IMG/VR virus record: IMGVR_UViG_3300042860_000755 | Coordinates: 1 to 59,275 of that record | Source of the DNA: a virus | Length of the DNA: 59,275 nucleotides | Direction: 5' to 3' (one strand) | Shown here: positions 1-59,275 of the stretch, piece after piece | Layout: each line of letters starts with the position of its first letter | Numbering within the stretch: the first letter of the stretch is position 1 | The notes under the pieces: generated by a model | The model's database searches: none | Told to the model about the DNA's origin: nothing | What the model saw: the letters and a program-made list of their open reading frames with translations, nothing else | Program-made: the position numbers and the translations under genes

Positions 1-846
1 GAGTACGCTCGCTACGGCGAAGAGCACAAGGAAATCTACGAGACCGAGACTTCCGAGCGTTCGTTTGAAGAGGAAACCAAACTGTCTGGCTTCTCCGCCG
101 CTCCGGTGAAGAACGAGGGCAGTGCGATTGCTTATGACAACGCGCAAGAGGCTTGGACGACTCGCTACACCCACGAAACCATTGCCCTGGGTTTCTCGAT
201 CACCGAAGAGGCGATTGAAGACAACCTGTATGACAGCCTGTCTGGCCGTTATACCAAGGCTCTGGCTCGTGCCATGGCTTACACCAAGCAGGTGAAAGCC
301 GCTGCCGTGTTGAACAACGGTTTCTCCAGCACCTACCCCGGTGGTGATGGCGTTTCCCTGTTCAATGCGAACCACCCCCTGGTGTCGGGTGGCGTCAACA
401 GCAACACTCCCGGTACTCAGGTTGACCTGAACGAGACTTCCCTGGAAGCCGCCGTTATTCAGATCGCAGCCTGGACCGACGAGCGTGGCCTGCTGATCGC
501 AGCCAAGCCCAAGAAGATGATTGTTCCCCCGAGCCTGATGTTCGTTGCCAAGCGTCTGCTTGACACTGAACTGCGGGTTGCAACTGCTGATAACGACATC
601 AACGCTATCAAGCAGATGGGCGCAATCCCCGACGGTTACACCGTCAACCACTGGCTGACTGACAACAATGCATGGTTCCTGACCACCGATGTTCCCAACG
701 GCATGAAGCACTTTGTGCGGACCCCGTTGCAGAACTCGATGGACGGTGACTTTGACACTGGCAACGTCCGCTACAAGGCCCGCGAGCGTTATTCGTTCGG
801 CTGGTCTGACCCCCTGGGCATGTGGGGTTCGTCGGGTTCGACCTGA
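1..846 (+). CDS. Major capsid protein, 5'-truncated by the window edge
   Basis: The frame is open from base 1 to the stop at 844-846, so the gene begins before the window; an internal ATG at 106 is not the real start. The visible 281 residues include an ITEEAIEDNLYD segment, an SGRYTKALARAMAYTK helix, and a VLNNGF...GGDGVSLFNANHPL segment. The last two resemble HK97-fold major head subunits (Mu gpT-like group); that assignment is from family knowledge. The role would be the shell of the head. A strong terminator follows directly, as expected for a highly expressed capsid gene. The position just after the portal end of the window, if the molecule wraps, agrees with the usual terminase-portal-capsid order. 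Confidence 0.85.
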   Translation, partial: EYARYGEEHKEIYETETSERSFEEETKLSGFSAAPVKNEGSAIAYDNAQEAWTTRYTHETIALGFSITEEAIEDNLYDSLSGRYTKALARAMAYTKQVKAAAVLNNGFSSTYPGGDGVSLFNANHPLVSGGVNSNTPGTQVDLNETSLEAAVIQIAAWTDERGLLIAAKPKKMIVPPSLMFVAKRLLDTELRVATADNDINAIKQMGAIPDGYTVNHWLTDNNAWFLTTDVPNGMKHFVRTPLQNSMDGDFDTGNVRYKARERYSFGWSDPLGMWGSSGST

Positions 847-879
847 TGAGGTGTTGGCGGTGAGTAACCGCTAATCCGG

Positions 880-908
880 ACGGGGGCCTTGTGCCCCCGT
901 TTCTTTTG
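880..908 (+). terminator. Rho-independent terminator after the capsid gene
   Basis: A perfect 8-bp stem, ACGGGGGC (880-887) and GCCCCCGT (893-900), with a 5-base loop is followed by TTCTTTT. It lies 33 bases after the capsid stop and would insulate the capsid transcript from the next unit. Confidence 0.9.
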
Positions 909-909
909 C

Positions 910-948
910 ATTTAAACGCTTGCACGGCACGTTTAAATCAGATATATT
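910..948 (+). promoter_or_regulatory. Sigma70-like promoter embedded in a RTTTAAAY dyad
   Basis: TTGCAC (920-925) and TATATT (943-948) are separated by 17 bases. The inverted pair ATTTAAACG (910-918) and CGTTTAAAT (930-938) brackets the -35 element, one arm upstream of it and the other in the spacer. The promoter would drive the decoration-type gene at 1040. The symmetric placement suggests an operator; the binding protein is unknown. Confidence 0.55.
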
Positions 949-1039
949 GGCCTCATTCCGGGGTTTCCGGCGTTTCTGACAGTCCCGGCTGACGACAAGC
1001 AGACAGAGCGCCCACAGTTAACTCGCTTGTGAGGATCAA

Positions 1040-1558
1040 ATGGCAAACACCACCTTCAACGGCCCAGTTCGGTCGCAAAACGGCTTTCAATCTATCACCA
1101 CCAACAGCACCACTGGCGCTGTTACTGTGAACGCCACTTTTGGCGCGGCCACCAGTGTGACCGACCTAACGACCACAAATTTGGTCTTTACCGACCAAAA
1201 CCACCCCACCACTGCCGCAATCAACGCTACGGCCACCGCCACCGCAGCAGAAGTTGCAACGGGTTACATCACCTCCACATCAGCGGCTCCAACGACCATT
1301 ACGCTGCCCACGGGCACGGCGCTTGGTGCCGCTATTGGTGCGGTCAGAGGTACCGTTCTTGACCTGTACGTGGACAACACTGCTGGCGCATCGACCGTGA
1401 CCATTGCTGTTGCTACCAACGGCATCTTGTCCAGCGCTGCTGCGGACACTCCCGGCTCGTTTGGCGACTTGACCATCGCATCTGGCGCTACTGGCCTTGC
1501 CCGGTTCACCATCATGTTCTCCAGTGCCACCGCCTACGTGTTTACCCGTACGGCTTAA
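1040..1558 (+). CDS. Probable capsid decoration / head-fibre protein
   Basis: A 172-aa Thr/Ala-rich protein that opens MANTTFNGPVRSQNGF and lacks charged clusters, membrane segments or a signal peptide. Its composition and place right after the major capsid gene fit a capsid surface (decoration or head-fibre) protein; the N-terminal NGPVRS-NGF motif is one I recall from such phage proteins. The ATG at 1040 is preceded by GTGAGGATCAA, an acceptable ribosome site. It has its own promoter after the capsid terminator. The function is inferred from context. Confidence 0.6.
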   Translation: MANTTFNGPVRSQNGFQSITTNSTTGAVTVNATFGAATSVTDLTTTNLVFTDQNHPTTAAINATATATAAEVATGYITSTSAAPTTITLPTGTALGAAIGAVRGTVLDLYVDNTAGASTVTIAVATNGILSSAAADTPGSFGDLTIASGATGLARFTIMFSSATAYVFTRTA

Positions 1559-1570
1559 TAGGAGCGCATC

Positions 1571-2071
1571 ATGACGATGCAGTATGACGTAAAGTCGAAA
1601 CACATGACCTCTTCGGGCGTGGCGGTAAACTACCGAACACGCCTCAAGGGGGCCGTTGTGTCGGCAAACACTAGTGCGGCGGCGCGGCACACGGTGTTTG
1701 CAAACAATGTGATGCAAACGGGCACTTACGGGCGGTCTACGACCACTGTGACGGTGACTATCACCAATCATGGCCTCACTACTGGGGACCGCGTTTGGTT
1801 GGACTTTTCTGCTGGCACAGGTGGTACGGCAACGGATAACATCTATTCGGTCACGGTTTCAGATGCCAATACGTTCACGGTAACGGACTCTGCCAGTGGC
1901 ACCATCACCGGGTCTCCTGCGGTGTCGATGTACGCTGACATTTTGATGGAAGCAGATTCGTACAACGCGACTGCGTTTCCTGTGGTGATTCCGGGCGAAG
2001 GAATTTTGGCCAAAGACGGTATTTTTGTTGGTTTGGTCGCAAACGTAACAACCACTTTGTTCTATGGCTAA
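1571..2071 (+). CDS. Beta-rich structural protein, possible second decoration protein
   Basis: A 166-aa protein. Its middle carries NHGLTTGDRVWLDFS followed by ...VSDANTFTVTDS, a pattern found in small beta-barrel insertions of phage head and tail proteins; a related NDTAHGAITNDFVTI stretch occurs in the nozzle protein at 19541. No catalytic motif is visible. GGAGCGCATC precedes the ATG. The end overlaps the next gene by 8 bases. Probably virion surface; the specific role is not known. Confidence 0.55.
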   Translation: MTMQYDVKSKHMTSSGVAVNYRTRLKGAVVSANTSAAARHTVFANNVMQTGTYGRSTTTVTVTITNHGLTTGDRVWLDFSAGTGGTATDNIYSVTVSDANTFTVTDSASGTITGSPAVSMYADILMEADSYNATAFPVVIPGEGILAKDGIFVGLVANVTTTLFYG

Positions 2072-2318
2072 GACCGCAGCATGGACTCGCAAGGAAGGCA
2101 AGAACCCCAAAGGCGGACTCAACGCCAAGGGGCGAGCCTCCTACAACAAAGCCAACCCTGGCAAGCCTGGGCTCAAGCCCCCGCAGCCCGAGGGCGGCTC
2201 ACGCCGAGACTCTTTCTGCGCCCGCATGGAAGGCATGAAGAAGAAGCTGACCGGCGAGAAGGCCAAGAAAGACCCGAACAGTCGCATCAACAAAAGCTTG
2301 AGAGCTTGGAATTGCTGA
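2064..2318 (+). CDS. Small basic phage protein, DUF6321-like
   Basis: An 84-aa Lys/Gly/Pro-rich protein with KTAAWTRKEGKNPKGGLNAK near the start, a GKPGLKPPQPEGG segment, and a C-terminal DPNSRINKSLRAWNC. This layout matches a conserved phage family of unknown function (recalled as DUF6321). The strong positive charge suggests contact with DNA or an acidic virion partner. The start overlaps the preceding gene. A parallel out-of-frame reading at 2081 is a shadow. Confidence 0.7.
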   Translation: MAKTAAWTRKEGKNPKGGLNAKGRASYNKANPGKPGLKPPQPEGGSRRDSFCARMEGMKKKLTGEKAKKDPNSRINKSLRAWNC

Positions 2319-2319
2319 C

Positions 2320-2523
2320 ATGAGCCAGAATCACGACACCGTCAAGAACGCGCTGGACATTGTTTCGGTGGTTGCAACCATTGGCTCGTTCTTGGAATTG
2401 CTCACGCCGGTATTTGGCCTGATTGGTGCGATCTGGACACTGATGCGCATCGCTGAGATGGTCTCTGGCAAGACGTTTGCGGAGCTGATCCGCCGAAAGA
2501 AAGCAGATGCCGAGCAAGAGTAA
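2320..2523 (+). CDS. Small single-pass membrane protein
   Basis: 67 aa. Residues about 12-45 are hydrophobic (ALDIVSVVATIGSFLELL and VFGLIGAIWTLMRIAEM), followed by a basic-acidic tail (RRKKADAEQE). It could be a minor membrane or holin-like protein, but it lies outside the lysis cassette. Its 3' end overlaps the next gene by 17 bases, so translation is probably coupled. No close family is recognised. Confidence 0.5.
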   Translation: MSQNHDTVKNALDIVSVVATIGSFLELLTPVFGLIGAIWTLMRIAEMVSGKTFAELIRRKKADAEQE

Positions 2524-2992
2524 GGCGCAGCACAACTTGATGGCGATGGTTGCAAATAACCCATCTGCCGCCAAGCGCAAAGGAATCCCTCAGTCTGTCG
2601 GTCAGGAGTTCATGAAGGCAGACAAGGGTCGGAGGTTTGGTTCTGGCAACCGCGCAGATGCGCAGGTAATCAACAGGCCCAAAACCAATCAAGGCAAGAT
2701 GGAACTTTTCTCAAGAGGTGGTGACATGAAAGAGTCGAAAGAGATGATGAAGAAGGAAGTGTCGTTCATGAAAAAGAAGGGTGCTCCAAAGTCCATGATC
2801 AAGCATGAGATGGCCGAGGCTGGCATGAAGAAAATGGCCAACGGCGGCATCACCAAAGCCAAGATGGGCGCTGTTCGCACTGCCGCTCCCAGCAAAGATG
2901 GTCTGGCCGCCAAAGGTAAGACCAAAGGCACCATGGTCAAGATGTCTGGAAGCAAGCCCCTGGGCATGAAAAAGGGCGGCTACGCCTGCTAA
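2507..2992 (+). CDS. Basic protein, DUF3008-like N-terminus plus GKTKGTMV tail
   Basis: 161 aa. The first 40 residues (PSKSKAQHNLMAMVANNP...KGIPQSVGQEF) resemble DUF3008. The rest is Lys/Met-rich with SRGGDMKES, KKMANGGITKAKM, and then the tail SKDGLAAKGKTKGTMVK. That tail recurs in other proteins of this cluster (3005, 4061, 4811). Probably an internal or assembly-related virion protein; no enzyme motif is seen. It overlaps the previous gene. Confidence 0.65.
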   Translation: MPSKSKAQHNLMAMVANNPSAAKRKGIPQSVGQEFMKADKGRRFGSGNRADAQVINRPKTNQGKMELFSRGGDMKESKEMMKKEVSFMKKKGAPKSMIKHEMAEAGMKKMANGGITKAKMGAVRTAAPSKDGLAAKGKTKGTMVKMSGSKPLGMKKGGYAC

Positions 2993-3004
2993 TTGGAGGC
3001 CGAC

Positions 3005-4051
3005 ATGGCTAAAAGACGTATTCGCGCAGCAGAGCTTGCGGGTTTGGCCGCGCTTGGCGCTTTTGGTTACAACTTCTTTGGCCCAGGGCGCGACAAAAAG
3101 GCTGGGGAAAGACGTGCTGACGTAGAGTATCGAGGGACTGATCGTCCGCCCGCAGAAAGTGTTGCAGCCGCCCCAGCAGCCCCCGCAGTTTCGACGGCCC
3201 CACAAGCTCAAAGACCTGTGGCCAGCGTTGATGACGGCGACATTGGCCGGTTTGCGGATGTTGGGTCCAACTTTAACGAAACTGGACAACCGTACAATCC
3301 TGTTGGGTCGTCTGCCACTTATCGTCCGCGCCCTCGCCCTCCTTTTGTCGCCGACGATTCTCAGCGCAGGGCTAATGCCGCTGCTGATGCGATGTACGAA
3401 AATCGCGCGTCTGCTAATCGGCGCACCAGTGTTGATCCCACCACTCTAGAGGGATATGGTGTAAACGAAGTTGGTCGTGGCAGGGCTCCCGTCTCGCGTG
3501 TTAATGCAAGCGCCCGCCAATACAACCAAGACAGCCAAGGGAATCGAGCAGGAACTCAAGCTGATGGCGGCCCGCCAATCACAGAAGAAATGCGTCGAAA
3601 CCCAGTCGCAAGGATTCCCGGTCAAGATGCCAGGGCACCTGAAGATGGTCGTCGCGTGACTGGCGGCAATATCTCAAGGAATCTTGCAAATATGGCGGCT
3701 GCCCTTGGTCCAACCAGGGCTGCCGGATTTGGTAATGCCGCAGTTGAGGCCGCAACTGCAAGGGGTGCCCTTCAAAGGGCTGCTGCTGCACGGGCGGAGC
3801 GAACAGAAGCTGCTCGTCGCGGTCAAACGCCAACCAACCTCACGAGCACAAAATCAAGTTCAACCGCCAGGACGAACGAAGCCTCCAAGCGGACAAGAAA
3901 GTTTGACGAAGACTCTGAGAACGTTGAGTTTAAACGTGGCGGGAAGACAAAGGCCATGCCAAAGAAGATGGCTTCTGGCGGCATGTCGTCTGCATCCAAA
4001 CGCGCTGACGGCATTGCCTCCAAAGGCAAGACCAAGTGCAAAATGTACTAA
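3005..4051 (+). CDS. Virion-cluster protein with hydrophobic N-terminus and KGKTKCKMY tail
   Basis: 348 aa from the ATG at 3005, chosen because GGAGG lies 6 bases before it. It opens MAKRRIRAAELAGLAALGAFGYNFFG, a hydrophobic N-terminal segment very like that of the 4811 gene, then a long Pro/Ala/Arg-rich disordered region. The end has KKMASGGMSSASKRADGIAS followed by KGKTKCKMY. It contains an exact GTTTAAAC read as Glu-Phe-Lys-Arg (3928). Function unknown; the context is head/connector genes. Confidence 0.6.
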   Translation: MAKRRIRAAELAGLAALGAFGYNFFGPGRDKKAGERRADVEYRGTDRPPAESVAAAPAAPAVSTAPQAQRPVASVDDGDIGRFADVGSNFNETGQPYNPVGSSATYRPRPRPPFVADDSQRRANAAADAMYENRASANRRTSVDPTTLEGYGVNEVGRGRAPVSRVNASARQYNQDSQGNRAGTQADGGPPITEEMRRNPVARIPGQDARAPEDGRRVTGGNISRNLANMAAALGPTRAAGFGNAAVEAATARGALQRAAAARAERTEAARRGQTPTNLTSTKSSSTARTNEASKRTRKFDEDSENVEFKRGGKTKAMPKKMASGGMSSASKRADGIASKGKTKCKMY

Positions 4052-4060
4052 GGGCAAACC

Positions 4061-4288
4061 ATGTCAGAAAAACCCAGGAAACCCAAGCAAGTCTTGAACC
4101 CTGCTGAACAGCAAATGATTCAGGAGGAAAAGGACAAGCAGATGGCCCCCAAGCTGGAAAGTGCTTACAACAAGGCGCTGACCACCACGGTTCCCGCTCC
4201 CGCCCCGGTTGACAAAAAAGCCAAGGGTGGCGTCACTCGCGCCGACGGCTGCATCACTAAGGGCCACACCCGTGGCAAGATGGTGTAA
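4061..4288 (+). CDS. Small basic protein with RADGCITKGHTRGKMV tail
   Basis: 75 aa: a Lys/Glu/Gln-rich helical first half (RKPKQVLNPAEQQMIQEEKD), a TTVPAPAPVDKK linker, then AKGGVTRADGCITKGHTRGK, the clearest short version of the shared C-terminal signature. Ten bases separate it from the upstream gene. No known family; a role in virion assembly is inferred from neighbours and composition only. Confidence 0.6.
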   Translation: MSEKPRKPKQVLNPAEQQMIQEEKDKQMAPKLESAYNKALTTTVPAPAPVDKKAKGGVTRADGCITKGHTRGKMV

Positions 4289-4290
4289 AT

Positions 4291-4818
4291 ATGATGTCCA
4301 GCCGTGGCATGGGGGCCATCAACCCCAGCAAGATGCCCAAGAAGAAGGTCATCCATCGTAAGGATGACCCGAATACCGTGGACATGTACGCGGCTGGCGG
4401 CGAGGTGGAATCAAAATTTGAGCCGGTTAAACCAAACTATGGCATGAGAGCCATGGGTGGCTCTGGAGAGACTGGTTCCGGTGCTGGCGGACGGTTTACG
4501 GTTCAAAAAAATCTTGGCAAAGACCTTGACCTTGAGGCGTATCTGGAAGGTCAAGCGTTTAAACCAAAGGGTATGTCGCCTAAAGGTGAGATAACAGGTG
4601 GCGGAGTTAAATTGACCAAGAGGTTTGCCAAGGGTGGCAAGACAGAATCCAAGGTCAATCAGGCTGGTGTCTACACCAAGCCGGGTATGCGCAAGTCGCT
4701 GTTTGAGTCAATCAAGTCTCGGGCGGTGCAGGGCACAGGCGCAGGCCAATGGTCGGCCCGCAAGGCACAGTTATTGGCCAAGCAGTACAAAGCGAAAGGC
4801 GGTGGTTATCGTGGCTAA
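4291..4818 (+). CDS. Conserved basic virion-cluster protein
   Basis: 175 aa. It holds several Ala-x-Gly-Gly elements (MYAAGGEVES, RAMGGSGE, RFAKGGKTES) and a conserved-looking C-terminus: NQAGVYTKPGMRKSLFESIK, then QWSARKAQLLAKQYKAKGGG. I recall this last block from other phage proteins of unknown function. An exact GTTTAAAC at 4557 encodes Ala-Phe-Lys-Pro. The end overlaps the GTG start of the next gene. Confidence 0.65.
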   Translation: MMSSRGMGAINPSKMPKKKVIHRKDDPNTVDMYAAGGEVESKFEPVKPNYGMRAMGGSGETGSGAGGRFTVQKNLGKDLDLEAYLEGQAFKPKGMSPKGEITGGGVKLTKRFAKGGKTESKVNQAGVYTKPGMRKSLFESIKSRAVQGTGAGQWSARKAQLLAKQYKAKGGGYRG

Positions 4819-5326
4819 AAGAAAAGCTCTTGGAACACTTGCTGCCCTTGGTGCGCTTGGTGCCATAGGCGCGGCTGCGTCACGAGGGCGCTCGGCTTCA
4901 AATGGGCCCCGGAAATTGGTGCTTTCGGATAGTTCCGGTGGCAGGGAAGAAATCGACCCGTTTTACAGGGATGTCGCAGAGGACATAACCAGTAAGCCCT
5001 TAATGACCAGGGGAAAAACTGCGGCTCAAGTCGCAGAGATGGTAAGAAACCCCATTGGCCGTGAAGCGACAGATTCAGAAATGAGACGCATTGCCGATAT
5101 GGCGGAGCAGCTTCGCGGCAAGAAGTATGCTCGCACCGCAGCAGGAGCGCCAATTTTTACGGCGGACGGGGATGCCGTGCAGTTTGGTTCTAATAACCCC
5201 CAGCCGATGTATGGCATGAAAAAAGGAGGCAAAGTGTCGTCCGCAAAAAGCGGCAAAACTGCCTCTGCATCGAGGCGCGGAGATGGTATTGTTCAACGGG
5301 GTAAAACTCGCGGCAAGATGGTATGA
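4811..5326 (+). CDS. Paralogue-like partner of the 3005 gene, with RGKTRGKMV tail
   Basis: 171 aa from the GTG at 4811, which overlaps the previous stop by 8 bases. The N-terminus AKRKALGTLAALGALGAIGA is a short hydrophobic stretch matching the style of the 3005 protein. The middle is charged, and the end reads MKKGGKVSSAKS...ASRRGDGIVQ then RGKTRGKMV. The two proteins may have arisen by duplication with loss of the disordered centre. Function unknown. Reading further upstream in this frame would overlap the 4291 gene heavily, so the GTG start is preferred. Confidence 0.6.
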   Translation: MAKRKALGTLAALGALGAIGAAASRGRSASNGPRKLVLSDSSGGREEIDPFYRDVAEDITSKPLMTRGKTAAQVAEMVRNPIGREATDSEMRRIADMAEQLRGKKYARTAAGAPIFTADGDAVQFGSNNPQPMYGMKKGGKVSSAKSGKTASASRRGDGIVQRGKTRGKMV

Positions 5327-5556
5327 AAGACCCGCAGCAATCGCTCAAGGACTGGGGTGACCAGAAGTGGCGCACCAAGTCCGGCAAACCGTCTTCCAAG
5401 ACGGGGGAGCGATATCTGCCTGAGAAAGCCATCAAGGCTCTCAGCCCAGCCGAGTATGCCGCTACGACTCGTGCCAAGCGGGCAGGCAAGAAGGCCGGGA
5501 AGCAGTTTGTGAAGCAGCCGCCCAAAGTGGCGGCAAAGACAGCAAGGTATCGGTGA
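5323..5556 (+). CDS. Small basic protein, DUF5872-like
   Basis: 77 aa, with QQSLKDWGDQKWRTKSGKPS, then KTGERYLPEKAIKALSPAEY and a Lys/Arg-rich end (TTRAKRAGKKAGKQFVKQ). This matches a conserved family recalled as DUF5872. It starts with an ATGA overlap on the previous gene and ends on another overlap. The charge pattern suggests nucleic-acid or virion-interior binding; no experiment is known to me. Confidence 0.7.
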   Translation: MKDPQQSLKDWGDQKWRTKSGKPSSKTGERYLPEKAIKALSPAEYAATTRAKRAGKKAGKQFVKQPPKVAAKTARYR

Positions 5557-6491
5557 TGGCTACCACATCCGGCGCAAGCAGTTTTAACCTTGACCTGACC
5601 GAGTTGGTCGAGGAGGCGTTTGAACGCGCCGGTTCAGAGTTGCGCACGGGCTATGACCTCAAAACTGCCCGACGCAGTTTAAACATCATGTTTGCCGATT
5701 GGGCGAACCGTGGCATCAACCTCTGGACGATTGAGCAGGGCACGATTGACCTTGTGCCGGGGCAGAACACCTACGCTTTGCCGACCGACACGATTGATCT
5801 TCTGGAGCATGTGATCCGCACTGGGGCCAACGTGGCAGCAACTCAGGCAGACCTGACCATCACCCGGATCAGTGTTTCCACCTACGCCACGCTGCCCAAC
5901 AAGCTCCAGCAGGCCCGACCGATCCAAGTCTGGGTCCAGCGGTACAACGGCCAGCAGAGCCCGACCGGCCTGTCCATCAGCGGCGGTGGAATCAGTGCCA
6001 CCGTCAATCAGATTACCCTCAACTCTGTGGTTGGCCTGCCCGCCACGGGGTTTATCAAGGTTGACTCTGAAATCATCAACTACGGATACATCTTAGGGAA
6101 TACCCTATACAACTGCTTCCGGGGTCAGGCCGACACCACAGCCGCATCCCACGCCAACGGGGCAGCGGTTTACTGGCAGCAGCTTCCTGCTGTCACGGTC
6201 TGGCCAACGCCGGACAACGCCCAGCAGTATCAGTTCGTGTACTGGCGTCTGCGCAGAACGCAGGATGCTGGTGGCGGTGTAAACGTCATGGATGTTCCCT
6301 TCCGGTTCATCCCGTGCATGGCGGCTGGCTTGTCCTATTACATCGCCGGGAAAATCCCTGGCGGCATGGAGCGACTGCCCATGCTGAAGGCCCAGTATGA
6401 CGAGGCTTGGCAGTTGGCCGCCGATGAAGATCGTGAGAAGGCTGCGATTCGGTTCGTGCCCCGCCAGCAGTTCATTGGGAGCACTTACTGA
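5556..6491 (+). CDS. Head-tail connector / tail accessory protein (P22 gp4-like position)
   Basis: 311 aa from the ATG at 5556 (TGATG overlap; a GTG three bases earlier is possible). The N-terminal helices (LDLTELVEEAFERAG, GYDLKTARRSLNIMFADWAN) followed by INLWTIEQGTIDLVPGQNTY are typical of podovirus head-completion or tail-accessory proteins that close the portal. The middle contains a small beta domain (SGGGISATVNQITLNSVVGL). The role would be joining the portal to the tail nozzle. Contains GTTTAAAC at 5677 read as Ser-Leu-Asn. Confidence 0.65.
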   Translation: MATTSGASSFNLDLTELVEEAFERAGSELRTGYDLKTARRSLNIMFADWANRGINLWTIEQGTIDLVPGQNTYALPTDTIDLLEHVIRTGANVAATQADLTITRISVSTYATLPNKLQQARPIQVWVQRYNGQQSPTGLSISGGGISATVNQITLNSVVGLPATGFIKVDSEIINYGYILGNTLYNCFRGQADTTAASHANGAAVYWQQLPAVTVWPTPDNAQQYQFVYWRLRRTQDAGGGVNVMDVPFRFIPCMAAGLSYYIAGKIPGGMERLPMLKAQYDEAWQLAADEDREKAAIRFVPRQQFIGSTY

Positions 6492-6913
6492 TGGGCAACA
6501 GGTTTGCCAGTGGTAAGTATGCGATTGCTCAGTGTGACCGCTGCGATCAGCGGTACATGCTTTCGCAACTTCGTCGTGAGGTCGTCAAAACCAAGAACTA
6601 CGAACTGCTGGTGTGCCCGGAATGTTGGGACCCGGATCAGCCGCAGTTGCAGTTAGGCATGTACCCGGTGGATGACCCGCAGGGTTTGAGGAATCCTCGT
6701 CCAGACCGCAGCTACAGGCTTTCTGGGACCAGCGGATTGCAGGTTGAGGTGGGCTCGGGTCCATTGGGTACTGGAACGGTAGAGGGCGGGAGTCGCATAT
6801 TTCAATGGGGATGGAACCCAGTTGGTGGTTCTTCATTTTTCACCGCAAACGAAACGCCAAACAACTTGGTGTTGTCGGTGAATTTGGGTACAGTTACAGT
6901 TGCAACGACATAA
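6491..6913 (+). CDS. Zinc-ribbon structural protein
   Basis: 140 aa. Cys15/Cys18 and Cys42/Cys45 (QCDRC and VCPEC) form a likely zinc ribbon, followed by DPDQPQLQLG...DDPQGLRNPRPD and a Gly/Thr-rich beta tail. The Cys-Cys / LRNPRPD arrangement is one I recall from phage connector regions, with no assigned activity. It starts on the last base of the preceding gene. Confidence 0.6.
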   Translation: MGNRFASGKYAIAQCDRCDQRYMLSQLRREVVKTKNYELLVCPECWDPDQPQLQLGMYPVDDPQGLRNPRPDRSYRLSGTSGLQVEVGSGPLGTGTVEGGSRIFQWGWNPVGGSSFFTANETPNNLVLSVNLGTVTVATT

Positions 6914-6923
6914 GGAGTCGATC

Positions 6924-7091
6924 ATGATGGACGCAAAGAAGGCAGTGCATAAGCACGAAAAGGCCATGCACCCCGGCAAACCCATGACCAAGATGCGTGC
7001 TGGTGGCAAGACCAACAGCGACATGCTCAAGATGGGCCGCAATATGGCCAAGATTGCCAACCAGAAGTCCCCTGGCCGCAAAGGAGCCTAA
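6924..7091 (+). CDS. Tiny basic protein with RAGGKTNSDMLKMGRNM
   Basis: 55 aa, starting at either of two consecutive ATGs (6924 or 6927) after AAGGAG at 6912-6917. It is Lys/His/Met-rich with KMRAGGKTNSDM in the middle. It belongs to the same compositional class as the 2.5-5.3 kb cluster but lacks the full KGKTRGKMV tail. Function unknown. Confidence 0.6.
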   Translation: MMDAKKAVHKHEKAMHPGKPMTKMRAGGKTNSDMLKMGRNMAKIANQKSPGRKGA

Positions 7092-7092
7092 G

Positions 7093-7293
7093 ATGGCTAC
7101 GTACAAACAACCTACAAAAGTAGCATCGGTTGTGGTAGGTGAAGAACCCGCCAAGACGACCATGCGCAAGGCCAATGTGGCTGTGGCCAACACCCGCAGT
7201 CAAGACTACCCGCCGATGAAAACCAGCGGCATCAAGATTCGCGGCACTGGCTGTGCAACTAAAGGTGTGATGGCTAGGGGTCCGATGGCATGA
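7093..7293 (+). CDS. Small basic protein with a degenerate shared tail
   Basis: 66 aa; AAGGAG at 7081-7086 precedes the ATG at 7093. Its end, TSGIKIRGTGCATKGVMARG, looks like a divergent form of the (R)xDGxxxKGxTRGxM signature seen upstream. It overlaps the next gene by four bases. Function unknown. Confidence 0.55.
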   Translation: MATYKQPTKVASVVVGEEPAKTTMRKANVAVANTRSQDYPPMKTSGIKIRGTGCATKGVMARGPMA

Positions 7294-7997
7294 ACTACGC
7301 TGCCCTGTCTGCTGCAATTCAGGACTACACCCAGAACTACGAAACGGAGTTCGTGGCGAATATCCCTGTCTTCGTCAAACAGGCAGAGCAGCGCATCTAC
7401 AACACGGTTCAGTTCCCGTCGCTGCGCAAGAACGTCACAGGCTCGACTTCGACGAACAACAAGTACTTGGCGTGTCCTGGCGATTTTTTGGCCGCTTACT
7501 CTATGGCGGTTGTGACGGGCGTTACGGGCGGCAACATCAATACCGGCTCGTACGAGTACTTGCTCAACAAGGATGTGAACTTCATCCGGCAGGCATACCC
7601 AACGCCAAATGACACCGGGGTTCCCAAGTACTACGCGCTGTTTGGGCCGACGGTATCGGGCACGACGATCTCCGATGAGCTGTCTTTCATCCTTGGTCCG
7701 ACCCCAGACGGCGTGTACTATGTTGAGCTGCACTACTATTACTACCCGGAATCAATCGTTACGGCGAGCACTTCTTGGCTGGGCGACAACTTCGATTCAG
7801 TTTTGCTCTACGGCTCTCTGGTCGAAGCGTACACGTTCATGAAGGGTGAGGCCGACATGATGGCTTTGTATGACGGCAAGTACAAGGAAGCCCTCATGCT
7901 GGCCAAACGTCTGGGCGATGGCCTTGAGCGCAGCGATGCATACCGCAGTGGTCAGTACCGCACACCCCCGCTGCCGCAGAATAATGGGGTGGCATGA
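7290..7997 (+). CDS. Head-tail adaptor / tail tube-type protein
   Basis: 235 aa. Helical N-terminus (ALSAAIQDYTQNYETEFVANIPVFVKQAEQRIYN), a beta core with YLACPGDFLAAYSMAV and TISDELSFILGPTPDG, and a C-terminal helix (YDGKYKEALMLAKRLGDG). The pattern resembles phage adaptor proteins placed between connector and fibre genes. The role would be a tail-ring or connector component. ATGA-type overlaps on both sides show tight coupling. Confidence 0.6.
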   Translation: MNYAALSAAIQDYTQNYETEFVANIPVFVKQAEQRIYNTVQFPSLRKNVTGSTSTNNKYLACPGDFLAAYSMAVVTGVTGGNINTGSYEYLLNKDVNFIRQAYPTPNDTGVPKYYALFGPTVSGTTISDELSFILGPTPDGVYYVELHYYYYPESIVTASTSWLGDNFDSVLLYGSLVEAYTFMKGEADMMALYDGKYKEALMLAKRLGDGLERSDAYRSGQYRTPPLPQNNGVA

Positions 7998-8419
7998 TGG
8001 CGCTCACTGGCAATTATTCCTGCAACACGCTGCGGTCTGGCCTTGCCAACGGCACGATCAACTTTGCCACCGACACGTTCTATTTGGCGCTGTACACCAA
8101 CTCCGCCACGCTAGATCAGACCACCACGGCATACACAACGATTGGTGAAGCCTCTGGTGGCGATTATGTTGCCGGTGGTTTGGTGGTGACGGCCACCGTT
8201 GCAAGCCAAGAAACGGCAAGCGGCAGCACCACGTACGTCAATTTCTCGTCCCCCGCATGGACGGGGAACATCACGGCTCGCGGCGCGTTGATCTACACTC
8301 CCGGCGACAACGGTGCGGTGTGTGTTCTTGACTTTGGCTCAGACAAAACGTCTATCGTTTCTTTCACCGTACAGATGCCTGCCAACACCAGCACATCTGC
8401 TCTCATCCGACTTGTTTAA
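7994..8419 (+). CDS. Tail-associated beta protein
   Basis: 141 aa. It begins MMALTGNYSCNTLRSGLANG and contains INFATDTFYLALYTNSATLD...YTTIGEASG, a pattern common to phage proteins found just before tail fibres. Mostly beta, with no enzyme motif. The start overlaps the previous stop (ATGATG). Inferred to be a tail or fibre-attachment component. Confidence 0.55.
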   Translation: MMALTGNYSCNTLRSGLANGTINFATDTFYLALYTNSATLDQTTTAYTTIGEASGGDYVAGGLVVTATVASQETASGSTTYVNFSSPAWTGNITARGALIYTPGDNGAVCVLDFGSDKTSIVSFTVQMPANTSTSALIRLV

Positions 8420-8429
8420 GGAGTATCCC

Positions 8430-9008
8430 ATGTCGAACGAAATCGTAAAATCTGTTGATACCATGAGCGCCGGTCTGGTGGCAGGCACCCGTTCTGGCGA
8501 AGAGATGATGGCTCTGGGCCGCTTCAAAGTTCAGTGCTTTGACAAAGACGGCAACCTCAAGTGGGAAGATGAAAACCACAACCTCGTGGTAAACGTGGGT
8601 TTGCAGTACATGTGCGGCACGGCCCTGACCAGCGTGACTCAGATCACGACTTGGTACATCGGCCTGTACGGCGCTGGCGCATCCAACACCCCCGCTGCTG
8701 GTGACACGATGGCTTCCCACGCCGGATGGACTGAAGTTGTCCCGTACAGCAACGCCAACCGCCCGACCTGCACCTTTGCAACCGCAACGACGGCCAACCC
8801 GTCTGTGGCCACCAACTCCGCTTCTGTCGCGGTGTTTAACATCAATGCCACCCAAACTGTGGGCGGTGCGTTCTTGACCAGCGACAACACCAAGAGCGGC
8901 TCGACTGGTACGCTGTTTTCCGCAGCGGATTTCTCCGCCCCCGGTGACCGGGCCGTCACATCGGGCGACACATTGAATGTATCGTACTCGTTGTCACTTG
9001 CAGGTTAA
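8430..9008 (+). CDS. Tail-associated protein
   Basis: 192 aa from the ATG at 8430, preceded by TTTAAGGAGTATCCC. An upstream in-frame start at 8313 would overlap the previous gene and lacks a ribosome site. The sequence has GRFKVQCFDKDGNLKWEDEN and HNLVVNVGLQYMCGTAL, with WYIGLYGAG, a pattern known from phage tail-fibre-adjacent proteins (recalled). Likely a tail structural protein. Confidence 0.55.
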   Translation: MSNEIVKSVDTMSAGLVAGTRSGEEMMALGRFKVQCFDKDGNLKWEDENHNLVVNVGLQYMCGTALTSVTQITTWYIGLYGAGASNTPAAGDTMASHAGWTEVVPYSNANRPTCTFATATTANPSVATNSASVAVFNINATQTVGGAFLTSDNTKSGSTGTLFSAADFSAPGDRAVTSGDTLNVSYSLSLAG

Positions 9009-9019
9009 AGGGGTCGTCG

Positions 9020-9205
9020 ATGATCAAAATCGACTTTGAATTCCAAACCCCCCACGGTAAGTTTGCTGATGCTTTGCATCTGCCTGATGATCACACCTTC
9101 ACGGATGCTGAGATTGAGGCGATGAAGCAGCAGCGTGTGGACAACTGGATTGCTGTGGTGACTGCTCCTCCTGCGGAAGAAGTGCCTCCAACTGAGGGGG
9201 TGTAA
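9020..9205 (+). CDS. Small acidic protein before the giant fibre
   Basis: 61 aa, acidic, with FEFQTPHGKFADALHLPDDH then TFTDAEIEAMKQQRVDNWI. It sits two bases before the GTG of the giant fibre, a place often taken by small assembly factors, but no chaperone signature is visible. AGGGG precedes the ATG. Confidence 0.55.
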   Translation: MIKIDFEFQTPHGKFADALHLPDDHTFTDAEIEAMKQQRVDNWIAVVTAPPAEEVPPTEGV

Positions 9206-9207
9206 CC

Positions 9208-12200
9208 GTGGCTGCAAGGTTCTGGGTCGGTGGTACGGGCACTTGGAACTCGACCAACACAGCTAATTGGTCTGCAACATCTGGCGGTGCTGGCGGTGCA
9301 TCTGTTCCCGGCGCGGCTGACGATGTAACCATCAACACTGCTTCGATTACCGTCACAACAGATTACAACGTATCTGTAATTTCGGTTACGATTAACGCTT
9401 CCGCTGCGACATTAAGTCTTGGCGGTACGTTGACTTGCTCTGGTGCTATCACCCTTACCCAAGGAACCTTCACCACCAACAACTTCAACGTCACTGCAAC
9501 AGCCCTATCGTCCAACAACAGCAACACCCGCACGATCAATCTGGGCAGCAGTACGGTTACGGTGACTGCAAACACGGCGATAATTTTTACCAGCACAACA
9601 AACATGACGTTTAATGCTGGAACGTCACAAATAAATTTGTCAGGAGCTACTGCCACCATTAATAGCGGTGGTTTGACGTTTTACAACGTATCTTTTACAG
9701 ATACCACTGCTGCAACTCGCGTAATTACTGGCGCGAACACATTCAACAACTTAACCGTTTCTGGCCCAGCATCTGCTGGCGTTGTTCAACTCACTTTCGA
9801 CTCTCGCCAAACCATCAACGGCACACTGTCCACCACAGGCACAGCAGGAAACCGCCGTGTTTGGTTCCGTGGTGCCACCTACGGCATTGCCCAAACCCTC
9901 ACCATCAACAGCGCACCAAGCCTGACTGATGCTGATTTCCGTGACATCTACGTCATTGGCACTGCTGCACCGATCAGCGGCACAAGGATTGGCGATCTGC
10001 GTGGCATCAGGGGGATCACTGCGTCTACACCAAAGACGGTGTATTGGAACTTGGCAGGAGCGCAAAACTGGTCGGCAAACGGCTGGGCTACAACATCTAC
10101 AGGTACACCATCCACAGACAACTTTCCGTTGGCTCAGGACACGGCTACGTTTACCAATGCCGGGAGTGTGACTGGCACGATTACGCTTGATGCTGCCATT
10201 CCATATACGGGCACTGTAGATATGTCTGGTCGGACAAGCGCAATGACGCTTGGAGGATCAACGGCCTATGAGGTGTACGGAAATTGGGTGCTTGGTAGTG
10301 GGGTAACTCAAAGCTATTCTGGTACTTTGTCATTTTCAGGTCGTAATACACAGACTATTACTAGCGCCGGAAAGACTCTTTCGAGCGCAATCACCGTAAA
10401 TTCTTACGGCGGCACAGTTGAACTTGCTGATGCGCTGAACATTGGCAGCAACAGCCTCGCCGTCACCAACGGCACGTTTGACACCAAGAACTTCAACGTC
10501 ACTGCTGGTTCTTTAACTTCCACTAACAGCAACGTCAGGACGATTACTCTGGGGTCGAGTACGGTGACGTTGAGTGGATCGTCTCCGGTAACTTTTACAA
10601 CAAGCACAAACTTGACGTTCACTGCTGGAACATCACAGATTAACATGAGCAATAGCTCCACTTTTAGTGGAGGCGGCGTTTCTTTTTACAACATATCTTT
10701 TACTGGAACTGGCGCAGGAGTTGCTCACCAAATATCAGGAACAAACACATTTAACGCCATTACGGTAACAGCCCCAGCGTCTGCGGGTCTAACAGGGCTC
10801 TTGTTCAGTGCAAACCAAACCATCAACGGAACTTTGACCTGCGCTGGAGCCACAGCAGTACGCCGTATCTTCCTGCGCTCTGACACCCTTGGCACTCCCC
10901 GCACATTAACCGTCAACAGCCTGTCAGCCACTGACTGCGACTTCCGTGACATCACAATAGCTGGCACTGCTGCTGGCTCATCGCCTACCCGTGCTGGTGA
11001 CTGCGGTGGCAATACAGGCATCACGTTCCCTGCGGCCAAGACGGTGTACTGGAACTTGGCTGGAAGTCAGAACTGGAGTGCTACAGCTTGGTGTCCATCG
11101 TCTGGGGGTACGCCTGACATCAATCAGTTTCCATTGGCTCAAGACACGGCTGTCTTTGATAACGCTGGTACTGTTGGCACTGTTACGGTTCAAACAGCAT
11201 GGAACATTGGCACGTTAAATATGTCGGGCAGAACTACTGCTTGCACAATTGACTGGTCAAACGGCAGCCCGACTTATTACGGCGATGTGCTTTTAGGTTC
11301 TGGTGTAACACCGGGAACTATTGGTTTTTCCACTATGGGTAAAAGGGGAACGCAAACCATCACAAGTAGTGGGAATACGTGGAGTGGGGCGATGACTATC
11401 GACTCCGCGACAGGCACGGTACAACTGGCAGACGCTCTGACACTTATTGCTGCACGAACCCTAACCCTGACCAGCGGCACGTTTGATGCTGTGACGTACA
11501 ACGTGACAACGGGATTGTTTACAGGCGCATTTTCAACTATTAAAACATTAAAAATGGGTTCCGGTACATGGACGTTAACAGGAACAGGCAATGTCTGGAA
11601 TTTTTCGGGTGCGGCATCGTTTGTAAATTTTTATAAGGGAACCGCAAACATTATTTTGTCTGATACTAGTTCAACAGCAAGAAATTTTCAGGGTGACGGT
11701 CTTTCCTACAACAAACTTACCATCGGCGGCACAACGGGCACATCAACTCTGACCATCGGTGGCAACAACCAATTCACCGAACTAGCCTCCACCAAGACCG
11801 TAGCCCATACCATTGCCCTTGGCACAACCACACAGACCTTTGGCGCTTGGACGGTCACAGGCACAGCAGGTAACGTGGTCACAGTCACAGGTACTGCTGC
11901 TTTGACGATTGCTGGTGCAGCGGTGTCAGGCGTGGATTACTTGGCGCTTGGCACAACCACAGTCAGCGCAACAAGCCCCGGTGAGTTCTACGCTGGTGCA
12001 AACAGCACGGCAACTTCTGCGGCTGCTCCTTTGTACTTGACTGCCAAGCCTGCCGACAGCACCCGATACTGGGTTGGCGGCGCGGGCAACTGGAGCGACA
12101 CGGCTCGGTGGTCTACGTCTTCTGGTGGCGGCTCTGGAGCCTCTGTGCCCCGCAGCCATGATGATGTGGTGTTTGACTCACTGTCCAACGCTACTGCCTA

Positions 12201-15120
12201 CACGGCCACGGTAAATGCCGTCACTGGAGGCATCAGAACAAAGGCGCTGACGATTGCTGGGCCTTTGACGGGCAACCTGACGCTGGCCGGATCAACTGCA
12301 ATTGTTGGTATTCACGGCAACGTGACGCTGCCCGCAACGGGCCTGACGAGGACGTACACGGGTGACATTACTTTATCTGGATCGGCTACGGGGCGTACAC
12401 TGACAACCAATGGCGTTGTACTGGCATCTAGTGTTGTGCTTAACGGTGTAAATTCTGGCTGGACACTTGGAAGTGCTTTTGATAATACGGCAACCAGTGC
12501 AGATTTTACTGTTACTAACGGAACGTTTAACACTGGAAACTTCAATCTTACAACCAGAATTTTTTCCTCAGACAATTCAAACTCAAGAACAATAACATTT
12601 GGTTCTTCCACTGTTTTATTAAACTTTGCAAGTTCTCCTGCGCTTAATTTTGGCACAACTGAATCAGTTCGTGCTGGATTAACCTTTAACTCAAACACAT
12701 CTCAGATTAATTTTTCTGGAGCAAGCTCTGGCATTTCGGGAAACAACCAAACGTTTTACAACGTAGCCTTTACCAGCACATCCGCAGGCACAGTTACCAT
12801 CAACGGAGCAAACACCTTCAACAACCTGTCGGTCACAGGCATTACCTCTGCTGGCCTGAAGAACGTATCTCTCACAGCCAACCAAACCATCAACGGCACA
12901 CTGACGCTTTCCGCTGGCACTAACGCCACGATGCGGCACTTCGTCCGCTCAGACACCATTGGCACAACCCGCACACTGACCTGCGCTGCTTTCTCAGGAA
13001 CAGATGCAGACTTCCGTGACATCACCATTGCTGGTGCTGCTGCCCCTGTCAGTGGTACTCGTTTGGGTGATTGCAAAGGCAACAGTGGGATTACGTTCCC
13101 TGCGGCTAAGACGGTCTATTGGAACTTTGCCACAACGGCAAGCTGGAGCGGTGTTGTGTGGGCATCGTCAATTGGCGGCACACCAGACAACATTTATTTC
13201 CCTCTTGCCCAAGACACAATTGTGTTTCCCAGTTCTTCACCAAATAGCGGTGTAACTGTGAGTCTTGGCAACTCTTACAACATCGGCACGATTGATATGT
13301 CTGCCCGTACCAGCAACACAATGACGCTGGCAACGAGTACGAATACACCAGCAATCTACGGCAACTGGATCAATGGTACTGGCACAACGCTGACGGGTAC
13401 GGGTGTGATGACCTTTGCAGGGCGTGGCAGCCAAACGATTACAAGTGCTGGCATTACGTTTACGCAACCTTTTACGTTTGACACTCCTGGTGGATCAGTC
13501 ACGCTACAAGACAATTTTTTCCCAGGCAGAAACACAAGCGGTGCGGTCATTCTTACTTCTGGAACATTTAATGCTAATGGGTATAACGTTACTTTTGCTG
13601 GGTCAACTAGCGGGATGCAAAGCTCAGGAACAGCAATAAGGACACTTTCTTTTGGTTCTGGTACATGGACTTTTGCTGGAGCGTCTACGCCATTTACTGC
13701 TGTGTCTACCAACCTCACCGTCACAGGCACAGGCACGATCAGCCTCACCAATGCATCTGCCAAGACGTTTGCTGGCGGCGGCATCTCCTACTCAGGCATC
13801 ACCCTTGACCAAGGCGGAGCTGGTGCATTGACCATCACAGGCAACAACACCTTTGCCAACATCACCAACACCTACAGCGCAACGGGTGCAACGAACATCA
13901 CCATTGGCACGACAACGCAGCGTGTAACGCAATGGACGGCCACAGGGGCGGCAACTCGGGTTCTGACGGTACAGGGCACATCTGCATCCAGCCCCGGCAC
14001 ATTGATCCTGACAGGCGGCACAGACCCCAGCGTCGATTATTTGGCAGTCACTGGGGTACGGGCATACAGTCTTGATACCACATGGTATGCGGGGGCCAAC
14101 TCAACCAACAACGGTTCGCTGGGCTGGTATTTTGAAGCTGGCGTGGTGGCAATTACCGCCACCATTTCTGAGACATCCACTGCAACCGATGCGGTATCTG
14201 CGGTACTCACATACGTTTCAAGCATCAGCGAAACGTCCACAGCAACGGACACTGTAGGCGCACCGGGCAGCACATTTAACCCCAGCCTGTCTGAAGCAGC
14301 CACGGCAACGGACGCTGTCGCAGGCACACTGACCTTGCTGGCGCAGGTGGCTGACGCCCTCACTGGCACAGACACTGTAGCTGCCACGCTTGCAATCAAT
14401 CGTAGCGTTTCTGAAACTGCTACGGCAACGGACGCAACAGCAGGCAGGTTTGCGTTTGCCGGCATTATTCTGGAGTCCGCCACGGCCACAGATGCGACCA
14501 GCACAACTGGCACATTCAATCCCAGCCTTGCAGAAACCAGCACGGCAACCGACTCGGACAGCGCCAGCGGAGTGTTCAATCCCAGCCTGTCTGAAACCGC
14601 CACGGCTACAGACGCGCCCAGCACGGCCAACAACACGTTCAACCCAAGCCTTGCGGAAACGGCTACGGGGACTGACAGCCCGGTTGCCAATCTGAGTGTT
14701 GCTGGCGCTGTTTCCGAAACCGCCACTGCCACGGATACAACTCAATCGGTGGTAATTTTTGTGGGGGCAGTATCTGAAACTGCCACGGCAACTGATCTGA
14801 TCAGCGCCCTGACTAACTTCTTGGGGCAGATTGCAGAGACGGCTACGGCAACGGACATTACGCTGGTGGCCCCGTCAGTGTTTGGCCCGCAGGTTCAAGA
14901 GGCTGTTGCCGCGCTGGACTTGGTGTCTACCTTTGCCACGTTCAATGTTCAGCTTGTGGAGTCCGCCACGGTGCTGGACTCCGTCATTGGGGCATTCCTG
15001 TGGAACCTGATCGACGACAACCAGAACCCCAACTGGGTGGTCATCTCGACCCCGCAGAACCCCGGTTGGTCAGTCATAGATGACAGCCAGAACCCGAACT
15101 GGCAAAATACCGACGCATAA
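9208..15120 (+). CDS. Giant 1970-aa repeat-containing tail fibre / adhesin
   Basis: GTG start at 9208 after GAGGGGG. Five spaced modules open with an aromatic-Trp motif: RFWVGGTGTWNSTNTANWS, KTVYWNLAGAQNWSANGW, KTVYWNLAGSQNWSATAW, RYWVGGAGNWSDTARWS and KTVYWNFATTASWSGVVW. Each is followed by Thr/Asn-rich beta repeats (TFNNLTVSGP, QTINGTL). This implies an elongated beta-helix or beta-solenoid shaft. Residues about 1655-1920 carry 14 copies of a SETATATD-type repeat. The tail ends with three Gln-Asn-Pro-x-Trp units (DDNQNPNW, PQNPGW, DDSQNPNW). Probable receptor-binding or surface fibre. No signal peptide or catalytic motif is seen. Confidence 0.7.
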   Translation: MAARFWVGGTGTWNSTNTANWSATSGGAGGASVPGAADDVTINTASITVTTDYNVSVISVTINASAATLSLGGTLTCSGAITLTQGTFTTNNFNVTATALSSNNSNTRTINLGSSTVTVTANTAIIFTSTTNMTFNAGTSQINLSGATATINSGGLTFYNVSFTDTTAATRVITGANTFNNLTVSGPASAGVVQLTFDSRQTINGTLSTTGTAGNRRVWFRGATYGIAQTLTINSAPSLTDADFRDIYVIGTAAPISGTRIGDLRGIRGITASTPKTVYWNLAGAQNWSANGWATTSTGTPSTDNFPLAQDTATFTNAGSVTGTITLDAAIPYTGTVDMSGRTSAMTLGGSTAYEVYGNWVLGSGVTQSYSGTLSFSGRNTQTITSAGKTLSSAITVNSYGGTVELADALNIGSNSLAVTNGTFDTKNFNVTAGSLTSTNSNVRTITLGSSTVTLSGSSPVTFTTSTNLTFTAGTSQINMSNSSTFSGGGVSFYNISFTGTGAGVAHQISGTNTFNAITVTAPASAGLTGLLFSANQTINGTLTCAGATAVRRIFLRSDTLGTPRTLTVNSLSATDCDFRDITIAGTAAGSSPTRAGDCGGNTGITFPAAKTVYWNLAGSQNWSATAWCPSSGGTPDINQFPLAQDTAVFDNAGTVGTVTVQTAWNIGTLNMSGRTTACTIDWSNGSPTYYGDVLLGSGVTPGTIGFSTMGKRGTQTITSSGNTWSGAMTIDSATGTVQLADALTLIAARTLTLTSGTFDAVTYNVTTGLFTGAFSTIKTLKMGSGTWTLTGTGNVWNFSGAASFVNFYKGTANIILSDTSSTARNFQGDGLSYNKLTIGGTTGTSTLTIGGNNQFTELASTKTVAHTIALGTTTQTFGAWTVTGTAGNVVTVTGTAALTIAGAAVSGVDYLALGTTTVSATSPGEFYAGANSTATSAAAPLYLTAKPADSTRYWVGGAGNWSDTARWSTSSGGGSGASVPRSHDDVVFDSLSNATAYTATVNAVTGGIRTKALTIAGPLTGNLTLAGSTAIVGIHGNVTLPATGLTRTYTGDITLSGSATGRTLTTNGVVLASSVVLNGVNSGWTLGSAFDNTATSADFTVTNGTFNTGNFNLTTRIFSSDNSNSRTITFGSSTVLLNFASSPALNFGTTESVRAGLTFNSNTSQINFSGASSGISGNNQTFYNVAFTSTSAGTVTINGANTFNNLSVTGITSAGLKNVSLTANQTINGTLTLSAGTNATMRHFVRSDTIGTTRTLTCAAFSGTDADFRDITIAGAAAPVSGTRLGDCKGNSGITFPAAKTVYWNFATTASWSGVVWASSIGGTPDNIYFPLAQDTIVFPSSSPNSGVTVSLGNSYNIGTIDMSARTSNTMTLATSTNTPAIYGNWINGTGTTLTGTGVMTFAGRGSQTITSAGITFTQPFTFDTPGGSVTLQDNFFPGRNTSGAVILTSGTFNANGYNVTFAGSTSGMQSSGTAIRTLSFGSGTWTFAGASTPFTAVSTNLTVTGTGTISLTNASAKTFAGGGISYSGITLDQGGAGALTITGNNTFANITNTYSATGATNITIGTTTQRVTQWTATGAATRVLTVQGTSASSPGTLILTGGTDPSVDYLAVTGVRAYSLDTTWYAGANSTNNGSLGWYFEAGVVAITATISETSTATDAVSAVLTYVSSISETSTATDTVGAPGSTFNPSLSEAATATDAVAGTLTLLAQVADALTGTDTVAATLAINRSVSETATATDATAGRFAFAGIILESATATDATSTTGTFNPSLAETSTATDSDSASGVFNPSLSETATATDAPSTANNTFNPSLAETATGTDSPVANLSVAGAVSETATATDTTQSVVIFVGAVSETATATDLISALTNFLGQIAETATATDITLVAPSVFGPQVQEAVAALDLVSTFATFNVQLVESATVLDSVIGAFLWNLIDDNQNPNWVVISTPQNPGWSVIDDSQNPNWQNTDA
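14164..14980 (+). repeat. SETATATD coding repeat array (14 degenerate copies)
   Basis: Inside the giant fibre gene. Copies vary around (S/A)E(T/S)(A/S)TATD and recur about every 17-25 residues, alternating with loops such as FNPSLSET. The regular spacing suggests one solenoid rung or stalk unit per copy. DNA-level similarity (ACGGCAACGGAC variants) makes copy-number change by recombination plausible. Confidence 0.75.
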
Positions 15121-15174
15121 AATACTCAAGCGCCAAGCTGGACTCAAATCCAAACAGTCTGATAAGGAATCCAC

Positions 15175-17352
15175 ATGCCAACATCATACACATCCCTTCT
15201 CGGTCTGGCTCTTCCGGTTACGGGAGAACTGTCCGGCACTTGGGGCGCTACGGTAAATGACTCCATCACTTCTTTGCTGGACACCGCTGTGGCGGGCACA
15301 ACCAGCATTACGACCGATGCGGATATCACGCTAACGACCACCACGGGCGCGTCCAATCAAGCACGACAAGCGATTATTTTGTGGAACCCTGCGTCGGGCA
15401 CTACGACTCGCAACATTACAGCCCCCGCACAGTCCAAGATTTACACGGTGATCAACGCTTCTGGTGGTACGCAGTCCATCGTGTTCCGTGGCGTAGGCCC
15501 GACAACTGGCGTGACCATCGTTAAAGGCGAGTCCGCTGTTGTTGCATGGAACGGCTCTGACTTCATCAAAGTCAGCAACACCAGCGGCGCAGGAACATTT
15601 ACCGACCTGACTGTTACGGGCAACCTGGGCGTTGGGACGAGTTCGCCTACAGCAAAGCTGGAGGTATTTGGTGGCTACGTTATTTCCGGTACTGCGTCGT
15701 CAGTCAACGGCTCCAAGATTCTTGGCGGGTATTACACATCAGGGCACCTTGCAACATTTGGCGGCGAATTCTCCAGCGGTGGCCCGGTTATTGGTTACGG
15801 AGTTTGGCCGTCTACTTCCGCTTCTGGAGCATTTGTAAGCGCAACCACCATCAATGTGGCTCGCGGTGCGTACACCATAGTTGGTGATCAGCATGTCTGG
15901 AGCGGCGGCGGTGCGCAAACCGTAGCTATTGATAGCGCGGTCACCACTTCTGAACGAATGCGCCTTGACGCCTCCGGCAACCTCGGTCTGGGGGTGACGC
16001 CGAGTGCTTGGAGTTCGGGTTCTGGTAGAGCAATAGAAATTGGCCCGTCGGCCACCGGCTTCTTGTTCAACGACTCAAACAACACAAACCTTGGGTCTAA
16101 CGCATACTTTAACGCTGGCTGGAAATATCAAACATCTTCTGTTGGCGCTTCGCGGTACGCGCAAAGCAGCGGAAGTCACACTTGGTACACCGCAGGTTCC
16201 GGCACAGCAGGCAATGCGATCACCTTCACGCAGGCAATGACACTGGATGCGAGTGGGAATTTGGGGGTTGGTACAACTTCACCTGATACTAGGCTGCATG
16301 TAGATGGGGCCACCAACACCACAATCAGAGTCACATCGACAACAAATGCTGACTTCCGTGGCTTTGGTATCGGAGCGGCGGAGGCTGACACTGCTGAATA
16401 TGCTTCTTTCAAGTTGAATGTGGATACTGGTGAGCTAAGAACCTATGTTGGCCCCAGCACATACGGCGGTTTTCAAACTTTTTACACCAACGGCTCCGAA
16501 CGCGCCCGCATCACGAGCGGGGGGAATTTGCTGGTAGGGACTACTTCGTCTTCATCAACCGCAATAATTACATCAGTAGGAAACGCGGGCGGGTATGCTT
16601 TCTTGTCTGACGGTAGTGACACCAACAACATTCTTCTTTCGTACAACGCATCTGCGGGTGTAAATCAGTTTGCTATTCGCCATAACCTTGGAAACACTGA
16701 AATTGGGGCAATTCGCGCTGATGGGGGTTTGGTTTTCTTAGCGGGCAACACCGAACGCGCCCGCATCGACTCCAGCGGGAATTTGCTGGTGGGGACTACA
16801 AGCCAGCCAACTTTTGCAACATCGCGTGCAGTAGTTTCATACGGAAACGCAGACTACGCCTTTGCAGTAGTAAACAGCAACGCAGTCCCATATGGGATGG
16901 CGATGGGGTACACGGGAGCCGCGCCAAACAGTACAAGCAGCGCATTTTTTTACTGTCAAGATAGCGGCCCTACGCAAAGATTTTCTGTGCGCTCAAACGG
17001 AGGCGTTTATAACTACCAAGCCAACGATGTCAACCTGTCCGACCGCCGCGAGAAGACTAACTTTGCACCTGCCAAGTCTTATCTTGACACCATCTGCGCC
17101 ATCTCGGTTCAGACCTTCAACTACATCGACCAAAACATGGAAGAAGACCCCGGCCTGACGCTGGGCGTGGTGGCGCAGGACGTTCAGGCTGTTGCGCCTG
17201 AGTTGGTCATGGAAAGCAACTGGGGCAGCAAAGATGACCCCAGGATGCGGCTGTCGATCTACCAGACCGACCTGCAATATGCGCTGATGAAGTGCATCCA
17301 AGAACTCAAAGCCGAGGTTGACAGCCTCAAATCTCAACTCAAAGGAGCCTAA
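15175..17352 (+). CDS. Tail fibre with C-terminal S74 intramolecular chaperone
   Basis: 725 aa. The N-terminus MPTSYTSLLGLALPVTGELS with TWGATVNDSITSLLD is a typical fibre attachment segment. The middle has repeated ASGNLGLGVT / SGNLLVGTTS units. The C-terminal ~115 residues begin SDRREKTNFAPAKSYLD and include NYIDQN and GVVAQDVQAVAPELV, matching the peptidase S74 auto-cleaving chaperone found in endosialidase-type fibres. The Ser-Asp cleavage dyad is at the SDRR segment. It folds the trimer and is then released by self-cleavage (family knowledge). It follows the giant fibre, so the virion may carry two receptor-binding proteins. Confidence 0.85.
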   Translation: MPTSYTSLLGLALPVTGELSGTWGATVNDSITSLLDTAVAGTTSITTDADITLTTTTGASNQARQAIILWNPASGTTTRNITAPAQSKIYTVINASGGTQSIVFRGVGPTTGVTIVKGESAVVAWNGSDFIKVSNTSGAGTFTDLTVTGNLGVGTSSPTAKLEVFGGYVISGTASSVNGSKILGGYYTSGHLATFGGEFSSGGPVIGYGVWPSTSASGAFVSATTINVARGAYTIVGDQHVWSGGGAQTVAIDSAVTTSERMRLDASGNLGLGVTPSAWSSGSGRAIEIGPSATGFLFNDSNNTNLGSNAYFNAGWKYQTSSVGASRYAQSSGSHTWYTAGSGTAGNAITFTQAMTLDASGNLGVGTTSPDTRLHVDGATNTTIRVTSTTNADFRGFGIGAAEADTAEYASFKLNVDTGELRTYVGPSTYGGFQTFYTNGSERARITSGGNLLVGTTSSSSTAIITSVGNAGGYAFLSDGSDTNNILLSYNASAGVNQFAIRHNLGNTEIGAIRADGGLVFLAGNTERARIDSSGNLLVGTTSQPTFATSRAVVSYGNADYAFAVVNSNAVPYGMAMGYTGAAPNSTSSAFFYCQDSGPTQRFSVRSNGGVYNYQANDVNLSDRREKTNFAPAKSYLDTICAISVQTFNYIDQNMEEDPGLTLGVVAQDVQAVAPELVMESNWGSKDDPRMRLSIYQTDLQYALMKCIQELKAEVDSLKSQLKGA

Positions 17353-17355
17353 ATC

Positions 17356-17664
17356 ATGACTACTATCACCTGGACAATCACTGCGATGGACTGCTATCCG
17401 CAAGAGGGTGGCAACACCGATGTCGTCTTCAATGTCCACTGGACATGCGCTGGCACTGACGGCACATACAACGCCTCTGTGTACTCCACCTGTGCTGTTC
17501 CCGCGCCGACTGGCTCCGCCTTCACGCCCTACGCCAACCTGACTCAAGAGCAAGTCTTGGGCTGGATTTGGGCCAACGGCGTGGATCAAGCCGCTACAGA
17601 GGTCGCTGTGCTACAGCAGATCAATCCGCCCGTGGTGAAGCCGCCCCTGCCGTGGTTGGCATAA
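17356..17664 (+). CDS. Small fibre-adjacent protein, DUF7936-like
   Basis: 102 aa, starting TTITWTITAMDCYPQEGGNT with an N-terminal beta domain (DVVFNVHWTCAGTDGTYNAS) and a C-terminal helix (LTQEQVLGWIWANG). Small proteins of this type commonly follow S74 fibres; I recall a DUF7936 label. It could be a fibre-associated tip or assembly factor. Three bases separate it from the fibre stop. Confidence 0.6.
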   Translation: MTTITWTITAMDCYPQEGGNTDVVFNVHWTCAGTDGTYNASVYSTCAVPAPTGSAFTPYANLTQEQVLGWIWANGVDQAATEVAVLQQINPPVVKPPLPWLA

Positions 17665-17716
17665 TTAATGAGGTCATACCGCTGGACCTGATAGCGGCAA
17701 CAGCACGGAGAATGAC

Positions 17717-17773
17717 ATGGACGATCTTCTCGGCAATCTGGATTACGAGGTGACCTGTCATGGCATGGGCTGA
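17717..17773 (+). CDS. Possible 18-aa peptide before the lysis genes
   Basis: ATG at 17717, seven bases after GGAG, gives MDDLLGNLDYEVTCHGMG and stops inside the next gene. It may be only a leader that couples translation of the membrane protein at 17760. Too short for a coding-bias judgement. Confidence 0.3.
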   Translation: MDDLLGNLDYEVTCHGMG

Positions 17774-18029
17774 CGTACTCAAAGCAATCATCCCGATTGT
17801 AGTCATGTCATTGGCCTGGCTTCTTGGTGAGGTCAATTCGTTTTCTGAGCGCCTGACCAAGATCGAAGGCCAGATGCCTGCTCTCATCACCAAGGAAGGC
17901 ACCCCGACCGACAGCCCAATCAGCGCGGAGCGTAGGGCCATCATGAAAGAGCAGTTGATGACCCACATCAATGAGCTTCAAGTCAAAGTGAGACTTCTTG
18001 AAGAGCGTGAAAAACTCGGCAAGAAGTAA
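17760..18029 (+). CDS. Small membrane-anchored coiled-coil protein in the lysis cassette
   Basis: 89 aa. Residues 7-25 form one membrane segment (LKAIIPIVVMSLAWLLGEV). After it comes a helical, charged region with IEGQMPALITKEGTPTDSP and ISAERRAIMKEQL...LLEEREKLGKK. The single N-terminal anchor plus coiled coil suits a spanin-like or holin-accessory role next to the holin and lysozyme, but no lipobox or spanin pair is evident. The GTPTDSP motif is one I recall from phage proteins of unknown function. Confidence 0.6.
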   Translation: MAWADVLKAIIPIVVMSLAWLLGEVNSFSERLTKIEGQMPALITKEGTPTDSPISAERRAIMKEQLMTHINELQVKVRLLEEREKLGKK

Positions 18030-18035
18030 ACGCAT

Positions 18036-18518
18036 ATGATCGACCCGATCACCGCCCTTGCTGCGATATCGTCAGCGGTCGAACTTGTAAAAAAGGTCGC
18101 CGCGACGGTTGATGATGTCACTTCGCTTGGGCCGGTGTTGGGTAAGTATTTTGATGCCAAAGCTGATGCGATTGAAGTTGTCCAAAAGTCACAAGAGGGC
18201 GGGTTCAAGGGGTCGGCGCTGGGCAAGGCGCTTGAGTTGGAGATGGCCATCGAGCAGGCAAAGCAGTTTGAAGAGCAGATCAAGATGCTGTTTTTCCAGG
18301 CAAACAAAATGGATGTCTGGGTTCGGATTGCTGCTCGGGCGCAAAGGATGGAAGCCGACGCGGCACATGCAACACGGCGCAAAAAAGAAGCCCAAAAGAA
18401 ACACGAACAGGAAATGGAAGAATTGTTTGTCGTGGTGATTGGCATCGTCGTGGTGTTCGTCACTGTCGGCGCAACCGTCTGGTTTATTATGGAAGCAACC
18501 GCACAAGGAACAAGATAA
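18036..18518 (+). CDS. C-tail-anchored coiled-coil membrane protein
   Basis: 160 aa: a helical N-terminus (PITALAAISSAVELVKKVAATVDD), a long Lys/Glu/Ala coiled coil (RAQRMEADAAHATRRKKEAQ), and one C-terminal membrane helix (ELFVVVIGIVVVFVTVGATV). It lies between two membrane proteins of the lysis cassette and ends one base into the holin-like gene. Probably involved in lysis or membrane passage; no family name is certain. Confidence 0.6.
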   Translation: MIDPITALAAISSAVELVKKVAATVDDVTSLGPVLGKYFDAKADAIEVVQKSQEGGFKGSALGKALELEMAIEQAKQFEEQIKMLFFQANKMDVWVRIAARAQRMEADAAHATRRKKEAQKKHEQEMEELFVVVIGIVVVFVTVGATVWFIMEATAQGTR

Positions 18519-19021
18519 TGCTGTCACTCATCTCTACCCTCGGCGGCCTGCTGATCAGCGGCCTGCCCAAACTGCTTGAGTACTTTCAAAACAAGGCCGA
18601 CCAGAAGCACGAACTTGCCCTGGCCAGGATGCAGAACGAACGGGAGCTTGCCCTTGCGGCTCAGGGCTACGCCGCCCAGCAGAAGATCGAGGAAATCCGC
18701 ACCGATCAGGTCATGATGCAGACCGAAGCGCAGATGACAGAAGCTGCGCTTAAGCACGATGAAAAGGTGCTCGACAGGGCTAGCCAGTGGGTTGCCAATT
18801 ACGTCGGCACCGTGCGCCCGACGGTGACGTACATCTTCGTGCTGGAGTTGGTGCTGATCAATCTGTTCCTGTGCTACTACCTGTACACAAACCCCGGCAT
18901 GATCAAGAGCATGGACGACGTGCTGCGCTACTCGGACATTATCTTCAGCCCTGACGAAATGGCCATGTTGGGTGGAATTATTGGGTTTTGGTTTGGTTCT
19001 AGAAACTGGAACAAAAAGTGA
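18518..19021 (+). CDS. Holin-like protein (3-TM gene-transfer-type)
   Basis: 167 aa. A hydrophobic N-terminus (LISTLGGLLISGLPKLLEYF), a coiled-coil centre (ALARMQNERELALAAQG), and two C-terminal hydrophobic segments (TYIFVLELVLINLFLCYYLY and MLGGIIGFWFGSRNW). The arrangement resembles holins of the 3TM family. It would permeabilise the inner membrane at lysis. The stop overlaps the GTG of the lysozyme (GTGA), which supports a lysis cassette. Confidence 0.65.
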   Translation: MLSLISTLGGLLISGLPKLLEYFQNKADQKHELALARMQNERELALAAQGYAAQQKIEEIRTDQVMMQTEAQMTEAALKHDEKVLDRASQWVANYVGTVRPTVTYIFVLELVLINLFLCYYLYTNPGMIKSMDDVLRYSDIIFSPDEMAMLGGIIGFWFGSRNWNKK

Positions 19022-19533
19022 AACTGAGCAAGGTCGGCGTTGACTTGATGCACAAGTACGAGGGGTTTAGAAACCGCCCGTACCTGTGCCCGGCGCACAT
19101 CTGGACAATTGGCTACGGCCATGTGCTGTACCAAGAACAAATTCGCCTGCCCATGATGCGGCCAGAAGGCAAAACCAAGGCCGACATTCCCATGATCCGC
19201 AGTGAGTACCCGCTCAAACCGGAGGACAATCGTGTCTGGTCCAAGCAAGAAATTAATGATCTCTTCGACGCGGATGTCGCAAGTTTTGAACGTGGTGTTC
19301 TTCGACTTGTTCCCGGCAGTGTTGGCAGTCAAGGCCGCTTTGACGCTCTGGTCAGTATTTCCTTTAATTTCGGGCTAGGCAATCTCCAGCGCAGCAGCAT
19401 CCGCATGAAAGCCAACCGAGGCGATTGGGAAGGCGCAGCAGACGCTTTCTTGCTTTGGAACAAGGGCGGGGGTAAAGTGTTGGCAGGGTTGGATCGCCGC
19501 CGCAAGGACGAACGCGCCCTCTTTTTGTCGTAG
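19018..19533 (+). CDS. Endolysin, GH24 lysozyme
   Basis: 171 aa from the GTG at 19018. The catalytic triad follows the family pattern Glu-8aa-Asp/Cys-5aa-Thr: Glu15, Cys24 and Thr30 (KYEGFRNRPYLCPAHIWTIG). It therefore carries the Cys form. YGH follows. A loop of about 35 residues (HVLYQEQIRLPMMRPEGKTK onward) is longer than in T4 or P22 lysozymes. The C-terminal domain has RFDALVSISFNFGLGN and LLWNKGGGKVLAGLDRRRKD, both standard. No N-terminal signal or SAR helix is present, so export should depend on the holin. It cleaves the peptidoglycan glycan chain. Confidence 0.92.
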   Translation: MKLSKVGVDLMHKYEGFRNRPYLCPAHIWTIGYGHVLYQEQIRLPMMRPEGKTKADIPMIRSEYPLKPEDNRVWSKQEINDLFDADVASFERGVLRLVPGSVGSQGRFDALVSISFNFGLGNLQRSSIRMKANRGDWEGAADAFLLWNKGGGKVLAGLDRRRKDERALFLS

Positions 19534-19540
19534 GACAGCC

Positions 19541-21472
19541 ATGCCACTCCAAAAACTTCAACTGCGCCCCGGCGTCAACAGAGAGTCAACCACGCTGGCC
19601 AATGAGGGTACGTGGTTTGAGATGGATAAGGTGCGCTTTCGTTCGGGATACCCCGAAAAGCTTGGCGGCTGGGTTCGAGATAATGGTGCGCAGGACAGCG
19701 GTTTGATGCCGCCCACCGGGTCTTTTTGGGGTGTTTGCCGCTCCCTGTGGAACTGGATTACCCTTTCTGGTTACAACCTGTTGGGCTTGGGGACTAACCT
19801 CAAATTTTATGTTCAAAATGGCGTTGACGGCAATTTTTACGATGTGACTCCGCTGCGAGAAACTGTCACTATTTCGTCTAATGCCTTTACCACAACCAAC
19901 GGCTTGACCACTGTTGTTATCAACGATACGGCTCACGGCGCGATAACAAACGACTTTGTGACCATTTCTGGGGTATCGGGTCCAGTAAATGGTATTCCGG
20001 CAGCGGACCTTAATAAAGAGTTTCGCATTACTTATTTGACATCCAACACTTACAGTATCACGGTTGCAACTCAAGCCACATCCTCTGGCACCACAGGCGC
20101 GGCCACCTTTGCCTACCAAATTACTCCAGGCGAAGAAATTGAAACAGTGGTTGTTGGTTGGGGCGCTGGTGGTTGGGGTGGCACAACGCCTGGATTTGCG
20201 CCAACGGGTTGGGGACAGTCTGCCGCATTGACGCAGCTTCGGCTTTGGAGTCAAGCCAATTATGGTCAGGACTTGGTCATAAATCCGCGTGGCGGTGCGT
20301 TGTATCTTTGGAAGGTCAATGTCAACCCGTTAATTTATGACCGCGCTGTTTTGCTGTCACCAACAAGCCCATCACCCTACACGACGGACTCTGGATGTCC
20401 AGCGGTCGCCAACGCCGTCGCGGTTTCCGACGCTTCGCGTTTTGTGATTGCTTTTGGCTGTAACGATTACGGCTCTGTGGAGCAAGACCCACTGCTTATT
20501 CGCTGGTCGGATCAGGAGGATTACGCCGTCTGGAACCCTGCTGCGACTAATCAAGCTGGCAGCTATCGCCTGTCCACTGGGTCAAGCATTGTTGCTCACC
20601 AGCAAACCCGTCAGGAGATTCTTGTCTGGACTGATGCCGCGCTGTATTCCATGCAGTACCTCGGCCCCCCTTATATTTGGGGATTTCAGGTTTTAGGCTA
20701 CAACATATCAATCGCTGGGCCCAACACCACCGCAACGGCATCCAACATCACATATTGGATGGGGTTGGACAAGTTCTACATGTACTCCGGTCGAATTGAG
20801 ACCTTGTACTGCCCGCTGCGTCAATACATCTTTGGCGACATTAATTTGAATCAGCAGTATCAGTTCTTTGCGGGCACGAATGAAGGCTACAACGAAATCT
20901 GGTGGTTTTACTGCTCTGCAAACTCAACCGTCATCGACAAATACGTCATCTACAACCACTTGGAGCGTATCTGGAGCTATGGCAACTTGTCGCGCACAGC
21001 ATGGCTGGACACCCCATTGAGGGACTTCCCATCTGCTGCGGGGTATGGTGGGAATTTGATCTACCACGAGAGCGGCGTGGACGATGGCAGCACCAACCCG
21101 CCAGCGCCGATCAGTTCCTACATTCAGTCTGCCGACTTTAATATCGGTGACGGGCACAACTACGGCTTTGCGTGGCGCATGATCCCCGACATCACGTTCG
21201 ACGGGTCGTACGTCAACAACCCACAGGTGACGTTTACACTGCGCCCTCGCCAGAACCCAGGTGCCGATTACAGCACCGCAGATACGCCGACAGTGACCAG
21301 CGCCCAAAACTACACCGGGCAGAGAAACTACACGGTGCAACAGTTCACGCAGATTGTTTACACGCGCATCCGTGGGCGGCAGATGGCGTTTAAGGTCAGT
21401 TCTGATGGGCTCGGGGTTAACTGGCAGTTGGGCGTCCCGTCGCTTGATGTGCGTCCTGATGGTCGCAGGTGA
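19541..21472 (+). CDS. Tail nozzle / packaged-DNA stabilisation protein (P22 gp10-like)
   Basis: 643 aa. The opening LRPGVNRESTTLANEGTWFE then MDKVRFRSGYPEKLGGW is the hallmark of podovirus tail hub/nozzle proteins. The centre has a Gly/Trp-rich stretch (VVGWGAGGWGGTTPGF) and repeated beta-propeller-like units (NYGQDLVINPRGGALYLWKV, LLIRWSDQEDYAVWNP, IVAHQQTRQEILVWTD). A small inserted beta domain (NDTAHGAITNDFVTISG) resembles the one in the 1571 protein. The role would be forming the distal tail conduit and closing the DNA channel. Confidence 0.8.
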   Translation: MPLQKLQLRPGVNRESTTLANEGTWFEMDKVRFRSGYPEKLGGWVRDNGAQDSGLMPPTGSFWGVCRSLWNWITLSGYNLLGLGTNLKFYVQNGVDGNFYDVTPLRETVTISSNAFTTTNGLTTVVINDTAHGAITNDFVTISGVSGPVNGIPAADLNKEFRITYLTSNTYSITVATQATSSGTTGAATFAYQITPGEEIETVVVGWGAGGWGGTTPGFAPTGWGQSAALTQLRLWSQANYGQDLVINPRGGALYLWKVNVNPLIYDRAVLLSPTSPSPYTTDSGCPAVANAVAVSDASRFVIAFGCNDYGSVEQDPLLIRWSDQEDYAVWNPAATNQAGSYRLSTGSSIVAHQQTRQEILVWTDAALYSMQYLGPPYIWGFQVLGYNISIAGPNTTATASNITYWMGLDKFYMYSGRIETLYCPLRQYIFGDINLNQQYQFFAGTNEGYNEIWWFYCSANSTVIDKYVIYNHLERIWSYGNLSRTAWLDTPLRDFPSAAGYGGNLIYHESGVDDGSTNPPAPISSYIQSADFNIGDGHNYGFAWRMIPDITFDGSYVNNPQVTFTLRPRQNPGADYSTADTPTVTSAQNYTGQRNYTVQQFTQIVYTRIRGRQMAFKVSSDGLGVNWQLGVPSLDVRPDGRR

Positions 21473-21475
21473 CCT

Positions 21476-22867
21476 ATGACCCTAATCGTCACATCAGAGT
21501 TTGAACTCAACCGGGTCGTTGCACCCCGTCTGCCGACCGCGCCTATTGAGTATGAGAAGCGATATCACGATCAGTTCGCTGATGTCCTGCGTCTGTACTT
21601 CAACCGACTCGACAACATTTTGGGGCAACTCGTGGCAACTTTAGACACCATCCCCGTCTCCATTGGCGGCACCAACGTAGATGCCTTCGGGCGGCTGCGG
21701 GTAAGCGAACCATACACCTTGTTTGATAGCCAGAGCCGCTACGCTGCGGACAATCAATTCAGCACATCTACGTCTGGCACAGGGACTTCCACGTTTAACG
21801 CCAATCAATCGAGTGTCAGCATGGCTGTAACTGGTGGCGGTGTTGGCTCTGTTGTGCGGCAGTCGTTTCGCAACATGCTGTACCAGCCCGGCAAAGGCTT
21901 GCTCGTCTTGGCCACGTTCCAAATGGACAACGGCGAATCTGCAAACCTTAACCAAAAGGTGGGGTACTTCGACACACAAAACGGCGTGTTTTTTCAGCGC
22001 ACATCCGGCATCAACTCTTTTGTAATGCGGTCCTACACGAGCGGTTCAGTAAATGACTCAAGGGCGTTTACGCAAGCAAATTGGAACGGTGACAAGCTCG
22101 ATGGCACTGGGGCTTCTGGCCTGACCCTTGATTTGACGCACCCGCAGATTTTGTGGATGGATTTTGAATGGCTGGGTGTTGGCTCGGTGCGCTGCGGCTT
22201 CATCATCAACGGTCAATATGTTGTCTGCCATACCTTTGATACGGCCAACGTGTATGGCACGACCGTTTACATGACCACGGCTATCCTGCCCGTGCGGTAT
22301 GAAATTACCACCACAACTGCCGCAGTTGCAGCCACGCTCACTCAGATTTGTTCGTCTGTAATATCTGAGGGCGGCTTTGAGGCTACGTCAATTGAGCACG
22401 TTGCCAGACGTACAACCGTGCTTGGCACCATAAATACCGCCGCCAACTTTCTGCCGGTTGTTTCGATTCGACTAACATCAACGTCTCTGGGCGCTGTCGT
22501 GCTTCCAAACAGGATACAGTTTCAGCCAACGACGTCCCAGAACTATGAGATTGCCTTAATCAAAAACCCGGTCCTTACAGGGGCCACATGGGCTGCAACA
22601 GTGCCTTCTGACAGCAACGTTGAGTTTGATGTTGCAGCTACGGCGATTGCCACGGCGGGCACGATTGTTCAAACCGCCTACATCTCAAGCTCTGGCGGTG
22701 GCGGCCAAGCCGACACAATATCGCCAACTGGATTTAACTGGGATCAGCAGCTTGGGGTGTCTTTGACCAGCGTCAGCGACATCTATACATTGGGTGTACG
22801 CACCATCTCCGGCGCTACGACAGGCGATGGGGTTGGCTCTATTTCCTTCTACGACCTGACGCAGTAA
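21476..22867 (+). CDS. Tail/baseplate beta-sandwich protein
   Basis: 463 aa. After an N-terminal helix (YEKRYHDQFADVLRLYFNRL) comes DAFGRLRVSEPYTLFDSQSR and a jelly-roll-like body including LDLTHPQILWMDFEWLGVGS and VRCGFIINGQYVVCHTFD. Proteins with the FGRLRVSEP motif occur as phage tail or fibre-base subunits (recalled). Four bases separate it from the nozzle gene. No catalytic motif. Confidence 0.6.
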   Translation: MTLIVTSEFELNRVVAPRLPTAPIEYEKRYHDQFADVLRLYFNRLDNILGQLVATLDTIPVSIGGTNVDAFGRLRVSEPYTLFDSQSRYAADNQFSTSTSGTGTSTFNANQSSVSMAVTGGGVGSVVRQSFRNMLYQPGKGLLVLATFQMDNGESANLNQKVGYFDTQNGVFFQRTSGINSFVMRSYTSGSVNDSRAFTQANWNGDKLDGTGASGLTLDLTHPQILWMDFEWLGVGSVRCGFIINGQYVVCHTFDTANVYGTTVYMTTAILPVRYEITTTTAAVAATLTQICSSVISEGGFEATSIEHVARRTTVLGTINTAANFLPVVSIRLTSTSLGAVVLPNRIQFQPTTSQNYEIALIKNPVLTGATWAATVPSDSNVEFDVAATAIATAGTIVQTAYISSSGGGGQADTISPTGFNWDQQLGVSLTSVSDIYTLGVRTISGATTGDGVGSISFYDLTQ

Positions 22868-22905
22868 TTGAACAAATAAACCCCCCATGATAGACTCGTT
22901 TAAAC
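22868..22905 (+). promoter_or_regulatory. Sigma70-like promoter followed by GTTTAAAC, before the ejection-protein genes
   Basis: TTGAAC (22868-22873) and TAGACT (22891-22896) are spaced 17 bases apart. The exact palindrome GTTTAAAC (22898-22905) lies where transcription would start. This is one of few gaps between late genes and would give the three large ejection proteins separate control. Confidence 0.5.
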
Positions 22906-22924
22906 CCTTTTTCGTGAGGCAACC

Positions 22925-25066
22925 ATGAGCCTTCAACAAGCCGCCCAGTACTTGGCAGCGCAGGGGCGTGGCCCCGACACAATGCTTGTTCACATGACCC
23001 CTCGGGAGGTTGCTGGACTCGATGAGCTTGCAAGAGCTTATTACGGTCGGTCGTTGCCCACCAACCCAAAGACTGGCCTCCCAGAAGCAAACTTCCTTAA
23101 AAAAGTTGCGCTTCCTATGTTGGCTGGCGCTGTTTTGGGGCCCGCTGGGTTTGGTTTAACTGCTGGGCAAGCGGCTTTGACGGCGGGCGCAATCCGTGGT
23201 GCCACCTCTGGCAGTCTTGAGAAGGGTATTGCGTTTGGTCTTGGTGCTTATGGTGGCGCGGGGTTGTCCGGTGCTCTGTTGAATACGGGTACGCAAATGG
23301 CGGCAAACACTGCCGTTGCCGGAGACCTTGGGGCCGCAGCCGGAGATTCTGCTCTAACCGCTACGCAAGCAGCGCAAGCGGCAAAAGCTTCTCCTCTTTC
23401 GACTATGGGCCAAGGGGCTAAGGGTCTCTTTGAGAAAGAAGGTCGAGATATATTCATGAAGGAAGCTGGCGGCCTCTCCGGGCTCTCCCAGTACGGCATG
23501 GCAGCCGCTGCCCCGGCGCTGATGGCCCCACAAACAACCACGCCCATGCCCACATCAAATGGCGTGAGGCGGCAGTACTATTCATTTGACCCCGGTCGCA
23601 GACAAGACCCCGAAGCAGGTTACACGGGGCCAAGGTCTGGAGAGCGCACGTACTTCAACCCCACGTTTAGACGCCTCCCAGAACCAGGGATGGCTGAAGG
23701 CGGATCAACAAGCCGATTCAGTGGAAATGCATATTTAAACAACCTTGCGCGGCAGTCTGTTCCAAGCCCGACAGCCGGGCTTACTCCTCTTGAAAAACCA
23801 TTTGAAAGCGAAGAGGAGCATGAGTACATTTACGACCCGATTACTCAACGTTTTAGACGCGCCAAAAAACCAAAAAAACAAGATGACAACAAGCTTGGCA
23901 GTTCAGTGAGCGACCAATTTCCTCCCTTGGATACTGGTGGCGGGATCGGTACTGGCATGGATTCAGGTAGTACGCTTGGCGATTTTGGCCACAGCATGGG
24001 CGATGCCGGTGTTGGCGCAATTAGTCTTGGTCAGGGGTTGTCTGCACTTGGGGTTGGGCTTGGGTTTAACGCGGGGGCGACTGGAAGTGGGCGCGGGGGT
24101 TGGGGGGATGCAATATCAAATTACGGCATCGACCAGCTTGGCAGAGCAGAGGCTCAGGCTGCTGCTGACAGCACCGCGTATGGCCGAGGGCCAACTGGGG
24201 ACGCTGCTGCCGCCGCCGCCGCTGCTGCTGGTTACGCTGCCGCTGATGCCCAAGCCGGGGATGCAGCTTTCGGGGGTGCAAGTTTTGGCAATACCGCTGC
24301 AAGTAACAACACCGCAGGATTGAGTGCTGCTGCTGGTGATTCTAATGCTAGTACCAGTGGCACCAGGGGGTTAGGGTCGAGTACTGGCAACACTGCGGGC
24401 CTGGGCAATGCCGCTGCGAGTAGCAACAACGCAGGATTAGCTGCTGCCCTCGCTGCCGCAGAGATAAGCGCGGCAATGGATGCAGCATCTGCGCAGGCGG
24501 CGGCAGATCAAGCCGCTGCTGCTGCTGCTGCTGAGTCGATGGGTAGTGCCTTGGCGGCAGATCAAGCTGCTGCCGCTGCTGATGCCGCTGCCGATGCCGC
24601 CTCCGCCGATGCTGCCGCTGGTGCGGCGGGTGCTGCCGCTGGCGCTGATGCGGGCTCTGGCTTGGGGTATGGTGGTGATGGGTATGGTGGCACTGGGGAT
24701 GGTAGCGGGGGTTTTTACGCCGAGGGTGGCACTATTAACCGCAACATGGGCGGCATCAGTTCTTATGCTGGCGGCGGCTACAACCTCGGGGACTACTCTG
24801 ACGGCGGCAGGCTGCTGCGTGGCCCTGGTGATGGGGTGTCCGACTCCATCCCTGCGGTGATTGGTCAGAGGCGTCCTGCGCGGCTTGCTGATGGCGAGTT
24901 TGTTATTCCGGCCCGCATCGTCTCTGAGCTTGGGAATGGATCAACTGAGGCGGGCGCTCGTAAGCTTTACGCCATGATGGATCGCGTGCAGCGGGCGCGT
25001 GGAAAAACCACTGGTAAGGGCAGGGTGGCCAAGAATACCCGTGCCGACAAATACTTGCCCGCATAA
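22925..25066 (+). CDS. Ala/Gly-rich probable internal virion (ejection) protein
   Basis: 713 aa. It begins SLQQAAQYLAAQGRGPDTML then VHMTPREVAGLDELA, followed by a hydrophobic glycine-rich segment (MLAGAVLGPAGFGLTAGQAA). Residues about 410-580 are an Ala-rich low-complexity tract. The end has FYAEGGTINRNMGG, then RLLRGPGDGVSDSIPAVIGQ, RPARLADGEFVIPARIVSEL and GNGSTEAGARKLYAMMDRV, a block I recall as conserved in phages. It is the first of three consecutive large proteins placed like T7 gp14-16. Ejection into the host envelope is an inference. Confidence 0.6.
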   Translation: MSLQQAAQYLAAQGRGPDTMLVHMTPREVAGLDELARAYYGRSLPTNPKTGLPEANFLKKVALPMLAGAVLGPAGFGLTAGQAALTAGAIRGATSGSLEKGIAFGLGAYGGAGLSGALLNTGTQMAANTAVAGDLGAAAGDSALTATQAAQAAKASPLSTMGQGAKGLFEKEGRDIFMKEAGGLSGLSQYGMAAAAPALMAPQTTTPMPTSNGVRRQYYSFDPGRRQDPEAGYTGPRSGERTYFNPTFRRLPEPGMAEGGSTSRFSGNAYLNNLARQSVPSPTAGLTPLEKPFESEEEHEYIYDPITQRFRRAKKPKKQDDNKLGSSVSDQFPPLDTGGGIGTGMDSGSTLGDFGHSMGDAGVGAISLGQGLSALGVGLGFNAGATGSGRGGWGDAISNYGIDQLGRAEAQAAADSTAYGRGPTGDAAAAAAAAAGYAAADAQAGDAAFGGASFGNTAASNNTAGLSAAAGDSNASTSGTRGLGSSTGNTAGLGNAAASSNNAGLAAALAAAEISAAMDAASAQAAADQAAAAAAAESMGSALAADQAAAAADAAADAASADAAAGAAGAAAGADAGSGLGYGGDGYGGTGDGSGGFYAEGGTINRNMGGISSYAGGGYNLGDYSDGGRLLRGPGDGVSDSIPAVIGQRRPARLADGEFVIPARIVSELGNGSTEAGARKLYAMMDRVQRARGKTTGKGRVAKNTRADKYLPA

Positions 25067-25086
25067 ATATTGCAAGGAGCATTTAA

Positions 25087-27585
25087 ATGGCTGAAGCAAC
25101 GCAAACCTCAATTTCAGACTTGCCGGAATGGGCCAGAGGTTATGGCCCGCAACTATTGGGGTTGACAGAAGCTGTTGCATTCCAAAAGCAATACAACCCC
25201 GAAACCAAGCAGTACGACATCGTCGGACCCTCGGAGTATCAAAAATATGGCGGGGAGAGGATTGCGCCATTCTCTGGTTTGCAGGAGAAGGCGTTTGAGC
25301 GTGCTGGCGAAATGGGGACTTCGTCGCAGCTTGGTTCGGCAACAACAGATACCCAGACCGCCATAAACAAGGCGCTCGGCACAAGTTATGACCCGTATCA
25401 GATGGGTCAGTTTACTGCGAGTACTGCCGCGCAGTACATGAATCCGTTTGTTGAGGCGGCGATGGCACCCCAGCTTCGGGAAGCCCAACGCTCCTCAGAA
25501 ATGCAGCGCATGTCCGATCAGGCCCAGGCGGTTCGATCTGGTGCATTTGGCGGCAGCCGTCAGGCGATTGTTGAAGCCGAGCGGCAGCGCAATCTGGGGA
25601 TGCAGCAGGGGGACATCCGCGCCCGTGGGTATCAAACTGCTTTTGATCAAGCCCAGCAAAATTTTGCCCGTGAGCAGCAGCTTCGTGAGCAGTCCCGCCA
25701 GTACGGTGCTGGCCTGGGTATGCAGGGCATCGGACTTGGCTTGCAGGGCGCTGGTCTTATGGGTCAGCTTGGTCAGGCACAGTTTGGCCAGGGCAGAGAC
25801 ATTACGAACTTGCAGGCGCAGCTTGGCACCCAGCAGCAGCAGGTTGGACAGCTAGACCTGAACCAGAAGTATCAAGACTTCCTGAACCAGCAGCGGCATC
25901 CGTACCAGCAGTTGGAGTTCATGTCGAACATGTTGCGCGGCACCCCAATGGGCACTGTCAACACAATGTACGCCCAGCCGCCCAGCACATTGGGTCAGAT
26001 TGCTGGCCTTGGCACTGGCTTTCTTGGTTTCGGACAAGCCGCAAGAATGTTTGGCAACAAAGAGGGCGGCCAAGTCAAAGAGTATGCCGATGGCGGCAGT
26101 GTCACCAGCGACTACAACATCGACAACATCATTGACAGGCTCAGTGACGCTCAGTTGCAGCAAGCCCGCATGGCGGCCATCAACAACAAGGATATGCGCC
26201 GCCTTCAGGCCATTGACGAGGAGTTGGCAGAACGAGCATCGGTGCGATCCGGTCTTGGTGGTGCGTTTAACTCGCTGCCGGAAGAAACCCAGGAGTCTGT
26301 CACCAACATGGCCGAGGGTGGCATCGTTGCCTTTGCCGGACCAAACGAAGCCAACAACTACAACCTTGTCGAAGACCCTCAGTTCGGCGGTTCGTCTTCT
26401 GGTTCGGCAGATATGGATCGGCTTCGGATTGAATCTGAACGCGCTCGCCGTGCAGCGCAAGAGCATGAGGCGCGGATGAAATTTTTGAGGGAATCAGCCC
26501 CAGAAACTTATCAGCGACTGCTGACAGAGCAGCCAAATGCGCCTGCTCAGACTGCTCCCGCTCGGGTCGCTCCAGCGCAGGCTCCACGCACCGCCCAGGC
26601 CGCTCCTCAAGCCGCAAGGCGTGATGAGCCTCGCAGATCAGCAACCATCACGAGGCAAGAAGCCAGGAGTGCGGTTGAGACAATTGCTCAGGGAAACAAT
26701 GTTGAAATCCCCAAGGATGACACAAAGGAACTTACTGAACAGTTCATGAAAGAGTTCAGCGCCAAGTCAGCGCCTGAGCGAGCAGAAGTTAAGGCCGACT
26801 TGGAGAAGGCCAAAAGCCGTGCCAAAGAGATTGAGGCTCGGGGCATTGGTGAGGCAATGATGAGGTTTGGCTTTGGTATGGCCGCAGCAGCTTCAAAACC
26901 CGGAGCGGGTACTGGGCTGGGTGGGGCGCTTAGATCAGCAGCGGCAGCCTCTCCAATCTTTGCGGAGTCTCTGGCGGAAACCAATAAGCTCAAGCAAGCG
27001 GCAGAGGACAACTACACCAAGCTGCGCATGGAGAACAGGCGTTATGAGAACGCCCTTGATCAAGGCAACATGCAGCTTGCCTCCAGCTTGGCAAACAACA
27101 TCAACCAGCGCAAGCTTGCCCAGGCAAACCTTGAGCGTCAGATTGTTCAGCAAGACCGCCTGTTTGAGTTGGAAAAGCAAAAGGCAGCTTTTGCACGGTC
27201 GCAGGCTGGACGCCCTGGATCATCCCTGGAGATGGCCTACAACGTCCTTCGTGCTGACCCCAAAAACAAGGACAAGAGCAATTCCGATCTGCTTGAAGAC
27301 GCCGCAAGAAAGGTTGGCTTCGCATCCAACTATCGCACAGATGTTTCAGCGGACATCAGGCGTCAAGACCAGTTGCGCAAAGATTTGGGTGAAAACATGG
27401 AATACAAAAAGTTGGGAGTTCAAATGGCCACCGCAAAAACACCAGAAGAGCGTTTGTCCATCCAGCAAAGAATGAATGTCATTGAGGCAGATGCCGCTAG
27501 GAAAATTGGTATTCAGCCCAGCGGTGGTGTAGGATCGCCCACTCAAGTCTATCGGTTTGACTCAAAAGGCAACCCTATTCAATGA
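25087..27585 (+). CDS. Gln-rich probable internal virion (ejection) protein
   Basis: 832 aa. The first ~300 residues are Gln/Gly-rich and helical (AQQNFAREQQLREQSRQYGA, GLGMQGIGLGLQGAGLMGQL). Two Ala-x-Gly-Gly elements follow (EYADGGSVTSD, NMAEGGIVAFAG), then long charged helices and a glycine/alanine segment (GFGMAAAASKPGAGTGLGGA). It starts just after an ATTTAAAT at 25081 and AAGGAG. It resembles a middle ejection protein in size and position, but has no enzyme motif. Confidence 0.6.
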   Translation: MAEATQTSISDLPEWARGYGPQLLGLTEAVAFQKQYNPETKQYDIVGPSEYQKYGGERIAPFSGLQEKAFERAGEMGTSSQLGSATTDTQTAINKALGTSYDPYQMGQFTASTAAQYMNPFVEAAMAPQLREAQRSSEMQRMSDQAQAVRSGAFGGSRQAIVEAERQRNLGMQQGDIRARGYQTAFDQAQQNFAREQQLREQSRQYGAGLGMQGIGLGLQGAGLMGQLGQAQFGQGRDITNLQAQLGTQQQQVGQLDLNQKYQDFLNQQRHPYQQLEFMSNMLRGTPMGTVNTMYAQPPSTLGQIAGLGTGFLGFGQAARMFGNKEGGQVKEYADGGSVTSDYNIDNIIDRLSDAQLQQARMAAINNKDMRRLQAIDEELAERASVRSGLGGAFNSLPEETQESVTNMAEGGIVAFAGPNEANNYNLVEDPQFGGSSSGSADMDRLRIESERARRAAQEHEARMKFLRESAPETYQRLLTEQPNAPAQTAPARVAPAQAPRTAQAAPQAARRDEPRRSATITRQEARSAVETIAQGNNVEIPKDDTKELTEQFMKEFSAKSAPERAEVKADLEKAKSRAKEIEARGIGEAMMRFGFGMAAAASKPGAGTGLGGALRSAAAASPIFAESLAETNKLKQAAEDNYTKLRMENRRYENALDQGNMQLASSLANNINQRKLAQANLERQIVQQDRLFELEKQKAAFARSQAGRPGSSLEMAYNVLRADPKNKDKSNSDLLEDAARKVGFASNYRTDVSADIRRQDQLRKDLGENMEYKKLGVQMATAKTPEERLSIQQRMNVIEADAARKIGIQPSGGVGSPTQVYRFDSKGNPIQ

Positions 27586-27592
27586 GGTTTAA

Positions 27593-30500
27593 ATGACGAT
27601 CAGAGCCGAACTTGCCGATGGTCGAGTCCTTGAATTTCCCGATGGAACAGACCCCGGAGTAATTCAGGCGACGGTCAAGCGAATGATTGCCGCCCCCCAG
27701 GGGGCGCAAGATTTTTCTCAGGTGCCAACTGCTGAATTGGAGGCGATGCCAAGTGCGCCGACTTCCATCTCTGACATTGCTCGGTCTCTTGGGATTGGCG
27801 TCGTTGGTGGCGCAAAAGCGTTGACTGATGTTTTTGGCGCTGGCTCTACTGCGTCAGAGTACCTGGGTGAAACCGCAAGAGAGCTTCAAAAGGGTTTGAC
27901 ACCGGCCCGTCAGGCTGAAATTGCCAAACGCCAAGAACTGGAAAAACGAGCCGCCGAATCTGGTGACACGCTCAAAGAAGTCAAAACATTCCTTGGTGGT
28001 GTTGCCGAGGCACCTCTACAGTCGTTGGTTCAAGGTGTTGGCTCTTCTGCGCCAACCTTGCTTGCGTCATTGGCTGCCATCCCTGCGGGAGCGCCAGCGG
28101 GCTTGGCGCTTGGCGTGGGCATTATTTCAAGAGCCGCCCTTGGAGCTGCTCAAGGCGTTGGCGAACAAAAAGGCTCCATCCTTGATGAGGTTGAGCAGGC
28201 TTACATAAAGGCTGGCTACGAAAAAGAGCAGGCCAGGGAGCTTGCCCTTAAGGCTCAGGAGTACTCACAAGACAAGGCCCTTCAATTTGGCGGGGCCGCC
28301 CTTCTTGGCGCGTTGGATGCGTTTACCGGGATGGAGAGCGGCGTTTCAAAAGCCGCCCGCGCCGCAGCCTCCAAGAAAATTGCTGGCGCAACAGCCGACA
28401 AAATTGTTGAAGGATTGCCCGAGAAAGAGCTTGCACGCCCAGGCGTCATTGGTTCCGCTGCACGCTCCGCAATTGGAGAGGCCCCGCTTGAAGGCGTTCA
28501 GGGTGGCTATGGCCAATACTCAACCAACCTAGCCCTCATCAAAGAGGGTTTGCTCGATCCTGATTTGGCCATGCAGGGCGTTTACGGTGCTGCCGCCCGT
28601 GACGCAGCAGTTGGCGCATTGACTGGTGCCGCGTTTACACCTGTTGAACAAGCCAATAGGATGCGCGAATACCAAATGGATCAGGCTCTTCGTCAGCAAC
28701 AAGATGCTGGCCTTGCCGTTTCCGAAGAAGAGCTTGCCCAGCGGTTCCCCGATGTTCTTCCTGGCGGTTTCAAGATCAACCGCGAAGAGCTTGGCACTGA
28801 GACTGTGCCGCAGGGCTTCAGCATCATGGCCGAAGGCAGGGATGAACCCCTGTCTGTGGTTGATACCCAAGATGAGGCCAATGCCAAGCTTGAAGCTCTG
28901 ACCAAAATCAGGGAGCAAGAGCGCGAGAAAATCCTCAAGGACGAAGAAAAGATCAACGCCGATGTCAAGAAGTCCAGAGACAGGCTGGAGTATCTTGAGG
29001 CCACCGAACAGACCGGCACGGACGAGTATCAATCACTGAAGGCTGAACTGCCTAACCTGATGGACGAGTCGGCGCAGAAGATCAAGGACTTGTACGAGCG
29101 GTCTGAGTCGCTGTCCAAGCCCCTTACGGTCATGCCTTTCGGTGAGGCGCAGCGTGTAAACGAGCAGTTCAACGTCCTCGGGCCGGATCAAAAACCAGTC
29201 GGCACGTTTAAAACCATTGGCGAAGCCGAGGCTGTAGTCACTAAGGCCGTTGGTGAAGATGTGTTTAAACAAACACAGCAGAACCGCGAAACCGCTAAGG
29301 AACTCTACAAGACCTTCGTCCCCCAGATGCGCAAGTTCGGTCTGGGTGATGTTGGCCTGAACATCGTTGACCGGATTGAGAATGGTGCTGGCGGGGCATA
29401 CCTGAACAAGCTGATCAAGGTCTCTCTGGAGGAGGCCAACCCCGTCCAAACGATGCGCCATGAGGCTCTTCATGCCATGAAGGACTTGGGCTTCTTCAAG
29501 CCGCAGCAATGGAAGGCGCTTGAGGATCGCGCAAACAAGCAGTGGATCAAAGAACTCAAGGAGGCCAAGTACGACGAAAAGCAGTCGCGCTATGACGCCT
29601 ACGTTGATCTGTTCACCAAAGAGGGTGAGCAGAAGGGTTTGTCGGGCAAAGAGTTGGATCAGTACGTCAACGAGGCGGTGGTTGAAGAAGCGATTGCCGA
29701 TGCCTTTGGTGCTTATGACAAGGGGGCCAAGCCGCCCCCAGGCATGATTGCATCCCTGTACAAGAAGATCAAAGACTTCTTCGCAAGCCTTGGTCAGGCG
29801 TTCCGTGGCGCAGGTTTCCAGTCAGCAGATGACATCTTCCAGAACATTGAGCGCGGTCGTCTCAAGCCTGCGGCAGAGGCAAAGCCTGTAGCTGAAGAAA
29901 AACTCAGTCTTCGTGTCGCAAACAAAGTTGGCAAGCAGCTTGACCTTGCAAAAGAGGAAATTGATTCAACATCAATCAGCTTACAGACTGGTAAAGCTGG
30001 CGTTGACCAGTTTAAAAAGCAGCCGGTCGGCGGCTTGCCTCAAGTTGTTCAGTTCTTGGAAAATCGCAGGAAGGCATCTGGCCTAAAAAATCTGGACATT
30101 ACGAGCGAAGAAGATCGAGAAGAATTGGCAAAGCTGATGGCCGCAGAAGCCATGGCGGCTATTAATGCTGGCGGCAATGCCCTTCAGTGGTATGACAGCG
30201 TCATTGATTCCATGATGAACATGGCGTCTTTGAAGTACCCCGAACTTGCCACAAATGAAGACAACAAAGCCGCACTGCGGATGGCAATTGCTATTGCATC
30301 TCAGGGTTTAAACGTTGAGGACAATTTGACGTTTGCCATGTCGCAATACGATTACTTCAGGCAAAACGGCAGATTCAAAGAAACTGGTTCTGGCGCTGAT
30401 GGCGCGGCAATGAAGTCAAACTTCACTCTTGCCAATCAGATGATTGAGCAATATGGATTGACTGATCTGCGTAAATTCTTACAAACCGAGTTTACCGTTG

Positions 30501-33500
30501 AAGAGCTGCGCGGCGCTGGGTTTGACATTGGTGGTGAACTTGGTGATGAAAAGGTCACAGGTTCCGCCATCTTTGGGCCAAAGATTGGATTTGGTTTCTA
30601 TTCCAATTTGAGCGGCAATTTTGAGCCTGTGACCATGGATATGTGGTTTATGAGAACCGTTGGTCGGTTGACGGGCAAGCTCAAGGGGTTTGACCAGAAA
30701 AAGTTTGATGATCAGTTAAAGCGATTCAGGGAGTCATTTTCCGACAGGGGCGAAGACGGCCTTTACGCTGATGAATTCAAAGACGAAGAGATTCAGAAGG
30801 CGATGGACAGTGTTGAGGGTGCAGTCAATCTGTCTAGAGTGGTTAACAGCGTTTTCAATTCAGACTTCAAGAACAACCGCGAACTGTATGACGAGGGCGC
30901 AAGAAAGAAGACTGATCTGGTCTATGCCGCCCAAAACATCATCAAGTCTTTTGATGCGCCTAAAGATGCCCCTCAGAACGGGACAGAGCGCAGACTATTG
31001 CGTGATGTTGTCGCCAGAACTGTTGACAAGGTTGCCAAAGCATATGGCAAGCGCATCCCGCCAGCATCTCTTCAGGCTTTGATCTGGTATCCAGAGCAAG
31101 AGTTGTACAAAGCTCTTGGTGTTAAGTTGCGCGTTACCAGTCAAGATTATGCTGGTGCGATCAAAAAACTTTTGATGAAGGAAGGCTACAATGAATCAAC
31201 AATTGATGGAGCCGCTAAATCAGGACCAAGAGCAGTACAACCAGTGGCTGGCAAACAAGTCCAAGCCGGAGTTGCGCCAACTGGCAAAAAACCTCAAGCC
31301 GTTTTTGAGCCAACTGAGCGAGAAGAGTTCCTCGAAAAGCGAAAAACAGAGCAAGTCTTAAAGCAGGAGCGTGAGGCTCCGCGCCGCAAGAAGGTTATTT
31401 TTGAGGTTGCTCCAGACCCCAACAACGTTGAGTTGACAGAGCGATGGAATGCTTTGCCTCAGGCAGATCGACTGCGCATTAGCAACAACATCTCAAAGAA
31501 AATCATTGAACAAGCCAAGGCTGACCTTGATTTTGATGGTCGCGTTGTTTCTCAGGTTGGGTCATACCTCAATGACACAAACCCGTCTTTTGCCCTATTT
31601 TTGGAAAAAGGCGATGCCGTAGAGATTTCCAAGTTTTTGGGGTATGCACTGTCGCAAGACAGCATGATGGTTGTGTCGCCCAAACCAGCCCCGGGCATGG
31701 AAAAAGTTGGGGCGGTTGTTGTTGATGTAAGAACTCAATCGCCTTCTGAAGTTGATGCCATTTATCAAAAGTTGCGTGAGATCAGTTTAAACGGTGAACA
31801 GCCGGTGGGCGGTCAGACCACCATGAATAACAAGATGATTGTCTTGAATTATTCAGGTGTTAAGACCGAAGAACTGGCCCAACTGATTGATAAAAAACTT
31901 GGCGGCACGTATGATGTGCAGTACACAGATGTGTATTCCGCCTTCCCCGAGAAAAAGGATTACGACTATGCCAGTCCAGAAAATGACCCCAGAGGAAAAG
32001 GCAAAGCTGTTCGGGAACGGGCTCGTGCTCTCCGGGCAGATGCGACCAAACTCCTTGAAGAAGAACTCGGAACAAAAGCCCAAGCCCCAGCAAGAGAAGA
32101 AAAATTCAGCCTGAAGGCACCCACCAGTCCTGAATTTAAACGGTGGTTTGGTGATAGCAAAATCGTCAACAAAGACGGTACGCCGATGGTCATGTACCAC
32201 GGGCTTGCAAAAGACACCACAGACTTCACCCGCAAGACTGAGCGCGGCGCACCAATCTTCCTGACGGACGACCCTGAGTTTGCTGAACGCTTCGCCGCAG
32301 ACAGCTACGAGAGCGTTGCCCGTAACCCTCAAAAATACCTGTCCAAACAACAGATTGATGGCGGGGTCAAGAGAGCGATTGCCGCAATCCGCAAGGACTA
32401 CGGCAAAGACACCCTTGGCTTGGAGATGATTGAGAGCCTGAAGACGGGCAATCTAAATGATGCAACCCCTGAAGCGCGGGAGTACATCCAGAAAGAATTC
32501 ATTGAACTGCTCCCGACTGGCCCGCACATCATGCCCATGTATGTCAGGGCAGAGCGTCCGTTTGACTACGAGAACCCCAGCCATATTCGCAAGGTCTTGG
32601 CTGAGTTAACTGAAGACGCCTATGACCCCGCAGACATTCGCTCCGGTAGCTGGGAGTCCATTGAGAACGCAGATTTCCAAGACGCCATCCAGAATGCTGG
32701 CTTTGATTCTTTCTACGTCAAAGAGCATGGGCGCAAGAACCTTGCCGTCTATCAGCCCAATCAGGTCAAGTCAGCCACCGGCAACGTTGGCACCTACAGC
32801 CTTGAGTCACCGGATGTGCGGTACAGCCTGCGGGGCGTAGCATTCCCAACCGCCAAAGAGGCTCAGGAAGCCACAGATGCCGTTAAGGTTCCCGACACGC
32901 CTGAGTTTAAACAGTACATCGCCGGAAGCCAGTGGGTTGACGAAGACGGCAAGGCCAAGAAGTTCTTCCATGCCACCACATCCAACTTCTTTGAGTTCAA
33001 TGACGGGGTCATCTACCTGTCTGACACCGCAGAAGAGTCAGCCAAGTGGGGCCGCATGGCAGAGGATCGTCTGCGCGAGAGGATTTACAAGGCCCTGAAC
33101 AAAGACGAGAAGCTGCCGTTCTTCCAGCAGGCGGTCGATCAGGCTGTGTCCAAGGACAAGATTACCAAGGCTCAGGGCGAGAAGTTCATGCGCGATGCAA
33201 CGCGCAATATTCCTGGCTTTGACAGCTACGACCTCATCAAGAAAGAGATGGATGACGTTCTGTTGTCACTGTCTCCTGAGCGGATGAAGATCATGCCGCT
33301 GTACGCCCGCGCCATGACTCCGTTTGACTTCAGGAACAAAGAACATGTCCAACAGGTAATAAATGCCTTTGACTACACGGAGACGATGGACCGCAAGGTT
33401 GGTGAAGTAGCCAAGCAGATAAACAAGCAGATTGGCGGCGCACCAACTGTCAATGTTGAGCACATCCTTGATGGTCTGAAAGGCATCTTGGCGCAGGGTT

Positions 33501-36500
33501 ACCCCAAGGTGGTTGAGCGCCCAGACATCATGCGGACGATTCGCAAGCTTGGCTTTGATGGCTATGTGGTTCGCCGCAACCGCACAGCCCCAATGTCTTA
33601 CGCTGTGTTTAAACCGGAACAGGTTAAGTCCATCACCGGCAACGATGGCCAATTCAGTCTTGAGACCAAGGATGTCCGGTACAGCTTGAGCAGGGTGCGC
33701 TACACGCCCGAGCGGTTTGAAAAGCTGCTCTCTGAGTCCGCTTACAGCAACGACACAACGACCAAGGGCTACATGGCCTTTGTCGATCCGATGGACTTTG
33801 TGAAGGCTACCTCAACACAGCAAGAGTTTGATCGGGTCAAATCAGAGCAAGAGCCTTTGGACTTTGCGAGGATGAGTGGGCTGGCAGATGAGCCCAAGAT
33901 GTTTGTCTCCAAGCGTGGCGATGAATGGAAAATTCTTGATCATGAAGGCCGCCACCGAATGCTTGCCATGCATGATGCTGGCTACAGAAGCGTGCCCGTT
34001 TACATTCAGTTTTATTCTGGAATTGAAGATGCCAAGACCATTCCGGTCAAGGCGATAAACGGGCAAACTGGAGCAATCAATTCAATCGTCATGGTTGCCG
34101 AGGCGGAGCCTCTCTCATACGCCAACAAAGACAGGGCGATGAAGAAGTTCACCGGCATGGACAGCGATGTCAAGTACAGTATGCCGACCTTGTCCAAAGA
34201 CACTGTGGACAGGATTAAGGAAGTCGCTCCGCAAAGGTATCAGCCGGGCTGGAAAGAACGAGTCATTGGTGGGCTTAAACCTGACTACACGGAACTGCGG
34301 CAAAGGTTTTTGAATAGATACGAAACGTTTGCAAATTACGACGAGCGCAATCAAGCAAAGATCAGAGCGGCTGGCGGCCCTGAGCTTTTGGCCGATCAGA
34401 GGGCAGAGTTTGCAGCCCTTCAGTCAGACCTGTCTGCTGGCGTTGCAGCCTCTGCCATGGGCATTGGAGACCGTCAGGGTGGTATTCCCGTCTACCGTAA
34501 CGGCTTCACCACCATTGACACCAGCGTCAAGGGTTTGACCGAGGCTTTGGCTCCACTGGCCAAGTACGACAAGCCAACCAGCACAGAGGACACCGACATT
34601 TATTCCAAGTATCAATTTTGGGCTGGATGGAAGCGTGGCCGCAGGCTGTTGCGCGAGGGCAGGGAGCAGGTTTACACGGCAGCAGATGCAAAGCGAGCCC
34701 AAGAGATTGAGAACAACCACCCCGAGTTCATTCAGGTTCAGAAAGACCTGATCGCGTTTAACAACGGGATCGTGAACTATGCCGTTCAAACAGGAGTCTT
34801 GAGCCGTGAAAGAGCGCAGCTTTACACTCAGTACGCGGATTACATCCCCTTCTACCGCCAGTTGGACTTGGACAAGACCATTGGGCCTAACCCCTTTGGT
34901 GGTATCAGCGGGGTTAAAGGACCAAAAGAACTCAAAGGCGGCGAGTCCCCTCTTGGTGATTTCTTGGAGAACATGGTCCGTAACACCCAGTCCATGATCA
35001 ATGCTGGGATGAAGAACGCAGCAGCCCAACGGGCCACCAAGGTTGCGTTAGAGATAAAAGAGGTGGAACGCCTGCCCGGCAAAGCCGACGGTCTTGGATT
35101 TGATGTTTACACGCAGCTTGAGAATGGCCAACTGGTTTACTACCGCTCATCTGACTCCCTCTTCATTGAGGCCCTGAAGAGCCTGAACATGCCTGATCTG
35201 CCCTTCATGGGGCTGTTGTCTGCGCCAGCCAACGTTCTTCGGAACTTGGTGACCAAAGACCCAGGCTTCATGATGGCCAACCTGTTGCGCGATTCGCTGT
35301 CGTCCTACGTCACCAGCGGTCAAAAGATCACCCCAATCGTTGGGACCATGGTCAACTTCGGCAAGGCTCTGTCTGCAAAGGACAAGAACCTTCAGGCTCT
35401 GTTTAACGCCGGGATCATTGGCGGGTATGAGTTCAGCCAGAACATTGAGCAGTCTGGCCAATCGTTGAGTGACGACCTGAACAAAAAGGCTGGCAAAGAC
35501 GCAATTCTTCTGCGCCCGTTTAAATCGCTGTGGGAAGGGTTGGAGAAAGGCACGACCGCCTCGGACGCCGCGACCCGTATGGCCGTTTACGAGCGCGTGA
35601 TGAAAGAGACCGGCAACGAGGCAGAGGCCATCTCCAGGGCGCTTGAGGTGATGAACTTCAACCGCAAGGGTAACTCTGTCCTGATCCGCATCGCCACCGC
35701 AGCCCTGCCGTTCTTCAACGCCCGCTTGCAGGGTCTTGACCTGTTCTACCGCGCCTCGACGGGGCAGATGAACACTCAAGATGCCAAGGAAATCAAAAAG
35801 CGATTCTGGATTCGCGGCATGACCATGTCCGCACTGTCAGTCATGTACTACCTGTCAGTGGCCGATGATGAAGAATACGAAAAGCAGGAAGAGGAAACCA
35901 AAGACAACAACTGGATTTTCCCCATCTTTGGCATTCGCATTCCAATCCCGTTTGAGGTCGGAACACTGTTCAAGACCATGCCCGAGCGGATCACGGCCTA
36001 CCTGATGGGCAATGACACGGGCAAAGAGCTTGGTCAATCCACCCTCAGAGCCTTGGCCAACACATTCGCCCTCAACCCGATTCCTCAGACGTTTAAACCA
36101 ATCATTGAGGCGGCCACCAACTACAACTTCTTCACCATGCGGCCCATCGTTGGTCAGGGTATGCAAGAGGTTGAGGCCAGATTCCAAGTTGGTCCGGGTA
36201 CGTCAAAGTCGGCAGAGTACATCGGTGGCATCCTCAACCTGTCCCCACTTAAAGTGGATCAGGTCATCAAAGGCTACACCGGAACGATTGGCGGGTACGT
36301 CACTGACGTTGTTGACTCCATCACCAGCCAGTTCTCTGATGTGCCCAAGGCATCGCTGCGGTTCGAGCAGTTGCCCGTGGTTAAACGGTTTGTCTCTGAC
36401 CCCGAAGCCCGTGGGTCCGTCACGCAGTTCTATGAGTTGCAGCGTTCAGTGGATACCGTGGTCCGAACCATGAGTCTGCTGGAGAAGACCGCAAGGCCAG

Positions 36501-36730
36501 AAGAGTTCGCCAAGTACCTTGAAGACAACATCGGACTCCTCGCGGTCAAAGACTACGTCCGAGAAATCGAGAAGAGCATGAAAGAGCTTCGGGAAATGCG
36601 GCGAACGATCAACTCCTCACCCATGGAGCCAGATGAAAAGCGCGACATCCTGATTGATCTGGGCAGGATGGAGAACAACCTGACCGCCAACATCGGACAG
36701 GTCAAGAAGGCGATCAGCGAACTGAAATGA
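27593..36730 (+). CDS. 3045-aa polyvalent virion protein: metallopeptidase, ART-like and LPD38-like domains
   Basis: Seen in order: a helical hydrophobic region (~143-190); an HEALH zinc-peptidase motif at 623-627 (RHEALHAMKDLGF); a domain with TGSAIFGPKIGFGFYSNL (~900-1200); an ADP-ribosyltransferase-like domain from ~1513 (FKRWFGDSKIVNKDGTPMVM, YHG, IFLTDDPEFAERFA); a second, divergent one from ~1770 (FKQYIAGSQW...FFHATTSNFFEF, VIYLSD); a DHEGRHRMLAMHDAG domain (~2036-2173); and a C-terminal ~840-residue region like the large-polyvalent-protein LPD38 type (KDPGFMMANLLRDSLSSYV, TAALPFFNARLQGLDLFYRA). Such proteins are thought to be packaged and injected to modify host targets (family knowledge). 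Its last 17 bases overlap the end of the convergent gene. GTTTAAAC occurs at 29263, 30306, 31785, 32905, 33607 and 36091. Confidence 0.75.
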   Translation: MTIRAELADGRVLEFPDGTDPGVIQATVKRMIAAPQGAQDFSQVPTAELEAMPSAPTSISDIARSLGIGVVGGAKALTDVFGAGSTASEYLGETARELQKGLTPARQAEIAKRQELEKRAAESGDTLKEVKTFLGGVAEAPLQSLVQGVGSSAPTLLASLAAIPAGAPAGLALGVGIISRAALGAAQGVGEQKGSILDEVEQAYIKAGYEKEQARELALKAQEYSQDKALQFGGAALLGALDAFTGMESGVSKAARAAASKKIAGATADKIVEGLPEKELARPGVIGSAARSAIGEAPLEGVQGGYGQYSTNLALIKEGLLDPDLAMQGVYGAAARDAAVGALTGAAFTPVEQANRMREYQMDQALRQQQDAGLAVSEEELAQRFPDVLPGGFKINREELGTETVPQGFSIMAEGRDEPLSVVDTQDEANAKLEALTKIREQEREKILKDEEKINADVKKSRDRLEYLEATEQTGTDEYQSLKAELPNLMDESAQKIKDLYERSESLSKPLTVMPFGEAQRVNEQFNVLGPDQKPVGTFKTIGEAEAVVTKAVGEDVFKQTQQNRETAKELYKTFVPQMRKFGLGDVGLNIVDRIENGAGGAYLNKLIKVSLEEANPVQTMRHEALHAMKDLGFFKPQQWKALEDRANKQWIKELKEAKYDEKQSRYDAYVDLFTKEGEQKGLSGKELDQYVNEAVVEEAIADAFGAYDKGAKPPPGMIASLYKKIKDFFASLGQAFRGAGFQSADDIFQNIERGRLKPAAEAKPVAEEKLSLRVANKVGKQLDLAKEEIDSTSISLQTGKAGVDQFKKQPVGGLPQVVQFLENRRKASGLKNLDITSEEDREELAKLMAAEAMAAINAGGNALQWYDSVIDSMMNMASLKYPELATNEDNKAALRMAIAIASQGLNVEDNLTFAMSQYDYFRQNGRFKETGSGADGAAMKSNFTLANQMIEQYGLTDLRKFLQTEFTVEELRGAGFDIGGELGDEKVTGSAIFGPKIGFGFYSNLSGNFEPVTMDMWFMRTVGRLTGKLKGFDQKKFDDQLKRFRESFSDRGEDGLYADEFKDEEIQKAMDSVEGAVNLSRVVNSVFNSDFKNNRELYDEGARKKTDLVYAAQNIIKSFDAPKDAPQNGTERRLLRDVVARTVDKVAKAYGKRIPPASLQALIWYPEQELYKALGVKLRVTSQDYAGAIKKLLMKEGYNESTIDGAAKSGPRAVQPVAGKQVQAGVAPTGKKPQAVFEPTEREEFLEKRKTEQVLKQEREAPRRKKVIFEVAPDPNNVELTERWNALPQADRLRISNNISKKIIEQAKADLDFDGRVVSQVGSYLNDTNPSFALFLEKGDAVEISKFLGYALSQDSMMVVSPKPAPGMEKVGAVVVDVRTQSPSEVDAIYQKLREISLNGEQPVGGQTTMNNKMIVLNYSGVKTEELAQLIDKKLGGTYDVQYTDVYSAFPEKKDYDYASPENDPRGKGKAVRERARALRADATKLLEEELGTKAQAPAREEKFSLKAPTSPEFKRWFGDSKIVNKDGTPMVMYHGLAKDTTDFTRKTERGAPIFLTDDPEFAERFAADSYESVARNPQKYLSKQQIDGGVKRAIAAIRKDYGKDTLGLEMIESLKTGNLNDATPEAREYIQKEFIELLPTGPHIMPMYVRAERPFDYENPSHIRKVLAELTEDAYDPADIRSGSWESIENADFQDAIQNAGFDSFYVKEHGRKNLAVYQPNQVKSATGNVGTYSLESPDVRYSLRGVAFPTAKEAQEATDAVKVPDTPEFKQYIAGSQWVDEDGKAKKFFHATTSNFFEFNDGVIYLSDTAEESAKWGRMAEDRLRERIYKALNKDEKLPFFQQAVDQAVSKDKITKAQGEKFMRDATRNIPGFDSYDLIKKEMDDVLLSLSPERMKIMPLYARAMTPFDFRNKEHVQQVINAFDYTETMDRKVGEVAKQINKQIGGAPTVNVEHILDGLKGILAQGYPKVVERPDIMRTIRKLGFDGYVVRRNRTAPMSYAVFKPEQVKSITGNDGQFSLETKDVRYSLSRVRYTPERFEKLLSESAYSNDTTTKGYMAFVDPMDFVKATSTQQEFDRVKSEQEPLDFARMSGLADEPKMFVSKRGDEWKILDHEGRHRMLAMHDAGYRSVPVYIQFYSGIEDAKTIPVKAINGQTGAINSIVMVAEAEPLSYANKDRAMKKFTGMDSDVKYSMPTLSKDTVDRIKEVAPQRYQPGWKERVIGGLKPDYTELRQRFLNRYETFANYDERNQAKIRAAGGPELLADQRAEFAALQSDLSAGVAASAMGIGDRQGGIPVYRNGFTTIDTSVKGLTEALAPLAKYDKPTSTEDTDIYSKYQFWAGWKRGRRLLREGREQVYTAADAKRAQEIENNHPEFIQVQKDLIAFNNGIVNYAVQTGVLSRERAQLYTQYADYIPFYRQLDLDKTIGPNPFGGISGVKGPKELKGGESPLGDFLENMVRNTQSMINAGMKNAAAQRATKVALEIKEVERLPGKADGLGFDVYTQLENGQLVYYRSSDSLFIEALKSLNMPDLPFMGLLSAPANVLRNLVTKDPGFMMANLLRDSLSSYVTSGQKITPIVGTMVNFGKALSAKDKNLQALFNAGIIGGYEFSQNIEQSGQSLSDDLNKKAGKDAILLRPFKSLWEGLEKGTTASDAATRMAVYERVMKETGNEAEAISRALEVMNFNRKGNSVLIRIATAALPFFNARLQGLDLFYRASTGQMNTQDAKEIKKRFWIRGMTMSALSVMYYLSVADDEEYEKQEEETKDNNWIFPIFGIRIPIPFEVGTLFKTMPERITAYLMGNDTGKELGQSTLRALANTFALNPIPQTFKPIIEAATNYNFFTMRPIVGQGMQEVEARFQVGPGTSKSAEYIGGILNLSPLKVDQVIKGYTGTIGGYVTDVVDSITSQFSDVPKASLRFEQLPVVKRFVSDPEARGSVTQFYELQRSVDTVVRTMSLLEKTARPEEFAKYLEDNIGLLAVKDYVREIEKSMKELREMRRTINSSPMEPDEKRDILIDLGRMENNLTANIGQVKKAISELK

Positions 36731-37013
36731 TGCCCTGATCGAAGAGCCAGCCAATGGTTTTTCGATGGGCCTCATCCCATATTTCCCGCTTTTGATCTCG
36801 GTTCCACATGAACCCCTGATCGATCTGGAAGTGGCAGAGATGGCAGAGTGCGGCTATCCGGTAGTCATGGGCCTTCAGGCCCCGTCCTTTGCCGTCACGC
36901 AGTTGGTTTGAGTGGGCGGCAACCACGGTGCCATCCTGAGCCCCGCAGTGCATACATGGGCACTCACGCACGGACTCCAGCAGCTTTTTGCTGCGGTACA
37001 TCGTTGACTTCAT
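36714..37013 (-). CDS. YbcO/DUF1364-like Cys-His nuclease
   Basis: 99 aa. CPCMHCGAQDG, AAHSNQLRDGKGRGLKAHDY, then ALCHLCHFQID match the Cys/His arrangement of YbcO/DUF1364 phage nucleases (HNH-like, recombination-linked). Last gene of the leftward early operon; it converges on and overlaps the 3045-aa gene, with no terminator between. ATGA overlap with the gene upstream. Confidence 0.7.
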   Translation of the reverse strand: MKSTMYRSKKLLESVRECPCMHCGAQDGTVVAAHSNQLRDGKGRGLKAHDYRIAALCHLCHFQIDQGFMWNRDQKREIWDEAHRKTIGWLFDQGIISVR

Positions 37014-37216
37014 TTACTTCGGTTCTCGCGGTCTCTTGCAAGAGCAAGCATGAGCCTGTTGGGGTAGTTGTTGGCGGCCATGATTCGTGAGATGTAAGTG
37101 CCCACGGTTCTTGGCGACATCCGAAGCTTGCGGGCCACAAGGTCTGTCTCTCCCAGCTCACACAACGCGTCGAGCACGCGAGCCTCGTGCTCAGACAGTT
37201 TTAGTGGTTTGGGCAT
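37010..37216 (-). CDS. Stand-alone LuxR/GerE-type HTH protein
   Basis: 68 aa from the ATG at 37216 (a GTG at 37240 is an alternative). LSEHEARVLDALCELGETDL, VARKLRMSPRTVGTYISRIM then NNYPNRLMLAL is a complete GerE-type helix-turn-helix, with no receiver or ligand domain. Likely a small DNA-binding regulator of phage or host promoters. It is coupled to its neighbours by TGACATG and ATGA junctions. Confidence 0.7.
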   Translation of the reverse strand: MPKPLKLSEHEARVLDALCELGETDLVARKLRMSPRTVGTYISRIMAANNYPNRLMLALARDRENRSK

Positions 37217-37217
37217 G

Positions 37218-37472
37218 TCATTTGTTCGCAGGGCATTCACGCCCTTGCTTGCAGTTGTTGTTGCAAGGCGGGCAAGTGGTTGATGGGGCCACTATTTTCA
37301 TGAGTTCTTCTGCGGCGCGTTGCATGGTGTAGTCAAACGTCCATCGGTGCTTGGGGTCAAGCCTGCACATCGCCTCGTAGATGGGTTTGGCAAGGCCCCA
37401 CAGTTGATCTCTCTGGCGCAGGACACAGGCTGGCCGTTGACACCCAAAGTGGCAGGAATGGATGTCGTTCAT
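37218..37472 (-). CDS. Small Cys-rich protein
   Basis: 84 aa starting at 37472 (TAATG overlap). CHFGCQRPAC near the start and CPPCNNNCKQGRECP at the end are likely metal-binding clusters flanking a helical centre (LAKPIYEAMCRLDPKHRW). Early-operon accessory protein of unknown function. Confidence 0.6.
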   Translation of the reverse strand: MNDIHSCHFGCQRPACVLRQRDQLWGLAKPIYEAMCRLDPKHRWTFDYTMQRAAEELMKIVAPSTTCPPCNNNCKQGRECPANK

Positions 37473-37651
37473 TACCACGCCCCCTCATCAAACTCACTTT
37501 CATTTGCCATCGCAAACTCCATCAGTTGTTTAACCACGCTCGGCGTGATCTTCACCACCGCCCCCTCGCCGTCTGTGAATCTAATCCAGTCACCGTAGAC
37601 CTCAAAGTCTTTTGCGCCGTCAATCTCAGCGCCGTCATCATTAACAATCAT
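37472..37651 (-). CDS. 59-aa acidic early protein
   Basis: MIVNDDGAEIDGAKDFEVYG then DWIRFTDGEGAVVKITPSVV and a helical acidic end. Too short for usual gene finders, but it fits perfectly: ATGA overlap with the gene upstream and TAATG with the gene downstream. Function unknown. Confidence 0.6.
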   Translation of the reverse strand: MIVNDDGAEIDGAKDFEVYGDWIRFTDGEGAVVKITPSVVKQLMEFAMANESEFDEGAW

Positions 37652-37980
37652 TTCTTCACTCCAAAGGCTTCGCGGATCAGGTCCGCAGAATGAAACGGCT
37701 CGGCTTCGTGGGCAATCTCAGCGCAGCGGTCTGCGACTTGCCACTCCAACTCTCTGAGCAGGTCTTTAACCGTGTCGCCGTGGCCGGTAGCGTAGCTGTG
37801 GTCGATCATCCACTGAGCCACCTTGTTGCGCTCGGCTGCGGCTACAAGGGCGGCGAAGCGCTCAAGCTGTGTATCAACGGCATACCCACCATAGAACAAG
37901 CAATTGGGCTGATGCTTGTAGCTCTCTTCGCAGAACATGAACCCAGCCTCACGCGCCCATTTGATGACGTCTTCTTTCAT
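37648..37980 (-). CDS. Early protein of unknown function
   Basis: 110 aa; helical, with VIKWAREAGFMFCEESYKHQ, LERFAALVAAAERNKVAQWM and DLLRELEWQVADRCAEIA. The WAREAG...LERFAALV pattern is frequent in phage early genes with no known function. ATGA overlaps at both ends. Confidence 0.6.
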   Translation of the reverse strand: MKEDVIKWAREAGFMFCEESYKHQPNCLFYGGYAVDTQLERFAALVAAAERNKVAQWMIDHSYATGHGDTVKDLLRELEWQVADRCAEIAHEAEPFHSADLIREAFGVKK

Positions 37981-38201
37981 TTCTCATCTCTCCATGTGCC
38001 ATCTTTAAAGATGAACCGTGTAAACAGCAGGTTCCATGCTTTGTCGTAGTGAACCACCATGCATGGCAGTTCTCTGAATGCAGGCCCGGTTGGTTGAAGA
38101 CACAGACCACTTTTTTGTTGATGCGGGAAGTAGTACATGGTTGTGTGTGCTTCCTTGGGTGTATCTGGTGGTGTGATGAAGTCGTACAGATCGCGTTTCA
38201 T
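37977..38201 (-). CDS. Early protein of unknown function
   Basis: 74 aa from the ATG at 38201, just past the upstream stop. It opens MKRDLYDFITPPDTPKEAHT and has aromatic beta-like stretches (TMYYFPHQQKSGLCLQ, WNLLFTRFIFKDGTW). No family recognised. Confidence 0.55.
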   Translation of the reverse strand: MKRDLYDFITPPDTPKEAHTTMYYFPHQQKSGLCLQPTGPAFRELPCMVVHYDKAWNLLFTRFIFKDGTWRDEK

Positions 38202-38203
38202 GC

Positions 38204-38389
38204 TTACCCCCTTGCTCGGATCGCGGCGGCGTATGTCGGCCAAGCCAACAAAATGTTTTTGTCCTCACACACCTTCGCACACGCCTCACGCTCGTCAGTT
38301 TGTCCTTTTTTGTAAGCGTTCTCAGCCATCGCGACTGCATCAGATGCAAGCATCCAAAGATCGCCATCAAACATTTTTGCTGGTGTCAT
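38204..38389 (-). CDS. Early protein of unknown function
   Basis: 61 aa, a helical hairpin: MFDGDLWMLASDAVAMAENA, YKKGQTDEREACAKVCEDKN, then AIRARG. The DEREACAKVCE motif followed by an AIRARG end is very common among phage early proteins of unknown role (recalled). Confidence 0.6.
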   Translation of the reverse strand: MTPAKMFDGDLWMLASDAVAMAENAYKKGQTDEREACAKVCEDKNILLAWPTYAAAIRARG

Positions 38390-38676
38390 TCTTGCCCCCT
38401 CGCCTTGAGCATGGCGTCGGCCATCTCATATGCAGTTTCAGCAACGAGCATTTTCATATCGGGCGAAAAATCAGCTCTATCATCTTCAGCTCTTACTTCA
38501 GCATCACTAGCATCTGGGTGAAAGTAATCATTCATCCAAAACTGATACGAAATTGGCACAGCCTTGGCTGCGAAGTAGTCCCTGAGCGTCATGCCTTCTG
38601 CATACCCCGTAGCCACCGGCACTACGGCTTTGTAGTTCTTGGTTGGAAACGCTGGCCCGCCTGTGTCTTTATCCAT
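38386..38676 (-). CDS. Early protein with GMTLRDYFAAKA motif
   Basis: 96 aa. GGPAFP near the start and GMTLRDYFAAKAVPISYQFW are recurrent in phage early genes (recalled, unknown function); the end is a helix (VAETAYEMADAMLKARGQE). ATGA overlap downstream. Confidence 0.65.
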   Translation of the reverse strand: MDKDTGGPAFPTKNYKAVVPVATGYAEGMTLRDYFAAKAVPISYQFWMNDYFHPDASDAEVRAEDDRADFSPDMKMLVAETAYEMADAMLKARGQE

Positions 38677-38923
38677 GATTCTTCTCCCTCAAATAAAACG
38701 CCATCGCAATGCGGTATGGGTCAAGCATTGGAAGCGGTCGGTCGTTGAAGTAATAATACTTTGGCTTGCTCTCATCAACAAAAGTGCCATCATCAGTGTG
38801 ATACCTTGTTTCCTCAACCCGAATGGTGTAACCCTCCAGCCGTGCCACCGCCAACTTCAACTCAAGGCTGCCAATCGGCACATAGTTCTTGATGGTGTCG
38901 TATTTCCCAATCAGTTCAGTCAT
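38669..38923 (-). CDS. Early protein of unknown function
   Basis: 84 aa from the ATG at 38923, which has AAGGAGAACAC directly before it. MTELIGKYDTIKNYVPIGSL then ARLEGYTIRVEETRYHTDDG and FNDRPLPMLDPYRIAMAFY. The aromatic beta pattern suggests a small folded domain; no family known. Confidence 0.55.
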   Translation of the reverse strand: MTELIGKYDTIKNYVPIGSLELKLAVARLEGYTIRVEETRYHTDDGTFVDESKPKYYYFNDRPLPMLDPYRIAMAFYLREKNHG

Positions 38924-39081
38924 GTGTTCTCCTTCACCAACCCAAGGGCAACCCACCACTTCATTGCGTTTGCACAGTCGCGCTTATGCCATGCGGGCAG
39001 TGTTTTGTATGTAGCCGCTATGCCGGGCCATCGTGCCACATACATTTCGTATTGCTTTTGCCAGTAAGGTATGTCGCTCAT
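38920..39081 (-). CDS. 53-aa early protein ending in KENT
   Basis: MSDIPYWQKQYEMYVARWPG then ATYKTLPAWHKRDCANAMKW and a WVALGLVKENT end. The final KENT plus stop is encoded by the AAGGAGAACACATGA junction that is also the ribosome site and start of the next gene. Short but precisely coupled on both sides. Confidence 0.6.
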   Translation of the reverse strand: MSDIPYWQKQYEMYVARWPGIAATYKTLPAWHKRDCANAMKWWVALGLVKENT

Positions 39082-39269
39082 GTGTTCTCCTTCAGGTACT
39101 TGTCTACCTTTTCTTGCTCATACTTCGCGTATTTTTGAGCCGCCTCCCAAAACCCAATCAAAGAGTCTTGGTTAACAAGCCACGCAAAGCTGCGTATCTC
39201 GGGCGTCAACTCTTTGATGCCAGCCTCGGCGGCAAGGCGATCAAGTTTCTCAGTCAGTCGTGGGGTCAT
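39078..39269 (-). CDS. 63-aa early protein ending in KENT
   Basis: From the ATG at 39269: TPRLTEKLDRLAAEAGIKEL, TPEIRSFAWLVNQDS, then a helical EKVDKYLKENT end. It uses the same AAGGAGAACACATGA coupling cassette. Unknown function. Confidence 0.55.
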   Translation of the reverse strand: MTPRLTEKLDRLAAEAGIKELTPEIRSFAWLVNQDSLIGFWEAAQKYAKYEQEKVDKYLKENT

Positions 39270-39481
39270 GTGTTCTTCTCCTTGAGTTCGTCGATCCGAT
39301 TTTGCATACTTGCCGCTATTCGAAAGCCGGATAGCCTGCAAATAAGTTCGTCGCAGAGTTTTGTCAGTCGCTCAATCTCCGCGTGCTGGCGGCGTAGTTC
39401 GGCTTCAACTTGGTTATGCACAGTCGTATTCCATGTGCGGCACCAATCAGCCAGCCGCAGGGCTTCTGGTTGTGTGCTCAT
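39266..39481 (-). CDS. 71-aa early coiled-coil protein
   Basis: From the ATG at 39481: STQPEALRLADWCRTWNTTV then a heptad-like EAELRRQHAEIERLTKLCDE. QPEALRLADWCRT with a following coiled coil is a frequent phage early-protein layout of unknown role. It ends EKNT through the coupling junction. Confidence 0.6.
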   Translation of the reverse strand: MSTQPEALRLADWCRTWNTTVHNQVEAELRRQHAEIERLTKLCDELICRLSGFRIAASMQNRIDELKEKNT

Positions 39482-39684
39482 TCTCCACTCCCAGCGATCC
39501 ACACGGCAGTGCCACCAGTGTGTTCAAAGTCTTCTGTCTTCAGTCGGATGTAAGCCTGCCCGTTTACACCAGCATTTTGGACATAGCCTTGGATGCCCCA
39601 AGACTTGACCTCAGTGACCACAACTAAGCAGGCACCAAACATCTCTTTGTCAGGGTTGACTTGTACGATGTCGCCAATGTTCAT
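39478..39684 (-). CDS. Small beta-barrel-like early protein
   Basis: 68 aa: MNIGDIVQVNPDKEMFGACL, VVVTEVKSWGIQGYVQ, then AYIRLKTEDFEHTGGTAVW. It looks like a KOW/SH3-type small barrel. GGAGGATCAA precedes the ATG; ATGA overlaps both sides. Confidence 0.6.
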   Translation of the reverse strand: MNIGDIVQVNPDKEMFGACLVVVTEVKSWGIQGYVQNAGVNGQAYIRLKTEDFEHTGGTAVWIAGSGE

Positions 39685-39899
39685 TTGATCCTCCAGAGCC
39701 TGACAGAGCCATCTTCCATTGTTCGGGTTGCGAACTCCACGTTATGCTTATCCGCGTAGCGTTTGGCGGAAACCCAAACGGTAACTCGTTTGATGTTTGC
39801 GGGCAGCACGAAGCTATCTCCAACTTCCATTTGGGCAAACGGGTAGGCGTGTGGCATCGGAATGCCTTTTTCAATCTTCATTTCTTGTTTCTCCTTCAT
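39681..39899 (-). CDS. Small early protein with SFVLPANIKR / VSAKRY segment
   Basis: 72 aa from 39899 (GGAGGG upstream); an internal ATG at 39881 also has an SD (AAGGAG). EKGIPMPHAYPFAQMEVGDS, FVLPANIKRVTVWVSAKRYA, then EFATRTMEDGSVRLWRIK. The AYPF..MEVGDSF...RV.......FA.R....G.RVWR pattern is common in phage regulatory or early genes (recalled). Confidence 0.6.
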   Translation of the reverse strand: MKEKQEMKIEKGIPMPHAYPFAQMEVGDSFVLPANIKRVTVWVSAKRYADKHNVEFATRTMEDGSVRLWRIK

Positions 39900-40084
39900 T
39901 TGACCCTCCGCATTGCCATCCACTCAGGCTCTTTGGACTCAAGCGGTGGCGGGGCCTTTCGCAACTCACTGGGCGGCACCCAGCCGTACTTGCGCCATAA
40001 CTTCTGAACATCAGCGCCTGATGTCCACTTGAATTCTGGATGCCCAACAGGAATCCATGGGTCTGATCGTTTAGCTGCCATCAT
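39896..40084 (-). CDS. Small basic early protein
   Basis: 62 aa from the first of two ATGs at 40084/40081 after AAGGAGAGTG. DPWIPVGHPEFKWTSGADVQ then KLWRKYGWVPPSELRKAPPP. Overlaps the upstream gene by 14 bases. Unknown. Confidence 0.55.
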   Translation of the reverse strand: MMAAKRSDPWIPVGHPEFKWTSGADVQKLWRKYGWVPPSELRKAPPPLESKEPEWMAMRRVK

Positions 40085-40301
40085 CACTCTCCTTCTCAAA
40101 AAAAATATCTGCGATTGGCATACTTGCGGATATCCAAAAGCCAGACTTGTTTAAACTCATTCCCCTTGCAATCATTTCTTCTGTCGTCAGGCATCGACGA
40201 TCATGTCCATGATTTCCGACCCGATGTTTGTCAAAGGCAAAGTTGCTGTTGAAATACTGACTACACCCCCGGCACTGATTCTTTTGTCCCGTCAGATTCA
40301 T
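40071..40301 (-). CDS. Small zinc-finger-like early protein
   Basis: 76 aa. NQCRGCSQYFNSNFAFDKHR then VGNHGHDRRCLTTEEM has C2H2/C-H spacing typical of a zinc finger (two Cys, then His, His, Cys); MIARGMSLNKSGFWI follows. Proteins of this kind recur in phage early regions. The ATG at 40301 lies inside the upstream gene (about 40 bases overlap). Contains GTTTAAAC at 40149. Confidence 0.65.
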   Translation of the reverse strand: MNLTGQKNQCRGCSQYFNSNFAFDKHRVGNHGHDRRCLTTEEMIARGMSLNKSGFWISASMPIADIFFEKESDDGS

Positions 40302-40602
40302 TGTTGGCCTCCTTCATGCGACGAACGATCAGGTCGTCTGTTACCAGTTCAGCAAAAGACTTCCCAGATGGGAACCTCATCTGCGCGTGTTTCATGGCGT
40401 TGACGGCATCTATGGCCACTTGTAGCCCGTCATTGAAGCCGCTGACATAAACGTTGCCGCCAGAGATTCGGGCGGTAACCGCTTCTCGCACAAGCTGGGT
40501 CATGGGTATTTTGTTTTTTGCCGCAAACTTCTTGAGCTTGACGTACTCCCGTGGATCAAGGTACGTCAGAAACGGTTTGTAGTTGTTAGAAGGGATCGGC
40601 AT
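40261..40602 (-). CDS. Ribbon-helix-helix-like early regulator
   Basis: 113 aa from the ATG at 40602 (GGAGCC upstream). The segment FLTYLDPREYVKLKKFAAKN followed by KIPMTQLVREAVTARI reads as a beta strand plus two helices, like MetJ/Arc DNA-binding proteins. The helical C-terminus (DGLQVAIDAVNAMKHAQ) may oligomerise. Candidate early repressor. Confidence 0.6.
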   Translation of the reverse strand: MPIPSNNYKPFLTYLDPREYVKLKKFAAKNKIPMTQLVREAVTARISGGNVYVSGFNDGLQVAIDAVNAMKHAQMRFPSGKSFAELVTDDLIVRRMKEANNESDGTKESVPGV

Positions 40603-40978
40603 TTTGGCTCCAGTTTTCAAAGTCAAGTACGACAGCATCAAACTTCTCTTGGGCATCTGAGTTGCCGTTCAGTTCAGAGCGAGACTGAATGCCACATCGT
40701 TTGCAAAGATTTCTTGCGGCCATTTCTTCATTGATGGCGCTCATGAAAGCCTGGAAGCTTTGCTGTTTACACAGTAGCGCAGCCTTTTGCACGCGGTTTG
40801 TGTATGGCGTTGGCGATTCGTCGTCCTGTATGCGTACAAGGGCACAGGCATAACGAGCGCCAACAAAATCCCGAAGAAGCTCTTCCGGTATTTCATCGGG
40901 GTGCAGGCACAGGGTCAGGACGTAGCCCGTCCTGTCCTGTTTCAATGCAATCTTCCTGGCTTCAAACTGGAGCGCCAT
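40586..40978 (-). CDS. Early protein of unknown function with Cys pair
   Basis: 130 aa: LQFEARKIALKQDRTGYVLT, LCLHPDEIPEELLRDFVGAR, then QKAALLCKQQSFQAFM and NLCKRCGIQSRSEL. LCKxxxFxxFM and the CxxC are recurrent in phage proteins near recombination genes. Overlaps both neighbours. Function unknown. Confidence 0.6.
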   Translation of the reverse strand: MALQFEARKIALKQDRTGYVLTLCLHPDEIPEELLRDFVGARYACALVRIQDDESPTPYTNRVQKAALLCKQQSFQAFMSAINEEMAARNLCKRCGIQSRSELNGNSDAQEKFDAVVLDFENWSQNADPF

Positions 40979-41504
40979 TGATCATCTCCGTCAACTCAGA
41001 CACTTGCTGCTTGAGCCCGTTGTTCTCAACGCGCAGACTTGTGTTCTCGCTGATGAGGTCGCGCATCATCTTCTTCTGGTCTGCGTCACGGGCCTGGGCG
41101 ACCTTCATGACATGATTTAAACGGGTGGACACATCACCAAGTCGGCGCTGCATCAAATCCATTTCGTACCAGATGAAGTCAGGGGCGACACCCTCAACAA
41201 TCACCTCCTGCTTCGGCTGCACCTTCCCGGCCAGAAACTCTTCGTTTTCCTTGTTCCGAATCTCAGCCGCAGTGGGCTCGATTGGCGCTTCTTTCAGTGC
41301 CTCACGCTTGCGCTTGGCGACATCTCTCATGGCCTCCGAGAGCGTTGGATTGGGTTTTGCAACCCCGATCCGACTCCGAATGTGGTAGTACTGAGTTTGG
41401 GTGCCGCCAGTTTGCTGGACAAACTCCCTCCACGAAGCAGTCTTATTTTTCCTGAGCCACTTCTTCAGGATCGAGATTCTTTCGTTGGTTGAACGAGAGC
41501 GCAT
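40962..41504 (-). CDS. HTH plus coiled-coil protein
   Basis: 180 aa. The N-terminal ~50 residues (KWLRKNKTASWREFVQQTGG, TQTQYYHIRSRIG) read as a helix-turn-helix; the centre is charged, and the C-terminus is a leucine/Asn coiled coil (SENTSLRVENNGLKQQVSEL). AAGGAGAAGAAAG precedes the ATG. A DNA-binding, dimerising protein near the SSB gene; the target is unknown. Confidence 0.55.
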   Translation of the reverse strand: MRSRSTNERISILKKWLRKNKTASWREFVQQTGGTQTQYYHIRSRIGVAKPNPTLSEAMRDVAKRKREALKEAPIEPTAAEIRNKENEEFLAGKVQPKQEVIVEGVAPDFIWYEMDLMQRRLGDVSTRLNHVMKVAQARDADQKKMMRDLISENTSLRVENNGLKQQVSELTEMINGAPV

Positions 41505-41522
41505 CTTTCTTCTCCTTTTGGT

Positions 41523-41828
41523 TTAAAACGGCAAGTCAGACCCGTCATCCAAGCCGTCATTCTTGACAACCTGACGGGGCTGCGCAGACTTCTGCTCGGG
41601 GACAAATCGGTCAATCGAAACAGACAGATATGTGCGACCCTGGCTGTCTTGCTTCTTCCACCCACTGAGCTTGACCACCGTCAGGCCGTCGATGGTCTGA
41701 ATGTTGGTCATGTCTTTGAGGTTGATGGCAAGGGTGCCCCAGTAGTCAGGCGACTTTGGGCCTTTCTTGGTCTGGCTGGCACGAAGAGAGCCAGAATCGG
41801 GGTAGGGTTTGTATTGCTTGTCGGACAT
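41523..41828 (-). CDS. SSB-like protein with acidic DDGSDLPF tail
   Basis: 101 aa. The body has an OB-like strand set (DYWGTLAINLKDMTNIQT, VVKLSGWKKQDSQGRTYLSV) and the end is NDGLDDGSDLPF, the acidic-hydrophobic tip used by single-strand DNA-binding proteins to recruit partners. It sits directly next to the annealase and exonuclease. The OB assignment is inferred from pattern; the tail is plain. Confidence 0.7.
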   Translation of the reverse strand: MSDKQYKPYPDSGSLRASQTKKGPKSPDYWGTLAINLKDMTNIQTIDGLTVVKLSGWKKQDSQGRTYLSVSIDRFVPEQKSAQPRQVVKNDGLDDGSDLPF

Positions 41829-41830
41829 GA

Positions 41831-42520
41831 TTACTCCTTGGATTGAAATGAAAGTTTGATGTGGGCGAATGTGTTGCGAACGTTTTCGTACAACTCTGGG
41901 TGGCTATCCTTCAGCTTGTCCAGTTGCGTCTGGTTGGCCTTCCAGTAGCTGTTTAAATCCTTCGCGTCTTTGACCAAGCCTGAGTACTTGATCATGCTGT
42001 CGGCAAACAACTTGGCGTTTGCGTCTGTGCTGCCGGTGTCCATTTGCAGTTCACCTTTGACTTCGCCTGTGCCCTCATCGACCGGCATCACCTTGACAGG
42101 CTCTGCCTCTGGCAAGTCTTCACCGGCGTAGATGTACAAGCCCAGCCCATGCATGGCGATGCCTTTGGTCAGGCAGCGCATCAGGGCGGTGTTGACGTTG
42201 AAGCTGTCAATCTTCTCGATGATTTCGCCGTTGCGGGTCTGCACCTTCCGGCCTTCAAATGTGATTGGCTTGTTGGCCCCGTTCATCACCGGCAGGAAAC
42301 AGGTGATGGGCTTGTTGAACATGATCACCGTGACCATGACCATGGCGGTGTCGTTTATACGCAGGTAGGGCTGGCCATCAAACATCTGGATTTGAAAGCT
42401 GGCCATGGGGTCTGCCTTTAAAGCCTCTGCCCAGGCCCAGGCCCAGGAAAGGTAAGACAGGTTCTGCTTCTTCTCAACGTGTTCATTGACGTTGATCTTT
42501 AGTAACTCACTCGGCGTCAT
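41831..42520 (-). CDS. Single-strand annealing protein, Sak/DUF1071 type
   Basis: 229 aa from the ATG at 42520, seven bases after GGAGAA. NVNEHVEKKQNLSYLSWAWA, WAEALK, then MVMVTVIMFNKPITCFLPVM and FNVNTALMRCLTKGIAMHGL with GLYIYAGEDLP match the DUF1071/Sak-type annealases. It would pair single strands in phage recombination together with the exonuclease and SSB-like protein encoded beside it. Confidence 0.85.
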   Translation of the reverse strand: MTPSELLKINVNEHVEKKQNLSYLSWAWAWAEALKADPMASFQIQMFDGQPYLRINDTAMVMVTVIMFNKPITCFLPVMNGANKPITFEGRKVQTRNGEIIEKIDSFNVNTALMRCLTKGIAMHGLGLYIYAGEDLPEAEPVKVMPVDEGTGEVKGELQMDTGSTDANAKLFADSMIKYSGLVKDAKDLNSYWKANQTQLDKLKDSHPELYENVRNTFAHIKLSFQSKE

Positions 42521-42562
42521 GCGGTTCTCCAATCATTGGTTTGGTTGCAAAAGTTTTTGTAT

Positions 42563-42919
42563 TTAAACGCTTCTATCCCATGCGTCTACCTCTCGTGATA
42601 TGGCATCACCGGGGTAAGTCACCTGACCACTTGTCCAGCGTGCTTTGCGTTCTCGGTACTTAAAGAAGTTCTCCAACTCAGGCACCTCCTGCCCCAACTT
42701 ACGGGCATACAAGGCGGTGTAGTTGTTGTTTAACTTGAGGCCATCAGATTTGTTTGTCGCTATTGCATGTTCAAAGCGCAGCACCTCAAACAACGCCTTC
42801 ATGCCGTAATGGTTGCGGCCCGTTCTTTTAATGTCCAAAGCCAATTCTTTAAGTCGGCTATAAACCCACGGGTGATCGGTGTGAAATGCTTCAAACTGTG
42901 CGGCGATCCTATCTTTCAT
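42563..42919 (-). CDS. Conserved phage early protein
   Basis: 118 aa from the ATG at 42919. FEAFHTDHPWVYSRLKELAL, GRNHYGMKALFEVLRFEHA, then KLNNNYTALYARKLG and FFKYRERKA. This FH..hPWVY...RNHYG...E.LR...NNNY..LYAR order is well conserved in phages and has no assigned function (recalled). Confidence 0.65.
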   Translation of the reverse strand: MKDRIAAQFEAFHTDHPWVYSRLKELALDIKRTGRNHYGMKALFEVLRFEHAIATNKSDGLKLNNNYTALYARKLGQEVPELENFFKYRERKARWTSGQVTYPGDAISREVDAWDRSV

Positions 42920-42930
42920 TTGCCCCACCT

Positions 42931-43815
42931 TTAATTGCTTGTGTTGCTAAATGGTTGGGCGATGAGTTCCATCTGATACTGGTCGCACCACTGGGCAACG
43001 CCACAGTAGTTGCCAGTGCAACGCTTGGGTTCACCAAGCCGCGTTTCAACATATCCCTTCTCCTTCACGGCCAGTTCGTTGGCCTCATCAATTGATTTAA
43101 ACAACCGGATCGCAGTCTTGCGTCCGTCCCTTTTCACGGCGTATGTCGTCTCAGACATCCACCGCTCTTCTGGTGAACACTCAATCAGAGGCTCACCAAA
43201 ATCTGCGGCCAGCTTGGAGTTGCGGTGCATCTCAAGACGCTCGCGCACATAAGCCTCGGCCGTAACTGCGTCCCACATTGGGATTTCAACCATGTGGATC
43301 GGGGCCTTGGGGTAGCCCTCTCTAGTCTCATGGCGGCTGAAGTCCCTGATCAGGCCGCAGATGCGAAGCCCAACCACCGGAGTCTTCTTAACCCGCTCGA
43401 CCAGCCACTTGTAGAAATTGAGTTGTTGCTCCCACTCAATCTTCTCGTTCATCACAGCCCACGCGGAGGTGAACTTGTAGTCCGTAATCACCAAGCCCTT
43501 TGGGGTGCGCTCCTGAAGGTCAATCGCCCCGGAAATCGTCACACCGTCCACCTCGGTGAACAGGCGCTCCTCAGACACCCAGCCCTCGGTCTCACCCCTC
43601 TCCATCACCACATGAAGGGCAGAGCCCAGCAGGGGCCAAAGCATCTCCGAAACATCCTGCACCATCCCATCGTCATACTGCGCCCGCAGACGCTGTACGC
43701 GAGGAGGAGACATAAGCTCAGTGACGCTGTAGTCAGACTTGCCCTTGCTGTAGTATTTGCCTTCAGCAAGAGTCACAAGGGGTTGTGGTACATTGTGAAC
43801 GTTCGTAACTTTCAT
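42931..43815 (-). CDS. PD-(D/E)XK (Cas4/RecB-like) exonuclease
   Basis: 294 aa. His68, Asp99 (SGAIDLQ), Asp112-Tyr-Lys114 (ITDYKFTS) and Gln130/Tyr135 (EWEQQLNFYKWL) form the RecB/Cas4-type nuclease core. A C-terminal Cys cluster (RCTGNYCGVAQWC) could bind iron-sulphur or zinc, as in Cas4/AddB nucleases. First gene of the leftward early operon. It probably resects DNA ends for the annealase. It also holds ATTTAAAC at ~43096. Confidence 0.85.
   Translation of the reverse strand: MKVTNVHNVPQPLVTLAEGKYYSKGKSDYSVTELMSPPRVQRLRAQYDDGMVQDVSEMLWPLLGSALHVVMERGETEGWVSEERLFTEVDGVTISGAIDLQERTPKGLVITDYKFTSAWAVMNEKIEWEQQLNFYKWLVERVKKTPVVGLRICGLIRDFSRHETREGYPKAPIHMVEIPMWDAVTAEAYVRERLEMHRNSKLAADFGEPLIECSPEERWMSETTYAVKRDGRKTAIRLFKSIDEANELAVKEKGYVETRLGEPKRCTGNYCGVAQWCDQYQMELIAQPFSNTSN
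43783..43811 (+). promoter_or_regulatory. Rightward promoter for the RusA gene with a GAACGTTC operator candidate
   Basis: TTGTGG (43783-43788) and TAACTT (43806-43811) are 17 bases apart, with palindromic GAACGTTC (43797-43804) in the spacer touching the -10. It lies within the first codons of the divergent exonuclease gene. The same AACGTTCG core occurs in the promoter at 55736. Confidence 0.4.
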
Positions 43816-43834
43816 AGGTCTCCAGGGGGTTAAG

Positions 43835-44284
43835 ATGTCAGCGAGCGATGATCATAGTACAAGCACAGAAGGTTTGCAAGCGATATCACAAATTATTTTG
43901 GGGGAGCCTGCGTCCAAGGCGAACAGCCGCAAGATCGTGCGCTTCGGCAATGTCAGCCGATTGATCAAGTCCTCGAAGGCGCTGTCCTACGCAGAGATGT
44001 TTAAACAGCAATGCTCGCCGCTGGCGGTGTTGATGAAGGGCGATCTGCGGGTGACGATGTGGATTCACTACGCCTCACGCAGACCAGACTTGGATGAGTC
44101 TCTAGTCCTTGATCTGATGCAGGGGCTGATCTATGAGAACGACCGTCAGGTCAAAGAGAAGCACATCTACTGGAACCTTGACCCTGGGAATCCCCGCACA
44201 GAGATCATCGTGGAGTGCATCCCTTCTGTCGTGCCAGAAAAAAAGCCCCGCACGGGGCGGGGCAAGAGAAGGGCAACTGCATGA
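43835..44284 (+). CDS. RusA-like Holliday-junction resolvase
   Basis: 149 aa. The core SRRPDLDESLVLDLMQGLIY followed by ENDRQVKEKHIYW matches RusA: Asp85 and Asp87 (PDLD) and Asp103 (ENDRQ) correspond to the catalytic acidic residues, with Glu-Asn in place of the more common Asp-Asp. The end is basic (RTGRGKRRATA). It would resolve branched DNA before packaging. Divergent from the exonuclease. Contains GTTTAAAC at 43999. Confidence 0.82.
   Translation: MSASDDHSTSTEGLQAISQIILGEPASKANSRKIVRFGNVSRLIKSSKALSYAEMFKQQCSPLAVLMKGDLRVTMWIHYASRRPDLDESLVLDLMQGLIYENDRQVKEKHIYWNLDPGNPRTEIIVECIPSVVPEKKPRTGRGKRRATA
43851..43879 (-). promoter_or_regulatory. Strong leftward early promoter
   Basis: Read on the minus strand: TTGCAA (43879-43874), a 17-base spacer, then TATGAT (43856-43851). 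This is close to consensus and sits 36 bases before the exonuclease ATG, so it can drive the whole ~7-kb leftward early operon. It lies inside the 5' end of the RusA gene. Confidence 0.65.
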
Positions 44285-44392
44285 AGCAGGCGGGTGGAGA
44301 CAACCCGCGCTGTCAGTATACCCCTGATACGTCTGATACGCCGATACGGCTGACGCCCTCCTGCGGAGGGTGTACATGTTTAAACATACAAC

Positions 44393-44444
44393 TTGACAAA
44401 CCATTCGCAGGTTGTTATCCTCCGGGTCATCGGAGGATAACAAC
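44393..44444 (+). promoter_or_regulatory. Promoter with perfect 13-bp operator-like inverted repeat
   Basis: TTGACA (44393-44398) and TTATCC (44415-44420) are 16 bases apart. The -10 lies in the left arm of a perfect inverted repeat, GTTGTTATCCTCC (44411-44423) and GGAGGATAACAAC (44432-44444). GTTTAAAC sits just upstream (44378-44385). Overlap of a long perfect dyad with -10/+1 is typical of repressor control; alternatively it is an RNA hairpin at the 5' end of the transcript. Confidence 0.6.
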
Positions 44445-44480
44445 ATCCAAGACGCATGGGGATTTGGTGAAGCTCTGAAA

Positions 44481-44640
44481 GCGCAAGCGCGAGTAGGGTA
44501 GTAGCTCAGTCCCCAGCCGTGTTGGGAAAGCGAATGCTGTTAGTGGCAGTGTAGGACGCTACCCCACTTCAGGTTGATTGCTGACGGGCAATCCGAAAAC
44601 AGTGCAGCGAGTACCAACAACCTACACGCATTTATTTTTA
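44481..44640 (+). ncRNA. Candidate structured RNA in the intergenic gap
   Basis: No convincing reading frame. Nested complementary segments: GCGC/GCGC (44481-44490); GGGTAG (44496-44501) with CTACCC (44559-44564) enclosing TCCC/GGGA (44510-44513, 44524-44527); AGGTTG (44571-44576) with CAACCT (44618-44623) enclosing GATTGC (44576-44581) and GCAATC (44588-44593). The latter two helices share base 44576, so only one can use it. T-rich sequence follows (44629-44640). Transcription would come from the 44393 promoter. Class unknown; the structure is by eye only. Confidence 0.4.
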
Positions 44641-44649
44641 CTTGACCTG

Positions 44650-44679
44650 TTGACAGGCGTTGACTTTCTCAGGTAAAGT
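44650..44679 (+). promoter_or_regulatory. Sigma70-like promoter for the 44.7-kb RNA
   Basis: TTGACA (44650-44655) and TAAAGT (44674-44679) with an 18-base spacer. Start expected near 44686, directly before a structured segment with a terminator. Confidence 0.6.
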
Positions 44680-44685
44680 CTCTTC

Positions 44686-44810
44686 ATTGCTAGGTGTGAG
44701 AACCCAAGCAAGCGAGCCTTCAAGCCTGATCCCGACCCCGCATGGGGTAGCGCGTCGTCCCACAAAGACGAGGTGTTTTCTCACCGGGGTCAGACTTGAA
44801 GGCTTTTTTG
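44686..44810 (+). ncRNA. Candidate ~125-nt structured RNA ending in a Rho-independent terminator
   Basis: Long-range stem GCCTTCAAG (44716-44724) with CTTGAAGGC (44795-44803), then TTTTTT. Inside it GACCCCG (44734-44740) pairs with CGGGGTC (44785-44791), enclosing TCGTC/GACGA (44755-44759, 44767-44771). Alternatively CCCC (44736-44739) pairs locally with GGGG (44744-44747), and GGTG (44772-44775) with CACC (44782-44785). These alternative pairings could allow switching or attenuation. A promoter is placed just upstream. No coding frame with a ribosome site is seen. Function unknown. Confidence 0.6.
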
Positions 44811-45016
44811 TTTTCCACGCCACGCAGTCGTACTCCGCACGTTAGCAAGGGGTCTAAGGGTGCCTGCGCGGAAGCAAAGCTCTACACGGTATGACTTCGG
44901 TCTAGGGGGCAGTTCCCGAACAATCCGTGCGGCTGGTCGCATCGTCAAGCCGAGGGGTGTACGGTATTCAATCCGTAGCATGACGATCCACGCAAGTGGG
45001 GTGAAGTACCTGATCC

Positions 45017-45055
45017 CTCCCTTCTCTTTGGGGAAGGGGGGTCTTTGGGTGAAAT
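45017..45055 (+). terminator. Possible terminator or leader hairpin before the 45089 gene
   Basis: GATCCCTCCCTTC (45011-45023 region) can pair with GAAGGGGGGTC across a short TCTTTGGG loop, followed by TTTGGG. The tract is imperfect. The segment 44820-45010 between it and the RNA above contains no recognisable gene; GC-rich partial complementarity is present but no clear fold could be assigned by eye. Confidence 0.3.
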
Positions 45056-45088
45056 TTAACTTAACGGCGTTTTTAACAGGAGAAAGTG

Positions 45089-45430
45089 ATGGGTATCGTA
45101 GAAGAGACGGGAAAGATGATAGAGAAGAGGATATATGAGGCTGCGGAACAGGCGCGGCGTGAGCATCAAACAGAGTGGAATGAGTTGAAGAAGACGGCGC
45201 GGATGGCAGTTTTTGGAGGCACATACACAGTCCCGCAGACCGATACCATGGCGATGATGGAGAAGCGAGAAGAATGGTTGGAGAAAACGCAGCACATGAG
45301 GGTGGTGGCACTCAATGAGGCGTGTGAGGTAGCCAAGGCGCACATTTCGTGCGGTGAATCCATGGCGGCGATAGAAATCACCAGCATGGCGAGTTTGTTC
45401 GCCAAGTTTTTGGTTGATAACGAGGCGTGA
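45089..45430 (+). CDS. Helical protein of unknown function
   Basis: 113 aa from the ATG at 45089 (AGGAGAAAGTG upstream). Highly helical and charged: EETGKMIEKRIYEAAEQARR, EHQTEWNELKKTARM, then SMAAIEITSMASLFAKFLVD. First protein gene after the RNA region, probably early or middle expression. No family recognised. Confidence 0.6.
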   Translation: MGIVEETGKMIEKRIYEAAEQARREHQTEWNELKKTARMAVFGGTYTVPQTDTMAMMEKREEWLEKTQHMRVVALNEACEVAKAHISCGESMAAIEITSMASLFAKFLVDNEA

Positions 45431-45459
45431 GTGTTTTTCACTTTTAAAGGAGAGTGAGA

Positions 45460-45672
45460 ATGGTTGAGCGTATCTATGCTGTTTACAACGGGATGTCTGG
45501 CCGTCTGGTCCGGGCCAAGAATCGGTCGCAGGCTCTGAGCCATGTTGCTCAGTCCACATTCAACGTCCGGGTCGCAAGTCAAGATGAGTTGATCACCCTT
45601 CTCGAAAAGGGAGTCAAGGTCGAGTCTGTCCGTGACGCAGATCAGCCAGAGCTTGACCTTGGCGATCAGTAA
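45460..45672 (+). CDS. Small conserved phage protein
   Basis: 70 aa from the ATG at 45460 after AAAGGAGAGTGAG. RIYAVYNGMSGRLVRAKNRS then QALSHVAQSTFNVRVASQDE and LITLLEKGVKVESV. The RLVRA.nrsQAl.hva...f.v.vAsq.dL pattern is recurrent in phages, with no known function. GTTTAAAT follows the stop. Confidence 0.6.
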   Translation: MVERIYAVYNGMSGRLVRAKNRSQALSHVAQSTFNVRVASQDELITLLEKGVKVESVRDADQPELDLGDQ

Positions 45673-45691
45673 CGTTTAAATGGAGGCAAGA

Positions 45692-45916
45692 ATGGAACAT
45701 ACCGACATGCTCGTCATCGACCGAGAGAAGTCGTTGAACCTCATTGGCAAAGCGTACATTGACATGAAGAATGGTGACGCTGCGGGGTTCATTGTGACCT
45801 TGCGCGAAGGGAAGGTCAGTCTTGCCACCTTTGACATGGATGAAGTCACGGTGATTGGTTTGATGATCGGACTCATCGAGTCTTCGATTAAAGATGAAGG
45901 GGGAAACAGACACTAG
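45692..45916 (+). CDS. Small acidic protein
   Basis: 74 aa from the ATG at 45692, six bases after GGAGG. MEHTDMLVIDREKSLNLIGK, AYIDMKNGDAAGFIVTLREG and VTVIGLMIGLIESSI. No family recognised. The 115 bases that follow (45917-46031) hold no clear gene; a C-rich stretch (46006-46014) precedes the next ribosome site. Confidence 0.55.
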   Translation: MEHTDMLVIDREKSLNLIGKAYIDMKNGDAAGFIVTLREGKVSLATFDMDEVTVIGLMIGLIESSIKDEGGNRH

Positions 45917-46031
45917 CCTGAGCGTTGATCACCTCATGCCAATTCCGCGCCGTGCCATACGCCCATGGAGCGTCAGGTAGGTAAGGAATAGTCTGGAGTA
46001 CCCCACCCCCCCACAAACGGAAGAGAGAAAC

Positions 46032-46289
46032 ATGAAAAACGAACAATTCACAAGCGTTGCTGAAGCCATCATTGATGCAGCGCACATCCTTGCCAACAAC
46101 AGGGCCACCACGCCAGAGGGCGCAACGATGGGTGGCCTTGAGCTTCATGGCATGACCATCGCAACGTCAAATGAGCGTATCGCGCAGGCCATTGATGGAC
46201 TCGCTGCCCAGTTTGAAGAGTTGGCCCATCAAATGAGCCGCATCGCAGATGTCATCGAGGGAGACCAAAATGCGCGACTACAAGGCTGA
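46032..46289 (+). CDS. Helical protein of unknown function
   Basis: 85 aa: NEQFTSVAEAIIDAAHILAN, NRATTPEGATMGGLELHGM, then GLAAQFEELAHQMSRIADVI. Looks like a small helical bundle. It overlaps the next gene by 20 bases, so translation is coupled. Confidence 0.55.
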   Translation: MKNEQFTSVAEAIIDAAHILANNRATTPEGATMGGLELHGMTIATSNERIAQAIDGLAAQFEELAHQMSRIADVIEGDQNARLQG

Positions 46290-46518
46290 ATACCAGAACT
46301 ATGACGGCACCCCCGCAGTCAAGAAGAAGCGGGCGCAGAGAAACAAGGCCCGCAGGATGCTGGAGAGAGAGGGAGTCGTCACCAAAGGCGACGGCAAGGA
46401 TGTGGATCACATCACCCCTCTCGGGAAGGGTGGTAAGACTACCCGCAGCAACTTGCGCGTCAAGTCCGCCACCGCCAACAGATCGTTTAAACGGAAATCT
46501 GATGGCAGCCAAAAATGA
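46270..46518 (+). CDS. Small HNH-like protein
   Basis: 82 aa from the ATG at 46270. Basic N-terminus (VKKKRAQRNKARRMLEREGV), then GKDVDHITPLGKGGKTTRSN and LRVKSATANRSFKRK. DVDHI...GG.....NL is the core of HNH nucleases (Asp-His, then Asn), here in a minimal form without Cys pairs. Overlaps the primase-helicase start. Contains GTTTAAAC at 46485. Confidence 0.65.
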   Translation: MRDYKAEYQNYDGTPAVKKKRAQRNKARRMLEREGVVTKGDGKDVDHITPLGKGGKTTRSNLRVKSATANRSFKRKSDGSQK

Positions 46519-48194
46519 TTGAAGAGATTCTGCGTCAGCAGTACTTCGACAACACCGCACGGGTCGTATGCCCGTTCTGCTTGCCAGAGCGCAAGAAGAA
46601 AAACATCAAAGACATGACGCTGACCCGCAAGCCTGACGGGGCAGTCCTCTATCACTGCCATCACTGCGCCGCCATGGGATCGGTGCAACCCCCAAAACAG
46701 GAGAGAAAATTGTCAGCCGTACCCAACCCAGTGATCACAAGCGAGAGGCTTGAGGACAGGCATTACGCTTACTTGGAAAGCAGAGGTATCAGTCGCCAGA
46801 CAGCAGACAGAGCAAAGCTGTTCAGTGCAAACAAGTGGTTCGCCAAACTCGGCAGGGCCACAGAGTCAATCGGGTTCCCCTACTTCAGAAACGGGGCATT
46901 GGTCGCAGCCAAGTACCGATCAATCGAAGAGAAAGACTTCACGCAAGAAGGCGGCGGGGCTCATGATTTCTTCGGCCTTGAACACATCGAGAAGGGCCAG
47001 CCCATCATCATCGTCGAGGGTGAGATGGATTGCCTATCCGCCATGGAGGCAGGTTTAAACAACGTGCTTAGTGTTCCCGCCGGAGCGCCCATCAAGGTGG
47101 CAGATGGCAAGGTTCTCCCATCAGAAGATAAACGCTTCGCCTACGTCTGGAACGCCAGAGACATCATCGACGCAGCCCCATACGTCGTGCTTGCAACAGA
47201 CCAAGACACCCCCGGCCAAGCACTCGCAGAAGAGTTGGCAAGGCGCATCGGAAAAGAAAAGTGTCGCGTAGCCAAGTTCGCCAAAAAGGATTTGAACGAA
47301 GTCCTGCTCGATCACCCCTCTCAGGTAGCTACGGTCATCAATGCCGCCGAGCCGTATCCGATCAGCGGCATCAGCGAGGCAGACAAGTTTAAACAGTCAA
47401 TTGAAGACCTCTACGCCAAGGGCAACGGACGTGGCATCAGCACTGGCTATCAGTCCCTGGATGAAATCTACACGGTCGGGCCTGGGCAGTTGACGGTCGT
47501 CACTGGCTACCCTTCATCGGGCAAGTCCAACTTCGTCGATCAGTTGATGGTCAACCTCGCCCGCAAAAACGATTGGAAGTTCGTTGTCTGCTCGTTTGAG
47601 AACCAGCCCGAAACCCACATTGTCAGGCTGATGGAAATCTACACGGGAATGCGTTTCCATGATGGCAGAGACAGGATGAATGCGGAGACAAAAGACAAAG
47701 CGTTTAAATGGGTCAATGATCACTTCATCTTCATGGACACAAACGGTGAAGAGCCAAGCACATTGGAGTCGATACTTGAGCGAGCCAAGGCATCGGTCAA
47801 ACGCATGGGTGTTCGGGGCATGGTGATTGACCCGTACAACTACATTGACATGAGCCGCAAGGATACGGCTGAGACTGAGGCTATCAGCAACATGCTGACC
47901 AAGGTGAGGAAGTTTTGCATGGCGCACGAAGTCCATTGCTGGTTCGTGGCGCATCCAGCCAAGATGACGCGATCAGGGAATGATCAGCCCCGCCCAGATG
48001 GCATGAGCATCAGCGGGTCTATGGCATGGTGGGCAAAGACGGACTGCGGCATCACAGTCCACAGGGGACAGGGCGCAGTCGTCGAGATAGCGGTCTGGAA
48101 GTGCCGCTACAGATGGATTGGTTCTCAGGGTGAGACCAGCCTGCTCTACAACAAGACCGCAGGCATTTACACGGAAAATTTGGATGCATTCTGA
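46515..48194 (+). CDS. Bifunctional primase-helicase (T7 gp4-like)
   Basis: 559 aa. Zinc finger Cys19-Cys22/Cys48-Cys51; TOPRIM with Glu169 (IIIVEGEMDCLSA) and Asp229/Asp231 (LATDQDTPGQ); RecA-fold helicase with Walker A GYPSSGKS (331-338), FVVCSFENQPETHIVRLMEI, GMVIDPYNYIDMS, and WFVAHPAKM. All elements expected of a hexameric helicase with a fused primase are present. It unwinds and primes the replication fork. No polymerase is encoded nearby, so it may work with the host replisome. GTTTAAAC at 47053 and 47387. Confidence 0.92.
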   Translation: MIEEILRQQYFDNTARVVCPFCLPERKKKNIKDMTLTRKPDGAVLYHCHHCAAMGSVQPPKQERKLSAVPNPVITSERLEDRHYAYLESRGISRQTADRAKLFSANKWFAKLGRATESIGFPYFRNGALVAAKYRSIEEKDFTQEGGGAHDFFGLEHIEKGQPIIIVEGEMDCLSAMEAGLNNVLSVPAGAPIKVADGKVLPSEDKRFAYVWNARDIIDAAPYVVLATDQDTPGQALAEELARRIGKEKCRVAKFAKKDLNEVLLDHPSQVATVINAAEPYPISGISEADKFKQSIEDLYAKGNGRGISTGYQSLDEIYTVGPGQLTVVTGYPSSGKSNFVDQLMVNLARKNDWKFVVCSFENQPETHIVRLMEIYTGMRFHDGRDRMNAETKDKAFKWVNDHFIFMDTNGEEPSTLESILERAKASVKRMGVRGMVIDPYNYIDMSRKDTAETEAISNMLTKVRKFCMAHEVHCWFVAHPAKMTRSGNDQPRPDGMSISGSMAWWAKTDCGITVHRGQGAVVEIAVWKCRYRWIGSQGETSLLYNKTAGIYTENLDAF

Positions 48195-48310
48195 CGGGGT
48201 GTTTTTGTTTTCTACCCGTCCGGGCGTAAGGTGCGAGTGGCCCGTTAAAGATAACCGCATCAGTTTGTCGGGCGTGTTTTTTCACTTTCCTCGCTGACAG
48301 GACAAACAGT

Positions 48311-48336
48311 AAGGGGGGCTCATGGCCCCCCTTTCT
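48311..48336. terminator. Bidirectional terminator between convergent operons
   Basis: Perfect stem AAGGGGGGC (48311-48319) and GCCCCCCTT (48325-48333) with a 5-base loop, then TCTTT; on the other strand the A-rich side is short. It separates the rightward primase-helicase unit from the leftward accessory operon ending at 48337. A weaker ACGGG...CCCGT hairpin with a T-rich loop lies at about 48196-48222. Confidence 0.8.
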
Positions 48337-48501
48337 TTATTCAGCCTGGGTGATGGTTTCAACCTCCCATTCGGCGTTGTCGGTGTAATGGTCTTTTTCA
48401 AGTTGATCCCATGCCATGTCTTCTGCCTTTTCTTTTGTTTCGGCCTCGACATGTACCACGACAAAACTGGTGCGGCGATATTCAATCTCAAACTTTTTCA
48501 T
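48337..48501 (-). CDS. 54-aa small protein, end of the leftward accessory operon
   Basis: MKKFEIEYRRTSFVVVHVEA then ETKEKAEDMAWDQLEKDHYT and a WEVETITQAE end: a compact beta-alpha-beta protein. The start sits in AGGAGCGTTTAAATG, where the previous stop TAA, the RTTTAAAY motif and the ATG overlap. Unknown function; clearly preferable to a longer proline-rich reading in another frame. Confidence 0.65.
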   Translation of the reverse strand: MKKFEIEYRRTSFVVVHVEAETKEKAEDMAWDQLEKDHYTDNAEWEVETITQAE

Positions 48502-48621
48502 TTAAACGCTCCTGATAAATGGTGCGGGTTCATCCGCGTCTGATGGTTGGAAGGGTGCAGGACGGGGTAGTTGCCCCGGCTTGTCCAGCGGGTTGGGAAA
48601 CGGTGGAAAGGGCCAGTTCAT
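48502..48621 (-). CDS. 39-aa proline-rich peptide
   Basis: MNWPFPPFPNPLDKPGQLPR then PAPFQPSDADEPAPFIRSV. The start codon lies three bases from the upstream stop and the TAA stop is inside ATTTAAAC. Short, but in register with the operon. Unknown. Confidence 0.45.
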   Translation of the reverse strand: MNWPFPPFPNPLDKPGQLPRPAPFQPSDADEPAPFIRSV

Positions 48622-48623
48622 GG

Positions 48624-48770
48624 TCAGAACCAGAGATAGAACCCGTGTAGGATTCCGATGGGAAAGAATATTGCCCCGGCCAGCAGGAAACCCCACATTC
48701 CCTCCGCGAAGCAGGTGAATACATGGGTCAACCATGCAAGGAAACACAAGGCCACAAAAAGGTATGCCAT
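48624..48770 (-). CDS. 48-aa two-helix membrane protein
   Basis: MAYLFVALCFLAWLTHVFTC then FAEGMWGFLLAGAIFFPIGI and LHGFYLWF: two membrane helices joined by a short acidic turn. GAGATGAGATG-type ribosome site with TTTAAACCGGAGAGATGAG upstream. It could be a small envelope effector; no family is certain. Confidence 0.6.
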   Translation of the reverse strand: MAYLFVALCFLAWLTHVFTCFAEGMWGFLLAGAIFFPIGILHGFYLWF

Positions 48771-48784
48771 CTCATCTCTCCGGT

Positions 48785-49018
48785 TTAAACGCGCCGCGCA
48801 TAGTTGACTGCGCTGCGCAGGTTGTTGAATGTATTGGCCCTCAGTGGGCCGTCTGTCGTCTTGATGTAGACCGAGAATGCCAGCCCATCAAAGGCGATGT
48901 ATCGCTCCCCGTGGCCCAGGTATCGCTCATCATCGACTAGGTCAACGATGCCGTCGAGGGCGTATGCTTGTTTTAAAAACACGGGGTGCCGGTTTGTCAC
49001 TGCTCTGATGGTTCTCAT
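48785..49018 (-). CDS. Small protein coupled to the VWA gene
   Basis: 77 aa: MRTIRAVTNRHPVFLKQAYA, LVDDERYLGHGERYIAFDGL, then TTDGPLRANTFNNLRSAVNY. ATGA overlap with the VWA-metallopeptidase gene suggests coordinated expression. The stop TAA is inside an exact GTTTAAAC (48783-48790). Function unknown. Confidence 0.55.
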   Translation of the reverse strand: MRTIRAVTNRHPVFLKQAYALDGIVDLVDDERYLGHGERYIAFDGLAFSVYIKTTDGPLRANTFNNLRSAVNYARRV

Positions 49019-50589
49019 GCGGCCAGCTTGATCTGCTTGAACGACACTGTGCCCAGGTCGCCAACGTCAGTGATCCGCACCGACTGCGGGTAGACATTTG
49101 CAACGTCCTGCTCGATGCCGATGCCGATGGTGGTGATCCCCAGGTTATTGCCTGCCAAGCATTGCTGCCGCACTGCCATAGGCTTGCCGATGCCATCGGT
49201 GATGACAAAGCAAATCTTGCGCTGCTCGGGCCGACTGAGCAGCAGCTTGTGGGCATACCGCACCGCAAAGTAGTCGTTGGTTGACCCGCCGTTGCAAATG
49301 CTGTTGATCTTTGCCGCAGCCTTGAGCGAGTGTTCTCCCCAGGGCTTGACCACTGAAGTGAACGAACCAAAGGCAAGGACGCAGGTCTCGACCTGGGCCT
49401 TTTGCAAAGTATCCAGCAGCGCCCGGGTTGCCATAGCAGCCTGGACGATGCGGTTGCTCATGTCGTACCTTTTATTTTTCTTGCCGTCATCAAACATCGA
49501 GCCCGAAACATCGAGACAGATCACCACCGCAGAGTCGATCCCCTCGACCGCATGGCGGCGCTGGAACAGCTTGTCAGTGGTGCCGATCTTGTGCAGGGCC
49601 GAGACATTGATGGAGCCAGACCGACGGTTGCGCTGGAAGTCCTCGCGCCCAGAGTTGTCGAACAGGCGCTTGACCTCATACCGCAGCCGCGCAGGCACCG
49701 CCAGTTGATCGTTGAGCCAGTGATGCCGCAGGTGATGATTAGGCTCAGTCAGCGTGGCATTCTCAGACCATCCCCCGATGCCAGCCTTGCCCTCGGGCAT
49801 ATTGATGGAGGGTTCGACCTCGACTGCCTCGTCAGATTTTTTAGGAGCCCGAGCAGAGCCGGGGCTTTTGTGCGGGTTGTCGTCGAGCCTGGAGCCCTTA
49901 TCGGCCTTGCCTGCACCCTCACCCTTGCCGTCATCAGATGGAGCCTCTGAGGGGCTTTTGGGAGCCTTGGCGGGGCTGTTTTTGGGCAGAGCCTGGAGTT
50001 GATCCATGATCCACTCAGCCAGGGCCAGCGTGTCCTTGGATGAGCGGCAGGCATCAATCCGCTGAGTCGCGCCGATGATGACGGGCTCCAGGCCAGCAGG
50101 CACCGGGACATGGGTGTTCAGATGCCGCCGCAGGTAGACCGCGAAGATAAACGGGTATTGAGCAGGGTCTGCCCAATCAGTCACCGTGGCATTGGCCTCG
50201 CCAACGATCTGATCCAGCAGCGCCGTCAGCAGCCCATCGATGTTGCCGGTCAGCTTGGCATCGATCCCGGTGTGCTCGATCCATGCATCCTCGACCGCAT
50301 TGTGCAGTTGGTTGACGTACTGGTCACCATGATTGACGTTGAAGTTGGTATATTTTTGATGCAGCAGTTCATGTACCACAAACCCGACATAGCGCTGAAC
50401 GTCAATGTCGTAAAGCACTGCATCATCAGCAACGTCAGCGAAGTAAATGTCGCCGTCCTTGTTGGTGCCTGCGGTCTGAATGCCTGCATGCCAGTTGATG
50501 GTTCTGATGGCTGCACCAAACTCGGCTGCAACCTTGCGCGTCAAATTTTCAACTGCCTGTTTAAACTGGAACCCGTGATAGCGTTTCAT
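49015..50589 (-). CDS. VWA-domain protein with HELLH metallopeptidase motif (CobT-like)
   Basis: 524 aa. Residues 73-77 are HELLH (VVHELLHQKY), with NAVEDAWIE (97-105) supplying a possible third zinc ligand. A Lys/Pro/Ser/Asp-rich linker spans ~204-265. The C-terminal VWA domain has the MIDAS signature Asp360-x-Ser-x-Ser (CLDVSGSMFDDG), then GGSTNDYF and VITDGIG. VWA proteins pair with MoxR-type AAA+ ATPases, and one lies directly upstream. Automated tools might call it cobaltochelatase CobT, but no cobalamin genes are present. Probably the substrate-handling half of a remodelling or proteolysis machine. GTTTAAAC at 50559 encodes Gln-Phe-Lys-Gln. Confidence 0.75.
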   Translation of the reverse strand: MKRYHGFQFKQAVENLTRKVAAEFGAAIRTINWHAGIQTAGTNKDGDIYFADVADDAVLYDIDVQRYVGFVVHELLHQKYTNFNVNHGDQYVNQLHNAVEDAWIEHTGIDAKLTGNIDGLLTALLDQIVGEANATVTDWADPAQYPFIFAVYLRRHLNTHVPVPAGLEPVIIGATQRIDACRSSKDTLALAEWIMDQLQALPKNSPAKAPKSPSEAPSDDGKGEGAGKADKGSRLDDNPHKSPGSARAPKKSDEAVEVEPSINMPEGKAGIGGWSENATLTEPNHHLRHHWLNDQLAVPARLRYEVKRLFDNSGREDFQRNRRSGSINVSALHKIGTTDKLFQRRHAVEGIDSAVVICLDVSGSMFDDGKKNKRYDMSNRIVQAAMATRALLDTLQKAQVETCVLAFGSFTSVVKPWGEHSLKAAAKINSICNGGSTNDYFAVRYAHKLLLSRPEQRKICFVITDGIGKPMAVRQQCLAGNNLGITTIGIGIEQDVANVYPQSVRITDVGDLGTVSFKQIKLAA

Positions 50590-50597
50590 GATTTACC

Positions 50598-52034
50598 TCA
50601 AATGTTGTCGTTGAAAAAGTCAATGTTGATGCAGGCATCGAAGATGCCCATCAGCGTGGCGTGAGATTCGACGGGTTGCCGAGCAACGACAGTGGTCGTC
50701 CAAGCCTCACGCAGGGGCAGCACTTGTATTGCCCTGGCAAAGGCAATCGCCGAGCGAATCGAGGGTGCGTCCACAATGTCGGCACTCTTGACCTTGTGCC
50801 GTGCAACCTCGATGGCGTGGTGGATAGCCATGGCGATAGCCTTGTTGCAGCCAGCGCGGCGGGTGATAGCCTCGATCTCAGAGTCCTTTGGCAGGTAGTC
50901 AAACTGGATCACCCGAGAGAAACGATCCACCAGGGCACTGTTCTGCATCCGGGTGCCGGCGTGTCTACCACTGTCGTCACCATTGCCAAAGGTGTTATCG
51001 GCAACGAAAACCAGCACCCCCTCGGCGCGGGTATGGGTAAGACCACCAAACGATACGGCGGCGTTGGGCTCCAGAAAACCATTCAGCGTTGCCAGTTCGC
51101 CAGGGTCAGCGTTGGTGACCTCATCCAGCAGGATGACGGTCGAGGGCATGGCATAGGCCAGCAAAAAGTCTTTTGGCTGGAACACCGTCTTGTTGTTCTC
51201 AAAGCCAGTCGCTCCGACATACTCTTCGACGGTTGTGTGCTTGTGGAAGTTGATGCGTTTAAACCCGCGTCCGGTACGGGCTGCAAACTGTCGGGCAGTC
51301 TCAGACTTGCCGGTGCCCTTCTCGCCGCCAAACCAAAGGTTCTCGCCCGTCCAATCAGATAGCAGCAGGTGCTTGAGAATGCCCTCAGTCCAGATGAAAT
51401 CGGGGTCTACCGCCGGGGCTTGGGGGTGGTTCCACAGGTCAACCATCAGCGGCTGACCCTTAACATCGAAAACATCGATGCCGAAAACCTCAAGGCAGGT
51501 CTTGCTGCTGGTGCGGTGCGCGGCGGTCTGGTCGGCCACAACCTGTTGGGCACCCGCATCCTCGATGCGTTTAGACCAGCGTGAAAAATGGTCGCCGATT
51601 ATTGCGTCCACTGCTACCTTAATGCTACGGTCATCAATCTTGATGCCTTTGATCTTGTCGGTCAGTGTGTTGGCCTTGTGCTCGACGCGAGCCATTGTCT
51701 GGATCACTGCGCTGATGTTAGCCTGGAGGTCATCGACCCGATTGAGGGCCGACAGGGCATCGGCTTTGGCATCAGATGCAACCTGCGAGGCGGCATCAAC
51801 CTTGGCACCGATGGCGGGGTCAAAGGTCGGCGCGGCCTTGAAGACCGATGGGGTTGCGGCCATGATGTTGTTCATGCTGATGGTTCCAGCATCGACCGCC
51901 TCGGCCAGCCAGCGGCTTGCATCGGTCTTGGTTATCCCGGCCTGTGGGTTGGGGTGGTATTGGTTATAGGCACCTGCCACAACGGGCAGGGGCAGACGGG
52001 CGATCTGGATGACGATCTGGGAGAGGTTTGCCAT
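50598..52034 (-). CDS. MoxR/CobS-like AAA+ ATPase
   Basis: 478 aa. Walker A GGEKGTGKS (236-244), Walker B ILLDE (301-305), sensor-1 Asn347 (VFVADNT), and Arg fingers in ALVDRFSR (371/374). The N-terminal ~200 residues form a long helical region (ASQVASDAKADALSALNRVD, QANISAVIQTMARVEHKANT), which is unusual for CobS and may be a substrate or partner adaptor. It would form hexamers that act on the VWA partner. Nine bases from the VWA gene. GTTTAAAC at 51258. Confidence 0.82.
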   Translation of the reverse strand: MANLSQIVIQIARLPLPVVAGAYNQYHPNPQAGITKTDASRWLAEAVDAGTISMNNIMAATPSVFKAAPTFDPAIGAKVDAASQVASDAKADALSALNRVDDLQANISAVIQTMARVEHKANTLTDKIKGIKIDDRSIKVAVDAIIGDHFSRWSKRIEDAGAQQVVADQTAAHRTSSKTCLEVFGIDVFDVKGQPLMVDLWNHPQAPAVDPDFIWTEGILKHLLLSDWTGENLWFGGEKGTGKSETARQFAARTGRGFKRINFHKHTTVEEYVGATGFENNKTVFQPKDFLLAYAMPSTVILLDEVTNADPGELATLNGFLEPNAAVSFGGLTHTRAEGVLVFVADNTFGNGDDSGRHAGTRMQNSALVDRFSRVIQFDYLPKDSEIEAITRRAGCNKAIAMAIHHAIEVARHKVKSADIVDAPSIRSAIAFARAIQVLPLREAWTTTVVARQPVESHATLMGIFDACINIDFFNDNI

Positions 52035-52052
52035 GATTCACTTTCGGTTGGG

Positions 52053-52628
52053 TTACAGGGAGAGGGTATCGCCACAAGGGCAGGTGGGCAGACCTTGCGC
52101 TGCCCATTTGGTGGACAGGCGCACGGTATACCCGCAGGAGGGGCACTCGGCCTTGAGCATTCGAGTGGTTTGCTTTTTCAGTTGTCGGTCAGACTTCAAC
52201 TCGGCATGGGGGTAGTCGCCCAGGCTGGTGATGATGGCAGCGTAGACCGCCAAAAAGTCAGCATCCCCAACAGTTGACTTCCAAGGTTGACGGCCCGAGC
52301 CAGTGGCCTGGAGGTGCATGGCGGCGGCGATCTTTTGGAAGTTGACCCCATGGTTGAATGCGCCGGCAGTGGCATGGCACAACTCATGGATCAGCACTTC
52401 GAAGACCTTGACGGGGTCAGCCAGCTTGGGATGCACCAAAATCTCAAAGGTGCCATCTGCGCTGGCGGTGTTGATCCAGCACTCACCGATAGCACCCGAC
52501 CGCAGGGCGGTGGACGGGAAGCCGCAAGAGACCCGCACCTTGGCAGGCAGGGGCTTGCTGTACAGGTCGAACAGGGGCCGGACTTCCTCGACTCCGGCAC
52601 TGAGCCATTCTTCACGGGTTGAATACAT
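52053..52628 (-). CDS. SprT-like zinc metalloprotease
   Basis: 191 aa. Active site HELCH (81-85) with His93 (FNHGVNF) downstream, as in SprT/Spartan. The C-terminal zinc ribbon has Cys162/Cys165 and Cys183/Cys185 (ECPSCGYT, LPTCPCGD). SprT-family proteins cut DNA-bound or crosslinked proteins (family knowledge). It is the first gene of the three-gene SprT-AAA+-VWA block and could remove proteins from phage or host DNA. CTTTAAAC lies just upstream of the start. Confidence 0.82.
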   Translation of the reverse strand: MYSTREEWLSAGVEEVRPLFDLYSKPLPAKVRVSCGFPSTALRSGAIGECWINTASADGTFEILVHPKLADPVKVFEVLIHELCHATAGAFNHGVNFQKIAAAMHLQATGSGRQPWKSTVGDADFLAVYAAIITSLGDYPHAELKSDRQLKKQTTRMLKAECPSCGYTVRLSTKWAAQGLPTCPCGDTLSL

Positions 52629-52695
52629 GATGCACCTTTAAACGGGGATGAGCCCCGATAATATCAGGGCGCAAGGGTTGATGATATTTAGTTGA

Positions 52696-52851
52696 TCAGT
52701 CCGAGGGGTCATTCAGCGCCTCGGTCAGGACATGACCAGCGAACACGCCGCCAATCACCAGGGCAAGGTCGGTCAGCCAGTAGTGCCCCCATCCGAAAGT
52801 GATGAGGGCTGCGGCGGTAGCGCCAGAGGCGAGCAGGTGGGCGTGTCTCAT
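52696..52851 (-). CDS. 51-aa membrane protein
   Basis: MRHAHLLASGATAAALITFG then WGHYWLTDLALVIGGVFAGH and an acidic LTEALNDPSD tail. Two hydrophobic segments. ATGA overlap with the HTH gene upstream. The 67 bases after it hold only a small CGGGG/CCCCG hairpin near 52644-52658. Confidence 0.55.
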   Translation of the reverse strand: MRHAHLLASGATAAALITFGWGHYWLTDLALVIGGVFAGHVLTEALNDPSD

Positions 52852-52967
52852 GCGGCCCCCATCAACAATTTTTTGAGGGCCGGGACAGACCGCCCACTGA
52901 TGCGGGACAGGTCTGCGAGGGTGATGTTGGTGCTATCAAACAGATCGACAATTTGCTGGTCAGTCAT
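52848..52967 (-). CDS. 39-aa HTH-like peptide
   Basis: MTDQQIVDLFDSTNITLADL then SRISGRSVPALKKLLMGAA: helix, turn, helix with ITLADLSRISGRSVPALKKL as the likely DNA-binding element. Preceded by TTTAAACCGGAGACCCCACC. It may be a local regulator of the accessory operon. Confidence 0.5.
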   Translation of the reverse strand: MTDQQIVDLFDSTNITLADLSRISGRSVPALKKLLMGAA

Positions 52968-53082
52968 GGTGGGGTCTCCGGTTTAAAAGGGATACGGGTC
53001 TGCGGTCAGACAGGCAGCAGGCCAGGGCCTGCCCTACATGCGACCGCCAGAGGTTGATCTTGCCGATGGTCAGGGGTCTCAT
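52960..53082 (-). CDS. 40-aa basic peptide
   Basis: MRPLTIGKINLWRSHVGQAL then ACCLSDRRPVSLLNRRPHHD. It begins with a TGATG overlap at the previous stop, but its end overlaps the ribosome site and start of the HTH gene. The operon fit is good; the coding evidence is weak. Confidence 0.4.
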   Translation of the reverse strand: MRPLTIGKINLWRSHVGQALACCLSDRRPVSLLNRRPHHD

Positions 53083-53291
53083 CAGTTGTGCTTGGGGTAG
53101 GCGTAGTACACGCCGCGCTCGACCTGCTCGACCCTGTAACCTCGGCGGCGCAGTGCCAGGATCACGGGGATAGACCAGGGCTTGCAAGGCCCGGTCTCCA
53201 TGTAGAGTGCCCCATCGTTGTGCGAGTTGTCGTCTTCCTCGATCATGCGGATCGCCCACTCAGTGGTCGGTTTCCATTTGTTCCAATCCAT
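53082..53291 (-). CDS. Small protein of unknown function
   Basis: 69 aa: MDWNKWKPTTEWAIRMIEED, ALYMETGPCKPWSIPVILAL, then RRRGYRVEQVERGVYYAYPK. Preceded by GTTTAAAC and the leader CCGGAGAACGAACCATG that also precedes the 54083 gene. No family recognised. Confidence 0.6.
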   Translation of the reverse strand: MDWNKWKPTTEWAIRMIEEDDNSHNDGALYMETGPCKPWSIPVILALRRRGYRVEQVERGVYYAYPKHN

Positions 53292-53306
53292 GGTTCGTTC
53301 TCCGGT

Positions 53307-53486
53307 TTAAACGTTGTTGATGATGGTCAGGACGGTGTAAACGCGAACACCGCGCCGAGCCAATTGCTTGGCGTCATGGGTGATGCCGATCTTGGCCCCG
53401 CGCAGAGTCTTGTATTGCTTGCCCGTCTCGGCCCACAAGTAGCCGAGTTGGTTGCGAATCAGGGTCACTGATTGGGTCTTATGCAT
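53307..53486 (-). CDS. 59-aa basic protein ending inside GTTTAAAC
   Basis: MHKTQSVTLIRNQLGYLWAE then TGKQYKTLRGAKIGITHDAK and RRGVRVYTVLTIINNV. TGATG overlap at the start; the stop TAA lies in the GTTTAAAC at 53305-53312. Too short for ordinary gene calls, but it fits the operon exactly. Confidence 0.55.
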   Translation of the reverse strand: MHKTQSVTLIRNQLGYLWAETGKQYKTLRGAKIGITHDAKQLARRGVRVYTVLTIINNV

Positions 53487-53614
53487 CAGCCCCCCCGATT
53501 CAGGTGGGCAAGGGCTGCGGCACGGGAATCGAACCGGCCACTGATCGGGGTCTGATGGGGGCCGCGAACAATGAACCAGCCGCCGAGCAGGCGGTTAAAG
53601 ATGATGCGTGGCAT
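53486..53614 (-). CDS. 42-aa small protein
   Basis: From the ATG at 53614 after AAAGGATCGCC: MPRIIFNRLLGGWFIVRGPH then QTPISGRFDSRAAALAHLNR. A beta hairpin plus helix with FDSRAAALAHL, a pattern of small phage proteins. Unknown. Confidence 0.5.
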   Translation of the reverse strand: MPRIIFNRLLGGWFIVRGPHQTPISGRFDSRAAALAHLNRGG

Positions 53615-53624
53615 GGCGATCCTT

Positions 53625-53855
53625 TCAGGTAGCGGTTGCAACAGCGTAGAAGTCATGCTGGCCCTCGCATCCGACATGGGTCATGCGGTCAGGGTGAAAC
53701 CCGTGGATGGATTGAATGGCGGCGCGGTTGGCGTTATGTGCGCCGTGGTCATAGGGCACGGTGCGGGTGCATCCCGTGGTGATGCACTTGACGGTGATGG
53801 TTGAACCCCGGGAGTCAGTGGCGGGGTTGTGGCGGGTTTTGTAAAGGGTGATCAT
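53625..53855 (-). CDS. Small Cys/His-containing protein
   Basis: 76 aa from the ATG at 53855: MITLYKTRHNPATDSRGSTI, TVKCITTGCTRTVPYDHGAH, then HGFHPDRMTHVGCEGQHDFY. KCITTGC and GCEGQH could bind zinc. The CCCGGAGAGCAACC leader resembles others in the operon. Confidence 0.55.
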   Translation of the reverse strand: MITLYKTRHNPATDSRGSTITVKCITTGCTRTVPYDHGAHNANRAAIQSIHGFHPDRMTHVGCEGQHDFYAVATAT

Positions 53856-53921
53856 GGTTGCTCTCCGGGTTGGTTGCATGAGACCCCCTGCCGGGGGTTT
53901 CGCCTATTCAAGGCTCATCAG

Positions 53922-54083
53922 TCATGCTGTTTTGACGGGGTAATTGCACATTTCATAGAACAGGGCTGCGTCAGCCTGGGCCAGCAGGATTTCAGCGAAG
54001 GGGTGTTTGCGGCTGTAGGCCATCACGGCGGCATGGTTGGCTGCGGTAGGGTTGGCGCGGTAGCGGTTAAGCAGTGCTTTCAT
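53922..54083 (-). CDS. 53-aa helical protein, first gene of the leftward accessory operon
   Basis: From the ATG at 54083: MKALLNRYRANPTAANHAAV, MAYSRKHPFAEILLAQADAA and LFYEMCNYPVKTA. Alpha-helical, with SRKHPFAEILL. The ribosome leader CCGGAGAACGAACC is identical to the one before the 53291 gene. Unknown function. Confidence 0.55.
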   Translation of the reverse strand: MKALLNRYRANPTAANHAAVMAYSRKHPFAEILLAQADAALFYEMCNYPVKTA

Positions 54084-54150
54084 GGTTCGTTCTCCGGTTA
54101 AGTGCGGGATGCACTCCAATGCCCAGACGGGCATCAGGCTGCAAACAGCA

Positions 54151-54214
54151 ACTCCAATGTGGGAGTAGATGTTTATCTACCGTCGTGATTGACGGTGCAG
54201 GGCGTGTCCCCTGC
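54151..54214. other. Tandem array of four short hairpins
   Basis: Consecutive inverted repeats: ACTCC/GGAGT (54151-54166), GTAGAT/ATCTAC (54165-54180, loop GTTT), CCGTC/GACGG (54180-54195) and GCAGGG/CCCTGC (54197-54214). Successive hairpins abut or share edge bases. It lies between the accessory operon and the origin-like repeats, in DNA without a reading frame. Could be a structured 5' leader, an origin element or a protein-binding array. Between here and 54419 only an AAAGC/GCTTT hairpin with T tail (~54245) and an ATCAAG/CTTGAT hairpin (~54327) were noticed. Confidence 0.5.
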
Positions 54215-54419
54215 CTGTATTGAACCCGTTGCCGGGGAAAGCCTGAAAGCTTTTTACCTCCACAGACCGACCTTATCGCGGGCCGTTCGCACTAGACTCG
54301 ATCGTCTCTGCCTCGCTAGCACTATCAAGCAATCACTTGATATCACTAGGGCATGGAACGGACTGTAGCGGGTTTAAACCAGCCTGTCAACAACCCCACG
54401 ATTTAGTCGGGTATTAGAC

Positions 54420-54462
54420 CCGCAAGGGGTTGCCGCAAGGGGTTGCGGTTGGCATATATATG
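54420..54462. repeat. 13-bp tandem direct repeat and AT palindrome in the origin region
   Basis: CCGCAAGGGGTTG occurs twice back to back (54420-54432, 54433-54445), followed by palindromic CATATATATG (54453-54462). Iteron-like repeats beside an easily melted AT segment are common at replication origins. Confidence 0.6.
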
Positions 54463-54582
54463 TGGCCCAAGGATTCAAGGAATGGGTTACAGGGCGCTGG
54501 AAGGGGTTCAGGCGGGGTAGGTATCAACCAGACCAATACGGCGGCAGGAAGGCATGGTTGCAATGAAAAAGTTTTACTTTAG

Positions 54583-54787
54583 TTATCCACAATGGTGTGG
54601 ACAAGTCAAAGTTATCCACAGCCTGTGGACAAGTTTTGTAGTACTTGAGTATTGCAACCAGGGTTTAAACGGGCGATCGTGGCCTGGGTAAGGGGTAGGG
54701 TAGGGTAAGTGGTTTTTGACGCGAAACTTACAACTTCTGTGGATAAGTTGTGGATGACGGTTGGAGTTATTCACAGCCTGTGGATAA
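54583..54787. other. Candidate replication origin with DnaA-box cluster
   Basis: DnaA-box-like 9-mers: TTATCCACA at 54583-54591 and 54612-54620; TTATTCACA at 54767-54775; reverse-strand TTATCCACA at 54738-54746 and 54779-54787; variant TTGTCCACA (reverse) at 54596-54604 and 54624-54632. Two pairs form head-to-head dyads with the same GCC/T spacing (54612-54632 and 54767-54787). GTTTAAAC lies at 54372, 54663 and 54820. Non-coding, between divergent operons. It would bind host DnaA; no dnaA gene is present in the window. Confidence 0.75.
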
Positions 54788-54844
54788 CCTGATAGACTGC
54801 GATGCGAACGGTGGTTCAGGTTTAAACGGTGAAGGGGTGATGCG

Positions 54845-55540
54845 ATGGGCATGGGGAATGATCAGATGCGGGGCAATGGCAGGGCGACAAAAGATGATCT
54901 ACTGCGAAGGCTGGAGGAAGTGATGCTCGATGGTGATGGAAACCAGAACGATCAAGAGCCCGGACTGAGCGAAGCGGAGCGGTTAGCCAGAGACGCAGTT
55001 CCCCCAAAGCGTAGGGTAGACGGAGAGATGGTCGGAACACCCAGAGCAAAGCCAATGACAAGCTCCATGATGGAGTTCGCCAAAGGGCTTATAGAGGGAA
55101 AGACACAGTTAGAGGCGTACCAGAACGCATACCCCAATGGGAAGGCAACAGATAGGACACTGAAGACAGCAGCATGGAAGCTAGCGCAAGACCCAAGGAT
55201 ACAAAGGATGCTGCAAGAGCATTGGGGTCAGACAGTGGAAGCGCTGACGGATGATGCAGTGGCGGTGAAACGATATGTGATCAAGTCGCTGCTGGAGTTG
55301 AGCAAAGAAGCAAAGCAGGAGGGCTCCAAACTCAAGGCACTGGAGTTGATGGGCAAGACAGTGGGAATGTTTAAACAGACTGTGCAAGAGGATGACGACA
55401 GTGTGACCGCAGACCAACTGAAGCAAGAGCTTGCGAAGCACATGCGTCTAGTGGGCAATGTGCGTAGAGTGAGCAAGGCGCAGATCATTGAACTGCCCTC
55501 TACGGTCATCAGTGAGCCGGTGGAGCGAGGACAGGTTTAA
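54845..55540 (+). CDS. Terminase small subunit
   Basis: 231 aa. A disordered charged N-terminus, then MTSSMMEFAKGLIEGKTQLE, AYQNAYPNGKATDRTLKTAA and WKLAQDPRIQRMLQEHWGQT, the helix-turn-helix layout of Terminase_2-like small subunits, followed by a helical oligomerisation region (KRYVIKSLLELSKEAKQEGS). Recognises phage DNA and recruits TerL, encoded two genes later. GGGGTGATGCG precedes the ATG. The stop TAA is inside GTTTAAAC (55535), and another copy is at 55369. Confidence 0.8.
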   Translation: MGMGNDQMRGNGRATKDDLLRRLEEVMLDGDGNQNDQEPGLSEAERLARDAVPPKRRVDGEMVGTPRAKPMTSSMMEFAKGLIEGKTQLEAYQNAYPNGKATDRTLKTAAWKLAQDPRIQRMLQEHWGQTVEALTDDAVAVKRYVIKSLLELSKEAKQEGSKLKALELMGKTVGMFKQTVQEDDDSVTADQLKQELAKHMRLVGNVRRVSKAQIIELPSTVISEPVERGQV

Positions 55541-55735
55541 ACGGGGGAGTGGCATCAGTGATGGCTGGGAGGGAGGGAGAGACACCCCCACCCCCCGCTT
55601 TGGCAGATGGGTCCCCCTCCTCGCCTTACGCTCGATTCCACTCATCCGATCATCCCCAAACACAAACGTTCGCACCCACCCCCATCCATTTCCAATTCCC
55701 AACCCCCACCCCTATATATTTTTGAAATTACTGAC
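55541..55735. other. Purine-to-pyrimidine-biased intergenic tract
   Basis: GGGAGGGAGGGAGAG (~55568-55582) is followed by strongly C-rich DNA (CACCCCCACCCCCC, CCCACCCCCATCC, CCCAACCCCCACCCC) to about 55721, then an AT-rich TATATATTTTTGAAATT. CAAACGTTCGC occurs at 55663-55673 and again at 55739-55749. No gene is seen. Next to terS, it could hold a packaging (pac) site or a transcription control region. Confidence 0.4.
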
Positions 55736-55779
55736 TTGCAAACGTTCGCTATTGTGTTTAAACTTTGTTTGGTTTAAAC
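55736..55779 (+). promoter_or_regulatory. Promoter with AACGTTCG and two GTTTAAAC copies
   Basis: TTGCAA (55736-55741) and TAAACT (55759-55764), 17 bases apart. AACGTTCG lies in the spacer, GTTTAAAC (55756-55763) covers the -10, and a second copy follows at 55772-55779. It would drive the HTH and terminase large genes. Arrangement parallels the promoter at 43783. Confidence 0.5.
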
Positions 55780-55794
55780 GCGGATTGTTTAAGG

Positions 55795-55986
55795 ATGATT
55801 GATTACGCCCACCCCACGATGATGGCTGAGAAGGCTTTGAGGGAGCTTCATGAGGCGATGCTTGCTCGCAGGTTTGAGGATGCGCGTCAGGCGGCTTTGC
55901 GGTGCATGGTTGAGTGCAAGATTGCGTACCACAGCATTCGGGTGATGGAAGAGGAATATGTCAGCAAAGCATCAACTCGTGCTTGA
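55795..55986 (+). CDS. Small helical protein before the LexA-like gene
   Basis: 63 aa from the ATG at 55795 (TTTAAGG upstream). MIDYAHPTMMAEKALRELHE, AMLARRFEDARQAALRCMVE and CKIAYHSIRVMEEE: a single helical hairpin. AEKALRELHEA.....f..A...a is frequent in phage proteins near terminase genes. Overlaps the next gene by 29 bases. Confidence 0.6.
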   Translation: MIDYAHPTMMAEKALRELHEAMLARRFEDARQAALRCMVECKIAYHSIRVMEEEYVSKASTRA

Positions 55987-56188
55987 TTTCATCCGGGCGT
56001 ACATTCGGCTTCATGGGATGTCTCCTTCTTACCAGACGATTGCTTCTGGTGTGGGGATGAAGTCAAAGGCGAATATTCACCGGATCATCCATAAGTTGCA
56101 GGATGAGGGGCTTTTGACTATTCGCCCCTACAAGTTCAATTCGATCAAGTTGATTGACCGCAGTGCTCGTGAGGTGTCTGCTCTATGA
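55958..56188 (+). CDS. Stand-alone LexA-type winged-helix protein
   Basis: 76 aa. QLVLDFIRAYIRLHGMSPSY, QTIASGVGMKSKANIHRIIH, then KLQDEGLLTIRPYKFNSIKL aligns in style with the N-terminal DNA-binding domain of LexA (helix-turn-helix then wing). There is no C-terminal peptidase, so RecA-triggered self-cleavage is not possible. Probably a transcription regulator of late or packaging genes; AACGTTCG sites upstream are candidate operators. ATGA overlap with TerL. Confidence 0.72.
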   Translation: MSAKHQLVLDFIRAYIRLHGMSPSYQTIASGVGMKSKANIHRIIHKLQDEGLLTIRPYKFNSIKLIDRSAREVSAL

Positions 56189-57693
56189 CGTTGCTGACCC
56201 GGCAGGAGATTGATGACTATGAGGGGATGATTCCTCTGGTTGGGCTGGAGCAGCGCAGGAAGATACAGAAGCTTTTGGAGTTGGACAAGCGGGAGAGGTG
56301 CCGGGAGTCCTTCATCTTCTTCGTGTCGCAGATGTGGCCTGTGTTTATTTCGGGCAAGCATCATCAGATCATGGCTGATGCTTTTGAGAGGGTGGCCAGG
56401 GGTGAGTTGAAGAGGTTGATCATCAACATGCCGCCCCGGCATACGAAGTCGGAGTTTGCTTCTTACCTGCTCCCGGCTTGGTTTCTTGGGATGTTTCCTG
56501 AGAAGAAGATCATCCAGACCGCCCACACCGCAGAATTGGCTGTTGGTTTTGGCCGGAAGGTGAGGAACTTGGTCTCGTCCAACGAGTACCAGAAGGTCTT
56601 TCAGACGGAACTTTCTTCTGATTCCAAGGCTGCGGGGCGGTGGAATACCTCTGTTGGGGGTGATTACTTCGCCATCGGTGTTGGCGGTGCTGTCACGGGT
56701 AAGGGCGCTGATCTTTTGATCATTGACGACCCGCATTCTGAGCAGGAAGCCAAGCAAAACAACCCCGCCGTCTACCACGGGGTCTATGAATGGTACACAT
56801 CCGGCCCCCGGCAGCGTCTTCAGCCTGGGGGTTCAATCATTATTGTGATGACGCGGTGGTCAAAAATAGATTTGACCGGCCAAGTCATGAAAAATTCGGA
56901 AAAAGACGGCACAGATGCGTGGGAAGTCATCGAATTTCCCGCAATTTTGCCCTCCGGAACCCCTCTTTGGCCCGGATTTTGGAAAAAAGAGGAGCTTGAA
57001 GCCATCAGGGCTGAGATTCCAGTGTCCAAATGGAATGCTCAGTACCAACAAAACCCCACATCCGAAGAAGGCGCTATCGTCAAGCGCGAGCAATGGCAAA
57101 TTTGGGAGTCAGAAATGCCCCCGCCATGCGAATACATCATCCAGTCCTGGGATACAGCCTTTGAAAAACACAACCGCGCAGACTACTCTGCATGTACTAC
57201 GTGGGGAGTGTTTAAACATCCCGATTCCAAGGGCAACTACAAGACAAACATCATCCTTCTTGACGCCTTCAAGGACCGAATGGAGTTTCCTGAACTCAAG
57301 GCCAAGGCCATTGAGATGTACAAGGAGTGGAACCCAGACACCCTGATCGTTGAAAAGAGGGCCGCTGGTGCCCCTTTGATCTACGAGCTTCGCCAAACCG
57401 GCATCCCTCTTTCAGAGTACACACCAAGCAAGGGACAGGATAAGATTGCGCGTGTAAACGCAATTTCAGACCTGTTTGCGTCTGGCGTGGTCTGGTGTCC
57501 AGATACCCGCTGGGCCGATGAACTCATGGAAGAGATGGCCGCGTTCCCTAATGGCGACCATGATGACTTGGTTGACTCGGCGTCACAGGCTCTTTTGAGG
57601 TTCAGGCAGGGCGGATTCATCCCAATCGACTCGGATGAGCCCGAAGAGACGATTTATTTTCGCGGTCGCAAAGATCGCTTCTATACCGTGTGA
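56185..57693 (+). CDS. Terminase large subunit
   Basis: 502 aa. ATPase: Walker A-like NMPPRHTKSE (81-90), Walker B LLIIDDP (177-183), and IIIVMTRWSKIDL (C-motif area). Nuclease: Asp323 (SWDTAFEKHN), Glu390 (TLIVEKRAAG) and GDHDDLVD (457-464). Translocates DNA into the head and cuts it. The first ~200 codons are strongly G-rich on this strand, while the rest is C-rich, hinting at a mosaic joint near 56.7-56.9 kb. GTTTAAAC at 57210. Confidence 0.93.
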   Translation: MTLLTRQEIDDYEGMIPLVGLEQRRKIQKLLELDKRERCRESFIFFVSQMWPVFISGKHHQIMADAFERVARGELKRLIINMPPRHTKSEFASYLLPAWFLGMFPEKKIIQTAHTAELAVGFGRKVRNLVSSNEYQKVFQTELSSDSKAAGRWNTSVGGDYFAIGVGGAVTGKGADLLIIDDPHSEQEAKQNNPAVYHGVYEWYTSGPRQRLQPGGSIIIVMTRWSKIDLTGQVMKNSEKDGTDAWEVIEFPAILPSGTPLWPGFWKKEELEAIRAEIPVSKWNAQYQQNPTSEEGAIVKREQWQIWESEMPPPCEYIIQSWDTAFEKHNRADYSACTTWGVFKHPDSKGNYKTNIILLDAFKDRMEFPELKAKAIEMYKEWNPDTLIVEKRAAGAPLIYELRQTGIPLSEYTPSKGQDKIARVNAISDLFASGVVWCPDTRWADELMEEMAAFPNGDHDDLVDSASQALLRFRQGGFIPIDSDEPEETIYFRGRKDRFYTV

Positions 57694-57700
57694 GGAATAG

Positions 57701-58324
57701 ATGGATTACGACACGATTTTGAAAGCTGTTGGAGAGGAGCCGGAGTATTTGTTCCGCACTTCGCGGGGGTCTGCCTATGGTCATTACCCCGACAGCAGCA
57801 CGGTGCGCAACAGGTCGGGAGAAGGCCATAAAGACACAACCACCGGCCTGCAACCCCGTTCTGGCAAAACCGTTTACATGAGCCCGCAGGATGTAAACCG
57901 GATGGCAGGGATGTTCCAAAACGCGGAACTTGCGACGCAGTTTAAACCGTCGTCTTTCAACAAAGAGACGAAGAGCGGCACTGCGGCACTGACCTACGCG
58001 CAAGACTACGGCCCAAAAAAAGCGGGCACCGTCATTCATGAGGCGCAGTTCACCACAGTCCCCAGGAAGGGGCTAATCCCAGTTGAGATTAACCGCAGCG
58101 AAAGCCCAATAGGCGATTCTGGTCGAGGCATACATTGGGGGACTCCAATCACAGAAGTTGTGCCTAGAGGTGGCATGGGACGGGGTGTAGTTGGAACTCC
58201 GGCCCAGATGGGCGGCGGCGCTGGAAGCACCATACGCGCTTTAAACCTACAGAAATTAATGGCTGCTGGCGGCGCTGTAAAGATGCCCGATTCCTACAGC
58301 CAGGGTGGCTGGAAACTTATTTAA
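57701..58324 (+). CDS. Conserved protein between TerL and portal, with AAGGAVKMPDSY tail
   Basis: 207 aa. YLFRTSRGSAYGHYPDSSTV near the start, MSPQDVNRMAGMFQNAEL in the middle, and a C-terminus LQKLMAAGGAVKMPDSYSQG then GWKLI, a block I recall as recurrent in phage proteins. It contains one more example of the Ala-x-Gly-Gly element seen in the virion proteins. Function unknown; possibly packaging or head related. GTTTAAAC at 57940 encodes Gln-Phe-Lys-Pro. Confidence 0.6.
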   Translation: MDYDTILKAVGEEPEYLFRTSRGSAYGHYPDSSTVRNRSGEGHKDTTTGLQPRSGKTVYMSPQDVNRMAGMFQNAELATQFKPSSFNKETKSGTAALTYAQDYGPKKAGTVIHEAQFTTVPRKGLIPVEINRSESPIGDSGRGIHWGTPITEVVPRGGMGRGVVGTPAQMGGGAGSTIRALNLQKLMAAGGAVKMPDSYSQGGWKLI

Positions 58325-58333
58325 GGAAAAATC

Positions 58334-59275
58334 ATGGCAATGGAAAAAGGTTTGTACGCAGCGCCCCTTGGTCTCGAAGAGGATGTTGCCCCGCCGATTG
58401 AAATTGAAATCGAAGACCCCGAATCAGTCTCCATCGGCATTGGCGATCTTGAAATTGACATCGAGCCCGCAGAAGAAGGCCCCGATGATTTCAACGCAAA
58501 CCTTGCCGATTACATGGATGACATGGAACTCAACTCACTTGGTTCCGAGTTGATTGATGATTTTGAGAAAGACCTGCGCGACCGCAAGGAGTGGGTGCAA
58601 ACATACATCGAGGGCCTGAAGCTTCTGGGCTTGAAGTATGAGGAGAGGACTGAGCCCTGGAATGGAGCCTGCGGTGTTTTCCACCCCATGCTCACCGAGA
58701 GCGTTGTCCGCTTCCAAGCCGAAGGCATCACCGAGACATTCCCCGCCGCAGGGCCAGTCAAGACCGTGATCATCGGCAAAGAAACGCCGGAAAAGAAAGA
58801 GTCGGCGCAGCGCGTTCAGGCGGACATGAACTACCAGTTGACGGAAGTCATGTCCGAGTACCGCCCCGAGCATGAAAAGATGCTCTGGAATCTGCCAATC
58901 ACCGGGTCTGCCTTCAAGAAGGTGTACTACGACCCGAGCCTTGGCCGCCAAGTATCCGTCTTTATCCCAGCAGAGGACATTGTTGTGCCCTACGGCGCAT
59001 CAAGCATCGAGAGAGCAGAGCGGGTCACGCATGTCATGCGCAAGACCAAAAATGAACTGCTCAAGCTTCAAGAGGCTGGCTTTTACCGCGATGTCGATCT
59101 CGGTGAACCAACAGGAGAGCTTGACGACATTGAGAAGCAAAAAGCTGAAGAGCAAGGCATGTCGGCAATCCAAGATGAGCGTTTCCGAATCTTGGAGATA
59201 AACGTTGACTTGGACCTCAAGGGCTTTGAAGACAAAAACAAAAAGGGTGAGATGACGGGGATTGCCCTGCCATAT
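58334..59275 (+). CDS. Portal protein, 3'-truncated by the window edge
   Basis: 314 codons are open from the ATG at 58334 (AAGGAAAAATC upstream) to the last base. The start is acidic (EIEIEDPESVSIGIGDLEID). Then KLLGLKYEERTEPWNGACGV, FHPMLTESVVRFQAEGITET with FPAAGPVKT, and PITGSAFKKVYYDPS, RQVSVFIPAEDIVVPYGASS are typical of podovirus portals. Forms the dodecameric DNA channel at the head vertex. Position after TerL agrees. Confidence 0.85.
   Translation, partial: MAMEKGLYAAPLGLEEDVAPPIEIEIEDPESVSIGIGDLEIDIEPAEEGPDDFNANLADYMDDMELNSLGSELIDDFEKDLRDRKEWVQTYIEGLKLLGLKYEERTEPWNGACGVFHPMLTESVVRFQAEGITETFPAAGPVKTVIIGKETPEKKESAQRVQADMNYQLTEVMSEYRPEHEKMLWNLPITGSAFKKVYYDPSLGRQVSVFIPAEDIVVPYGASSIERAERVTHVMRKTKNELLKLQEAGFYRDVDLGEPTGELDDIEKQKAEEQGMSAIQDERFRILEINVDLDLKGFEDKNKKGEMTGIALPY

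Follow-up and report, generated by a model that had tools for sequence, protein, structure and literature searches.

A palindromic octamer dispersed across the genomes of an uncultured phage clade: candidate operators of a phage LexA-like repressor

Introduction

Short DNA words iterated across a genome have been described in several systems. In Cluster A mycobacteriophages, which carry dispersed repressor sites, one site has been proposed to serve repressor autoregulation, and from one relative to the next the motif changes in step with the repressor (PMC6550527, PMC9283540). The cyanobacterial palindrome HIP1 has been proposed to arise by methyltransferase-linked biased repair (Elhai 2015, PMC4390886), and palindromes of this type remain unexplained partly because the binding protein is not known. 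Half-sites of known LexA operators lie several bp apart (CTGT-N8-ACAG in E. coli), and dispersed DnaA boxes, both at datA and along the chromosome, titrate their regulator.

The stretch of DNA analysed here, referred to as the window, is the 59,275-nt viral record IMGVR_UViG_3300042860_000755, in which the octamer GTTTAAAC is repeated many times. No paper describing GTTTAAAC as an iterated phage palindrome was found in the open-access literature searched. The interpretation favoured here, with moderate confidence, is that the copies of GTTTAAAC, multiplied genome-wide, are operators for a LexA-like repressor that the phage encodes and that controls its own expression; both binding and repression are inferred.

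Excess and distribution of the octamer

The window contains 29 exact copies of GTTTAAAC, the first at 3928, which makes it the top-ranking 8-mer by count; the next most frequent 8-bp palindrome occurs six times. Dinucleotide-preserving shuffles (n=100) yield a mean of 0.64 copies and a maximum of 3, and Markov models predict ~0.6 copies at orders 0-2 and 2.2 at order 3, while at higher orders the expectation is inflated by the sites themselves. Shuffles and Markov models together exclude chance or composition as the source of the excess. A longer repeat or mobile element was also rejected, as the flanks of the octamer in the window show no conservation (at most 0.13 bit). The copies are read as x-Phe-Lys (14), x-Leu-Asn (5) or Val-stop (3), and 7 are intergenic; although about 19 of the 29 are intragenic, non-coding DNA is still enriched ~2-3-fold. 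The degenerate forms ATTTAAAC/GTTTAAAT and GTGTAAAC/GTTTACAC are enriched as well.

The first copies lie at 3928..3935 (within CDS 3005-4051, FK frame), 4557..4564 (CDS 4291-4818, FK frame) and 5677..5684 (CDS 5556-6491, LN frame). None occurs across 5.7-22.9 kb, and the array resumes at 22898..22905, in an intergenic position 19 bp 5' of CDS 22925-25066. The giant polyvalent gene (27593-36730) holds copies at 29263..29270, 30306..30313, 31785..31792, 32905..32912, 33607..33614 and 36091..36098. Others follow within a zinc-binding CDS (40149..40156, in 40071-40301), within a RusA-like CDS (43999..44006, in 43835-44284) and in an intergenic position (44378..44385). The copy at 46485..46492, at the 3' end of an HNH CDS (46270-46518), lies 30 bp ahead of the primase-helicase gene, a placement found in 17 of 33 relatives, and doubles as coding sequence (SFKR) of the upstream gene, a point against reading it as an operator. 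Two more lie within primase-helicase (47053..47060 and 47387..47394), one within a VWA/CobT-like CDS (50559..50566) and one within a MoxR-like AAA CDS (51257..51264), while those at 48783..48790 and 53305..53312 overlap the stop codons of minus-strand CDSs (48785-48982 and 53307-53468, respectively). The segment at 53.3-57.9 kb alone holds 11 of the 29, down to the last copy at 57940..57947, within CDS 57701-58324.

Site density in the structural half is only 1.0-4.3 per 10 kb, whereas the replication/early half reaches 6.2-13.5, a depletion seen in the window and four relatives (binomial p 0.0001-0.002), with module borders set by eye from orthologue positions. A first-pass annotation, made without database searches, had reported 29 copies as a strong over-representation, together with the frame split, the avoidance of 5.7-22.9 kb and the density at 53.3-57.9 kb. 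All of these claims held, the count by exact counting, shuffles and Markov orders 0-3, and the frames by independent assignment; the order-3 model that it proposed as a check falls far short of the roughly 29 copies that would have refuted it. The lack of flank conservation and the enriched degenerate forms had not been noted in that annotation.

The clustering of sites by the terminase genes and the DnaA-box region could point to a recombination or packaging signal, either Chi-like or used in terminase tracking, and Chi-like sites are likewise frequent and intragenic. This explanation is nevertheless very unlikely: known Chi sites are asymmetric and oriented, whereas GTTTAAAC is palindromic and has no flank signal, and an operator at the -10 element of one gene would be left unexplained.

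Selection on the octamer and its spread across the clade

Synonymous-codon shuffling of the window predicts 1.3 coding copies of GTTTAAAC, against 18 observed, and a coding excess beyond codon usage is present in seven genomes (e.g. 30 vs 1.8; 10 vs 0.7). Codon usage and protein sequence are rejected as the cause by these shuffles. Coding sites of the window are retained in relatives at a rate of 0.59, compared with 0.31 for 8-mers of the same composition (p ~0.003). The pressure extends to the proteins: x-Phe-Lys-y peptides number 75 against 27 +/- 5 in shuffled proteins, from which it is concluded that phage proteins have been bent to fit the octamer. The large terminase subunit (TerL) illustrates this at single codons. 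Lysine 344 is encoded by AAA in 33 of 34 sequences, compared with 37% for the remaining lysines of TerL; the octamer is present at column 363 when the following codon is able to start with C; and the copy at 57210..57217, spanning VFKH codons, is found there in 32 of 80 TerL sequences. A stronger claim, that the octamer saturates every protein-permissive position (94/147), was dropped for being in part circular: peptides that permit the octamer are already in excess, and empty Phe-Lys positions (25) match chance (27).

The tolerated variants follow a pattern. GTGTAAAC is enriched 10.7x over expectation and ATTTAAAC 10x, whereas no enrichment is seen when half-site position 2 is altered (0.9-1.3x) or when position 4 is C or G (1.0-1.1x); positions 2 and 4 are thus strict, while positions 1 and 3 accept G>A and T>G. 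Since this degeneracy is position-specific, it indicates a protein reader rather than mutational decay, and GTTTAAAC behaves as a protein-binding site, in the absence of binding data. The same pattern, which includes a transversion, counts against HIP1-like methylation with biased mismatch repair, or a methylation or self mark. Such an origin is favoured by the resemblance to HIP1, since an 8-bp palindrome is repeated both inside and outside coding sequence, yet it must be considered very unlikely: no methyltransferase was found among the scanned window proteins or clade-conserved genes, although a host enzyme cannot be excluded, and a repair drive would not be expected to place sites upstream of particular genes or at one constant point of a promoter.

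The excess is common to a whole clade of uncultured phages, with 5-49 copies per long relative: four relatives carry 21-49, and a fifth, which uses a variant form, has 5 exact copies. One subclade carries GTTTAAAT/ATTTAAAC (n=53) in place of GTTTAAAC (n=9). DSL-LC04, whose TerL and capsid are homologous, has no GTTTAAAC in its whole record, and a search of 50 kb of it, which took in the TerL region, gave no match to the lexA-like gene described below. Sampled loci are often close relatives, and counts are not independent. A search for hosts via TerL found no TerL relative in ~85,000 bacterial and archaeal genomes.

The host being unknown, it cannot be excluded that a host protein, either nucleoid-associated or a regulator, reads GTTTAAAC and that the phage exploits it or is organised around it, a host-wide signature being one form of this idea. 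The operator overlaps sigma70-like elements usable by a host regulator, and since array and gene are co-inherited within one clade, linkage alone does not prove reading. This alternative is unlikely on present evidence. Across 299 Pseudomonadota genomes the density of GTTTAAAC peaks at ~54/Mb, compared with 489/Mb in the window, and is usually no higher than that of a reversed control word; the array is missing from homologous phages such as DSL-LC04; and the shift in motif follows phage lineage.

The remaining proposals of the first-pass annotation can be judged on these results. Its view of GTTTAAAC as a DNA-level element not explained by protein sequence held, and both further checks that it had named, a codon model and loss at the neutral rate, were passed. 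Among its options, the evidence supports a site bound by a regulatory protein of the phage. A host-wide signature received no support in the Pseudomonadota genomes, no candidate enzyme for a methylation mark turned up among the phage proteins scanned, and the likeness to HIP1 holds in appearance only.

A LexA-like protein and its promoter

The proposed binder is a 76-aa protein encoded at 55958..56188 (+), a gene that overlaps the start of the TerL gene. It matches the Pfam family LexA_DNA_bind (PF01726) at 2.4e-9, its AlphaFold model is a winged helix-turn-helix that Foldseek aligns to the LexA-DNA structure 3jso (TM 0.82, rmsd 1.0), and the top match in a PDB HMM search is 1lea. The protein ends shortly past the wing and lacks the C-terminal S24 autopeptidase/dimerisation domain; it is therefore classed as a lone LexA-type domain rather than as a LexA protein. 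The gene is present, whole or cut by a contig end, in 77 of 80 TerL relatives, and residues K37, N39, H41, R42 and H45 of the recognition helix do not vary among the nine diverse members of the first alignment. In the GTTTAAAT subclade, residue 64, in the second wing strand, is S, A or T, compared with K or R in all 134 others; this change represents a single evolutionary event, alongside about nine other differences.

A promoter for the lexA-like operon is predicted at 55713..55764 (+). It comprises TATATATTTTT (55713-55723), a -35 element TTGCAA (55736-55741), a 17-bp spacer that contains AACGTTCG, and a -10 element TAAACT (55759-55764) lying within the putative operator at 55756..55763; a putative second operator (55772..55779) follows 16 bp 3' of the first. 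In the window's subclade, a small leader gene of 63-73 aa (55795..55986, +) separates the operators from the lexA-like gene, and TerL (56185..57693, +; phrog_38, 1e-109) belongs to the same predicted operon. The arrangement recurs as a block, TTGC[GA]AACGTTCG-N6-GTTTAAACT, with the operator over the -10. Among 72 non-redundant regions upstream of the lexA-like gene, 61 carry GTTTAAAC no more than 300 bp away (69 when RTTTAAAY is accepted), 51 have TTG[CA][AG]A-N17-TAAACT with the -10 inside GTTTAAACT, 71 contain AACGTTC, and in 5 the operator lies directly 3' of a TACAAT/TATAAT-type -10. A site about 60 bp or less upstream of the start is found for the lexA-like gene in 44 of 76 cases, for the leader gene in 11 of 18 and for the terminase small subunit (TerS) in 31 of 51, but for the capsid gene in 0 of 35 and for TerL in 0 of 80, with 3% expected by density. 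TerL lies inside the operon. The idea that every GTTTAAAC forms a -10 promoter was rejected, a consistent -35 being present only at the lexA-like promoter.

Several objections can be raised against a LexA-like binder. No binding data exist, and binding by the 76-aa protein is inferred. Half-sites that abut, as in GTTT-AAAC, call for another geometry than that of LexA sites, and the LexA dimerisation domain is missing. Homologues with a nearly identical recognition helix occur without the array: LexA-DNA-binding-domain homologues of another phage group, at 38-44% identity, have neither an array nor an upstream operator. The idea that an array accompanies every phage LexA-domain protein was rejected (JY39; L163-L182). 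Finally, other regulators are conserved in the same genomes, and one of these, a ribbon-helix-helix (RHH)-like protein encoded at 40261..40656 (-), could be the reader instead. Its gene is conserved along with the array in G002-G006, and RHH dimers read short palindromic boxes, so that a box of 8 bp suits them better than it suits LexA domains. This rival appears unlikely and was set aside, as the operator is absent at the RHH gene: no conserved GTTTAAAC lies near it (only G002 has one, at -27), it differs in this from the lexA-like gene, whose promoter is built around GTTTAAAC, and the Pfam RHH_3 match (0.0026) falls below the cut-off.

Terminase control and a proposed mechanism

The TerS gene (54845..55540, +; phrog_51), a proposed target, is preceded by GTTTAAAC within 110 bp in 35 of 56 sequences. 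In the window this copy (54820..54827) lies 17 bp ahead of the start, a placement conserved in relatives; further copies lie within the gene (55369..55376) and over its stop codon (55535..55542). Upstream of TerS is an origin-like DnaA-box cluster (54583..54787) with all four perfect boxes (TTATCCACA) of the window; one copy of GTTTAAAC is found inside it (54663..54670) and another in the intergenic DNA ahead of it (54372..54379).

According to the favoured LexA-like model, the 76-aa winged-helix domain, probably co-transcribed with TerL, would read GTTTAAAC, and the copy over the -10 of its promoter would be an autoregulatory operator; this autoregulation is inferred from operator placement only. 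Through the sites ahead of TerS and by the DnaA-box cluster, the same protein would control terminase synthesis, and origin firing may also come under it. The remaining sites, mostly in early, replication and polyvalent-protein genes, would form a genome-wide array kept by selection, densest in replication and terminase-control DNA. The protein would be predicted to prefer GTTTAAAC to GCTTAAAC/GTTCAAAC, and that of the shifted clade to prefer GTTTAAAT.

The main difficulty for a simple repressor is that most sites are intragenic, where such a repressor would have no need of them. More speculatively, the array may titrate the repressor as genomes multiply, acting as a copy-number gauge for the transition from replication to packaging; an equally speculative alternative is that intragenic sites are roadblocks that damp early transcription. 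A bolder reading of the titration idea, no more than possible, is that in a lytic lineage self-written sites let replication titrate the repressor and free terminase synthesis, so that the array acts as a genome-copy counter.

Comparison with known systems and significance

The GTTTAAAC array comes with a candidate protein, a promoter, likely targets and a natural specificity shift in sister clades, and the reason for keeping dozens of identical intragenic sites is therefore directly testable, with short DNA and a protein of 76 aa. If the proposed reading is true, dispersed phage operator arrays reach beyond temperate mycobacteriophages to an uncultured metagenomic phage group with many members, and a phage genome appears to have been composed around a regulator that it encodes itself.

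The array resembles the stoperators of Cluster A (L5-type) mycobacteriophages, in which more than 20 short repressor sites are spread across the phage genome (PMC6550527, PMC9283540), with the reservation that repressor binding is inferred here. Cluster A sites are 13-bp, asymmetric and oriented with transcription, and lie in promoters or short intergenic gaps, whereas GTTTAAAC is a perfect 8-bp palindrome found mostly inside genes. They occur in temperate phages and are bound by a repressor that has two domains and is monomeric; the window encodes a lone LexA-type domain, and no integrase was found among its scanned proteins (not every ORF was scanned). Like HIP1, GTTTAAAC is a palindrome of 8 bp that greatly exceeds its expected frequency both inside and outside coding sequence, and lineages occasionally switch the word (PMC4390886), but HIP1 is a signature of host genomes and is linked to methyltransferases, while GTTTAAAC is a phage-clade trait tied to the promoter of a regulator.

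The likeness to LexA, the SOS regulator, rests on the DNA-binding domain (by Pfam, fold and HMM) and on a putative operator placed in its own promoter, with GT[T/G]T as a half-site close in sequence to CTGT of E. coli LexA. Unlike LexA, the phage protein has no peptidase/dimerisation domain, its putative half-sites lack a spacer, and sites number dozens per phage genome. Should titration hold, the array would also parallel DnaA boxes, in that many dispersed sites couple the availability of a regulator to genome copy number; DnaA boxes, however, are asymmetric and bind an initiator, whereas the phage case involves a repressor-like protein encoded next to terminase.

The iterated octamer

The window derives from a tailed phage (an IMG/VR virus record of 59,275 bases) and encodes a capsid protein (106-846), a polyvalent protein of 3,045 aa (27593-36730), a primase-helicase (46515-48194), the terminase small (TerS, 54845-55540) and large (TerL, 56185-57693) subunits, SU10-type adaptors, a Sak single-strand annealing protein, a RusA-like resolvase and a PD-(D/E)XK nuclease. 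The polyvalent protein carries ADP-ribosyltransferase (ART-PolyVal) and LPD38 domains, and a cassette encoding VWA/CobT-like, MoxR-like AAA ATPase and SprT-like zinc proteins (49015-52628) is conserved in 6/6 long relatives. The palindrome GTTTAAAC is the top-ranking 8-mer, with 29 exact copies against 0.6 expected, while the runner-up palindrome reaches only 6. Aligned flanks of the 29 sites hold no signal (at most 0.13 bit over 15 bases each side), and the element is therefore exactly eight bases long.

Protein sequence and codon usage do not account for this excess. With synonymous codons shuffled, the window would be expected to hold 1.3 copies in coding DNA; it holds 18. Four relatives give observed/expected values of 30/1.8, 10/0.7, 14/0.8 and 22/1.5, and the degenerate form in two others gives 18/1.8 and 19/0.8. 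Proteins have even been bent to accommodate the octamer, as judged from octamer-capable x-Phe-Lys-y peptides, which number 75 across five genomes versus 27 +/- 5 in shuffled proteins. In TerL, the lysine of column 344 is encoded by AAA in 33/34 sequences, versus 37% at other TerL lysines, and at column 363 the octamer is present when the following residue permits a codon beginning with C.

The sites are also conserved. In homologous stretches of 80-85% identity, 67% are retained, compared with 29% of same-composition 8-mers, and at 85-90% identity the values are 78% and 45%. With each window site counted once, retention is 0.59 versus 0.31 for coding sites (p about 0.003) and 0.66 versus 0.35 for non-coding sites (p about 0.005). 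A further reading, near-saturation of octamer positions, was withdrawn, its argument being partly circular.

Distribution and degeneracy

The GTTTAAAC excess is a trait of a phage clade. A search with TerL retrieved 80 relatives (79-100% identity) holding 419 copies in 751 kb of partly overlapping contigs; GTTTAAAC ranks first among 8-bp palindromes in most of these relatives. Copy numbers in longer records are 49 (63.5 kb), 35 (64.0 kb), 23 (63.4 kb), 21 (58.4 kb) and 5 (50.7 kb). Relatedness and partial overlap among the loci sampled mean that counts made across them, here and below, are not independent observations. More distant isolates and assembled genomes with a homologous terminase showed no excess, either in the whole records of DSL-LC04 (0 copies) and 023Pt_psg01 (3) or in 50-kb stretches of HTVC027P (1) and Pag-Yong1 (0).

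By its position-specific degeneracy the octamer resembles a protein-binding site, a likeness that rests on no binding data. Across five pooled genomes, single-base variants are enriched mainly at half-site position 3 (GTGTAAAC 10.7x, GTATAAAC 3.5x, GTCTAAAC 2.6x) and position 1 (ATTTAAAC 10x, CTTTAAAC 3.9x, TTTTAAAC 2.4x). Changes at position 2 (0.9-1.3x) and position-4 changes to C or G (1.0-1.1x) show no enrichment, and A at position 4 reaches 2.2x. Mutational decay, as a source of these variants, would be expected to enrich transitions at all positions and does not fit this pattern.

Placement of sites

In all five genomes compared, the array is sparser in the structural half (1.0-4.3 sites per 10 kb) than in the polyvalent gene and the replication/early half (5.6-13.5). 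Sites lie about 60 bp or less upstream of the start in 44/76 lexA-like genes, 11/18 leader genes, 31/51 TerS genes and 10/29 MoxR-like ATPase genes, against a density-based expectation of 3%. No such site precedes the capsid gene (0/35) or TerL (0/80), the latter being internal to the predicted lexA-like operon. The primase-proximal site at -30 carries less weight, since it doubles as an SFKR codon run in the gene upstream. The window's four perfect DnaA boxes all fall within 54583-54787 (205 bp), upstream of TerS and adjoining octamer sites 54372, 54663 and 54820; this cluster is likely a replication origin using host DnaA.

A further placement concerns the lexA-like gene (55958-56188), which overlaps the TerL start. 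Its highly conserved upstream block runs from TATATATTTTT through CTTGC[GA]AACGTTCG and about six further bases to GTTTAAACT, and contains a predicted -35/-10 pair (TTGC[GA]A and TAAACT, 17 bp) whose -10 lies within the octamer. Among 72 non-redundant upstream regions, this layout occurs in 51, the octamer follows a TACAAT/TATAAT-type -10 in five, GTTTAAAC lies within 300 bp in 61 and RTTTAAAY is found in 69. In the window, the predicted promoter block (55713-55764) precedes the small leader gene, and a second octamer copy follows 16 bp downstream.

The same region holds other elements. A second palindrome, GCGAACGTTCGC, covers the -35 (AACGTTC in 71/72), and a CCCCCCGGGGGG stretch followed by TATATATATTTTT is seen in relatives such as loci L159, L046 and L114 (upstream alignment A3), corresponding to window 55705-55745, where the GC stretch is degraded. 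Together these might represent a second regulator's operator or a terminator.

The LexA-like protein as candidate reader

Pfam classifies the 76-aa product as a LexA DNA-binding domain standing alone (2.4e-9), and an HMM search against the PDB returns 1lea. Its AlphaFold model (pLDDT 81) comprises three helices and a two-stranded wing, with the LexA-DNA complex 3jso as top Foldseek match (TM 0.82, rmsd 1.0). The gene is present in 77/80 terminase relatives, some copies being truncated at a contig end, and recognition-helix residues 37, 39, 41, 42 and 45 are invariant in the first alignment of nine diverse members.

One subclade has shifted to GTTTAAAT/ATTTAAAC (53 distinct contexts versus 9 of GTTTAAAC), whereas the remaining clade holds 790 GTTTAAAC versus 221 GTTTAAAT/ATTTAAAC. 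All 11 proteins of this subclade have S/A/T at residue 64, a position of the second wing strand that is K/R in 134/134 others. This joint change of protein and motif is only suggestive, because it represents one event with several linked differences. The shifted sister clade comprises relative G006 (L101-L102) and loci L020-L022 and L024-L029; its array form is asymmetric, and the 27-kb G006 record contains no exact GTTTAAAC.

Several points weigh against this reader. Known LexA sites generally consist of spaced half-sites, and abutting GTTT/AAAC halves would require a different geometry for two LexA-type domains; the protein also lacks a dimerisation domain. In addition, homologous LexA domains of another phage group (38-44% identity), with a nearly identical recognition helix, occur without an array or upstream operator. 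Viral contigs L163-L182 (GC 40-45%) form such a separate group, with a lone LexA domain, the helix KSKGNIHRII and no GTTTAAAC array, and their proteins offer a natural control for binding assays. A rival reader, a ribbon-helix-helix-like protein (40261-40656, minus strand), is conserved in genomes that carry the array, but its gene has no conserved operator, and this alternative is judged unlikely.

Proposed mechanism and comparison with known systems

On balance, and with moderate confidence, GTTTAAAC is best read as the operator of the LexA-like protein. The array, its retention in relatives, the pattern of degeneracy, the position in the promoter and the predicted fold are observed; binding and repression are inferred, no binding having been measured. 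The protein would repress its own operon (leader, lexA-like gene and TerL) and probably TerS, and the wider array would be the same site multiplied by selection. What the array does is a matter of speculation: growing genome numbers might titrate the repressor, timing packaging after replication, or bound protein might damp early transcription. Turnover of exact site positions favours titration and the early-gene bias favours an effect on early genes, leaving the choice undecided.

As to the host, a search of about 85,000 bacterial and archaeal genomes returned no TerL relative, and no host-wide octamer signature was seen in 299 genomes of Pseudomonadota, the only phylum surveyed (at most about 54 per Mb, versus 489 in the window).

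In appearance, the array is closest to HIP1, the highly iterated palindrome of cyanobacteria (PMC4390886), but no methyltransferase turned up among the window proteins scanned or the clade's conserved genes, and the Pseudomonadota genomes surveyed showed no host signature. In mode of action, by analogy, it would be closest to the Cluster A mycobacteriophage operator/stoperator arrays (PMC6550527, PMC9283540), but it departs from them in two defining features: their sites are asymmetric and oriented, and their placement is intergenic, whereas GTTTAAAC is palindromic and mostly intragenic. On this reading it is a dispersed phage operator array whose site is palindromic and mostly intragenic and whose proposed reader is a lone LexA-type domain.
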